Shown piece after piece: positions 1 through 36,692 of a stretch of 36,692 nt of DNA. The position numbers were made by a program, and so were the translations under genes. Position 1 is the first letter of the stretch. Every line of letters begins with the position of its first letter. The notes under the pieces were generated by a model. That model searched no databases. It was not told where the DNA came from and saw only the letters and a list, made by a program, of their open reading frames with translations. Origin of the DNA: a virus; the IMG/VR virus record IMGVR_UViG_3300042515_000013, positions 1 through 36,692 of that record. One strand, given 5' to 3'.

Positions 1-786
1 ATCATGCACAAGGTGACCCACTTTAAATGGGCACCGAAACCACACGCAGCTGAGTACGTGCATAACATACTGCAGCCAGCCATCCGGTTCGAAAAGAAAG
101 ACTGCTTGGACCTACCCGAAGTTACGCACGTGTCGCGTGACGCACCGCTGACAACGCAGCAGAGCAAGTACTACAAGATGCTCAAGGACCAGCTGCTGAT
201 TGAGACAGGTGGCGAGGAAGTCAGTGCGGTCAACGCAGCTACGCAGATAAACAAGCTGCTGCAGATAAGCGGAGGCGCGGTCTATACGGATACTGGCGAG
301 GTGCTGGAGTTCGATGTGTCTAACCGGGTTAACGTCGTACTCGAAGTCATAGAGGAAGCCAGCAACAAGGTGCTGGTCTTCGTGCCGTTCACGCACACTA
401 TTGAGATACTTCGCGCTAGGCTGGAGAAGGAAGGCATCTCGTGTGGCGTCATCAACGGCAAGGTATCACTGAATAAGCGCAGCGACATCATCGAGCGGTT
501 CCAGACGAACAAAGACCCACACGTGCTTATTATCCAGCCACAAGCTGCATCGCACGGTCTGACCCTAACGGAAGCGGACACAATCATCTGGTATGCGCCA
601 GTAACCAGCGTGGAAACATACTTGCAGGCTAACGCCCGTATCGACCGTCCCGGCCAGAAGAACGCCATGACCATCGTGCATATCAAGGGCAGTCCGGTAG
701 AGGAGCGGCTGTATAGTATGCTCCAGAATAATATCACCAACCACAAAAAACTTATTGACTTGTATAAGGAAGTTATGGAAATATAG
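1..786 (+). CDS. SNF2-family DNA helicase, C-terminal part (5' truncated by window)
   Basis: This is the second RecA-like domain of a superfamily 2, SNF2-type ATP-dependent DNA translocase. The reading frame is open from base 1, so the gene starts upstream and the ATG at 4 is probably internal. Counting from that ATG, motif IV is seen around residues 123-136 (VLVFVPFTHTIEIL), motif V around 175-195 with HGLTLTEADTIIWY, and motif VI at Q208-A-N-A-R212-I-D-R215-P-G217-Q218, the arginine-finger motif typical of the family. The N-terminal ATPase lobe with Walker A and DEAH box lies outside the window. Phage proteins of this type probably remodel replication forks or recombination intermediates (family knowledge). 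It is the first gene here of a plus-strand replication module and is followed by a 75-bp gap with an operator-like palindrome. Domain identity is secure; the exact role is not. Confidence 0.88.
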   Translation: MMHKVTHFKWAPKPHAAEYVHNILQPAIRFEKKDCLDLPEVTHVSRDAPLTTQQSKYYKMLKDQLLIETGGEEVSAVNAATQINKLLQISGGAVYTDTGEVLEFDVSNRVNVVLEVIEEASNKVLVFVPFTHTIEILRARLEKEGISCGVINGKVSLNKRSDIIERFQTNKDPHVLIIQPQAASHGLTLTEADTIIWYAPVTSVETYLQANARIDRPGQKNAMTIVHIKGSPVEERLYSMLQNNITNHKKLIDLYKEVMEI

Positions 787-788
787 TA

Positions 789-828
789 TTTGACACTGTC
801 AAAGATTAGTGGTAGCTAACAATATAAC
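789..828 (+). promoter_or_regulatory. Palindrome with -35-like hexamer upstream of the 133-aa gene
   Basis: A perfect inverted repeat TTTGACA-C-TGTCAAA lies at 789-803, directly after the helicase stop codon. Its left arm contains TTGACA (790-795), identical to a consensus sigma70 -35 box. TAGCTA sits at a 17-bp spacing (813-818) and an AT-rich TATAAC lies at 823-828, but neither is a convincing -10 with proper spacing. It may be a promoter with an overlapping operator, or a protein binding site only. No T-tract follows, so it is not an intrinsic terminator. Confidence 0.35.
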
Positions 829-861
829 AAACCACAATCACAACCAAGAAGGAGCAAGCAT

Positions 862-1263
862 ATGGATGATTTACCCGTAGACCAGCTTGTGCGCGTCTAT
901 CGCAAGATACGTGATGTCGTGCAGGCTAAGGAAGACGCCCACAAAGCCGAGATTGCAGAGCTTAAGGGGCAGATGGACCTAGTTAGCGCCAAGCTACTTG
1001 AGGTCTGCAACACACAGAACGTGGACAGCCTACGTACCAAAGAAGGTACGATAACTAGGCGCGCTGCTACCCGCTACTGGACGAGCGATTGGGAGTCCAT
1101 GTACAAGTTTCTTAAGGAGAAGGACGTTCTGCACCTTCTCGAACAGCGCATCCACAATGGCAACATGCGTAATTACCTAGAGGAGAACCCCGATAGTCTA
1201 CCTGTCGGCCTCAATGCAGATACTAAGTATGTGCTTTCGGTTCGCAAACCAACAACCAAGTGA
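862..1263 (+). CDS. Conserved phage protein of unknown function with N-terminal coiled coil
   Basis: The product is 133 residues. Residues 5-50 are rich in Lys, Glu, Ala and Leu (VRVYRKIRDVVQAKEDAHKA) and look like a long helix or coiled coil. The C-terminal half contains a conserved-looking segment TRYWTSDWESMYKFLKE followed by RIHNGNMRNYLEENPDSLP, which I recall from uncharacterised phage proteins next to SSB and helicase genes. The start is well supported: AAGGAG at 849-854 lies seven bases before the ATG. It lies between the SNF2 helicase and the probable SSB, with the next ATG eight bases after its stop, so a part in DNA replication or recombination is likely from context only. No catalytic motif is visible. 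The helical N-terminus is loosely reminiscent of Gp157-type phage proteins, but I cannot confirm that. Confidence 0.75.
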   Translation: MDDLPVDQLVRVYRKIRDVVQAKEDAHKAEIAELKGQMDLVSAKLLEVCNTQNVDSLRTKEGTITRRAATRYWTSDWESMYKFLKEKDVLHLLEQRIHNGNMRNYLEENPDSLPVGLNADTKYVLSVRKPTTK

Positions 1264-1271
1264 GAGAAACA

Positions 1272-2198
1272 ATGACTAATTTGACCATCTTTAAAAACCC
1301 TAACGCCGTAGCCGCATCGGCACTGCCACCATCGAAAATGGGTGCGCAGATTGCTTCGAGCATGGGCGGTTATAACCGCATCGCCACCAACACCAACGGT
1401 ACGTTCAAGCGCATCGTAAATGGTGAGCAGGTCGGCAAAGCCATCCGTGGTGAGTTCAACGCCATCATCCTTGCTATGCTAGAGAAGCCAAGCCGCAGCT
1501 TCTACGCTAGTGACTACGACCCCGACGCTAAGGGCACTGCACCTGACTGCTTCTCTAACCTAGGTGACAAGCCAGAGGCATCCGCCTCCAACCGTCAGGC
1601 GTCTAACTGTGCCAGCTGCCCTAAGAACATAGATGGTTCGGGTAAGAACGGTAAGGGTAAAGCCTGTCGCTTCAGCCGCAAGGTCGCGTTGTTCTTAGAC
1701 GGTGACGAGTCCGGCGACGTGTATCAGTTCAACATCCCAGCTAAGTCGCTATTCGGTAAGGGCACGGGCAACACCCTCCCGTTCGAGCAGTACTGCCGCC
1801 ATCTAGTATCAAACGGTGCAGCGCCTGACCGCGTGGTAACCACGGTTGCATATAACCTCGACGCAGAGACTATGGAGCTTAACTTCACTGCTGACCGGTT
1901 TATCACCCCAGAAGAGCTGGAGCGCGTCACTGAGGCACAAGAGAACGCTGCCACGACGCGCCTGATTAGCTTCGACATCGTGAAGGCTGCTGCCGCAGAA
2001 GAACCTGCTAAGCTTGCAGCACAAGCCGAGCCGAAGGCGAAGAAGCCATCGTTCTTAGACGCTGATGACGAAGACGAAGAGGAAGAAGAACTTCCCGAGC
2101 CAGTAAAGCGTCCATCCAAGAAGGCCACCGCTGAACCTACCGGCACTATTGCTGCTGTAGTAAGCCAGTGGGGCGACGACGAAGAAGACGACGACTAA
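1272..2198 (+). CDS. Probable single-stranded DNA-binding protein with acidic C-terminal tail
   Basis: The product is 308 residues from the ATG at 1272; an in-frame GTG at 1260 overlaps the previous gene and is less likely. Four cysteines, C93, C113-x-x-C116 and C132, could bind zinc. The middle part (about 60-240) is a mixed alpha/beta domain that might be an OB fold. The C-terminal 60 residues are extremely acidic, with a stretch of Asp and Glu around 265-275 and the terminus WGDDEEDDD. Such a tail is the hallmark of phage and bacterial SSBs (T7 gp2.5, T4 gp32), where it contacts polymerase and helicase. Position between a helicase and a primase-helicase supports this. It overlaps the next gene by one base (TAATG). 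The SSB assignment is an inference from tail, context and cysteine pattern, not a direct family match. Confidence 0.6.
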   Translation: MTNLTIFKNPNAVAASALPPSKMGAQIASSMGGYNRIATNTNGTFKRIVNGEQVGKAIRGEFNAIILAMLEKPSRSFYASDYDPDAKGTAPDCFSNLGDKPEASASNRQASNCASCPKNIDGSGKNGKGKACRFSRKVALFLDGDESGDVYQFNIPAKSLFGKGTGNTLPFEQYCRHLVSNGAAPDRVVTTVAYNLDAETMELNFTADRFITPEELERVTEAQENAATTRLISFDIVKAAAAEEPAKLAAQAEPKAKKPSFLDADDEDEEEEELPEPVKRPSKKATAEPTGTIAAVVSQWGDDEEDDD

Positions 2199-2440
2199 TG
2201 AGTAGCGGTTATAGCTTACGGATACAGGAGGCAAACGCCAAGGCAAGCAAACACAAGTTGGGTGTTCGCCTAGGTAGGCTCTGCATTGCGCAGGACATTC
2301 CTGTAGCCGTAGTCGCTAAGTGTACAGGCGTAACAAGGCAGACAGTATATAATTGGTTCTGCGGGACTTCGGTCCCGCAGGGCACTCCCGCCGCCCTTAT
2401 AGCTGTATACATGGCAAGTCTGGAGAGTTCTGTCTCCTAA
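2198..2440 (+). CDS. Small helix-turn-helix DNA-binding protein
   Basis: The product is 80 residues from the ATG at 2198, which shares its A with the stop of the upstream gene (TAATG), implying translational coupling. Residues 34-55 (IPVAVVAKCTGVTRQTVYNW) form a classic helix-turn-helix of the Cro/XRE type; the recognition helix is probably TRQTVYNW. There is no ligand or dimerisation domain beyond it, so this is a minimal DNA binder. It might regulate this operon, for example at the palindrome at 789-803, or act in replication initiation (inference). A longer frame from 2168 would add a run of arginines, but that is only the out-of-frame reading of the SSB acidic tail. The gene contains a perfect UUCG-capped hairpin at 2359-2380. 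Confidence 0.75.
   Translation: MSSGYSLRIQEANAKASKHKLGVRLGRLCIAQDIPVAVVAKCTGVTRQTVYNWFCGTSVPQGTPAALIAVYMASLESSVS
2359..2380 (+). other. Perfect 9-bp stem-loop with TTCG tetraloop inside the HTH gene
   Basis: CTGCGGGAC (2359-2367), TTCG (2368-2371) and GTCCCGCAG (2372-2380) form a 9-bp uninterrupted stem closed by the exceptionally stable C(UUCG)G loop. It lies inside codons for residues 54-61 of the HTH protein. No U-tract follows, so it does not look like an intrinsic terminator. Confidence 0.7.
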
Positions 2441-2503
2441 CGGAGCAGGGAGCATTTTCTTTTAGAAGTGGGCTTATGAGTTGCCCTATGGAGTAGTGTC
2501 TGC

Positions 2504-5338
2504 GTGGCGGAGGAATTTGACCTTTTATCAGCGGTGCAGCCTCAAGAGGGTTGGTACGCTATCGTCGGGCTTAGCCCAGACAATAAACAGCAGGAGTTAG
2601 TAGAGACCCGCGAGGAAGCGGACGAATGGGCAAAGACCTTCCTCAACCAAGGTAAGAACGTATTCTTTGGTGTAGCTAAGTACACAGACGGTAAGAGCCG
2701 CAAGAAAGAGAACGTGAAGGCGCTTAAGTCGCTCTGGCTCGACATAGACTGCGGACCAGAGAAGGATTACGATACACAGGACGAAGGCTTCACTGCTCTT
2801 CGTGCCTTCTGTAAGACCGTAGGTATGCCCAAGCCTATCGTGGTTAACTCGGGGCGCGGTCTGCACGTATACTGGCCGCTAACTGAAGAAGTTACACGCG
2901 AAGAATGGGAGCCAGTGTGCGCACGGTTGAAAGAAGTCTGCGCCATCAAGGGGCTACGTGTAGATAACAGCTGCTTTGAGGCAGCGCGCATCCTGCGTAT
3001 TCCCGGCACTTTTAACTTTAAGGGTGATGACCCACTGCGCGTAGAGGTTCTGGTGGTCGGCAAGCCGACGTCCATGGTAGACATACGTGACATACTTGGC
3101 GTTAAAGAGACTAAGCCGTCGCCCCTAGGCGACCTTCCGGTGTTCGCACCTAGCCCGTTATCGAAAGTCATACAGGCTAGCATGGAGTCCAGCTTCGCCA
3201 AGATTATGAACCGTGGGGACAAAGGCTGCGCACAGCTTAACTCCTGTTACGAGGACCGCGAGCATATATCCGAGCCACGTTGGTTTTCGGCGTTATCAAT
3301 CGCAAAGTTCTGTAAGGACCGTAATAGGGCGATACACAAGCTATCTGCAGACCATCCGGACTACGACCCTGACAAGGTTGAGCAGAAGATAGGACACATA
3401 CTCGGGCCGCACACCTGCGCAGAGTTCGAGAAGAACAATCCCGGCGGATGCGGAAAGTGTCCACACGCTGGCAAGATACGCTCACCTATTACGCTAGGCA
3501 AAGAGCTGAAGGAGGCAACTCCGGAGGACAACGTAGTCATAGAAGAGACGAAGCTGGGGGCGATAAAGTTCCACATACCCGAGTTTCCCTTCCCCTACGT
3601 GCGTGGCAAGCATGGGGGCGTATGGCGCAAAGTTGCACCGAAGGACGAGGAAGAAGGCGTCGAAGACGTTGCGCTTGTGTATCCGTACGACATCTACGTG
3701 GCCAAGCGGATGGATGACCCTGTTGAGGGTGGCGTAGCCCTTATACGACTGCACACACCGCAGGACGGCGTCAAAGAGTTCACGGTGCACAATTCCAAGA
3801 TGGCGGACGGCACCGAGCTGAAGAAGCTTCTCGCTTCTAAGCACGTGATGTTGAGTTCGAAGACCGACTACGCATATCTAGTCGATTACATAGTTAAATC
3901 AGTGGCACAGTTTTTTCATAACGAGAAGGTAGAGCAAATGCGAAATCAATTTGGATGGGTCGATAACGACAGTAAGTTTATCATTGGCGACCGTGAGATA
4001 AGTGCGGAGGGGACGTACCATAGTCCACCATCTTCCGTTACCAAGGTAGTAGCGGAGCATATGACAGCTAAGGGCACACTGGATAAGTGGCGCGAAGTGT
4101 TCGACCTGTACGGACGTCCGGGCCTTGAGGGGCATGCGTTTGCAGCAGCCACCGCCTTCGGTGCGCCTCTCTTGCGCTTCTCCGGCCAGCGTGGGGCGAT
4201 TATCAACGTGGTGCACCCTAAGTCGGGCACGGGTAAGACGACAGCCCTACAGATGGCTAACAGCGTGTATGGTGACCCTGTGGCGCTATGCGCAAAGAAG
4301 GACGACACGTTCAACTCGAAGGTGTTTAAGATAGGCGTGTTCTGCAACCTGCATATCAGCTTCGACGAAATGTCCAACACTGAACCTAAGCAGTTGAGTG
4401 AGCTTGCCTACCTGATTACACAGGGCACCGGCAAGGACCGCATGAAGGCGTCCGCCAACGAGCTTCGGGCAAACCTGACGTCGTGGCAGACCATAGCACT
4501 GTGCTCGTCTAACCACTCGTTCTACGAGAAGCTGGAAATCAATAAGGGTTCGCCTGATGGTGAAACCATGCGCATCATCGAATACAGCATCGACTATTCT
4601 GACGCGATTGACATCGAGTATGGCAAGAAGATGTTCGACCACCAGCTGCTCGAGAACTACGGGCATGCAGGTGACATCTACGCACGGTACCTGATTACGC
4701 ACTATGATGAGGTGAAGGCGCTCTATGCTACGGTCCAACAGCGCATCGACACCAAGCTTAAGCTAACACAGCGTGAGCGTTTCTGGTCGGCAACAGCAGC
4801 TGCTAACATAACGGGCATCTACATTGCCCTGCATCTGGGCCTGTGTAACTGGGACATCGCTGCCATTTTCAAGTGGACGTGCAAGATGGTGCTCAACCTA
4901 CGCAACACCATGACCCCACCACCTGAAGGCGACCAGCAGATACTGGGTGAGTTTATGAACGCCCGTCTCGGGAACATTCTTATCGTTAACGATGGGGTAG
5001 ACCGTCGCAGCAAGATGGCGGAAGTACCGGCGCTAGAACCAAAGCAAGAACTTATGATACGCTACGAGCCTGACACAGCTAAGGTGTACATAACTGCTAG
5101 CTCGTTCCGTGAGTATTGTGGTGCACGTAACATTGCTTACCGCTCTACGATTAACGCTATGAAGGCCAAGGGCCTGTACCTCGACGCGGAAAACAAGCGT
5201 ATGTCCAAGGGCATGAAAGTCAACACGGTGCCAGTGCAGTCGCTAATCTTCGACGCTAACCACCCAGACTTCAGTGGCATTACGGACCTGTTTAATAACG
5301 TAGTGTCTGCCGCGAAGCCGGACTCCGACGAAGAGTGA
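2504..5338 (+). CDS. Primase-helicase: AEP-like primase domain fused to a P-loop helicase
   Basis: The 944-residue product starts at GTG 2504; GGAG at 2490-2493 is the likely ribosome site. The N-terminal third resembles an archaeo-eukaryotic-type primase: LWLDIDC gives the metal-binding pair D80 and D82, GRGLHVYWPL holds H121, and a later AARILRIPGTFNFK segment fits the third motif. C305, C316, C319 and H321 (CAEFEKNNPGGCGKCPH) could form a small zinc site. The C-terminal half is a P-loop ATPase with Walker A PKSGTGKTT (P572 to T580) and Walker B ISFDEM (D621, E622), resembling the DUF927 or SF3-like helicases that often follow AEP domains. It should make primers and unwind DNA at the phage fork. 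It overlaps the next gene (GTGA). The fused primase-helicase call is strong; primase activity is inferred from motifs. Confidence 0.85.
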   Translation: MAEEFDLLSAVQPQEGWYAIVGLSPDNKQQELVETREEADEWAKTFLNQGKNVFFGVAKYTDGKSRKKENVKALKSLWLDIDCGPEKDYDTQDEGFTALRAFCKTVGMPKPIVVNSGRGLHVYWPLTEEVTREEWEPVCARLKEVCAIKGLRVDNSCFEAARILRIPGTFNFKGDDPLRVEVLVVGKPTSMVDIRDILGVKETKPSPLGDLPVFAPSPLSKVIQASMESSFAKIMNRGDKGCAQLNSCYEDREHISEPRWFSALSIAKFCKDRNRAIHKLSADHPDYDPDKVEQKIGHILGPHTCAEFEKNNPGGCGKCPHAGKIRSPITLGKELKEATPEDNVVIEETKLGAIKFHIPEFPFPYVRGKHGGVWRKVAPKDEEEGVEDVALVYPYDIYVAKRMDDPVEGGVALIRLHTPQDGVKEFTVHNSKMADGTELKKLLASKHVMLSSKTDYAYLVDYIVKSVAQFFHNEKVEQMRNQFGWVDNDSKFIIGDREISAEGTYHSPPSSVTKVVAEHMTAKGTLDKWREVFDLYGRPGLEGHAFAAATAFGAPLLRFSGQRGAIINVVHPKSGTGKTTALQMANSVYGDPVALCAKKDDTFNSKVFKIGVFCNLHISFDEMSNTEPKQLSELAYLITQGTGKDRMKASANELRANLTSWQTIALCSSNHSFYEKLEINKGSPDGETMRIIEYSIDYSDAIDIEYGKKMFDHQLLENYGHAGDIYARYLITHYDEVKALYATVQQRIDTKLKLTQRERFWSATAAANITGIYIALHLGLCNWDIAAIFKWTCKMVLNLRNTMTPPPEGDQQILGEFMNARLGNILIVNDGVDRRSKMAEVPALEPKQELMIRYEPDTAKVYITASSFREYCGARNIAYRSTINAMKAKGLYLDAENKRMSKGMKVNTVPVQSLIFDANHPDFSGITDLFNNVVSAAKPDSDEE

Positions 5339-5535
5339 AGGTAGCTGGGGTCAGCTACGATATAAACTGGCGCGCCTTTACCAAGGGCGCGTCACTCTTT
5401 TTCCCGTGCCTAGACCCTAAAGCCGCCAAGCGCGAGATACGCCCTGTGCTACGCAGGCTGAAGCTAAAGGTAGTATATAGGAGCGTAATAGACCCTAAAT
5501 CTGGTATTAGGGGTTTACGTATCTGGCGAATATGA
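5335..5535 (+). CDS. Small conserved phage protein of unknown function
   Basis: The product is 66 residues, starting at a GTG that overlaps the TGA of the primase-helicase gene (GTGA at 5335-5338), so translation is probably coupled. The sequence has a hydrophobic segment ASLFFPCLDP (residues 19-28) followed by a basic helix (KAAKREIRPVLRRLKLKVVYR) and ends in RGLRIWRI. I read it as a small alpha/beta protein. The net charge is strongly positive, so nucleic-acid contact is possible. It is the last gene of the plus-strand module; the terminator starts 46 bases after its stop. No function can be assigned. Confidence 0.6.
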   Translation: MKVAGVSYDINWRAFTKGASLFFPCLDPKAAKREIRPVLRRLKLKVVYRSVIDPKSGIRGLRIWRI

Positions 5536-5580
5536 CTATGCATGACACCGGAAGATGCTCCTTCCGTTTGGTTGATACTA

Positions 5581-5615
5581 CCCCCGCTGGCGCTACTCCC
5601 CGGCGGGGGTTTTTT
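5581..5615 (+). terminator. Rho-independent terminator of the replication operon
   Basis: A GC-rich stem pairs 5581-5590 (CCCCCGCTGG) with 5600-5609 (CCGGCGGGGG, one T-G wobble) around a nine-base loop and is followed by six T at 5610-5615. It works on the plus strand only; the other strand has no T-tract after the hairpin. The T-tract overlaps the TAA stop of the convergent 2313-residue gene. Confidence 0.9.
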
Positions 5616-8600
5616 ATGGGCGGAACATCTCCGCCATGCCGATGTCTTTCCCAGCAGTCTTCTTCTCAAGCCGCATACCCTGCACAGTGCGCTCCCGAAC
5701 ATCTGCACGACCCTTGAGTGACCGCATAATGCTCTCTTCGGTAATAATAAAGCTAGGGTCTGGATACGTGCGGTTGAATGGAATAATCTCGTCAGTGATA
5801 AACTCTTGCAGCTGTGCCTTAGAGGTAATCTCACCCTCACGTATCTTCCTATCCAAAGTGGATAGCAGCTGGGTTTTCTCCGCCTTTATCTTCTTATCGT
5901 TCTTACCACGTGTAATGTAATAGTCCTGCCACCGAGCAAGGCGCAGTGGGCGGAAGCCGGATATCGTGCGTAACGTATCGAGTGCGGAGATGTCGTCCTT
6001 GTCGATGATAACGTCGCCCTTACGGCTAACAACGCCTTCGGCTTCACCTTGCTCTGCAGCTACCCATGACCGGATAAACGCCGGGGCTACCTTCTTTATA
6101 GCACCGTACATGTCGCCTTCAGCGAAGTTATCCTTTGCGTTGAACATCTGAATTAGCATCTGCCCACCCGCCACGTTAGCCAGCGCTGTTTTTATTAGGG
6201 TATCCCCAGTAGAGTCGCCTGTAACCGCTTCGCGGAACCACATATTCTTGAGGTCAAGTGACGTACGGCTAGACAGTTCGGTGTTCGACAAAGCGCCAAG
6301 TGGACCGTGTATAAGAATGTCGGCCATTGACACGTTGCCAACCATTGGCTCTCCGAACTTGTCCATTATCCATGCACGGAACATAATGTCGGAGTCGTAT
6401 GCCACACGTGGGTCGAGGCCCATAAGCTTGCGTACGTCCTCATCGTCTTCTTCGTCAAAGCTCTCGGACAATGCCAGCGCCATAACAGAGTATAGGGGCA
6501 TGCCTAAAAGACCGCCGAATACGCCAGCCATCATCAAGACGCCGCCTAGTTCCTTCATAGCACCTGCACGTGCCGCCTTTGCTTCTGGCGAAGCTCCGGG
6601 GTACAATCCACGTCCGATATCGCGCATCGCCCCTACTAGGAACTTGGTCTGCAGGATGGGGTGCATCTTGAAGAGGAACAGGGCACGGGTTATGTCCTTC
6701 TTCATAATGTTAGACCGCTCCCAGTTGGAGTAGTCACCTAGTGTATCCCGCACTGTGTCTAGTGCAGTTGTAACGGCCTTATCGAAGACGAGGTCTTCGG
6801 CTTCGGGGCTAGGATTTTTAGCCTTTTCCGCATCGTACGCCAGCTCAAACGCCATGAAGTAGGCCGCTTGACGCGAGATGTTTTCCAAACCTTGGAACAT
6901 TACGCCCATAGCCTTACCTGTGAGTGCAGCCGTCTCCACCGCTGTGCGCGCTACACCTGTACGGTGCCTCTTGGCCGTTTCACGCTCGTTCTGGATTAGG
7001 GTATCCTGCACGGTCTCAAGCACGTTGCGCTCCATACCCGCTGCCATAGCCTTACGTAAAAGTTTACCGCGAGGTGTGTCGGAGCTAACCAGCTTTGAAC
7101 TGAGCATGTTTGGCATCAACACATCAAGTTGGTCGCCCGCACCGGCTAGACCAGTACGTGTAGTCTGTACCTTAGCTTTACCCAATGTGTCCCATATCCG
7201 CATGTACTTAAACCAAATCGCCGTACCCTTAGCGACACCGTAATCACGCCACAGGCGCGGCACCACACGTATAGGTATCGAGGTAAGCTGCAGCATAGCT
7301 GTCGCTGGCGCTGTCAGGTAGTAGAAGTATGACGCACGGTTAAGGACGTTTATGAACGAACTCTGCGGGCTTGGGTTTATCTCGTCCTCTGCACGCGACT
7401 CAAGCTCGTCTATAACCGAGTTGTATTTAGCCCGTAGGGTTGCATCGCGGTCAGATACGTTATCCCGTGCCTCCTCTATCTTTAGGCGAATGTCCCCGGC
7501 ATAGGCCAACTTGCTTAGCTGGTTAGCATAGTTACTAGCTTGCGACGCAAACTGCTGCAGCAGGTCCTGCTGGAAGCCTACTACTTCTTGGGCGTGCATG
7601 AACCGGCGGCGCACCGACCGTTCCGGCGTAGATAGCAACCACGTCTGGTAGATGCTGTCCGTAAGGTCTTTGAAGCTCTCAGCGTTGATACCCTTGGTGC
7701 CCGCAAACTCCTCCTTTGCTGTTTTCACTAGGTCGAATATCTTCTGCATCATCTGGTCGTCAGACTTTATATTCTCCCGCAGTTGAGAGATATCATTGCC
7801 TATGGTTATAACGCTGCTGTCCTCGGGGTTCACACCTAAGCGCTTAGCTATAGCTTTCTGTGCAGCTTGCATGTCCTTAGCGGAGTAGAACTGGTAGAAC
7901 TCCCGCTCCCGTGTACCGTCTTTGGCCGCTGCTACACGCACATAATATTGACCTTCACGCATGAACGGGAAGTAGTCTTTAGTGAACAGGTCGGAGTTGA
8001 GGTCGTAGAATATATCCCCGCTCTTCTTAGCCTCGTCTGGGTTCATCACCTCGCGCATCATATCCGCACGTAGGTCGCGCAGGCGCTTAGCTTCTGCCTC
8101 ACCGGCAATAGTAGAAATGCGACCGTCTAGTAGCGCCAGCTCTGCTTCGAACATGTCTTTGTAGTAGGCGCGTATCTCTTTATACAGCTTGTGGCCGTTC
8201 TTAATCTCGGCCAGCTCGTCCCACAGCTTATGCACGTCACGGATACGACGGGTAAGTTCTGCAATCTGGTCTGTCTGGGCACTCGTCTTCTGGCGGTCGA
8301 TAGCAGTTTTAGATAGGTCCGCTAGCAGCTTGCGCATGTCGTCAGACCTTTTTACCTTGTCGCCCTTTACCCCCACTACTTCCTTACCCTGCATAGTCAG
8401 AGCCTTCATCTCGGCTATTATGCGGGCGGCTAGCGCCTTGTCGTTTGAGTTCTTCAATATGCGGGCTTCGATTTCCTTCATCGCAGGGTGGTTAGCCAGC
8501 GCTTCACCAGCAGACTTAAACTCGTCTGGAGAATATTCGTTTATACGGGCAGTGCTCATGGTCGTAGCCAGCACTTTGTCTTCGTCGGCCAGAAGAAACT

Positions 8601-11600
8601 CGTCCAGCTCGCGGCCTATATCCTCAGAGGCTTTGATAATGTTAGCCTTCATGGCAGTCATTTTCTGCACCAGCGTGTCAATCTCACGTATGGTAGGCAG
8701 GTCTGGACCAAACCAGTTTAAGATGCCGGACGTTGGTATAGTCTTTAGTATAGCCTTTAGCGTAGGTGGCCCCATGCCATCGGAGTTATCCTTGAACGCA
8801 TTAAGGAAGGCGCTGAACGAACGTCCCTTCACAGCTTTCCCTACACCGTCAGCTATGCCGTTAGTGGACGTAGACTTTTTGGCACGCCGCAGACCATCGC
8901 TCATGGAGGCCGAGGTTTCTTCCAGCGCTTCCTTGTCTTTCTTGGTGGTCTTAGGCCGGGAGTATTTTGTAGCGCGTGGTGTGGTGGTATCCCACCCACT
9001 GATATACCGCATGCCCTTAACCAGCGTGCTTTCCTGTGGGCCGTTTACGACACGCTCGTGGCCTGCGGCCAGTATAGCTTCTACATCCGCATCGCTGATT
9101 GCTAGGTTGATACCCAGCTTACGTGCAAAGTTACGGATAATAGCCGCAATACGGCTAAGCATATTTGTCCGGATTTGTCCGGTCTCGGACATTTCAGCTA
9201 GGACTTCTTCTACTGCACGGGCGACCCGGTCAGTGTCTTTTGCATACGCCTCTGGGTTAGCAGCTAGCCACGCATCGGTTTGCGTCCGTATGTTACCGTT
9301 GCTTTTGTATAGCGCGGTCAAAGCGCCGTCTAGCTCGCCACGGAACAGCTTCTCAAGGCCAACGTGACCAAGGGCTTCATGGAACAGCACCGCCTTAGCA
9401 CGCTCTACGGACTCAAGGTTGTCGGCAATCAGATACACTGTGCCATCAGGAGCCACGAAGCCTTCTGCATTAGTGGCGTTGTCCTGCATCACAGCCCGGC
9501 GTATCTTAGCGTCAGCTATGTCGTTAACTGACTGTACCACTTCAACTACGGGTGGACCTTTCCACACCGACACGATAGCATCTACTGCTGCACGGACTTT
9601 GGATACGTCGGTCTTGGCTTGGCCCGGCTGCGTTTCACCCCTACGGTACTTCGACACACGGCTTTCAGCTAGGTCGATTTTGGCGTCGCGTAGCTCCTTT
9701 TGGTCACCTTCCAGCAACGCATCTTTAATACGTATCTTGGCACCAAGCTGCTCGTCCTTGCGCATCTCTGACATGGAACGTAGCCGCGACCGTATCGGGT
9801 TCAGCATGCGATTGTTTACGAGCTTAGCCAGCTTCTCGTTGGCGACCACCAACTCGGCTTCCGCTGCCTTGGCTTCAACGCCTGTGGTGTTGCGGAACTT
9901 GGACATTGCTGCCCGTGCTTCTTCTTCAGCCTTGGCGATGTTGTCCTGTGGGCGACCGAACTTGTCGTACGCAGCGGGACGCTCCAGCTGGCGGATAAGC
10001 TCTGTACGCTGGTTGTTGTCTATCTCGCCACGCTCACGCGCAGCATCAATCTCTGCAGTAAGCTCTTGCACCATCGACGTAGCCACAGTGGGCTTTGCGG
10101 AGTCCGTATCTGGTATAGCCGCAGCGGGAGCAACGTATGGCATGAGGTCCATAGCCTGCTCTTCGAAGTCCTTCAGGGTATCTGCGGCTGCAAACACCTC
10201 GCCGTCTGGACCGACAACCCTATATGGCTTCGGGCTAGTCTCATCAACCTGCACACTATACGCTTCGTTAGCAGGGTTAGCACGACGTATGGCGTCCTCA
10301 ATGTTCTTTACGAACTGGGCCTTGTACTGCTCGTCCTTGGCTGCACGCTCTTGCTGCAACCTATCAAACTCGTCGGCCTGTGCCTGACGCTCGGCTTCAC
10401 GCTGCTCCGGTGCGAGCGCACCCTGCTCCAACTTGCGCTGCTGGATTTCCTCGAACTTGTCGAGGCGGTTTTCTTCCTGTGTAGGCAGTGCACCAAACAG
10501 ACCTTCTTGACCTGCAGCTTCCACAGTGCTGGCACTGGGTGGGCGTCCCCTACGCGAGTATTTGATACCCGTGGGGGAAGCTGCTGCTGCGTTTAGGCGG
10601 TCAACGGCTTCCGCTTCGTCAATTCCGTATTTGTCAGCAAATGCACGGACGCCATCGTCGTTTTGCAGGGTAGCCTCAGCAAATGCTGGCGTAATAGTGG
10701 GCGCAGCGGAACGCGCAGGTGCAGCTTCTGCTTTTGGTGGGGGAGTATAGTCAAACCGACTAACGGCATTACGTATGCGGTCGATGGTATATTCAGGTTT
10801 ATCCTTCTTACTGATGTCTAACCCTAGACCACGTGCAATCGCGTTTATCCTAGGCGTATTAAAAGGTACACCACCAGCATCAACTGCAGAGACAAGGTCA
10901 ATAGCAGACTGCTCTATAGGAGATAGCTTACGGCGCTGTGGCGCAGCTTCTGCTTTTGGTGCAGCCTGCTCAGCAAACAACGGCTCAATAGTAGAAACTT
11001 CGTTACCAACAAACTGCGAGAACGCAGCCATGCGCTCGGGTGCAACAACCTTGTCGATGCCGGTGGTCTTCATGGCGTCAACGTATTGACGCGCTATGCT
11101 CTCTACGAGTGGTGCCGGTGCTACCTGCCCCTTATCAACAAACGCAGTGTACTCATCTATCTGAGTATTTATGTCTGGTATGGTGCTAGCAGGCTCGACT
11201 CCAGCAGCTTCAGCCTCGCGCATGCGCTGCACGACGGCTTCTTCTTCGATGTCCATCGGGGGCAATGTGGAAATGTCAGGGCCTTCGCCGACATCAATAT
11301 CTTCTTGCGCTAGCCGTTCGGTACGTGCTTTTTCAAGTTCTGCAGCTTGCTTATCAATAGCGGCCTTCTGCGCCACCATGGTGTCTACGACCTGCTTGGC
11401 TTTCTCCAGCGGAAATCCACGCTTGACGAACCTAGCTTCTGCCTCAGATATAGCTTTATCGTCTGCGTCTACTGGCAGGGCGTCAAGCTCTTGTGCAATC
11501 TCTTTCGTAAGTGCTTCGCGGTTTTCCTGCCGCGTTTCACGCGCACCACCATAGCCACCTAGGAATAGGGACGCGATGCCTTCGGACGCAGCCTGACCAG

Positions 11601-12555
11601 CTACGCCCTTCCACGTATCTACATCGAAGCCTTCACGCTGCAGCGCTAGGTTCTCGGCCAACTGCTCTTGCCCACCTTGTACAGCTTCCGGTACAGCTTC
11701 CACTGCCGCGCCCCTAGCGGTTCCACCTAGTACACTGCGCCTTGCGCCGACTTCTACGGCTTCACGCGCTGCCACCTTAGCGGCAACATTCTTAGCTGCG
11801 TTTGCACCTATGGTACGGGCAATCTGTGGAGCAAAACCAGTAGCCGAAGCGAGCGCGCCAAATGCACCACCAAGCGCAATCTGGTCCATATTCTTGCCGC
11901 CATACTCCTGCGCCCGCTCAGCTGCGGCTTCGGCGTCTTTCTCAGACGCGCCGCTCTTTACGAACTCTTCGTAGACGGCGTCGTATACTGCACCTTTTAT
12001 GGTACCTACGCCTGACGCCGTACCAAGTCCGGCCAGAGTAGCTGCAGGTATAACTCCGGTACCGCCAGTAGCAACAGCTGCCCCGACAAAAGGTATTGCT
12101 GAACCTGCTACACTAGCAACGTTCTCCAACGGCGCATAAGTGAACGCACGAGCAGCAGCCTTTACCTCTTCCCACACGCCTTTGCCTTCGGCGTCCTTCT
12201 GGATTTTGCGGGCAATTTCTAAATCTTCACGAGACCCAGCAGATTTCAAGGCGGCGGCGGCTTTAGACACGTAATCAGCTGCATCGGACACAGCATTATC
12301 AGCACCGAAGACATCTGAGATAGACTTAACTGTACCGCTTAAACCTTCGGCTACACTCAAAGGTATGTCTGCAACAGGCGCAATCAACCCGCCGACTAGC
12401 GGAATTTTCTCGATAGAGCTAGCACCCTGCTTGGACTTACCACCTTGGTAATACTCTCTGGCAATATACGCTTTAGCATCGCGGTCTGTAGCATTCTTAG
12501 GTGCGTTAACAGTGTATTCCCTGCCGTCTGGGCCTTTAATTACATATGTGGGCAC
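5614..12555 (-). CDS. Giant polyvalent virion/ejection-type protein with HExxGH motif
   Basis: This 2313-residue protein starts at GTG 12555 with AGGAG eight bases upstream. The first 40 residues (YVIKGPDGREYTVNAP) form a small beta-rich module seen at the front of large phage proteins. Residues about 125-185 are rich in Gly and Ala and hydrophobic, as in proteins that insert in membranes. Long helical, charged stretches follow. At 1059-1064 is HEALGH within AVLFHEALGHVGLEKLF, the zincin-like motif of the large polyvalent protein families. A second hydrophobic segment (KELGGVLMMAGVFGGLLG) lies near residues 1995-2015. It follows the ejection-type 919, 668 and 529 residue proteins, so it is probably an internal virion protein injected into the host, comparable in place to T7 gp16 (inference). 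Whether the metalloprotease-like motif is active cannot be told. Confidence 0.8.
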   Translation of the reverse strand: MPTYVIKGPDGREYTVNAPKNATDRDAKAYIAREYYQGGKSKQGASSIEKIPLVGGLIAPVADIPLSVAEGLSGTVKSISDVFGADNAVSDAADYVSKAAAALKSAGSREDLEIARKIQKDAEGKGVWEEVKAAARAFTYAPLENVASVAGSAIPFVGAAVATGGTGVIPAATLAGLGTASGVGTIKGAVYDAVYEEFVKSGASEKDAEAAAERAQEYGGKNMDQIALGGAFGALASATGFAPQIARTIGANAAKNVAAKVAAREAVEVGARRSVLGGTARGAAVEAVPEAVQGGQEQLAENLALQREGFDVDTWKGVAGQAASEGIASLFLGGYGGARETRQENREALTKEIAQELDALPVDADDKAISEAEARFVKRGFPLEKAKQVVDTMVAQKAAIDKQAAELEKARTERLAQEDIDVGEGPDISTLPPMDIEEEAVVQRMREAEAAGVEPASTIPDINTQIDEYTAFVDKGQVAPAPLVESIARQYVDAMKTTGIDKVVAPERMAAFSQFVGNEVSTIEPLFAEQAAPKAEAAPQRRKLSPIEQSAIDLVSAVDAGGVPFNTPRINAIARGLGLDISKKDKPEYTIDRIRNAVSRFDYTPPPKAEAAPARSAAPTITPAFAEATLQNDDGVRAFADKYGIDEAEAVDRLNAAAASPTGIKYSRRGRPPSASTVEAAGQEGLFGALPTQEENRLDKFEEIQQRKLEQGALAPEQREAERQAQADEFDRLQQERAAKDEQYKAQFVKNIEDAIRRANPANEAYSVQVDETSPKPYRVVGPDGEVFAAADTLKDFEEQAMDLMPYVAPAAAIPDTDSAKPTVATSMVQELTAEIDAARERGEIDNNQRTELIRQLERPAAYDKFGRPQDNIAKAEEEARAAMSKFRNTTGVEAKAAEAELVVANEKLAKLVNNRMLNPIRSRLRSMSEMRKDEQLGAKIRIKDALLEGDQKELRDAKIDLAESRVSKYRRGETQPGQAKTDVSKVRAAVDAIVSVWKGPPVVEVVQSVNDIADAKIRRAVMQDNATNAEGFVAPDGTVYLIADNLESVERAKAVLFHEALGHVGLEKLFRGELDGALTALYKSNGNIRTQTDAWLAANPEAYAKDTDRVARAVEEVLAEMSETGQIRTNMLSRIAAIIRNFARKLGINLAISDADVEAILAAGHERVVNGPQESTLVKGMRYISGWDTTTPRATKYSRPKTTKKDKEALEETSASMSDGLRRAKKSTSTNGIADGVGKAVKGRSFSAFLNAFKDNSDGMGPPTLKAILKTIPTSGILNWFGPDLPTIREIDTLVQKMTAMKANIIKASEDIGRELDEFLLADEDKVLATTMSTARINEYSPDEFKSAGEALANHPAMKEIEARILKNSNDKALAARIIAEMKALTMQGKEVVGVKGDKVKRSDDMRKLLADLSKTAIDRQKTSAQTDQIAELTRRIRDVHKLWDELAEIKNGHKLYKEIRAYYKDMFEAELALLDGRISTIAGEAEAKRLRDLRADMMREVMNPDEAKKSGDIFYDLNSDLFTKDYFPFMREGQYYVRVAAAKDGTREREFYQFYSAKDMQAAQKAIAKRLGVNPEDSSVITIGNDISQLRENIKSDDQMMQKIFDLVKTAKEEFAGTKGINAESFKDLTDSIYQTWLLSTPERSVRRRFMHAQEVVGFQQDLLQQFASQASNYANQLSKLAYAGDIRLKIEEARDNVSDRDATLRAKYNSVIDELESRAEDEINPSPQSSFINVLNRASYFYYLTAPATAMLQLTSIPIRVVPRLWRDYGVAKGTAIWFKYMRIWDTLGKAKVQTTRTGLAGAGDQLDVLMPNMLSSKLVSSDTPRGKLLRKAMAAGMERNVLETVQDTLIQNERETAKRHRTGVARTAVETAALTGKAMGVMFQGLENISRQAAYFMAFELAYDAEKAKNPSPEAEDLVFDKAVTTALDTVRDTLGDYSNWERSNIMKKDITRALFLFKMHPILQTKFLVGAMRDIGRGLYPGASPEAKAARAGAMKELGGVLMMAGVFGGLLGMPLYSVMALALSESFDEEDDEDVRKLMGLDPRVAYDSDIMFRAWIMDKFGEPMVGNVSMADILIHGPLGALSNTELSSRTSLDLKNMWFREAVTGDSTGDTLIKTALANVAGGQMLIQMFNAKDNFAEGDMYGAIKKVAPAFIRSWVAAEQGEAEGVVSRKGDVIIDKDDISALDTLRTISGFRPLRLARWQDYYITRGKNDKKIKAEKTQLLSTLDRKIREGEITSKAQLQEFITDEIIPFNRTYPDPSFIITEESIMRSLKGRADVRERTVQGMRLEKKTAGKDIGMAEMFRP

Positions 12556-12566
12556 CCTAGGTACTC

Positions 12567-14156
12567 CTAGTTACGAACAGATACTGTTTCAAAATCTGCA
12601 AATGGGTCTTTTTCACCGGCACTGCCGCCTGTTTCTCCATCTAGGTTTAGCGAACCTTCCATACCGGTGCCACCATATTTTGTTTTTATCTTTTCCATAG
12701 CTATTTTTGCTGCAACAAACGCAAACTGCCTAGCTTCGTTTTCTGGAACTCCTTCGGCTATTTTCTTGTTGTAGAACGTTTCGACAAAGGCTTCAAAACT
12801 ATTTGGTTTAACACCTTCTTTAGCCGTAGCAGCAATCGTCCTAGCAATTAGTTCGTTATTTGCGATGGTTTCCCTGCTGGTAAGTTCACGCTCGAACTGC
12901 GATGCCTTTAGGCCAGTATTAGACATATCTACAGCGACACCAAGTATCTCTAGGTTTTCCCTACGGGTCTTGTCGTTCATCTGACCCATGATATCGAGAG
13001 CGCGGTCCTTAAGTGCCTTGCGCTCCTTCTTATCTGCACGTGCACCCGGCATAGCTGCGGCAGCGGCTTCACCCACTGCTTGCAGTAGATACGGGGACTT
13101 AGAGCTAGCCATGTTGAAGCCTATTTCTGCTAACGTCTGGTACATAGAGTCCTTACGCTGCTCCTCGTAATACTCGTCGGACGCCATCTCTTCAGCGCGG
13201 GCCAGACGCTTAGCTTCAACTTCCCGCTGTTTTTCCGTAGGACCAAACTGACGCATCAGGTTTTGGTATTCATCTGCGACTGAACTAGAACGGCCTTCGG
13301 CGGTCCCAAAATCACGTTCGGGCATTTTGGGTGTGGCTTTACCACCTAGGATATTGCCAATATATTTTTTCGTTTCGGCGGGTAGCTGCTTAGGGTCACC
13401 ACCCTTCTTCAGCCACTTATCGACGTTACCCGGTCCCCAATTATACGCAGCTAGTGCAGTAGCCTCATCGCCGTAACGGCGATACATGGCATCAAGGTAG
13501 TCACGACCAGCACGGCGGTTCTCCGCTTCACTATCGTCCCGCATAGGCGTCACGCCAAAACCGGGGTCCTTCATAGTGCCGGGCATAAGTTGCATAACGC
13601 CACGCGCACCTGCGCTGCTCACGGCATCCTGCTTACCACCGCTTTCCCAGTACTCTACGTCGTCATAGAGGTTTGCCATGCCGCCCTTACCGCCACTAGC
13701 AAACGCAACCATACCGCCACCTGCATAACTGCCGTTGTCAGGCTCATCAAACATAGCGTCAGGCACAGGCAGAGTAGATAGACCGCCAGCGGCCATACCC
13801 TGTGGGGGTGGTGCCATGCCCATATCTTGAGGAGGCGGAGCCATAGGCATCTGTGGCGGAGCGCCCATACCTTGCGGCGGCATAGGCATACCTTGGGGTG
13901 GAGGACCCATACCCTGTTGTGGGGCAGGTGGAGCGCCTTGTGGTTGCCCACCACCAAGAACCTGCTGCGCTACAGTCGGCTGCTGCGCACCTTCCATAAC
14001 CTGTGCGGAACGCATCCGGTCAATAAACATACCTGCAAGCACGGCTGCAGTAGGGTCAACGATACCCATTTGCGCAGCTTGCGCAATCTTCTGCTTATTA
14101 CCGGCATATTCCTTAGCAATATTTTCCGGCGCTTGGATGCTGAATGGTTTAGCCAA
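12567..14156 (-). CDS. Virion lytic transglycosylase (SLT domain) with Pro-rich and Gly-rich N-terminus
   Basis: The 529-residue product starts at TTG 14156 after AAGGAG. Residues 70-120 are a Pro/Gln/Gly/Met-rich flexible segment with repeated PPPQGM blocks. Then come MAAGG (121-125), YAGGG (144-148) and FASGG (152-156). The SLT lysozyme-like domain follows: catalytic glutamate E171 in YWESGG, GVMQLMPGT at 187-195 and AYNWGPGNV near 237-245. These are the classic motifs of soluble lytic transglycosylases, which cleave the MurNAc-GlcNAc bond. The C-terminal half (290-500) is mostly helical and charged. In short-tailed phages such proteins sit in the virion and open the cell wall during DNA entry. 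The gene lies between the 668-residue and the giant protein genes, matching an ejection protein set. Confidence 0.9.
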   Translation of the reverse strand: MAKPFSIQAPENIAKEYAGNKQKIAQAAQMGIVDPTAAVLAGMFIDRMRSAQVMEGAQQPTVAQQVLGGGQPQGAPPAPQQGMGPPPQGMPMPPQGMGAPPQMPMAPPPQDMGMAPPPQGMAAGGLSTLPVPDAMFDEPDNGSYAGGGMVAFASGGKGGMANLYDDVEYWESGGKQDAVSSAGARGVMQLMPGTMKDPGFGVTPMRDDSEAENRRAGRDYLDAMYRRYGDEATALAAYNWGPGNVDKWLKKGGDPKQLPAETKKYIGNILGGKATPKMPERDFGTAEGRSSSVADEYQNLMRQFGPTEKQREVEAKRLARAEEMASDEYYEEQRKDSMYQTLAEIGFNMASSKSPYLLQAVGEAAAAAMPGARADKKERKALKDRALDIMGQMNDKTRRENLEILGVAVDMSNTGLKASQFERELTSRETIANNELIARTIAATAKEGVKPNSFEAFVETFYNKKIAEGVPENEARQFAFVAAKIAMEKIKTKYGGTGMEGSLNLDGETGGSAGEKDPFADFETVSVRN

Positions 14157-14167
14157 CTTATATCTCC

Positions 14168-16174
14168 TTAACCGCCGAGCGTCCTAGACAGACCCAATGC
14201 ACCTAGACCAGTACCTAGCACTTGAGAAGCCATAGATGGTGGCGGCGCGTATGATGTCTGGGTCGAGTTCAAGCCTACAGGTATGCCGCGAAGCAAGTTG
14301 CTGTATTGGCCCAGCGTCTCCATTGGGTAGTCGCGCTGACGCAGGAAGTCTGCGTAAGCTTGGTCGAGGTATTGCTGCTGTAGACCGCGTTGCTCACTCG
14401 CCGCCGCCGCTTGGGCTTGCAGACGCTGGAGGTCCGACTGCTGCTGATACTGACCGAGGTTGCCAAGGGTCTGACCCATCTGCCCTGCTGCCTGTAACCC
14501 GGCAAGACCTTGAGAAGCACCAAACTGGCGCGACTGTTCTGCGAGACGCTGCGCTTCAAGCCCTTGCTGCTGGTTAGCGAGCATAGCCTGCATGTAGTTC
14601 TGTGAGCCAAGCTGCTGCGTATTCATCAGCGCTTCGAGGTTCTGTGAGCCTACCTGCAACCCAGCCTGCTGGTTAGCCAGCGCTGCGCGCATCGCCTGTT
14701 CAGCATTTAGCCCCTGTGTCTGCAACTGAGCAGCTTGGTTCTGCACGTTCGCCTGCTGTGCTGCCGACAAGTTAGCCAACGAAGTCTGCATGCCGATATT
14801 AGCACCAAGCTCCTGAGTACCTAGTTGTGACTGCAGGTTTGACTGCGCACGGGTAACGTCTACGCCTTGGTTAGCAAGCGCAGCACGTAGTGCGCTGTCC
14901 GCGTTCATCCCCTGTGCTTGGAACTGCTGCGCTTGGTTATTGACCCGCGCCTGCTGCTCGTTCGACAGGTTCTGCATCGCCGTCTGCAGACCGATGTTAG
15001 CGCCAAGCTCTTGAGTACCCAACTGCGACTGTAGGTTCTGTTGTGCCCGCGTTACATCTACGCCTTGGTTAGCAAGTGCGGCGCGCAGCGCGCTATCAGC
15101 ATTCATCCCCTGTGCTTGGAACTGCGTTGCTTGGTTGTTGACCCGTGCCTGCTGCTCGTTCGACAAGTTAGCCAGAGCCGCCTGCATGCCAGTCTGGAGA
15201 CCCAACTCCTGCTGACCCAATGCTGCTTGCAAGTTAGTCTGACCTGCGGTCATGCCTGCTGCGCGGTCACGCTCAAACTGAGCTTGCGCATTCTCAAACG
15301 CCGCTTGCGAACCACGTGCTTGGATATCACCTAGCTGCGTACTCAGATTACGCTCACGCTCTAGACCGGCAAGTAGCTGACGGCTACCGCCATAGGTGCC
15401 CTGACGCGCAGCGCCAAGGTCTTGGGCAAGCTGGCTCTTCTTCGCGTCTGTAATGGCTTCGCGCTTCTGTGTGTCTACTACGCTTTGCACATAGGGAGAC
15501 ATATACTGGTCGGCTTGCGCCTGCCCGAACTGCTCTGGAGCAGACATACGCAACTGTTCAAGTGGGCCTTGGCCAAAAGAAGTCTGAGCACCCTGCATAG
15601 TAGGCGCGCTAACCTGCTGCGCTGATACCTGCTGAGTAGGGCCAAACTGGAACGCGTTTAGGCTCGGGTTGTACCCCGTCTGCGCTCCCTGCATGTCGGA
15701 AGAGCTAACCTGCTGCGCCGATACCTGCTGAGTGGGGCCGAACTGAAACGCATTTAGGTTCGGATTGTACCCGGTCTGGGCAGTGCCCATCATAGGCGCG
15801 TTTTGCTGCTGAGCAGCTACCCCCATGGCAGGACCCATCTGGTACTGCTGAAGCTGTGGTCCACTGACCTGCTGCGCATTAAACTGCGACGGGTTATAGT
15901 TCTGCTGCAGTGCACCAAGCCCTGCTTGATAGGCAAGTGCGGAGCCAGTACCATACTGGTTCGGTGCACCCATGTTTAGCACATTCTGCTGAATTTGCTC
16001 TTGAGCCGGAGTGTAGCCTGCGATGCGTTGCTGGTTATACGGTGTATACTGCGTGTTGAGCGCGCCTTGCGCGCCTTGCATGAGGCTTTCAAAATACGGA
16101 CGTGCGTATTCGGGCAGGTTGCTCGAAGTAGTAGTTACTTCTTGTTTCGTGGGTGCGCTAGAACCGCCAGCCAT
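14168..16174 (-). CDS. Gln/Ala-rich repeat protein, probable internal virion (ejection) protein
   Basis: The 668-residue product is very rich in Gln, Ala, Asn and Leu and almost lacks charged clusters. AGGAG lies upstream of the ATG at 16174. Residues 130-195 contain two copies of a 32-residue unit (core AQTGYNP, then NAFQFGPTQQVSAQQVS). Residues 230-305 form a charged helix (QKREAITDAKKSQLAQDLGA). Residues 314-511 consist of three 66-residue repeats, each beginning NLQ, and a fourth partial copy follows. The unit length is six times eleven, as expected for a long hendecad coiled coil. The gene sits between two other ejection-type genes and the transglycosylase, so a role in the channel that carries DNA through the envelope is likely (inference). 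Similar Gln-rich repeat proteins occur in uncultured aquatic phages, without known function. Confidence 0.7.
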   Translation of the reverse strand: MAGGSSAPTKQEVTTTSSNLPEYARPYFESLMQGAQGALNTQYTPYNQQRIAGYTPAQEQIQQNVLNMGAPNQYGTGSALAYQAGLGALQQNYNPSQFNAQQVSGPQLQQYQMGPAMGVAAQQQNAPMMGTAQTGYNPNLNAFQFGPTQQVSAQQVSSSDMQGAQTGYNPSLNAFQFGPTQQVSAQQVSAPTMQGAQTSFGQGPLEQLRMSAPEQFGQAQADQYMSPYVQSVVDTQKREAITDAKKSQLAQDLGAARQGTYGGSRQLLAGLERERNLSTQLGDIQARGSQAAFENAQAQFERDRAAGMTAGQTNLQAALGQQELGLQTGMQAALANLSNEQQARVNNQATQFQAQGMNADSALRAALANQGVDVTRAQQNLQSQLGTQELGANIGLQTAMQNLSNEQQARVNNQAQQFQAQGMNADSALRAALANQGVDVTRAQSNLQSQLGTQELGANIGMQTSLANLSAAQQANVQNQAAQLQTQGLNAEQAMRAALANQQAGLQVGSQNLEALMNTQQLGSQNYMQAMLANQQQGLEAQRLAEQSRQFGASQGLAGLQAAGQMGQTLGNLGQYQQQSDLQRLQAQAAAASEQRGLQQQYLDQAYADFLRQRDYPMETLGQYSNLLRGIPVGLNSTQTSYAPPPSMASQVLGTGLGALGLSRTLGG
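14642..15235 (-). repeat. Three tandem 198-bp (66-aa) repeats in the 668-aa gene
   Basis: Unit 1 is 15038-15235, unit 2 is 14840-15037 and unit 3 is 14642-14839. Each encodes exactly 66 residues, starting NLQ and containing NLSNEQQARVNNQA (units 1 and 2) or NLSAAQQANVQNQA (unit 3). Units 1 and 2 share a long identical stretch from QAQGMNADSAL to VDVTRAQ. The match is in protein and DNA. Confidence 0.9.
15590..15781 (-). repeat. Two tandem 96-bp (32-aa) repeats in the 668-aa gene
   Basis: Two copies encode AQTGYNPxLNAFQFGPTQQV followed by SAQQVS; the two DNA copies differ at scattered, mostly silent positions. A third partial copy begins AQTSF. Confidence 0.85.
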
Positions 16175-16177
16175 AAC

Positions 16178-16609
16178 TTACTCCTGTATATCCAAAGGTA
16201 GTTCAAACGACTGCAGGGTTGCTTTATACCCCTCGTCCCGGAATACCCGTTCCCAACCTACGCGCCCATGTGCCTCTATCGCGTCACACTTATTGTCCTT
16301 AGCCCAATTACGGAGCATATCCAACATAGGCTTTTTCCACACTGCGCTTTCCTTACCACCGCACATCTCTAAGGAAAGGCACCGCTTGCGTGGGTAGTCT
16401 ATAAACCGAGTTATTACAGCACCCTTTATATCATCACCATCGAAAGCAATCCATAGCGGATAATCATATTCTAGCACGAGAGCGAGCACATCTTCGGTTT
16501 CGTATTTACCTTGGCTATGCGCAACGGCGTCCCGCACGTACTGCTCCACCTGCGGCCATATATTGGGCACAAGCTCTTTCGGCACCGCAGATACGCGAAC
16601 CTCGCTCAT
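16178..16609 (-). CDS. GNAT-like acetyltransferase-fold protein
   Basis: The 143-residue product begins at an ATG overlapping the stop of the 919-residue gene (ATGA at 16606-16609), so it is probably translated by coupling. The order of elements fits a GNAT fold: an N-terminal helical pair (VPNIWPQVEQYVRDAVAHSQ), a beta strand with DYPLWIAFDGDDIKGAVITR (central strands), then YPRKRCLSLEMCGGKE in place of the acyl-CoA loop, then a helix and a strand with CDAIEAHGRVGWERVFRDEGY. The normal Q/R-x-x-G-x-G/A pyrophosphate loop is degenerate here. Proteins ending in GR-GWER are widespread in phages and often annotated as acetyltransferases; their substrate is unknown. The location inside the ejection module is unusual for an enzyme. 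Confidence 0.6.
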   Translation of the reverse strand: MSEVRVSAVPKELVPNIWPQVEQYVRDAVAHSQGKYETEDVLALVLEYDYPLWIAFDGDDIKGAVITRFIDYPRKRCLSLEMCGGKESAVWKKPMLDMLRNWAKDNKCDAIEAHGRVGWERVFRDEGYKATLQSFELPLDIQE

Positions 16610-19365
16610 GCTAGACCTTTCCGAACTTTAGTGTCTTCGCCGCGCTTCGCTTTCTTGCGTGCTTTATGGGCCTTATCCATCAGGGAGTATAGTTTGGCAG
16701 TGCCGCGCTTATCGCTACCACCGCCTATGCGTTTAACCGCTTCTGGTGTGAACAGTACTTCGTCGCGGGCAACACGTGCTTCCTGCTTGCCACCGATACG
16801 TGCGCGTATCGAGTCGCTTACTCCGTCACCGGGTCCTTGCAGCGGGCGTCCGCCCATGCGAGCCAGAAGCTCCATACCTGCATTGCTGCTGCCATTACCG
16901 AGTTCCGATACGGTACGTGCATCGACGACAAAAGAGCCGTTACGCATGTCTACTTCACCGCCACGGGCAAATTCACCGAAGTTATCATACGACTGCATGC
17001 CACTAGGTACGTCAGTAGGTGCCTGCTGGGACGCAGCAAGCTGGTCCTGTAGCTGTTGCAACTGGGCATATACCCCACTCAGGTCAGTGGATGCAGGTGT
17101 AGGTATAGCATCGAAGCGCGAGTCAATCTGCCCCAACCGGTCGTAGACCCCACTCAGGTCCGTAGCTGCGGGTGAAGGCAGGCTGTTGAAGCGCGAGTCG
17201 ATTTGCCCAAGACGGTCGTAAACTCCGCTCAAGTCGGTAGCCGCAGGTGTGGGCAGGCTGTTGAAGCGTGAGTCGATTTGTCCAAGACGGTCGTAGACAC
17301 CGCTTAGGTCCGTAGCTGCAGGTGCAGGCATGTTGCTCAGACGTGAGTCTAGGCTTCCCAACTGGTCGTAGACCCCACTAAGGTCAGTGGATGGGATACT
17401 TTCAAAGCGTGAGTTTATCTGCCCCAACTGGTCGTAGACCCCACTCAAGTCGGTAGCTGGCATGTTGCTTAGACGCGAGTCCAAGTTGCCCAGCTGCGAG
17501 TAAACACCGCTCAAGTCGGTGGACGGGATGCTGTCGAAGCGCGAGTTTATCTGCCCGAGCTGGCTGTCGAGTTCAGAGTCCAGCTGCCCTATCTGCTCAC
17601 CAAACCTATTTTCCAGCTGCCCGAACCGGTCGTAGACCCCACTCAAGTCAGTAGTGGGCAGCGTATTAAACCGTGAGTCTATCTGGCTAAGCCGGTCATT
17701 TAGTCCTGAGTCCATGCTATTAAATTGGTCAGCAAAGTTAGTCTCAACCTGCCCAAGCCGATTGTTTAGCCCCGAGTCCAGCTGGTTGAACTGGTCAGTG
17801 AAGTTATTCTCAAGCTGCCCGAAGCGGTCGTTGATGCCGGTAAGCGCCGGAGTTATAGAGTCCTGCATGATATTGAACCGGGAGTCGTACTGGTTAAACC
17901 GGTCGTCAATACCTGAGTCTATCTGCCCCAACTGCTCACCAAAGCGGTTTTCAAGCCGTCCAAACCGGTCATCAAGCGCACTGTAATCAGGGTTAATTAT
18001 GCTGTCTTCCATACGCCCAAACCGGTCGTATAGGCCGGTGAGGAAAGCTTCATCGTACCCCCCGAAACCACCAATAGCGTTACCGCCACCACCGCCACCC
18101 GCTATTGGGTTAGGGATTAGATTTGCGGAAGGACGTTTAAAGCTCATTATCTCCCCGGCCCCAGAGGGGGGAAGGCCAGCGTAATCAGGCCGCATCGACG
18201 CAGTTATAGCACCGGGACTATTTGCACTGAAATAGTTCACCGCAGACTGGAAATCATTGGCGGCTGGCAGTGATGCAAGACCGCCCTCGGCAAACCCATA
18301 TTCGGCCCGCTCTTCGGGGGTTAGCTCATTTACTGAACGAGGCGGTGGGTTAGATGGAGTAAAGTACTTATGTTCTGCGCCGCCAGAAGCCCGCATCTGC
18401 TCTGGAGATTGGAAAGACAACTCACGCTTACCGGGCACATACGGGCCATTGTAGTTGGACTTGTACTCGTCCTCTTCGTTGTAAGTGGGCATCTTCGGCT
18501 GCATAGCGTCCGATACTGAACCCAGTAGACCTGCACCAGCCGCCATAGGCGCAGCTTTAGTTATCATGCCGGGAGTGCCAGCAGGTAGCCCCTGAGTTAC
18601 ACTTTGCCCGAACTTGGAGAGCAAACCACCAGATGTTGGGGCGGTTGCGGAGCTTATCGGACTAAGGGCGTTAATTGATAGCGCGGGGTCTGCTACTGCT
18701 CCAGTAACTGTTTGTATTCCGCCAGTAGTAGCTGCAGAAGGAGCCGTAGCACCGATAGAAGGAGCCGTAGCAGTAACTCCGCTAGTAACAGTAGGCGCAA
18801 CAGCAGCACCGGCACCCATATTGGCCCCAAACATTCCGGCACTTTCACCCAACAACCCGCCAGCGTTTCCACCGAGCAACGTACCACCAGCACCAACAGC
18901 GCCAGCAAGACCAGCACCACCGAAGGCACCGAGACCAGCCATCAGACCTTTGCTTAAATCTCCAGTAAGTGCAGTCTGTCCTGCGGCTACCATACCAGCA
19001 GCGAGTGGGGCACCGACACCAGTAGCAGCAAGGCCGAAGCCGATAAGTGTTGGAAGAAGTTTACCGAGCCAGCCTGCTTCGGGTAGGCCAGTATGTGGGT
19101 TGATTGTAAGGGAGCCGCCATGTGCCATAGCTAGCTGCTGCAGACCGTTGACTTCACCGGGGGTCATGTGGACAAGCATCTTGTCGTCACCACGACCGTA
19201 GCTCTGCAGCTGCTTAGCCATAGGGTTCTGAGTTACAGACAGACCACCAACCGCAGGCATGCCGCCAGTAGTGCCGGGAACCATAGCACCAAGCTGCGGA
19301 GCCGCCCCTGTTACCGAAGCATTCGGTGCTGAATTGATGACCGGCGGTACGGTGCGCATGTCCAT
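16606..19365 (-). CDS. Large repeat virion protein, probable ejection protein
   Basis: The 919-residue product starts at ATG 19365 with AAGGA upstream. Residues 62-100 hold LVHMTPGEVNGLQQLAMAHGG and TINPHTGLPEAGWL, an N-terminal segment I have seen in many aquatic phage proteins. Residues 100-190 are Gly/Ala-rich and hydrophobic and could insert in membranes. Residues 440-775 are a coiled-coil-like repeat region rich in RFGQLENRF and DSRF. It ends with eight copies of TDLSGVY at residues 572, 616, 638, 660, 685, 710, 735 and 760. The C-terminus (799-919) contains FARGG, GNGSSNAG, GDGVSDSIRARIGG, VARDEVLFTPEAV and a basic tail. The combination of membrane-like and coiled segments and the neighbours argue for an internal virion or tail-extending protein. 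No catalytic motif is visible. Confidence 0.7.
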   Translation of the reverse strand: MDMRTVPPVINSAPNASVTGAAPQLGAMVPGTTGGMPAVGGLSVTQNPMAKQLQSYGRGDDKMLVHMTPGEVNGLQQLAMAHGGSLTINPHTGLPEAGWLGKLLPTLIGFGLAATGVGAPLAAGMVAAGQTALTGDLSKGLMAGLGAFGGAGLAGAVGAGGTLLGGNAGGLLGESAGMFGANMGAGAAVAPTVTSGVTATAPSIGATAPSAATTGGIQTVTGAVADPALSINALSPISSATAPTSGGLLSKFGQSVTQGLPAGTPGMITKAAPMAAGAGLLGSVSDAMQPKMPTYNEEDEYKSNYNGPYVPGKRELSFQSPEQMRASGGAEHKYFTPSNPPPRSVNELTPEERAEYGFAEGGLASLPAANDFQSAVNYFSANSPGAITASMRPDYAGLPPSGAGEIMSFKRPSANLIPNPIAGGGGGGNAIGGFGGYDEAFLTGLYDRFGRMEDSIINPDYSALDDRFGRLENRFGEQLGQIDSGIDDRFNQYDSRFNIMQDSITPALTGINDRFGQLENNFTDQFNQLDSGLNNRLGQVETNFADQFNSMDSGLNDRLSQIDSRFNTLPTTDLSGVYDRFGQLENRFGEQIGQLDSELDSQLGQINSRFDSIPSTDLSGVYSQLGNLDSRLSNMPATDLSGVYDQLGQINSRFESIPSTDLSGVYDQLGSLDSRLSNMPAPAATDLSGVYDRLGQIDSRFNSLPTPAATDLSGVYDRLGQIDSRFNSLPSPAATDLSGVYDRLGQIDSRFDAIPTPASTDLSGVYAQLQQLQDQLAASQQAPTDVPSGMQSYDNFGEFARGGEVDMRNGSFVVDARTVSELGNGSSNAGMELLARMGGRPLQGPGDGVSDSIRARIGGKQEARVARDEVLFTPEAVKRIGGGSDKRGTAKLYSLMDKAHKARKKAKRGEDTKVRKGLA
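17030..17652 (-). repeat. Eight TDLSGVY repeats, 66- or 75-bp period
   Basis: Within the 919-residue gene, TDLSGVY starts at residues 572, 616, 638, 660, 685, 710, 735 and 760. The first step is 44 residues (twice 22), the next two are 22 and the last four are 25 because of an added PAP or PTP linker. Repeats at 685-735 are nearly identical. Confidence 0.9.
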
Positions 19366-19433
19366 GGTGTATGTTCCTTATTCTGCTATTACACGTATAG
19401 CGCTAATCTGCTTAAAACTAAAGCCCTTACACA

Positions 19434-20105
19434 TCACATGACCTCTGACATAAACTCGACCTGCACAATAGCAGACGGAGTAGCAGGAATAGCGGGAGTA
19501 ACACCTGCAGAGTACGCAACCGCTGGGAAGTGTTCTATGCTTACCCCTACGTCAGTAACATGCCACATGACTTGGATATAGTCGTTCGCAGCTAGTTCGA
19601 CCATGATGGGTGTCGTGACAATTAAGTGTGATGGACTACCAGTACCTTTGCGCGCTACGATGGAAAACCGGCTATTAGTGTCGGGGATATCGGTACCGTT
19701 ATTACGTAGCCAGATGTCAATATCTTGCACGGCATTGGTCGTGTTTTTGAACTGGATGCTGTAGTTAACGGTGTATACACCTTCGGTCGGCACAGTTAGT
19801 CTCGAACCACTGCTCAGTGTGACGCCATCCAAGAAGTCCGACTGGTCGTAGGTAACAGCGTAAGCTTGGTCGATTGCAGCAGCAGTCTGGTCGGTCTGGC
19901 TCTGAAACTGCCCGTAGGGGAAAGTCAGGTGGACGCCGCTACCATAGAAAAAGTCAGCAGTATATTTTTCAGCATTGTTCGGTGTGCGAGAGTCTAGCTG
20001 AGAGAAGTAGTTTTCTATGACGCGCATAAACTGCCGCATATATTGGGCATCGTATTCCGCCGGGGCGTTGGGTAGCGGCGCAGCCCTAAACTTATCTAAA
20101 GCCAT
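19434..20105 (-). CDS. Virion protein with probable C1q/TNF-like jelly-roll domain
   Basis: The 223-residue product starts at ATG 20105 with GGAG upstream. Residues 1-45 (NAPAEYDAQYMRQFMRVIENYFSQL) form a helix that could trimerise or attach to the virion. Residues 60-220 are rich in beta strands: VPTEGVYTVNYSIQFKNT, DIWLRNNGTDIP, SRFSIVA, MVELAANDYIQVMWHVTD and IVQVEFMSEVM. The order of strands, with a central IWLRNNGT and a final VEF, is that of C1q/TNF-type trimeric jelly rolls used in phage fibres and head decorations. It follows the nozzle-like gene with a three-base gap and precedes the 919-residue gene with a 68-bp gap that holds only the ribosome site. It may be a short tail fibre or receptor-binding protein. 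The fold is my reading from strand pattern, not a motif match. Confidence 0.5.
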   Translation of the reverse strand: MALDKFRAAPLPNAPAEYDAQYMRQFMRVIENYFSQLDSRTPNNAEKYTADFFYGSGVHLTFPYGQFQSQTDQTAAAIDQAYAVTYDQSDFLDGVTLSSGSRLTVPTEGVYTVNYSIQFKNTTNAVQDIDIWLRNNGTDIPDTNSRFSIVARKGTGSPSHLIVTTPIMVELAANDYIQVMWHVTDVGVSIEHFPAVAYSAGVTPAIPATPSAIVQVEFMSEVM

Positions 20106-20108
20106 AAC

Positions 20109-22040
20109 CTATCTCCGACCATCAGGTCGTGCGTCTAGGCGTGGTGCACCTAACTGCCACTGTACCCCAAGTTCATCGGAAGCAACTTTTAGCGCCATCT
20201 GACGTGCACGGGCACGGACAAACACTTGGTCTGTATAAGCGCCTACTGAAGTCTCAATGACGCGTTGACTATCCGCAGGGTCTACACGGAACGCACTACC
20301 GGGAAAGTTGCGTGGCCGAACAGTTAGCGTAACTTCTGGAGACACAGCGGTCGAGCCATCAAAGCTTATGTCAGGTATTATACGCCTAGTGAGCATGAAC
20401 TGGTCGCCGTCATCAAGGTCAAAGTCAGACGACTGGATGTAGCTGTCCATAGGCAAGTCATCGTCATTTACCCCAAGCTCATGGGAGTATAGGTAGCCAC
20501 TGCTTGTATCGCTCGGCGTGTTTGCAGCTTGCGGGTAGTAGCGTATAGCAGTGTCGAGCCACGCTGTGCGCGGTACATATCCATAATACCAGATGCGCTC
20601 AAGGTGGTTGTAGACCACATAGGCGTTGTTATAGTCGCTATCTAAGGTAGGGTAGAACCACCAGATTTCGTTCCACTGCTCGTTGGTTCCGCATACTACC
20701 TGCTCAGCCTGCTGGATGTTAAAGTCATTGAATACGTGATTACGTAAGGTGCACGGCAGTGTCTCGACGCGACCGGTGTAGGCATAGAACTTATCCTGCC
20801 CCATCCAGTATGTGGTGTTAGCCGCTGAAGCTACCGCCCGTGGCGACATGATAGAAATATTATCTGCGTATTCCTGCAAGCCAAACACGTCAGTCGTGCC
20901 AAGAAACTGCAATGTGTAGAGGTGGCTGTCTGTCCATATTAGGATTTCCTGCCGTGTAGGCAGAGCGCGTACAATACGTGAGCCGCGAGAAACGCGTAGG
21001 TCACCTGCAGAATTAGTCTGTGTGGGCGTCCAGTCGCCCGGTGTATCTTGGTCAGCCCAGCGTATAAGCATGGGGTCAAAATCATCAGGGTCTACTGAGC
21101 CAAAGGGCACAGCGCCGAAAGCGATTAAGTGCCGGTCCTGCTGCGATACCAACAACTGCATAATCTTAACAGGGACCGACGCCGCCGTATAGCCTTCGGC
21201 AGTGGCATAGTCTGATAGGCTGATAGCACGAGTACCAAGCGCGTTTGTCGGGTCATCCGTAGTCCCACGCGCCCACCAGTAGCCCTCACCGTTACGGTAG
21301 TTCATCACTAGGTCGTTATCAAAGTTATCGAACCACCAGTCGCGCTGTTGCAGCGCTATCGGATACGCAGAGCCAGTGCCCCATGTACCACGACCCCAAG
21401 TGGCTGTACCCCAGCCATAACCAAGCACGCTGATAGCAAAGCCGGGGCTAAGTTCAAACGCAAGCTCGATGGCTGTACCACCCGAACCAGTCACGGTAGA
21501 CGTAGCACTTGTGCTAACGTCGTAGGTAAATATGAAGGCGTCTACGACGGTAATCGGGTAGTTACCGTTAATCTGAGTGATTGGTATGCCACCGATATTG
21601 GAAGGTGAGCCGGAACCTGTAACACCCGAAATAGTTACATAATCCCCCGTCTGCGCGCCGTGAGCAACTGCGCCTAAGTCCACTGTGACCTTAGCTTGGC
21701 CGCTAGTGGTGTCTATGCAGTTGTCAGTGTCCGGTGAGTCTAGCACCGGGGCTGTATCGCGCAGCGGGGTTATGTCGTAGTAGTTACCCGCAATTTCTAT
21801 GTAAACTTTTACGTTCGTGCCCATTGCGAGCATGTCGTCAGAATAAGAAGTAACCCAGTTTAACATCTGCCTGCAATAGCCGATGAATGGGTCAGGCGCG
21901 GATTTTAGCCAGCCGCCAAGCTTCTCCGGGTAACCGGAACGGAAGCGTATTTTATCACACTCCCTCCAGCCGCCTTCGTTAGAATAGTCGGTCTGGTCCC
22001 GGTTAACACCCGGCTTAAATTGAAGCTTGATGAAGGACAC
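20109..22040 (-). CDS. Tail nozzle / packaged-DNA stabilisation-like protein
   Basis: The 643-residue product starts at GTG 22040, directly after the TAA of a 53-residue gene and with an AAGGGGG ribosome site inside that gene. The N-terminus (LQFKPGVNRDQTDYSNEGGW then DKIRFRSGYPEKLGGW) is a signature I know from uncharacterised short-tailed phages. Residues 55-560 are strand-rich with repeated Trp/Tyr patterns (WWFDNFDNDLVMNYRNG, EILIWTDSHLYTLQFLG, NEIWWFYPTLDSDYNNAYVVYNHLERIWYYGY), consistent with a beta-propeller like P22 gp10 or T7 gp12. Such proteins close the tail tube and carry fibres. The C-terminus (FVRARARQMALKVASDELG) is another recurrent end. Position between fibre and ejection genes fits a nozzle. 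The propeller reading is inference. Confidence 0.7.
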   Translation of the reverse strand: MSFIKLQFKPGVNRDQTDYSNEGGWRECDKIRFRSGYPEKLGGWLKSAPDPFIGYCRQMLNWVTSYSDDMLAMGTNVKVYIEIAGNYYDITPLRDTAPVLDSPDTDNCIDTTSGQAKVTVDLGAVAHGAQTGDYVTISGVTGSGSPSNIGGIPITQINGNYPITVVDAFIFTYDVSTSATSTVTGSGGTAIELAFELSPGFAISVLGYGWGTATWGRGTWGTGSAYPIALQQRDWWFDNFDNDLVMNYRNGEGYWWARGTTDDPTNALGTRAISLSDYATAEGYTAASVPVKIMQLLVSQQDRHLIAFGAVPFGSVDPDDFDPMLIRWADQDTPGDWTPTQTNSAGDLRVSRGSRIVRALPTRQEILIWTDSHLYTLQFLGTTDVFGLQEYADNISIMSPRAVASAANTTYWMGQDKFYAYTGRVETLPCTLRNHVFNDFNIQQAEQVVCGTNEQWNEIWWFYPTLDSDYNNAYVVYNHLERIWYYGYVPRTAWLDTAIRYYPQAANTPSDTSSGYLYSHELGVNDDDLPMDSYIQSSDFDLDDGDQFMLTRRIIPDISFDGSTAVSPEVTLTVRPRNFPGSAFRVDPADSQRVIETSVGAYTDQVFVRARARQMALKVASDELGVQWQLGAPRLDARPDGRR

Positions 22041-22202
22041 TTAGCCCCCTTCTACATCATCCTGCGGAGTAGCCACTTGAGCTTCCGCTTGTTCCTTGAT
22101 TTTCACTACGAGAGGCCAAGCACCTGAAGACGTCGGCAATGCGCCGAGTGTCTGCAATACAGCGTTAACTTCTTCGATGTGTAGCTTGATTTCAATTTCC
22201 AT
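22041..22202 (-). CDS. 53-residue conserved small protein
   Basis: This short gene encodes MEIEIKLHIEEVNAVLQTLG and ends in EGG. Its ATG at 22202 shares a base with the TAA of the upstream 109-residue gene (TAATG), and its own TAA is followed at once by the GTG of the nozzle-like gene, so all three are probably coupled. The pattern of a short beta strand (MEIEIKLHI) then a helix (EEVNAVLQTLGALP) is typical of a small phage protein family that I know only as hypothetical. Its place between a small tail-associated gene and the nozzle gene suggests a tail role (inference). Confidence 0.7.
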   Translation of the reverse strand: MEIEIKLHIEEVNAVLQTLGALPTSSGAWPLVVKIKEQAEAQVATPQDDVEGG

Positions 22203-22531
22203 TATTCACTCCATGGTAACGGGGGTGTGACAACAGGAGGATTGATTTGGTTCTCTATCTGCTGCGCCACATTAGCTTCATAGCTTGCAACTTGCTCTTC
22301 GCCAAGTGCGTCTTGCACCCAGCCAATGACCTGCGCTTGAGTGAGGGAAGCATATGGTGTGAATGTCGCGCCTTCGTCGAGCGTGACGCCGACTGAGCCG
22401 TATACGCTGCCGTTGTATGTGCCGTCTGTGCCATTTAAGGTCCAGTGCACTGTGAATACCACATCAGTTTCGCCGTCGAGTTCTGGGTAAGCGTCCATCT
22501 GAACTACGGACCATGTGTTTGTGATAGGCAT
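22202..22531 (-). CDS. Conserved small phage protein downstream of the tail fibre
   Basis: The 109-residue product starts three bases after the tail-fibre stop (TAA-GAC-ATG). The first 70 residues are strand-rich (NTWSVVQMDAYPELDG, DVVFTVHWTLNGTDGTYNGS), followed by TPYASLTQAQVIGWVQDALG and a helical tail VASYEANVAQQIENQINPP. It resembles a phage family with the same order, a beta sandwich then EESVLGWVQ-type helix, which I recall as DUF7936; that label is from memory. The function is unknown. Its fixed place next to fibre and nozzle genes suggests it assists or attaches tail parts. It overlaps the 53-residue gene by one base. Confidence 0.65.
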   Translation of the reverse strand: MPITNTWSVVQMDAYPELDGETDVVFTVHWTLNGTDGTYNGSVYGSVGVTLDEGATFTPYASLTQAQVIGWVQDALGEEQVASYEANVAQQIENQINPPVVTPPLPWSE

Positions 22532-22534
22532 GTC

Positions 22535-25500
22535 TTAGTTTCCTTCTAGTTGTGCCACGCGGGCGCGGAGCGATTGAATTTCCTTGACCAGCATCGGAAC
22601 CAGTTTTGAGTAGTCCACACCCATCATATCGTCTGGGTCTTCCGGCTGGCTTACTGCCTCTGGTGCAACGGTGACAAGTTCTTGGGCCACGAAGCCGTAG
22701 CGTTGTTCGCTGTTATCGGCATTCCACTTGAAGCTGCGGACTTGAAGTGCGTCGATAAGGCTCGCCGCGTCTGGGGCGTCGATGATGTCGTGCTTTAGAC
22801 GAACGTCGGATGATGTGACGTATGCTGTGGCGGTTGTAGTGGTAGTAATAGAGCCGACATTAACCGAGTTTACTTCAAAATATTCAGCCGTTCCGCCACT
22901 GCTTGCCCAACGCTGAACAATCCCAGTTCCTGTTGGCGCTACCTGTAGGCATAATTTGCCACCAGCAGTCGTCGTCCCCACCAGCAAGTTGCCGTTGTTG
23001 TCGATGCGCATACTCTCAGACGAGCCACCGCCAGAGTAGAACGCCATGCCGTAACCGCCGCCAGTATTATTTTTAAACTGGGTTAGGGAGTTGGTTGTAT
23101 CAACACCGAGAAGGATGCCCTGTCCACCGCCAGCAGTTGTGCGGAAAGAAGCAAGATTACCCGAAACCGACGTAACCACATCGATACGCTGTGTCGGCGA
23201 ACTCGTACCAATTCCGACGTTGCCGCTGCCGTCAATGCGCATACGTTCTGTATTGTTGGTGGAAAACAGCAACGGATTATTAGAGGTTACATTAACCAAG
23301 CCCCAACCTGCGGAAGTAGAACCGAACTGAGTGGTTACGCTCCCACCATTGGCTTGAAACGCGGCACTGCTGCTTCCTGACGCGGTGACCAACCGGTCAT
23401 TAACGCCGCCTCCCGGCGACGCCGTGCCAATCCCGACGTTGCCGCTGCTATCGATGCGCATACGTTCTGTTGCGGAAGTGCTGCCCTGAGTGGTCCCAAA
23501 GGCTAGGCTGTAAACATCGACGCCAGCGCCCTGAATGGCTTGCATATACGCACCAGCGCCAGTGTATGACGCGTTGGATGTGCTGGCCATGCGCAGCGTG
23601 ACTGTCCGTCCCGGAGTATTATCTGCGTAGTTGAACCGAACTTCTGTGTTCGCGTTTCCGCCATTAACATCCAGCTTCGCACCCGGCGAACTCGTACCAA
23701 TCCCGACGTTGCCGCTGCTGTCGATACGCATGCGTTCAGTGTTGGTGTTCCAGTCGCCGAACCTGATGTTCCCTGCATTGGTAGCAAGAATAAGGTCGCT
23801 ACCGCCAGCACCAAAGTTCATCTGCCCAGCGGCACCAAGCTTTACCGCGTTCCCACCATTCGTTGAAGAGTAAGCGCCCGCCGTGGTCGTGATGAAGCCG
23901 TTAACAGTCAGCTTATCCGCTGGCGAACTCGTACCAATCCCGACGTTGCCGCTGGTGTCAATCCGCATGCGTTCTAAGCCGTTTGTGCCCAGAGACATGG
24001 CCGCAGCAGTGACTGTCTGGATAAAGAGGCCACCCGTTTCTGCAAGCATAGTTGCCGTGCGAGTGCCGTTAAAGCCTAAATCAATACCACCATAGGTCGT
24101 GCCGTTGATTTGCAGCATCGACGTGCCGGAAGAATTGATGCCCACCGAACGAGTGTAAAAACGACCAAATACATCAGGTGTAGCCGTACCAATCCCGACG
24201 TTACCGCTGCTGTCGATGCGCATGCTGAGGGCGCTACTTGAATTATAGAAGCTGGACTCGCCGTTATCCGCAACAATAAAACGGGTGGCCCCACCAGAAG
24301 TAGCCGCCTCAAACGAATAAGTTGACCCTGTAGTTCCAGCACCACGAGCAGTAATGCGACCGTTGCCGGTCGTCCCCCCAACAAACAAGTTGCCACTCGC
24401 ATCAAGCGTCATCGCCTGTGTGAAGGAGATAGCGTTTCCTGCTGTGCCGGATGGTGCGTTGAAGAAGCGATGTTCAGAGCTAGTCTGTTGGTAATACGTA
24501 GCCCCAGCGCCAGTTGCCGCATACTTGAAGCCAGAGTTGTAATAGGCGTTTGAGCTAAGGAAGGTGTTGTTTACTGTGCCCGCTAATGCCGCGCCGCCAA
24601 GAGCGCCAACTTGAAGCGCAGTGTAGTCAGTCCAAGTGCTAGGCGTTACACCAATCCCGACGTTGCCGCTGGAGTTGATACGCATACGTTCTGAACCAGC
24701 AGTTTCAAAAGCCATATTGCTGCTGGTATCAACAGACAACTTACCTTTTTCTGCGCCACCTACACCGAAGCGCATCTGAGCAGGCGAACTTGCTGGATAG
24801 ATACGAACTTCGCCGTTTACATCTAGCTTCGCACCCGGCGAACTCGTGCCAATCCCGACGTTGCCGCCAGAGGCTTGCAAAGAAATATCCGCAGCACCGA
24901 CACCAGCATTAATGCCTTGGATATTGACAATATCCGTTACCGCAGATGCGCGTCCAAACTGAATAATGCGGGTGTTAGTTGTGCCGCTATCGCCAATCGT
25001 TGCGATGGTTGTAGTAGCACTCATACCGAGAGTGGCTATGCCTGTAGTGCGAAAATCCCCAACAACATCCAGCCTAGCTCCCGGTGTAGCCGTACCAATC
25101 CCCAACCGGTTGTTGGTGTCGTCCCAGAAGAAGTTAGCATTGTCCTGCGAGTACACGCCAGACGCACCTGCAAAGACAACCGAGCCAGCGGTGAATGCAG
25201 TGGCCGTTCCTGTGCCGCCATTAGCTACGCCAAGCGTGCCAGCAAGAGTTATTGCGCCAGTCGTGGCTGTGTTAGGTGTAAGGCCAGTGGTGCCTGCGCT
25301 GAACGACGTGACGCCAATGCCAGTGAGGGTGGCCCACGATGGAGCGCCGCCGGTATTACCGACGAGAACTTGGCCTGTGGTGCCCGCAGCAGTTGCAAGA
25401 AGGGCGGATGTGGTGTTGCCGTAAATGACGCCGTTGGCAGTGAATGTCGAGGCACCTGTGCCGCCATCGGAGACCGCAAGGTCTGTGCCAAGCGTCAGCG

Positions 25501-25909
25501 AGGAGAGGTGAGTGGTGGCGTCTACGACGTTAGTGGCATCGGTATACACCCACATGGTTTTGCCTGCGGGCACGGTAATACCGGTACCTGCTGCGGTCTT
25601 GACGACGACGCTATCTGCGCAGTCGTTCTTCACGATATAGGGTTTTTCAATCGAAGGGACGATAAGGTTACGAGTAGAGCCACCGGTCGTGCCGGTGCAG
25701 CGCAAGCGCATATTACGCGCTGTCTGCGAAGCGTTCGTATCTGTAAGAGTAAGGGTAACATCTGCGCTAGCAAACGTCACATCTGCCGAGCCTACAATGG
25801 CTTCCTCTAAGGCGGTCCCAAGGTTTAAGTTAGTGACGTCACCCCACGTGGTGTTATTCTCACCAGTGGCCATAAGTTGGATTTTGAGGGGGCTAAAAGT
25901 ACTAGGCAT
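22535..25909 (-). CDS. Tail fibre with C-terminal S74 intramolecular chaperone
   Basis: The 1124-residue protein starts at ATG 25909 after AAGGA. Residues 1-140 (FSPLKIQLMATGENNTTWGD) form a virion-attachment domain typical of such fibres. Residues 230-1010 are a long shaft with about ten copies of a motif GNVGIGTSSP or variant, often after ERMRIDSSG, which marks trimeric beta-helical fibres. The C-terminus is a peptidase S74 chaperone: the conserved SDVRLKHDI at 1034-1042 gives a serine at S1034 and lysine at K1039, the catalytic pair of endosialidase-type self-cleavage. RYGFVAQEL and a final coiled coil LVKEIQSLRARVAQLE follow. The chaperone trimerises the fibre and then cuts itself off. 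The fibre determines host recognition. There is no enzyme-like domain visible in the shaft. Confidence 0.92.
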   Translation of the reverse strand: MPSTFSPLKIQLMATGENNTTWGDVTNLNLGTALEEAIVGSADVTFASADVTLTLTDTNASQTARNMRLRCTGTTGGSTRNLIVPSIEKPYIVKNDCADSVVVKTAAGTGITVPAGKTMWVYTDATNVVDATTHLSSLTLGTDLAVSDGGTGASTFTANGVIYGNTTSALLATAAGTTGQVLVGNTGGAPSWATLTGIGVTSFSAGTTGLTPNTATTGAITLAGTLGVANGGTGTATAFTAGSVVFAGASGVYSQDNANFFWDDTNNRLGIGTATPGARLDVVGDFRTTGIATLGMSATTTIATIGDSGTTNTRIIQFGRASAVTDIVNIQGINAGVGAADISLQASGGNVGIGTSSPGAKLDVNGEVRIYPASSPAQMRFGVGGAEKGKLSVDTSSNMAFETAGSERMRINSSGNVGIGVTPSTWTDYTALQVGALGGAALAGTVNNTFLSSNAYYNSGFKYAATGAGATYYQQTSSEHRFFNAPSGTAGNAISFTQAMTLDASGNLFVGGTTGNGRITARGAGTTGSTYSFEAATSGGATRFIVADNGESSFYNSSSALSMRIDSSGNVGIGTATPDVFGRFYTRSVGINSSGTSMLQINGTTYGGIDLGFNGTRTATMLAETGGLFIQTVTAAAMSLGTNGLERMRIDTSGNVGIGTSSPADKLTVNGFITTTAGAYSSTNGGNAVKLGAAGQMNFGAGGSDLILATNAGNIRFGDWNTNTERMRIDSSGNVGIGTSSPGAKLDVNGGNANTEVRFNYADNTPGRTVTLRMASTSNASYTGAGAYMQAIQGAGVDVYSLAFGTTQGSTSATERMRIDSSGNVGIGTASPGGGVNDRLVTASGSSSAAFQANGGSVTTQFGSTSAGWGLVNVTSNNPLLFSTNNTERMRIDGSGNVGIGTSSPTQRIDVVTSVSGNLASFRTTAGGGQGILLGVDTTNSLTQFKNNTGGGYGMAFYSGGGSSESMRIDNNGNLLVGTTTAGGKLCLQVAPTGTGIVQRWASSGGTAEYFEVNSVNVGSITTTTTATAYVTSSDVRLKHDIIDAPDAASLIDALQVRSFKWNADNSEQRYGFVAQELVTVAPEAVSQPEDPDDMMGVDYSKLVPMLVKEIQSLRARVAQLEGN

Positions 25910-25918
25910 CTCTGTTCC

Positions 25919-26884
25919 TTACGTCGGTATTTGCGTCCAAACTACTGTACTGCCATCAGCTATTTGCATCCAGCTATCCGCTTGTGCATCGTCTACAGCT
26001 TGCCAGTTCGGGGTTTGATTGTCGTTCACTGCCGTCCATACCCCCGCCTGCGCATCATTTACAGCCTGCCAGTCTGGTGTTTGGGTATCATTAATCTGGC
26101 TCCAAACCAAGGGGGTTGTAATTATTCCGGTGGCTTCTACACCAACAGGGAATACTTTACAACCAGCTACTGTAGTAGCTGTGCCTATGGAGCCGGTAGC
26201 GCTGACCCCTAATATGGGTACTCGGATAGAGTTAAGGATAACGACATTACCGAGCGTGGCGGACCCTTCCACCCCGGACAAGAAGACCGTACCCTTGGAC
26301 GTAATTGCGACTGTGCCGATGTCACCGGTAGCGGCTACCCCAGTGGGGGTGGCATTAGCAGATGCGTTGGTTGTGACAGAGCCAACAGAGGCTATGGCTT
26401 CTTCGCCGGTCTCAATTACGACACCAGCACCCATAACCTTTACGGGGCTAACTTGGCCCACACCCTCCACGCCGGAGGGAGAAATTACGGCTTTGGCAAC
26501 AACAGAAGCCGTGCCAACATCACCGGTAGCAGACACCCCAATAGCAGTGACATTAGAAGATGCGCGAGCCTGCGCAGTCCCGATAGCGCCTACGGCTTCT
26601 ACACCAGTTGCAAGAATGTAGCTGTTGGCTACCACTGATACGGTGCCAACTTGCCCCGCACCTTCTACACCAGAAGGAAATACATTACCCTTGGCCGTTG
26701 TGGTAACTGTACCGACAGCGCCTGTGGCGGATACTCCGGTAACAAATACGTTTGTTTGGAGCACGAAGGTGCAGGGGTCTACTGATGAACCCCAATCTCC
26801 ACGCCCCCAAACACCCCACCCCCAACCGTAGCCGTTAGAAGTTTCAGCATAGACGCCCGTAACTGTTACGGAGACGCCTGCCAT
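25919..26884 (-). CDS. Beta-repeat protein with C-terminal 11-residue Trp repeat
   Basis: The 321-residue product starts with MAGVSVTVTGVYAETSNGYG and a Gly/Trp-rich patch GWGWGVWGRGDWGSS. Residues 45-255 hold imperfect repeats of about 18 to 20 residues, with GVSATGAVGT, GVEGAGQVGT, GVEAVGAIGT and similar blocks, so it is probably an extended beta-repeat protein. Residues 261-321 carry six tryptophans exactly 11 residues apart (261, 272, 283, 294, 305, 316) in units such as WQAVNDAQAGV. It lies directly upstream (in transcription) of the tail fibre and downstream of the lysis genes. A role in fibre attachment or a short spike is plausible from context. No characterised family was recognised. 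Confidence 0.65.
   Translation of the reverse strand: MAGVSVTVTGVYAETSNGYGWGWGVWGRGDWGSSVDPCTFVLQTNVFVTGVSATGAVGTVTTTAKGNVFPSGVEGAGQVGTVSVVANSYILATGVEAVGAIGTAQARASSNVTAIGVSATGDVGTASVVAKAVISPSGVEGVGQVSPVKVMGAGVVIETGEEAIASVGSVTTNASANATPTGVAATGDIGTVAITSKGTVFLSGVEGSATLGNVVILNSIRVPILGVSATGSIGTATTVAGCKVFPVGVEATGIITTPLVWSQINDTQTPDWQAVNDAQAGVWTAVNDNQTPNWQAVDDAQADSWMQIADGSTVVWTQIPT
25922..26104 (-). repeat. Exact 33-bp (11-aa) Trp repeat, five and a half copies
   Basis: The C-terminus of the 321-residue protein reads in 11-residue units each starting with W, two residues, I or V, one residue, and N, D or a polar residue. The units begin WSQINDTQTPD, WQAVNDAQAGV, WTAVNDNQTPN, WQAVDDAQADS, WMQIADGSTVV and WTQIPT. 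Confidence 0.95.
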
Positions 26885-26886
26885 GG

Positions 26887-27066
26887 CTACCCGCTAAGGT
26901 ACTGCGATAGAACAGTAGCCAATGTACCTATAATAGCGAGTGCAGCTGCCAGTCTAGCTTTCCAACCGAGCGCGGGCTTTGGGTCTTCCATCGGCAAGAT
27001 TTTACCTGCGGCTTTCTTAAGGAGTGCCTTCTCGGCTTCCCCCTTCAATGTGCTTTTCCAGTCCAT
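26887..27066 (-). CDS. Small protein with C-terminal membrane segment
   Basis: The product is 59 residues from ATG 27066, chosen over the in-frame start at 27087 because AAGGAG lies seven bases before it and there is no overlap with the endolysin gene. It has an amphipathic basic N-terminus (DWKSTLKGEAEKALLKKAAG) and one hydrophobic C-terminal helix (RLAAALAIIGTLATVLSQYL). It sits directly downstream of the endolysin. It could be an accessory holin or another membrane protein of the lysis cassette. The single-TM topology is seen; the function is inferred and uncertain. Confidence 0.55.
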   Translation of the reverse strand: MDWKSTLKGEAEKALLKKAAGKILPMEDPKPALGWKARLAAALAIIGTLATVLSQYLSG

Positions 27067-27077
27067 CGTCGTTCTCC

Positions 27078-27689
27078 TTATAACCAAGCAGCATATTTCT
27101 TGGTCTTCAGTTTACGGTCGTCGAGGCCGTGTGTACCACCATTAATACGCTTTGTCAGTGCAAGGATTGCAGCGTCGTTGATGCCTTGGTCGCAGATGCC
27201 CCAAAGTTTGTTCTTGTCGAAGAACCACAAAGCGCTCTCAAAGGCGAGTTCTGTGGCGACAATGTCGGGGTTATCCATGATGTCTGGGCGACCGATATAG
27301 TCGGAGAACGCTTTGAAATTCGACTTGCCCGTTAATTGGAGCGCCCCTCGGCCTCGGAAAGCGAAACCTTCGCCGGACGCTTCGTCGCCATTACCCATGC
27401 GGTTTGCATAGACCCGGTTGGCAATTTTTGCAGGCTTGCGCTCATAAGCCTTGGCCAGCGCATCGGTCGGGAAGTACTTGCCGAAGATACCGCGCAGCCC
27501 CTTTGCACCGTAGTTCAGGTTCTCGCTGAACGCCTTGAAGTTGCCCGACTCATGCGCCGTTTGAGCAAAGAAATGCGCAGCCCGATCAGGTGATAACTTA
27601 TAGTAAGCCGCAGCCGCCTTAAGTGTACCCGGACCGAATGCGCCATCTGCGGTTACCCCAATCTTCTTCTGAAGTTCTATCATGCTCAT
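27078..27689 (-). CDS. GH19-type endolysin (chitinase-like lysozyme)
   Basis: The 203-residue product starts at an ATG that overlaps the upstream stop (ATGA at 27686-27689). N-terminal residues (LQKKIGVTADGAFGPGTLKAA) resemble a short peptidoglycan-binding segment. The catalytic GH19 core follows: AHESGNFKAFSENLNY with E47 as the acid and E56 as the probable second acidic residue, and FRGRGALQLTG, the GH19 substrate-binding motif. It should cleave the glycan strand of peptidoglycan at lysis. There is no signal peptide, so release needs a holin, and two holin-like genes lie upstream. Length and motifs are typical. Identity is nearly certain. Confidence 0.93.
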   Translation of the reverse strand: MSMIELQKKIGVTADGAFGPGTLKAAAAYYKLSPDRAAHFFAQTAHESGNFKAFSENLNYGAKGLRGIFGKYFPTDALAKAYERKPAKIANRVYANRMGNGDEASGEGFAFRGRGALQLTGKSNFKAFSDYIGRPDIMDNPDIVATELAFESALWFFDKNKLWGICDQGINDAAILALTKRINGGTHGLDDRKLKTKKYAAWL

Positions 27690-28195
27690 TTGCCAGCACT
27701 CCGCCAGTCAGGAAAGTCGTTTTCGTCAACCACGCCGTCGCCGTTCGCGTCATAGCGCAGGTCGTTACGGTACTTCTCCCATGGCTCCATGTCATCGTCG
27801 TCATCGTCATCTGCATAAACGACACCAGTAGGAAGTGTGCGGTCAATCGCGTTCTCGTAGATAGGCTCTGGTGCAGGAGCGGGCGCTTCTGGCTCCGGTG
27901 CGACTTCTGGCTCTGGTGCAGGCGCTTCCGGTTCTTTGTCACGCGCATTGGCGTTGAGGCTCAGACCGCCCAGCAGACCGACAAACGCACCGATGATGGT
28001 CTGGAACGCAGGGTTAATCATCTCAAGGACGGCAGTGCTATCCACTACGTCATTAGGCACAAACATACCGACAACAAGCGCCAGCACGACGACAAGTATA
28101 ACCGCAGAAAGCGTGACGATTGCCACGCGCACAACAAACTCAACGGTGTCATTGACGCCGTCGCTCTTGCTCTCAAAACTATTCAGGAAGCTCAT
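27686..28195 (-). CDS. Holin-like membrane protein with Pro/Glu linker and EF-hand-like loop
   Basis: The 169-residue product starts at ATG 28195 (the longer frame from 28267 runs deep into the previous gene). A first TM spans about 20-46 and a second about 58-82 (EMINPAFQTIIGAFVGLLGG). The rest is cytoplasmic or periplasmic: a Pro/Glu-rich stretch 88-112, an Asp run 129-135, and a loop D149-A-N151-G-D153-G-V-V-D-E-N-D160 that fits an EF-hand or dockerin-type calcium-binding loop. It overlaps the upstream 92-residue gene by 17 bases and the endolysin by 4. The second TM resembles that of the neighbour. Two-TM membrane proteins beside endolysins are usually holins; the calcium-like loop is an unusual addition. 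Confidence 0.65.
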   Translation of the reverse strand: MSFLNSFESKSDGVNDTVEFVVRVAIVTLSAVILVVVLALVVGMFVPNDVVDSTAVLEMINPAFQTIIGAFVGLLGGLSLNANARDKEPEAPAPEPEVAPEPEAPAPAPEPIYENAIDRTLPTGVVYADDDDDDDMEPWEKYRNDLRYDANGDGVVDENDFPDWRSAGK

Positions 28196-28457
28196 CTTCT
28201 TCGTCCTTCTTCTTTTGCATAGCGCCGCTGCCCTGCCCCGCCATAAGTCCTGCCAACGCCCCGACAATGAACGTCGCTATCGGGTTAATCAACTTGAAAA
28301 ACTCAGCGTCGTTGGGGGACTGGCCCTCCATCGGCTGCGATACAAACACCAGCGAGTACAGCACGGTTGCAACGATGAACGTCAGCGTCAGCGACAGCAC
28401 AATGCCGACAATGAACCGCAGCAGTTCCTCTGGCGACCAATCTTTAGTGGGCTTCAT
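28179..28457 (-). CDS. Holin-like two-TM membrane protein
   Basis: The 92-residue product has an N-terminal cytoplasmic segment, TM1 about 12-38 (LLRFIVGIVLSLTLTFIVAT) and TM2 about 55-75 (KLINPIATFIVGALAGLMAG), then a charged tail (QKKKDEEDELPE). This is a common holin layout. It overlaps the lipoprotein gene by 14 bases upstream and the 169-residue gene by 17 downstream. Together with the endolysin it forms a compact lysis group. It might also be an antiholin to its neighbour. The assignment rests on topology and position, not on a family motif. Confidence 0.65.
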   Translation of the reverse strand: MKPTKDWSPEELLRFIVGIVLSLTLTFIVATVLYSLVFVSQPMEGQSPNDAEFFKLINPIATFIVGALAGLMAGQGSGAMQKKKDEEDELPE

Positions 28458-28632
28458 GCTCTTGCTCTTCGCCGGTATTTATTAACCATTCAGTGCAGTA
28501 GCCCATAGCGATACACTTGGGCTTCTTGCAGATTTCCTCCTGCCAGTTCTCAGGGTCTTGGCAGTCATAGCGGTAGCGGTCTTGACAACCTGTAAGCGCC
28601 ACTAGTGCCAGCAATAAAATACTTACCCGCAC
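28444..28632 (-). CDS. Cys-rich small lipoprotein, possible spanin-type or envelope lipoprotein
   Basis: The 62-residue product starts at GTG 28632 with GGGAG seven bases upstream. It has a short basic start, a hydrophobic core (SILLLALVAL) and a lipobox LTGC with the modified cysteine C16, so it should be an outer- or inner-membrane lipoprotein. The mature part has four more cysteines (C24, C35, C40, C46), enough for two disulfides. The gene lies upstream of the two holin-like genes, a place where phages often carry an o-spanin. It is too short and too Cys-rich for a typical Rz1, and no i-spanin partner with a long coiled coil is obvious. Spanin is a weak guess; lipoprotein is strong. Confidence 0.7.
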   Translation of the reverse strand: MRVSILLLALVALTGCQDRYRYDCQDPENWQEEICKKPKCIAMGYCTEWLINTGEEQEHEAH

Positions 28633-28655
28633 GATGTAACTCCCGACTTAAGCTA

Positions 28656-29129
28656 CTACGCAATCCGAATGATTGCGGTGGTGTTTGTAGCTGTAGGAAA
28701 TACGATGGTGAAATCGCCGTCTGTCGAGGTTTTGTCCGAACCAAAGTCCAGCGCGCACACAGCAGCGTTCGTCAGCGTAGTGTTAGCATTGGAGTTAGCC
28801 GAAGGCGTGTTATTATAGATAAGCGCGCCACGTGCCGTGATTGTCGCATTTGCGAAAGTCAGGTCGGAAAAGTCCGTGAAACCTACGCCGGTAGATGCGT
28901 TATTGTTCGAAGTTACGACCCCAAGCCGCGTCAGCGTGCCACCACCAGCGGTGTAGTTAGTACCGGTGACTTCGTTAGACGCAGTATACGCAGTCGTGTT
29001 GGCGTCGATTGTAGCCGACGAAGTATAGAGCGCGAGCTTGAAGGTGTCGCCACCTGTTACGCGAAAGTCGTGTACAGCGAGCATAAGCTCAGCTTTGAAA
29101 CTAGTGCACATTGCTTGGGTTATCGGCAT
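28656..29129 (-). CDS. Conserved phage protein, probably structural
   Basis: The 157-residue product starts at ATG 29129, with GGAGG upstream. It begins TQAMCTSFKAELMLAVHDF, then a beta-rich body (FKLALYTSSATIDANTTAYT, EVTGTNYTAGG, LTFANATITARGALIYNNT) and ends VFPTATNTTAIIRIA. The composition (Thr, Asn, Ala, Ser) and a beta sandwich-like strand order match virion proteins found in many phages that have no known function; one recurring name is phage structural protein. Its place between adaptor genes and the lysis cassette agrees with a tail-associated protein. Nothing catalytic is visible. Confidence 0.6.
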   Translation of the reverse strand: MPITQAMCTSFKAELMLAVHDFRVTGGDTFKLALYTSSATIDANTTAYTASNEVTGTNYTAGGGTLTRLGVVTSNNNASTGVGFTDFSDLTFANATITARGALIYNNTPSANSNANTTLTNAAVCALDFGSDKTSTDGDFTIVFPTATNTTAIIRIA

Positions 29130-29141
29130 ATCATGGCCTCC

Positions 29142-29426
29142 TTATGTATCGAGTATTGAGGTAAGCTCTGGATACCCCGCCCGTTTGAACTTGCTAACCA
29201 GAGTTACGTTATGTGACCGCACGGCCTCGTGCATATAGTGCACAAGCACCTGACGGATGCTGTCTTTGAAGGCTTCAGCTTGGTCACGAATAGCTGGGTG
29301 CGCTTCACTACCTACGTAGATAATCTTATCTAGCGCACGCTCGGCAACTTCCTCGGGCGTGAAACCACGACCTTCGGTTGTCATAACCATGACGTTGCCA
29401 ATAGTTGCTGAAACTGCGTCGAACAT
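29142..29426 (-). CDS. Conserved small phage protein of unknown function
   Basis: The 94-residue product has AGGAGGT in front of its ATG, a very strong ribosome site. The centre contains TTEGRGFTPEEVAERALDKI, then HPAIRDQAEAFKDSIRQVLVHYMHEAV, a largely helical protein. I know this pattern from many aquatic phages, always as hypothetical, next to the adaptor protein. It may be a head-tail or DNA-packaging accessory, but there is no direct sign. Sits between the 226-residue adaptor and the 157-residue structural protein. Confidence 0.65.
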   Translation of the reverse strand: MFDAVSATIGNVMVMTTEGRGFTPEEVAERALDKIIYVGSEAHPAIRDQAEAFKDSIRQVLVHYMHEAVRSHNVTLVSKFKRAGYPELTSILDT

Positions 29427-29435
29427 TTATACCTC

Positions 29436-30116
29436 CTACACGACCGGATAGCGTGCTTGGCCACTACGGTACATATCTTGACGATTTTTACCTTCACCAA
29501 GCTGTTTGAGTAGTGCCATCGCTTCAGTGTAACGCTTCTGATATTCAGCGTTGATGTCCTGCTCACCCTTCATAAAGATGTACGCCTCAATGAGCGCGCC
29601 ATAGAGCAATGCGCTATCGAAGTTATCGCCCAACCACGACGTACCAGCAGTCACAATCGAAGGCGGGTAGTAGAAGTAGTGCAGTTCGACGGAATAATTA
29701 GCGTCCGGCGTCGGCCCCAAGATGTACGAGTTCTCGTCAAAGTAGGCGTAGTGTGTAGGTATGCCTTCCTCGTCTGGGTTCGGAAACGACTGCCGGATAA
29801 AGCTGACGTCCTTGTTGAGCAAATACTCATACCGCCCTGTGGCGTCGATGACAGCCATGGAGAAGTTAGCCAGCCAGTCTGAAGGTACAGACAGGTATTT
29901 ATTACCTGACGTCATGTTACCCGTCACGTTCTTACGCAGGTCAAGCAACTGCACCGTGTTAAAGATGCGCTGCTCAGCCTGTTCGATGAACGTGTTAATC
30001 TGCTCGGTAGACGTCAAAGTCACCGGAGTGGTGCCGTCAGAGCCGGTCCACGAAGTGTTGGGAAAGTCGTTTTCGACGTACCCTTTGATTGTCTCGAACA
30101 GTTCAGCGTAATTCAT
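29436..30116 (-). CDS. Head-tail adaptor protein (SU10-like)
   Basis: The 226-residue product starts at an ATG overlapping the TAA of the upstream 46-residue gene (TAATG). The motif series INTFIEQAEQRIFNTVQLLDLRKNVTG, YLSVPSDWL, YAYFDENSYILGPTPDANYSVELHYFYYP and ALLYGALIEAYIFMKGEQDINAEYQKRYTEAMALLKQLGEG is characteristic of phage adaptor proteins of the phage SU10 type, which bind below the portal and carry the tail. The C-terminal helix is where the next ring would attach. With the 236-residue protein it forms two connector-like layers. I am confident of the adaptor family, less so of which ring it is. Confidence 0.8.
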   Translation of the reverse strand: MNYAELFETIKGYVENDFPNTSWTGSDGTTPVTLTSTEQINTFIEQAEQRIFNTVQLLDLRKNVTGNMTSGNKYLSVPSDWLANFSMAVIDATGRYEYLLNKDVSFIRQSFPNPDEEGIPTHYAYFDENSYILGPTPDANYSVELHYFYYPPSIVTAGTSWLGDNFDSALLYGALIEAYIFMKGEQDINAEYQKRYTEAMALLKQLGEGKNRQDMYRSGQARYPVV

Positions 30117-30256
30117 TAGCCCAACTTCTTGCTGCTATGCGTGCCCTTAGTCGCTGCACCTGTACCGCGAGTCTTCACAGTCTGAGTGTTAGCTACGTTG
30201 TTTGGGTAGCCCGAATTGTTCTTCACAATCGGCACCGTCTTTGGTTTGTAGTCCAT
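30116..30256 (-). CDS. 46-residue small basic conserved protein
   Basis: The product is chosen from ATG 30256, just after the upstream gene stop (TGA at 30258-30260), rather than from a longer frame that begins inside that gene. It contains TVKTRGTGAATKG, an element found near the ends of other short phage proteins, and is strongly basic. It overlaps the adaptor start by one base (TAATG). No fold or function can be assigned. Confidence 0.6.
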   Translation of the reverse strand: MDYKPKTVPIVKNNSGYPNNVANTQTVKTRGTGAATKGTHSSKKLG

Positions 30257-30257
30257 A

Positions 30258-30449
30258 TCATTTACCCCGCGAAGATGACTTCTGGTTGGCGACTTTGGCA
30301 AGATTACGACCCAGCGCCTTCATCTGCGCATTGGTTTTGCCGCCCTTAGCCATCTTAGTCAGAGGCTTACCCTTGTGCATTGCGCGCTCGTGCTTGTGCA
30401 CGGCCTTCGCTGCGGTAGCCTTGTCCTGCTTCAAATCTTTCTTATCCAT
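30258..30449 (-). CDS. 63-residue basic protein with MAKGG motif
   Basis: The start is ATG 30449; an earlier GTG at 30452 overlaps the previous stop (TAG-TG). The product is Lys/Ala-rich, with a charged helix DKKDLKQDKATAAKAVHKHERAMHKGK, then LTKMAKGGKTNAQ and a basic end NQKSSSRGK. MAKGG is shared with other late proteins (see findings). It may contact DNA or a capsid surface, from charge only. Function unknown. Confidence 0.65.
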   Translation of the reverse strand: MDKKDLKQDKATAAKAVHKHERAMHKGKPLTKMAKGGKTNAQMKALGRNLAKVANQKSSSRGK

Positions 30450-30451
30450 CA

Positions 30452-30844
30452 CTAATTCTCCGTCTCAATCGTTACGGTCCCTACTTGACCATTGCCTAAT
30501 AGCGTATTTGGAAGCCCAAATAAACCCAAAGGATTATTTAGCCCTACCGGGGCCCACCCCCACTGGATTACACGGCTACCGTCAGTTGGGTTGTTGTTCA
30601 CGTTCAGACCTGCTTGGTTATAGCTGTTGTCTGGGCGAGGGTCGCGTAGCGCCTGTGGGTCATCCACTGGGTACATACCCAACTGAAGCTGCGGCTGGTC
30701 CGGTTCCCAGCATGTGGGGCACACGAGAATGTTGACGTTCTTGGTCTTAATGACGAGCCGCTTGAGCTCCTTAAGCTTGTAGCGAAAGTTACAGCGGTCG
30801 CATTGGGCGATTGCCCATTTACCGGAAGCGAACCGATTAGGCAC
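30452..30844 (-). CDS. Zinc-ribbon phage protein, probable virion component
   Basis: The 130-residue product starts at GTG 30844, three bases after the adaptor stop. Two cysteine pairs, C15-x-x-C18 (CDRC) and C42-x-x-C45 (CPTC), make a treble-clef-like zinc ribbon. Downstream is WEPDQPQLQLGMYPVDDPQA followed by LRDPRPD, a sequence that recurs in phages that carry this neighbourhood, and a Gly/Asn-rich C-terminus ending in VGTVTIETEN. The zinc site suggests a small folded core that links to nucleic acid or to other virion proteins. It lies between the two adaptor proteins. No enzyme activity is implied. Confidence 0.75.
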   Translation of the reverse strand: MPNRFASGKWAIAQCDRCNFRYKLKELKRLVIKTKNVNILVCPTCWEPDQPQLQLGMYPVDDPQALRDPRPDNSYNQAGLNVNNNPTDGSRVIQWGWAPVGLNNPLGLFGLPNTLLGNGQVGTVTIETEN

Positions 30845-30847
30845 ACG

Positions 30848-31558
30848 TCACCGGAAATACTGACGAGGTGCGATACGCAACGGCGCTTTCTCGCGGTCCT
30901 CATCAGCAGCCTGCTGCCAGAGTTCTTCGTATTCAGCCTTTAGCATCGGGCTGCGCTCAAGCGCGCCGGGAACCTTTAAGGATAGGTGATACGCGAGACC
31001 AGCCACCAGACAAGGGAGGAACCTAAACGGTATATCCTGCGTAGTAACGCCATCGCCAGCATCCTGTAAACGGCGCAAGCGCCAATAGACAAAGGTGTAA
31101 AAATTGCTCTGGTCCGGTGCGGGCCAGACATTTATCTGCGGGTTTGCAACGCCATCTACCGGATAGTCTGCACCTGACTGACGGTTAATCCACACTTGGA
31201 TAGGCCGACCCTGCGCGTTCTTGTTCGGAATTGTCGAGTATGTGTCGATACTGATACGGCTAATCGTAATGTCCGTCTGCTGCTCCCCGGTTTGGGTGCG
31301 CACAACGTGCTCAAGTAGGTCTATCGTATCTACAGGCAGGTCATAAACAATCTGCCCCTGAACAAGCGGAATAGAGCCTTGCTCAATGGTCCACAGGTTA
31401 ATACCACGGTTAGCCCACTCAATAGTGAGCAGGTTGAGGCTGCGGCGCGCAGTGCGTAAGTCATAACCCGTACGAAGCTCAGCCCCACAACGCTCAAAAC
31501 TCTCTTCCACAATATCATTAAGATTTAGATTAAACGCACTAGTTCCGCTTGTGGTCAT
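30848..31558 (-). CDS. Head-tail adaptor / tail-tube A-like protein
   Basis: The 236-residue product starts at an ATG that overlaps the stop of the homing endonuclease gene (ATGA). The N-terminal half contains FNLNLNDIVEESFERCGAEL, then YDLRTARRSLNLLTIEWANRGINLWTIEQ, which is the helical base of gp4- or gp11-type short-tail proteins; then YDLPVDTIDLLEHVVRTQ, RPIQVWINR and INVWPAPDQSNFYTFVYWRLRRLQD, and finally PFRFLPCLVAGLAYHLSLKVPG. The order is that of the connector ring proteins that dock to the portal (P22 gp4 or T7 gp11 type). This is inferred from segment order. The C-terminus has a basic end APRQYFR. Confidence 0.75.
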   Translation of the reverse strand: MTTSGTSAFNLNLNDIVEESFERCGAELRTGYDLRTARRSLNLLTIEWANRGINLWTIEQGSIPLVQGQIVYDLPVDTIDLLEHVVRTQTGEQQTDITISRISIDTYSTIPNKNAQGRPIQVWINRQSGADYPVDGVANPQINVWPAPDQSNFYTFVYWRLRRLQDAGDGVTTQDIPFRFLPCLVAGLAYHLSLKVPGALERSPMLKAEYEELWQQAADEDREKAPLRIAPRQYFR

Positions 31559-32094
31559 ACGTTTATACCTTTTTCCTTGGCGCGCTTTGCCGCTAAACCA
31601 GCACGAGCCGCATCCATTCCACGTTTTTTCGCACTTAGACTAATATTCCTACGGTGCTCTTCGGTAAACACCCTACCTGTTTGCCGCTGTCGGAGTAGTT
31701 CTTTGTGTTCCGCAGTTAGAGGTTTACCCTTCTTAGCCTTAACTTTGGCCTCTTGGCATGCTGCGGACACACCGCGCTTCCTTGCTGCCTCCGACAGCTT
31801 TGCCCTAGTTTCGGGGGTAGGGTTACGCCCACCATCGCCACCATCAGTGCGATTAACCAACTCTACACCAGCGCGCCGTAGGCACTTAATAAGGCCTTGT
31901 TCGAGCATGTAGGCAGTTTTATCGTCTGAACACTCGAGAGCACCATACGACAAGTTTTCCTTACCGTGTTTAGCTACTACGTTTTTATGGTGGGGGTTGC
32001 GCTCTCCAAAATACCGCACGCGCCTCCAAGCACCTTTCCCTACATAGAAGGGGGTGCCGTCTGGTTTACAGTGGATATATGCAAAACTACCCAT
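31555..32094 (-). CDS. GIY-YIG homing endonuclease with NUMOD3 repeats
   Basis: The 179-residue product is a free-standing homing endonuclease. Residues 4-21 (FAYIHCKPDGTPFYVGKG) are the variant GIY and YIG strands, followed by a basic helix with R24-R25; E65 in AYMLEQGLIK is the likely catalytic glutamate and NRTDGGDGG (81-89) completes the core. C-terminal NUMOD3 DNA-binding repeats follow: NPTPETRAKLSEAARKRG, PLTAEHKELLRQRQTGR and FTEEHRRNISLSAKKRG. Such enzymes cut related genomes and copy themselves into the site. Both ends are coupled to neighbours: TAATG with the upstream DUF5872-type gene and ATGA with the adaptor gene. A typical mobile gene, yet neatly built into the operon. Confidence 0.92.
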   Translation of the reverse strand: MGSFAYIHCKPDGTPFYVGKGAWRRVRYFGERNPHHKNVVAKHGKENLSYGALECSDDKTAYMLEQGLIKCLRRAGVELVNRTDGGDGGRNPTPETRAKLSEAARKRGVSAACQEAKVKAKKGKPLTAEHKELLRQRQTGRVFTEEHRRNISLSAKKRGMDAARAGLAAKRAKEKGINV

Positions 32095-32489
32095 TACCTA
32101 AATTTCGCTGCCTTCTTCGCTATCGCTTTCGGCTGCTTAACGAACTGCTTGCCCGCTTTTATGCCTGCGCGTTTCGCCTTACTTGTAGCAGAGTATTCCT
32201 GCGAACTCAAAGCCTCACGTGCTTTCTTAGGCAAGTAGCGCTCGCCCGTGGCTTTTGCCCCCTGCGTAGACGGTTTACCTGACTTGGTACCCCAGTCTTC
32301 CTTAGTCCATTTCGACAAGGATTTCTGAGCTTCTGTCTTCGGGCCGCTGTAGCCACCGCCAGACTTCTTATACCGCTGCGTGGCTAGCTGAGCTTTACGG
32401 GCGGACCATTGACCTGCGTTTCCACCCTTCGTGCCAGCCTTTACGCTAGCAACGATGCGCTTCCATTTAGGTTCGTCCGACCGTGCCAT
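32094..32489 (-). CDS. DUF5872-type small basic protein
   Basis: The 131-residue product matches from memory the DUF5872 pattern: VASVKAGTKGGNAGQWSARK, then QRYKKSGGGYSGPKTEAQKS, LSKWTKEDWGTKSGKPSTQG, ATGERYLPKKAREAL and KRAGIKAGKQFVKQPKAIAKK. The protein is highly basic with a Gly/Lys pattern that suggests binding of nucleic acid. Family members occur in phages and in some cells, with unknown function. It has TAATG overlaps on both sides and sits in the run of small basic genes. Confidence 0.8.
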   Translation of the reverse strand: MARSDEPKWKRIVASVKAGTKGGNAGQWSARKAQLATQRYKKSGGGYSGPKTEAQKSLSKWTKEDWGTKSGKPSTQGAKATGERYLPKKAREALSSQEYSATSKAKRAGIKAGKQFVKQPKAIAKKAAKFR

Positions 32490-32743
32490 TACTTCTTCTT
32501 AAAGCCCTTCAGCAACTGTGCAAACCGTGCACGTTGGCCTAGCTTACCCGGAGCCTTAGCGGCCTTGGCAAGCTTACCGGCTGGGATTGGCTTGCCCTTC
32601 TTAGCACCAAGAGCCGAGCGCAACGCACCCGGCTTCTTAATAGCTTTTGATATGTCGAGTTTCGCCTCACCGCCCTTAGCCATACCTGTGGCCTTGGGCA
32701 TCTTAGCTGGGTTCATAGCCCCCATACCCCGACAGGCACGCAT
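32489..32743 (-). CDS. 84-residue basic protein with MAKGG motif
   Basis: The start at ATG 32743 shares a base with the upstream stop (TAATG). Later in-frame ATGs at 32725 and 32716 are also possible. The protein has MAKGGEAKLDISKAIKKPGA (residues 21-40) and a Lys/Ala-rich helix ending GFKKK. It is strongly basic. MAKGG is shared with other genes here. No known family recognised and no function can be assigned. Confidence 0.65.
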   Translation of the reverse strand: MRACRGMGAMNPAKMPKATGMAKGGEAKLDISKAIKKPGALRSALGAKKGKPIPAGKLAKAAKAPGKLGQRARFAQLLKGFKKK

Positions 32744-33780
32744 TAGCAGGAGCCGCCTTTTTTCATCTTGACCATTGAAGTCTTGGTCTTGCCCTTAACA
32801 GCGCAACCGTCGATGGAGCCGCCCTTGGCAAACTTCATCATTGCACGGCCCTTGGTGTCAGCCGACTTCTTCTTCATCGCTGCGCCAAACTTGGTCGCTG
32901 CTTTACCGCCCTTTGCCATACCCGGCTTAGCGTTGCGCTTTGCCAGTTCCTTAAGAAACTCTTTACGCTCTGGGGTCAACGGCACAGTGTTTGCACCGCC
33001 AGTGATTGGTTCTTTCGGCATTGGCTTTTTCTTCATTGGCATTGGTTTTTTATTCATGGTAGTTTCCTTTTTAACTAAGCCACCTTTGGCTTTGTACATG
33101 CCGGACTCCACTGCCCGCCTGTAATCTTGTACAGCAGCCCTAGAAGCACCGGGGGCTTCGGCTATAGCACGCATCCTAGCTAGTTTAGGGTTCTGGCTAT
33201 TAACTGGTTTGCCACGTTCCGCTGCAACCTTCAGGTCTACAAAAGCCTGCCTATTAAACGGAGTGACGGGTAGTGGTTTAGTCGGAGAGCCTGAGGTGCT
33301 TCCACCGCGTACATTGCGGAAGTTTGTTTTTGGTGCACTTGTTTTTGTGTCCGAAGCAGGTGGGGCTGCATCTTTATTTGTGCGCGGAGGGGCCGTTGGA
33401 CGCCGTACAGATGCTTTAGCCTTCGGCTTGCTTGCGCCAATAGAGCTGTCCATCTTGGGTGTGGGCAAGCTGTCTGTGATTTTAGTTGTTGCCGCTGGAG
33501 CTTCAGCAGTCACCGACTTTGCTGCGCCGTACTTACGGGTCTTTGTCAGGTTGCTTTCTGCGGCTTTCTCTGCTGCGCGTGTAGCAGTGCGGTCAGCGCC
33601 TGTGCGCTTAGCTAGGTCGTCCTTGGCATCAGCGATACGCTGTGCGGCTTTCGCTTCAGCTACATCTGCGTTTTTACCTTTGGCGAGGGCAATTTTACGG
33701 TCTTTTTCAATATCCGCCATGCGGCGTTCGTAGCGGCCTTGTGCACCACCGGCTGAGAACTTTTTCATCTTGCGTGCCAT
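32743..33780 (-). CDS. 345-residue basic, low-complexity protein with AKGG repeats
   Basis: The product begins MARKMKKFSAGGAQGRYERRMA, then an Ala/Lys/Asp-rich helix (residues 20-85), then a long Pro/Ala/Thr/Ser/Lys-rich linker (90-190) and a folded-looking piece FVDLKVAAERGKPVNSQNPK around 190-230. Then KAKGG at 230-234, a Lys/Pro/Met-rich segment, LTPERKEFLKELAKRNAKPG, MAKGG at 288-292, FAKGG at 317-321 and a tag DGCAVKGKTK at 324-333. It may be two proteins: ATG 33057 (residue 242) has a good ribosome site AAAGGAAAC before it and would make a 104-residue product. The gene sits among similar small basic genes. No function is known; a structural or DNA-related role is a guess. Confidence 0.6.
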   Translation of the reverse strand: MARKMKKFSAGGAQGRYERRMADIEKDRKIALAKGKNADVAEAKAAQRIADAKDDLAKRTGADRTATRAAEKAAESNLTKTRKYGAAKSVTAEAPAATTKITDSLPTPKMDSSIGASKPKAKASVRRPTAPPRTNKDAAPPASDTKTSAPKTNFRNVRGGSTSGSPTKPLPVTPFNRQAFVDLKVAAERGKPVNSQNPKLARMRAIAEAPGASRAAVQDYRRAVESGMYKAKGGLVKKETTMNKKPMPMKKKPMPKEPITGGANTVPLTPERKEFLKELAKRNAKPGMAKGGKAATKFGAAMKKKSADTKGRAMMKFAKGGSIDGCAVKGKTKTSMVKMKKGGSC

Positions 33781-33782
33781 AA

Positions 33783-34025
33783 CTATACCTTCCTCATCTC
33801 ATCGACCTTGGCTTCGAGACGTTCAAACGCCTTATCGAACCGGTCCCCGAGCCTATCAACCATCACGTTAACTTCAGCGCGAGTGACATGTTCACGCGCT
33901 ACTTCTTCGCGGGTCTTGTTGAGCAGGATGCCAAGACGGTCCAACTCGTCAATCTTTCCCCTAAGAAAGAAGCCCATAACCGCCACTACGACGCTCAATG
34001 CGATGTTCCAGAGCATCATTTCCAT
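33783..34025 (-). CDS. Membrane protein with N-terminal TM and coiled coil
   Basis: I choose ATG 34025, one base after the TGA of the upstream gene, with GGAAG seven bases before it; a longer frame from 34076 would overlap the neighbour by 50 bases. The 80-residue product has one TM (LWNIALSVVVAVMGFFLRGK) and a C-terminal coiled coil (IDELDRLGILLNKTREEVAR then VDRLGDRFDKAFERLEAKVD). The layout, one TM and then an amphipathic helix, is like some holins or i-spanin-like proteins, but the place is far from the endolysin and inside the head region. Function unknown. Confidence 0.6.
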   Translation of the reverse strand: MEMMLWNIALSVVVAVMGFFLRGKIDELDRLGILLNKTREEVAREHVTRAEVNVMVDRLGDRFDKAFERLEAKVDEMRKV

Positions 34026-34026
34026 G

Positions 34027-34281
34027 TCAGCACTTCCAAGCCCTGAGGCTTTTGTTGATGCGGCTATTAGGGTCATTCGCGGTCTTCTTGCTGGTCAGCT
34101 TCTTCTTCATCCCAGACATCCGGGCACAGAATGACTTCTTGCGTGGACCACCTTCAGGCTGCGGTGCCTTGAGACCGGGCTTACCCGGATTGGCTTTGTT
34201 GTAAGACGCACGACCCTTGGCGTTCAGCCCGCCAGACTTCGCTTTGCCTTCTTTGCGTTGCCATGCGGGTGTCTTAGCCAT
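34027..34281 (-). CDS. DUF6321-type small protein
   Basis: The 84-residue product begins MAKTPAWQRKEGKAKSGGLN, continues AKGRASYNKANPGKPGLKAP, and has RKKSFCARMSGMKKKLTSKK, then NDPNSRINKSLRAWKC. This is the DUF6321 pattern as I recall it, including the conserved SFCARMSGM and the C-terminal Cys. It is strongly basic with two Cys. The start overlaps the upstream stop (TAATG). Members are known only as hypothetical phage proteins. Confidence 0.8.
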   Translation of the reverse strand: MAKTPAWQRKEGKAKSGGLNAKGRASYNKANPGKPGLKAPQPEGGPRKKSFCARMSGMKKKLTSKKTANDPNSRINKSLRAWKC

Positions 34282-34595
34282 TACACGAACTTCCCGCGTG
34301 TTTTGCCTTGAGTAGCGCAGCCATCGCCGCGACGAGAGGCGGAGCCGCCCTTGGCCATCTTCTTGACCTTGCCGCCGCGCTTCATACCTTCACCGGCTTC
34401 CATGGCTACTACTTCTTCAGCGCCACCGGGTTTACCCGCTGCACCTTTTTTCTTCTTCTTAGCTAACGCCATACCTGCTACACCTAGACCACCCATACGA
34501 GCGATGTCACCGATACCTACTTTGCCAGCCTTCATGGCCGCGCCCGCAAGTCCGCCCATAGCGCCCGCTTTTAGAATATCTCCGAATTTACTCAT
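34281..34595 (-). CDS. 104-residue protein with Gly/Ala-rich half and basic DGCA tag
   Basis: The first 46 residues (ILKAGAMGGLAGAAMKAGKV, GIARMGGLGVAGMAL) are Gly/Ala-rich and might insert in a membrane or pack in helices. A lysine run KKKKK and a Glu-rich stretch follow, then RGGKVKKMAKGG at 73-84 and SASRRGDGCATQGKTRG at 85-101. This end is almost the same as the end of the 345-residue protein. The gene starts with a one-base overlap (TAATG) to the glycosyltransferase. Unknown function; it could be a small head or packaging-associated protein. Confidence 0.6.
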   Translation of the reverse strand: MSKFGDILKAGAMGGLAGAAMKAGKVGIGDIARMGGLGVAGMALAKKKKKGAAGKPGGAEEVVAMEAGEGMKRGGKVKKMAKGGSASRRGDGCATQGKTRGKFV

Positions 34596-35332
34596 TACGC
34601 TGCATCCTTCTGTGCGGGGACAACCATTGGGTAAAGAATATCATCGCCGTAATTGCCGATATATTCCTGTACGCCCATGTGGCCCAGTGTGATTGTGGGG
34701 TCTACCCACACTTCAAAACCAAGTTCCCGTGCACGGTCGCAGAAGAGGAAATCTTCTCCGATGTAACCTTCGTCGGTGACGAGGAAGTCGAACATGGCGT
34801 TTAGCATGCGGTCGGACCGCGTGTCGTAGTAGCTCCACTCTGGGTGAGCTTCTGACATCTGCTCAAACACTTCACGACGCACGAGCATAAAGGCTGTCGC
34901 TACGCGCTTTGCGCGGACTAGACCCATCTGGTTCATGGTGAGCTGGTTGTTCTCGTCGTGGTCGAGAGTAGCAATATAGTTTTTGGTTTCGCTGCGCGTA
35001 CGGGGCACCGCAGCTACAATACCCTTCTTAGGGTCTGTACCCCACGCCATGAGGCGGAATACATCTTCTGGCTCGAAGTTAATGTCCGAGTCGATAAACA
35101 TAAGGTAGTCGCACTTAGACTCAAGCAGGTCTTGCGCCAGCAGGTTGCGCGCACGAGAAACAACCGAACACCCGCATATGCTGCCGATGTGAAGTTCAAT
35201 TCCGTGTGCCGCAGCCTGCTGAGCAAAACGTGCAAGAGAAACAGCTAGCTTCAAGGAGACCTTGAAGTCGTACGCTGGAAGAGCGATGAAGACGCTCTTA
35301 CCAGCTAAGTCGTAGCTTTGTTCCTGCTGCAT
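34595..35332 (-). CDS. GT-A-type glycosyltransferase
   Basis: The 245-residue product has the GT-A fold marks: FIALPAYDFKVSLKLAVSLA at the N-terminus, SRARNLLAQDLLESKCDYLM, and the metal-binding motif D81-S82-D83 in MFIDSDINFEPEDVF. Later come VATAFMLVRREVF (acceptor region), GYIGEDFLFCDRARELGF with E193 and D194 as probable catalytic acids, and DPTITLGHMG with H218 as a possible third metal ligand. It should transfer a sugar from a nucleotide sugar to a protein, glycan or DNA base. Its place among head genes suggests it modifies virion proteins or the host surface (inference). There is no signal peptide. The family is sure; the substrate is unknown. Confidence 0.82.
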   Translation of the reverse strand: MQQEQSYDLAGKSVFIALPAYDFKVSLKLAVSLARFAQQAAAHGIELHIGSICGCSVVSRARNLLAQDLLESKCDYLMFIDSDINFEPEDVFRLMAWGTDPKKGIVAAVPRTRSETKNYIATLDHDENNQLTMNQMGLVRAKRVATAFMLVRREVFEQMSEAHPEWSYYDTRSDRMLNAMFDFLVTDEGYIGEDFLFCDRARELGFEVWVDPTITLGHMGVQEYIGNYGDDILYPMVVPAQKDAA

Positions 35333-35335
35333 ATA

Positions 35336-35617
35336 TCACCCGTAAAAGACAGAGACGTAGCAGTTCGTCAACGCAGCATAGACGTTGGTTTCGAACAGTA
35401 CACCTTCGCCGGGGATATACACAGTGTGAAATGCCGCAGTAGCAGGTACATCGACTTCAATCTGTGTTGTGCCGCTAGAGCCGCCATCTTTAAGGAGGAC
35501 AGAACCAGCCCCGGCACCAGTAGAAGTAATCACCATACCCTTAACACGTGTGCGGTAACCCACCAGCGACCCGGAAGTATTCCGGTGTACGTTCTTGACA
35601 TCATATTGCATACCCAT
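35336..35617 (-). CDS. Small structural-like protein next to the capsid gene
   Basis: The 93-residue product has a strong AAGGAG before ATG 35617. It begins MQYDVKNVHRNTSGSLVGYR, then TRVKGMVITSTGAGAGSVLL, KDGGSSGTTQIEVDVPA and HTVYIPGEGVLFETNVYAAL, and ends with TNCYVSVFYG. Two to three beta sheets are likely, as in small decoration or stabilisation proteins. This pattern is common near capsid genes of related phages (from memory). A virion role is probable, from position and strand content. Confidence 0.6.
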   Translation of the reverse strand: MGMQYDVKNVHRNTSGSLVGYRTRVKGMVITSTGAGAGSVLLKDGGSSGTTQIEVDVPATAAFHTVYIPGEGVLFETNVYAALTNCYVSVFYG

Positions 35618-35648
35618 CAGTATTCTCCTTCTTAGAGGTTGTTACCGA

Positions 35649-36002
35649 TTACGATGCAGTTGTAATAGCAGCCCAGCCGGTCGTGCCGTTGGTGTTGATG
35701 TACGCACGAGTCGAAGTCGAGTTACCATCGCTACGAAGGTAGAGCGAACCCTGCGCAGCAGCCACGGTAGGGACGCCTGAACCGAAGTAGACACCCATGC
35801 CAGCAGCAGTGTTGGTGCCGATGAAAGCAGCAGCGCCGCCAGCTGTGAGAGCCGAACCGCTAAGAGCAGTGACCGTGCTGGTTGCAGTGATTGCTGCACC
35901 GATGGTACCGGTAACAGTTACCGCGCCAGTTGTGGCATTGATTGAAATTGTTTGGAAGCCGTTCTCAGAACGAACTGGACCGTTAAATGTGGTATTAGCC
36001 AT
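35649..36002 (-). CDS. Small probable head decoration or fibre protein
   Basis: The 117-residue product begins MANTTFNGPVRSENGFQTIS, a start I recall for phage proteins beside the capsid gene. Thr, Ala, Gly and Ser dominate. ITATSTVTALSGSALTAGGA forms an extended segment. The end contains QGSLYLRSDGNSTSTRAYIN then GTTGWAAITTAS, a motif found in many virion proteins including fibre tips. AGGAG lies five bases before ATG 36002. It is the first gene after the capsid terminator and might be expressed at a different level from it. Role inferred from position. Confidence 0.6.
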   Translation of the reverse strand: MANTTFNGPVRSENGFQTISINATTGAVTVTGTIGAAITATSTVTALSGSALTAGGAAAFIGTNTAAGMGVYFGSGVPTVAAAQGSLYLRSDGNSTSTRAYINTNGTTGWAAITTAS

Positions 36003-36106
36003 GATTTATCTCCTGTGTAGTAGCACTCGTCCGTACCGTCTCTACTAAGTCCGCTGGGCCGGTCGGTACGAATAATGTTCCCTAGTAGCGTAGATATACC
36101 ACAAAC

Positions 36107-36140
36107 AAAAAAGAAGGGAAGAGATTTCTCTCCTCCCTTC
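36107..36140 (-). terminator. Rho-independent terminator downstream of the major capsid gene
   Basis: Read on the minus strand, GAAGGGA (36140-36134) pairs with TCCCTTC (36119-36113) and AGAG with CTCT, with a two-base bulge and an AAAT loop. Six U follow (36112-36107). The stop of the capsid gene is 37 bases upstream, so this fits a partial or full stop after the most abundant protein. Confidence 0.85.
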
Positions 36141-36176
36141 CCCCCGTTCCCTTGAGCTACGCTCTCGGGGAAACTA

Positions 36177-36692
36177 TTAGGCTGCGCCTTCGCTGCCGTA
36201 CATACCCAGAGGGTCTGACCAGCCGAACGAATAACGCTCACGAGCCTTGTAACGTACGTTACCAGTATCGAAGTCACCGTCCATGCCCGTCGCCATTGGC
36301 GTACGAACAAAGTGCTTCAGACCGTTTGGCACGTCGGTGGTCAAGAACCACGCGTCAGTGTCGGTCAAGAAGTGGTTTACGGCGTAACCTTCTGGGATAG
36401 AGCCGTTCGACTTGATTGCGTTGATGTCGTTGTCTGCAGTCGAAACGCGAAGTTCGGTTTCGAGCAAGCGAGTAGCAACAAACATCAGGCTTGGCGGTAC
36501 GATGAGCTTACGCGGTTTAGCCGCGATGAGCAGGCCACGTTCATCCGTCCACGCTGCAATCTGAATTACAGCCGCTTCAAGCGACGTTTCGTTCAAATCA
36601 GCAGGAGTGCTTGGGATGTTCGAGTTCGTGCCACCAGAAACCAATGGGTGTGAAGCCGAGAACAATGGAACGCCGTCGCCACCGGGATAATC
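36177..36692 (-). CDS. Major capsid protein, C-terminal part (start outside the window)
   Basis: The frame is open to the end of the window, so the gene is 5' truncated; 171 residues plus stop are visible. PGGDGVPLFSASHPLVSGGT is followed by LEAAVIQIAAWTDERGLLIA, PRKLIVPPSLMFVATRLLET, DINAIKSNGSIPEGYAVNHF, DAWFLTTDVPNGLKHFVRTP and YKARERYSFGWSDPLGMYGS. The FSASHPL and RYSFGWSDP signatures are those of the Mu gpT-like major head families common in uncultured phages. It builds the icosahedral capsid shell. Since it is first in the visible late operon, portal, terminase and scaffold genes probably lie further along, beyond the right edge. Identity is strong. Confidence 0.85.
   Translation of the reverse strand, partial: DYPGGDGVPLFSASHPLVSGGTNSNIPSTPADLNETSLEAAVIQIAAWTDERGLLIAAKPRKLIVPPSLMFVATRLLETELRVSTADNDINAIKSNGSIPEGYAVNHFLTDTDAWFLTTDVPNGLKHFVRTPMATGMDGDFDTGNVRYKARERYSFGWSDPLGMYGSEGAA

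Follow-up and report, generated by a model that had tools for sequence, protein, structure and literature searches.

A recurrent [MFY]A.GG motif and a C-terminal tag in late proteins of an aquatic phage as a possible docking element of virion-internal proteins

The closest described counterparts of the locus presented here are the ejection proteins of phages P22 (gp7/gp20/gp16) and T7 (gp14-16), among which T7 gp16 carries a "molecular tape" beside its transglycosylase. Short sorting peptides are known from encapsulins, whose cargo peptides are C-terminal, occur on unrelated cargo and are encoded near the gene of an HK97-fold shell, and from phage T4, whose capsid targeting sequence is a short N-terminal peptide of several internal head proteins that is removed by the prohead protease. 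How podophages select the small proteins that travel with their DNA is, to our knowledge, largely open.

We analyzed 36,692 nt from an aquatic phage (the window; positions 1 to 36,692 of IMG/VR record IMGVR_UViG_3300042515_000013). Its ejection cassette genes (919, 668, 529, and 2313 aa) come after a gp10-like head closure gene, with a 223-aa gene between:

20109..22040, minus strand: 643-aa P22 gp10-like stabilization protein, marking the head-tail cassette (phrog_3287; matches annotated stabilization protein)
16606..19365, minus strand: 919-aa tape-measure-like protein of the cassette (homologues, tape measure similarity)
14168..16174, minus strand: 668-aa cassette protein, lacking the motif here (match to the DNA ejection protein family phrog_4287, E 4.6e-6)
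12567..14156, minus strand: 529-aa protein with SLT transglycosylase domain at residues 169-255 (Pfam SLT, E 9.7e-18)
5614..12555, minus strand: 2313-aa DarB-like protein closing the cassette, no motif (phrog_10089, E 4.6e-39)

The cassette resembles those of P22 and T7 in its position after the gp10-like gene, its SLT domain, its match to an ejection-protein PHROG and its exchangeable hydrolase domain. Of the four cassette proteins, two resemble known ejection or internal virion proteins: the 668-aa protein, as listed, and the 529-aa protein, which via its SLT part matches phrog_342 (E 3.2e-12), a family of internal virion proteins with an endolysin domain. The SLT score of the 529-aa protein, 64.3 bits (cut-off 21.3), places it among SLT transglycosylases. 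Modularity of this kind is described in PMC8954989.

A five-residue motif, [MFY]A.GG, recurs in this phage with 11 copies in six late proteins (39 chosen window ORFs, 11,992 aa). Our scan of the window ORFs found all of them at the residues given by an earlier sequence-only reading, together with the near match KAKGG that it had also listed; its smallest carrier, taken as 63 aa, has 64 aa counted from its GTG. The copies, with further support in brackets, are:

13782..13796, minus strand: MAAGG, residue 121 of the 529-aa protein (alignment)
13713..13727, minus strand: YAGGG, residue 144 of the 529-aa protein (alignment)
13689..13703, minus strand: FASGG, residue 152 of the 529-aa protein (alignment)
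19114..19128, minus strand: MAHGG, residue 80 of the 919-aa protein (homologues)
18280..18294, minus strand: FAEGG, residue 358 of the 919-aa protein (homologues)
16957..16971, minus strand: FARGG, residue 799 of the 919-aa protein
32905..32919, minus strand: MAKGG, residue 288 of the 345-aa protein
32818..32832, minus strand: FAKGG, residue 317 of the 345-aa protein
33079..33093, minus strand: KAKGG, a near match, at residue 230 of the 345-aa protein
34344..34358, minus strand: MAKGG, residue 80 of the 104-aa protein, opening its C-terminal tag
32669..32683, minus strand: MAKGG, residue 21 of the 84-aa protein
30339..30353, minus strand: MAKGG, residue 34 of the 64-aa protein

They span residues 21 to 799 of their carriers, are mostly internal or C-terminal, and are followed by L, M, K, S, or E. 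Composition-matched shuffling, a check that the sequence-only reading had proposed, came out in favor of the motif: shuffles had a mean of 1.24 copies and a maximum of 7, and 0/2000 reached 11, a p-value that is biased because the motif had been chosen by eye within the window. Control motifs gave 4 copies vs. a shuffle mean of 2.3 ([LIV]A.GG), 2 vs. 2.1 ([ST]A.GG), and 4 vs. 2.7 ([KRQE]A.GG), the looser [MFY]..GG was found 20 times vs. 10.2 (reached by 11/2000 shuffles), and total GG was not raised (118 vs. 113). Shuffling proteins one by one, the motif count was reached in 1/5000 shuffles each for the 529-aa and 919-aa proteins, 3/5000 for the 345-aa and 16/5000 for the 64-aa protein; the copies of the 84-aa and 104-aa proteins are weak taken singly, since 151/5000 and 522/5000 shuffles equal them.

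Related phages give partly independent support for this enrichment. Conservation among relatives, likewise proposed as a check, is evident: the motif is present in 139/164 distinct homologues of the six carrier families compared to 3/623 for the other 33 window families. These and the following family figures come from a per-family homologue table and not from single-linkage clustering of all proteins, in which two clusters passed (the 529-aa and 919-aa families; 0 in five shuffles), only these two because single linkage merged the small tagged families. In the 345-aa and 919-aa families, the motif is present without exception in distinct homologues that reach at least 60% length (27/27 with 76 copies and 11/11 with 28 copies, respectively); it is present in 15/17 distinct homologues of the 529-aa, 28/35 of the 84-aa, and 12/25 of the 64-aa family. 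The 13 remaining 64-aa homologues read LAKGG (10), LAAGG (1), or LKSGG (2), and some 84-aa homologues have YAKKGG, i.e., neither the first letter nor the spacing is absolute. A.GG stands in 28/34 distinct 84-aa homologues, preceded by Y (20), M (5), F (2), or L (1), and 48 distinct 104-aa homologues have MA (41), YA (2), FA (1), LA (1), or FS (1) at the residue-80 site, with 2 unmatched by the pattern.

M, F, and Y thus swap for one another at homologous positions, and they are the letters enriched before A.GG in three sets of relatives (observed/expected from 20 shuffles): M 45/3.1, F 13/3.4, and Y 57/3.4 in the GT loci; M 27/3.1, F 17/3.5, and Y 22/3.2 in the SLT loci; M 86/7.8, F 37/7.9, and Y 65/7.6 in the tag loci. 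Enrichment of L, I, V, and W is at most 2.2-fold (in the same order of sets, L 10/7.9, 6/6.5, and 27/15.1; W 0/0.9, 1/1.3, and 0/2.3), and K is also up 2.1-2.5 fold in two of the three sets. Four near-whole related records have 9, 9, 11, and 4 copies vs. shuffle means of 1.5, 1.4, 1.7, and 1.3, the fourth lying inside the shuffle range (maximum 5). The motif is confined to late genes there, with 30/33 copies in ORFs that best match the six carrier families, two in a fiber, and one in a 668-aa homologue. DSL-LC04 alone shows enrichment among nine reference phages, and 3/8 of its copies are in ejection-cassette proteins.

In the 529-aa protein, the copies form a block:

13689..13796, minus strand: motif block MAAGG...YAGGGMVAFASGG of the 529-aa protein (14 aligned sequences)

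None of the 14 sequences in the alignment has fewer than two copies in this block, and the SLT family often shows acidic forms (MADGG, MAEGG, FADGG). The three copies do adjoin the SLT domain (121-156 vs. 169-255) as the sequence-only reading had pointed out, but the block is also retained in 7/14 aligned homologues in which, judged by eye, SLT sequence does not follow.

The 919-aa protein appears to be of the tape measure family by sequence similarity, though its gene stands in a set that looks P22-like. The relevant segment is:

16609..16971, minus strand: C-terminal module after FARGG of the 919-aa protein (similar to tape measure proteins)

This module matched 37 Gordonia/Nocardia records by tblastn (best E 2e-6), and 29 of the matches are annotated as tape measure and one is unannotated among the 30 of 37 listed. 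Moreover, the repeat region matches phrog_7740 and phrog_167, and the DSL-LC04 counterpart is annotated as tail tape measure protein. The segment RVARDEVLFTPEAVKRIG..LYSLM resembles IVHRGEFVFTKEATSRIG..LYRLM of gpH, although the profile comparison gave an HHalign probability of only 54% over 27 columns. In lambda and N15, gpH has [FY]A.GG twice near its C-terminus, in front of and behind the LYRLM segment, while the motif is absent from 5/8 tape measure proteins surveyed. At the residue-799 site, GG is invariant in 15 aligned sequences, whereas the position preceding A holds F, Y, L, R, or another residue; the Gordonia phage AikoCarson, one of the tblastn matches, has LRSGG where the window has FARGG, and therefore a tape-measure-type module can do without the motif. 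The AF2 model of the module (mean pLDDT 73.6) had no Foldseek match in the PDB at E <= 0.001 and matched three uncharacterized viral models; the whole protein had no useful match among PDB sequences (best E 0.09).

The small carriers are basic and encoded after the capsid gene:

36177..36692, minus strand: major capsid protein, C-terminal part, the window ending within the gene (phrog_371)
34281..34595, minus strand: 104-aa carrier with Gly-rich hydrophobic N-terminus (by eye), KKKKK, linker, and tag
34284..34358, minus strand: C-terminal tag MAKGGSASRRGDGCATQGKTRGKFV of the 104-aa protein (alignment; tag copies in other phages)
34027..34281, minus strand: 84-aa DUF6321 protein adjoining the tagged genes (Pfam PF19846, E 3.9e-19)
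32743..33780, minus strand: 345-aa carrier, Lys/Arg-rich
32746..32832, minus strand: variant, extended C-terminal tag FAKGGSIDGCAVKGKTKTSMVKMKKGGSC of the 345-aa protein, ending GGSC
32489..32743, minus strand: 84-aa carrier, basic (homologue table)
30258..30452, minus strand: 64-aa carrier, basic, GTG start (matches in 46 loci)
30119..30175, minus strand: KTRGTGAATKGTHSSKKLG, a possible sister tag, C-terminal in the 61-aa ORF 30116-30301 (R-G-x-G-x-A-x-K-G spacing as in the tag)

The carriers had been thought to share nothing besides the motif, which is contradicted by the C-termini of the 104-aa and 345-aa proteins: both have MAKGG/FAKGG-S..DGCA..GKT, and the last motif copy starts a tag of ca. 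25 residues, [MFY]xxGG...R[AG]DG[IC]Ax[KR]GKT[KR]Gxxx-stop. When 42 sequences of the 104-aa family are aligned, 11 columns are invariant, and all of them fall inside this tag. Scanning IMG/VR with a tag pattern gave at least 196 copies in at least 120 stretches. Among the matches listed, the tag ends exactly three residues from the stop in 143/196 copies, all 196 tagged proteins are net positive, and the 155 tagged bodies fall into 75 sequence clusters; all bodies differ within the locus in 39/40 multi-tag loci. Conservation extends to positions outside the search pattern, i.e., M/Y/F as third residue before the last upstream GG in 115/139 distinct tails, R-16 (84%), S-18 (80%), and A-19 (75%). 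Of 44 distinct extended tails read in the tag loci, 32 close with GG, a spacer of no more than three residues, and C. The 33 distinct sister-type C-tails found in the loci resemble KTRGTGAATKGTHSSKKLG, which is possibly related to the main tag. The DUF6321 neighbor, a member of PF19846, is untagged in the window, while tagged forms exist in relatives L144, L162, L165, and L167.

Database comparisons of these proteins gave few matches. Searches with consensus tag peptides gave no match among PHROG families or annotated phage records, though low-complexity filtering and the short query may hide matches in the latter; the 104-aa protein had no match among PDB sequences or annotated phage records, and the 345-aa protein had none to PHROG or Pfam families at E 0.01. 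Neither motif nor tag was found among the matches listed when open-licence full texts were searched for motif, tag, DUF6321, and neighbors. The AF2 model of the 104-aa protein (mean pLDDT 54) shows the tag without regular structure, as expected of a linear motif, and is otherwise uninformative.

The reading that we favor, with a probability of roughly 45%, takes [MFY]A.GG as a short protein-level docking element of virion-internal proteins that leave with the DNA, which in this lineage would have expanded to form a modular C-terminal tag. The tag most likely gathers different small basic proteins, putative virion proteins, inside the virus particle. Tag and internal copies would bind one shared virion component (the portal/core, the inner face of the capsid, or each other), and this binding would recruit the carriers into the particle much as C-terminal cargo peptides do for encapsulins. 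In the SLT protein, the motif block would hold the enzyme to other ejection proteins, as the "molecular tape" beside the T7 gp16 transglycosylase does. Tag and encapsulin cargo peptides share the C-terminal placing on diverse cargo and differ in sequence, and docking of the tag to a shell is putative; the T4 capsid targeting sequence differs in standing at the N-terminus. That tag carriers and cassette proteins have one function is an assumption, because they share only five residues. Several observations run against docking. The model ejection systems P22 and T7 have 0 and 1 copies, the latter in an endonuclease gene and none in the T7 core proteins. The same direction is indicated by the enrichment of DSL-LC04 alone among the reference phages, the tape measure proteins and the AikoCarson module lacking the motif, the low count of the fourth near-whole record, the raised K before A.GG, and the variable first letter and spacing. 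Furthermore, two cassette proteins of the window lack the motif, which occurs in 2/13 homologues of the 668-aa and 0/9 of the 2313-aa protein. For comparison, the 643-aa gp10-like family has none in 16 homologues.

Of the three functions that the sequence-only reading had entertained, the docking tag is best supported, with docking itself an inference, and the processing site and the spreading DNA element fared worse. Before turning to these, the motif could simply be a favored turn in flexible Gly/Lys-rich linkers in which a bulky hydrophobic residue closes the turn and no partner is shared. Copies in the 529-aa and small proteins do lie in low-complexity stretches, the 104-aa tag is predicted without structure, and the spacing can vary; however, a hinge explains poorly why M/F/Y are favored and L/I/V/W hardly, why total GG is not raised, why the other 33 families are nearly devoid of the motif, and why the tag has fixed residues at a mostly fixed distance to the stop, so we consider it unlikely. 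Slightly less probable still is that the carriers act after ejection, with motif or tag binding the host envelope, a chaperone, or the nucleoid and packaging set elsewhere. This would suit the positive charge of all tagged proteins listed, the glycine-rich hydrophobic stretches seen by eye in the 104-aa and 919-aa proteins and the neighboring 2313-aa protein, since DarB-like proteins are known to be injected, but the frequent acidic forms in the SLT family are at odds with a motif that simply binds DNA. A nucleic-acid-binding RGG-like box was rejected for the motif itself (x = K, R, H, E, D, A, S, or G).

Cleavage after GG by a phage or host protease, freeing the SLT domain or removing a used tag, appears improbable to us. 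In its favor, the T5 and lambda tape measure proteins undergo cleavage as tails are formed (PMC10038345), gpH of lambda and N15 has its two [FY]A.GG copies near the C-terminus, and P22 gp7 loses 20 residues to host OpdA according to its database record. However, the T5 cut follows R1127 and not GG (PMC10038345). A lambda gpH cleavage position was not found in passages of PMC7291167, PMC10721106, and PMC11101478. In our data, tag conservation extends to both sides of GG, the residue following GG in the 11 copies is free, and Pfam S78, ClpP, and C39 peptidases were found in 0/20 related records, possibly fragments (controls positive in 4, 12, and 8 of 14); for C48, also 0/20, the control genomes were equally silent. 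The head modules of two relatives, L060, with an intact 303-aa capsid homologue, and L037, show no obvious protease gene by eye. Nor do the copies resemble double-glycine leaders of C39 substrates, since the 84-aa copy (residues 21-25) alone fits an N-terminal leader by position. A spreading short DNA element, or chance, is hardly credible. The first Gly codon is GGC in 11/11 copies vs. 44/107 other GG pairs (Fisher p 1.3e-4), but relatives prefer GGC only mildly (112/178, 45/74, and 105/201 vs. 837/1755, 574/1258, and 1227/3061), the codons of Ala and the second Gly vary, and the flanks are unrelated (median identity 0.29 upstream, 0.27 downstream), with no longer repeat in 45 bases either side. 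We therefore rejected a codon- or DNA-level reading, with which the interchange of M/F/Y at homologous positions also disagrees, and the shuffles speak against chance.

An extension of the docking reading, which we regard as rather doubtful, is that of one sorting code in widespread uncultured aquatic phages: interchangeable C-terminal tags on unrelated small basic proteins, several per genome, would be read by one virion receptor that loads a changeable injected cargo, and the [MFY]xxGG anchor would also hold the tape-measure-like and SLT ejection proteins. Its main form would be [MFY]xxGG-RADGIAxRGKTKG, possibly alongside the extended ending GGxC and a sister form, RGTGAATKG..ARGPMA. If the tag can be read directly from sequence, it could provide a list of likely virion cargo for many uncultured phages, and it could be fused to proteins that are to be loaded into phage heads. 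A narrower tag pattern also matched 5 stretches in contigs of bacterial genomes, each with MAG or uncultured in its title.

All eleven copies of the motif [MFY]A.GG that the sequence-only reading had located in six late proteins (529, 919, 345, 104, 84, and 64 aa) lie at the residues it gave, and their recurrence goes well beyond composition-matched shuffles of each protein (mean 1.24, with 0 of 2,000 trials reaching 11). Total GG is not raised (118 in window proteins vs. 113 shuffled), and first letters other than M, F, or Y before A.GG are without clear enrichment over shuffles in the window. Because the motif had been chosen after the window had been seen, it was tested in relatives. At the nucleotide level, the motif's first Gly (11 copies within 12567-34595) is encoded by GGC in 11/11 cases vs. 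44/107 other GG pairs, a preference that is only mild in relatives.

The window (36,692 bases, an IMG/VR virus record) has six early-looking plus-strand ORFs, two of which resemble a helicase or primase by eye; its minus strand encodes a late operon. The upstream part of this operon, taken from two relatives and named by eye, encodes terminases, portal, a GroES-like protein, scaffold, and capsid. Behind the capsid gene lie a glycosyltransferase-like gene and a series of small ORFs, most of them basic:

Minus strand, small ORF row after the capsid gene: 104 aa, DUF6321, 97 aa, 345 aa, 84 aa, 131 aa, ... 64 aa
31555-32094, among the small late genes: 179-aa protein, GIY-YIG nuclease-like (by eye), with matches in only 3 loci
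34027-34281: DUF6321 protein, with matches in 542 phage records, for the most part cyanophages and pelagiphages; HTVC115P and P-SCSP1h also encode DUF6321 close behind the capsid gene

Next in the operon are tail genes, a 643-aa P22 gp10-like gene, a 223-aa gene, and an ejection cassette of 919, 668, 529 (SLT), and 2313 aa (DarB-like). Behind gp10, the cassette occupies a place resembling that of the ejection proteins in P22. In two related loci, the GroES-like co-chaperonin gene (by eye; L060:5483-5929 and L037:5673-6149) sits between portal and scaffold, and HTVC027P and CRP-901 have genes annotated as GroES upstream of their capsid genes.

Conservation in relatives was confirmed. Among 107 fetched loci (27 via the 529-aa protein and the best 80 of 137 via the 245-aa protein), some of them near-copies of the window, 139 of 164 distinct homologues of the six carriers that span at least 60% of the window protein keep the motif (shorter ones were dropped): 15/17 for the 529-aa family, 11/11 for 919, 27/27 for 345, 46/49 for 104, 28/35 for 84, and 12/25 for 64. 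Across the remaining 33 families of the window, 3/623 homologues have it: two of the 668-aa protein and one of the 1124-aa fiber. In non-redundant proteins (set by shared 12-mers), M, F, or Y before A.GG reaches 3.8 to 16.8 times the shuffled expectation, while L, I, V, or W reaches 0 to 2.2 times and K up to 2.5 times; the 84-aa family has Y 20, M 5, F 2, and L 1 times. The strict motif is too narrow for some members, given that 10/13 non-carriers of the 64-aa family have LAKGG and 5/7 of the 84-aa family have [YF]AK[KE]GG.

Four related records (53.7 to 63.7 kb in length), one read entire and three over their first 60 kb, contain 9, 9, 11, and 4 copies vs. 1.5, 1.4, 1.7, and 1.3 in shuffles; the count of the fourth does not exceed what its shuffles reach (maximum 5). 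ORFs best matching the six families hold 30 of the 33 copies (one of these ORFs, in record G009, resembles the 131-aa protein too), a fiber holds two, and a 668-aa homologue holds one; none was found in other labeled genes, e.g., those for terminase, portal, scaffold, capsid, helicase, and primase. Among nine reference phages, three of them partial sequences, only DSL-LC04 is enriched (8 copies vs. 1.5); P22 has 0, T7 has 1, and the counts of the other six, including lambda (1 or 2 each), do not exceed those of their shuffles. The motif is therefore not universal. DSL-LC04 carries three copies in ejection-cassette proteins, two in a 561-aa protein, and three in a PcfJ-like protein (L112:1-1274) encoded apart from the structural cassette, near the N-terminal end of an ORF cut by the end of the stretch.

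The carriers had been described as sharing no other similarity, which is wrong, since the 345-aa protein ends in a variant of the 104-aa C-terminal sequence. This C-terminal tag is the unexpected part of the analysis, and we found no description of it in the literature searched. Conservation of the 104-aa family is mainly C-terminal, with all 11 invariant columns between A81 and G101 (42 aligned sequences). A search of IMG/VR with a degenerate DNA pattern encoding DG[IC/FS]Ax[KR]GKT[KR]G matched at least 120 stretches; the 120 loci read contain 196 tag copies, 143 of them with exactly three residues between tag and stop. The 20 residues upstream (n = 196) include GG in 184, [MFY]..GG in 151, [MFY]A.GG in 78, and [LIVWC]A.GG in 9. 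The search itself fixes the residues inside the pattern; beyond the pattern, 141 distinct tails have A-19 in 75%, S-18 in 80%, R-16 in 84%, and A/G-15 in 95%, and M, Y, or F stands three positions ahead of the last upstream GG in 115/139.

The tagged proteins themselves are diverse: with the tag and 25 preceding residues removed, single-linkage clustering at blastp E 1e-3, which may split short basic sequences too finely, sorts the 155 bodies of at least 40 aa into 75 clusters, and every tagged body belongs to a different cluster in 39/40 multi-tag loci. Net charge is positive in 196/196. Many of the 119 tag loci are short fragments, and window proteins are matched in 99 (236-aa), 95 (130-aa), 80 (DUF6321), and 51 (capsid C-terminus) of them. 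The tag is therefore largely a feature of a single head-module lineage and of the stretch that follows the capsid gene. The window's 61-aa ORF and 33 distinct tails end in a comparable sequence, RGTGAATKG..., which may be related. Contig pieces L124, L143, and L195 have four or five tag matches each and are suitable material for a census of cargo.

The motif is a real, protein-level, modular short element of late proteins. It is found in ejection-cassette proteins and also in many small basic proteins, where it forms part of the C-terminal tag. Of the earlier interpretations, the docking tag is partly supported and the most likely: the motif may attach the proteins that carry it to a virion component common to them all, by which they would be built into the virion and then exit with the DNA. 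Encapsulin cargo peptides and the T4 capsid targeting sequence are analogies for how this may work, as is the molecular tape of T7 gp16 (PMC8954989); the likeness is in possible working only, not in membership. The PcfJ-like carrier does not fit a virion-internal role unless this protein is packaged as well. The main specific rival, protease cutting after GG, has a parallel in the T5 tape measure protein, which is cleaved next to its muralytic domain, but after an arginine (PMC10038345). No S78, ClpP, or C39 protease was found in 20 related records, which may be fragments; a C48 search was uninformative, being silent in these records and in the control genomes alike.

The 529-aa family has a block, MA.GGL..LPVPD.MFDEP.NG.YAGGG.VAFA.GG, that can be recognized in 14/14 aligned sequences, none of which has fewer than two exact copies of the motif. 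What follows it (by eye) is SLT in six, a divergent lysozyme-like sequence in one, and something else in the remaining seven. Three homologues outside the alignment (L020, L022, L028) are similar in the SLT part only and lack the motif. The block can therefore occur without the enzyme and the enzyme without the block, consistent with domain swapping as reported for ejection proteins (PMC8954989).

The 919-aa C-terminus is similar to tape measure proteins of Gordonia and Nocardia phages (37 records, 29/30 of the matches listed being annotated as such); AikoCarson has LRS before the aligned GG and its own FASGG further on. Profile comparison shows a resemblance to lambda/N15 gpH (probability 54%, E 1.3e-4, 27 columns, 56% identical), and gpH has [FY]A.GG twice around the matched stretch. 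The motif occurs in three of eight tape measure proteins, with 5 copies where 0.66 would be expected, and is absent from the other five. An AF2 model of the 919-aa C-terminus is fairly confident (mean pLDDT 73.6), with no solved structural counterpart found. Judged by eye from sequence and AF2 secondary structure, this C-terminal domain (16609-17028) has an apparent internal duplication (GSFVVDARTVSELG... and DEVLFTPEAVKRIG...).
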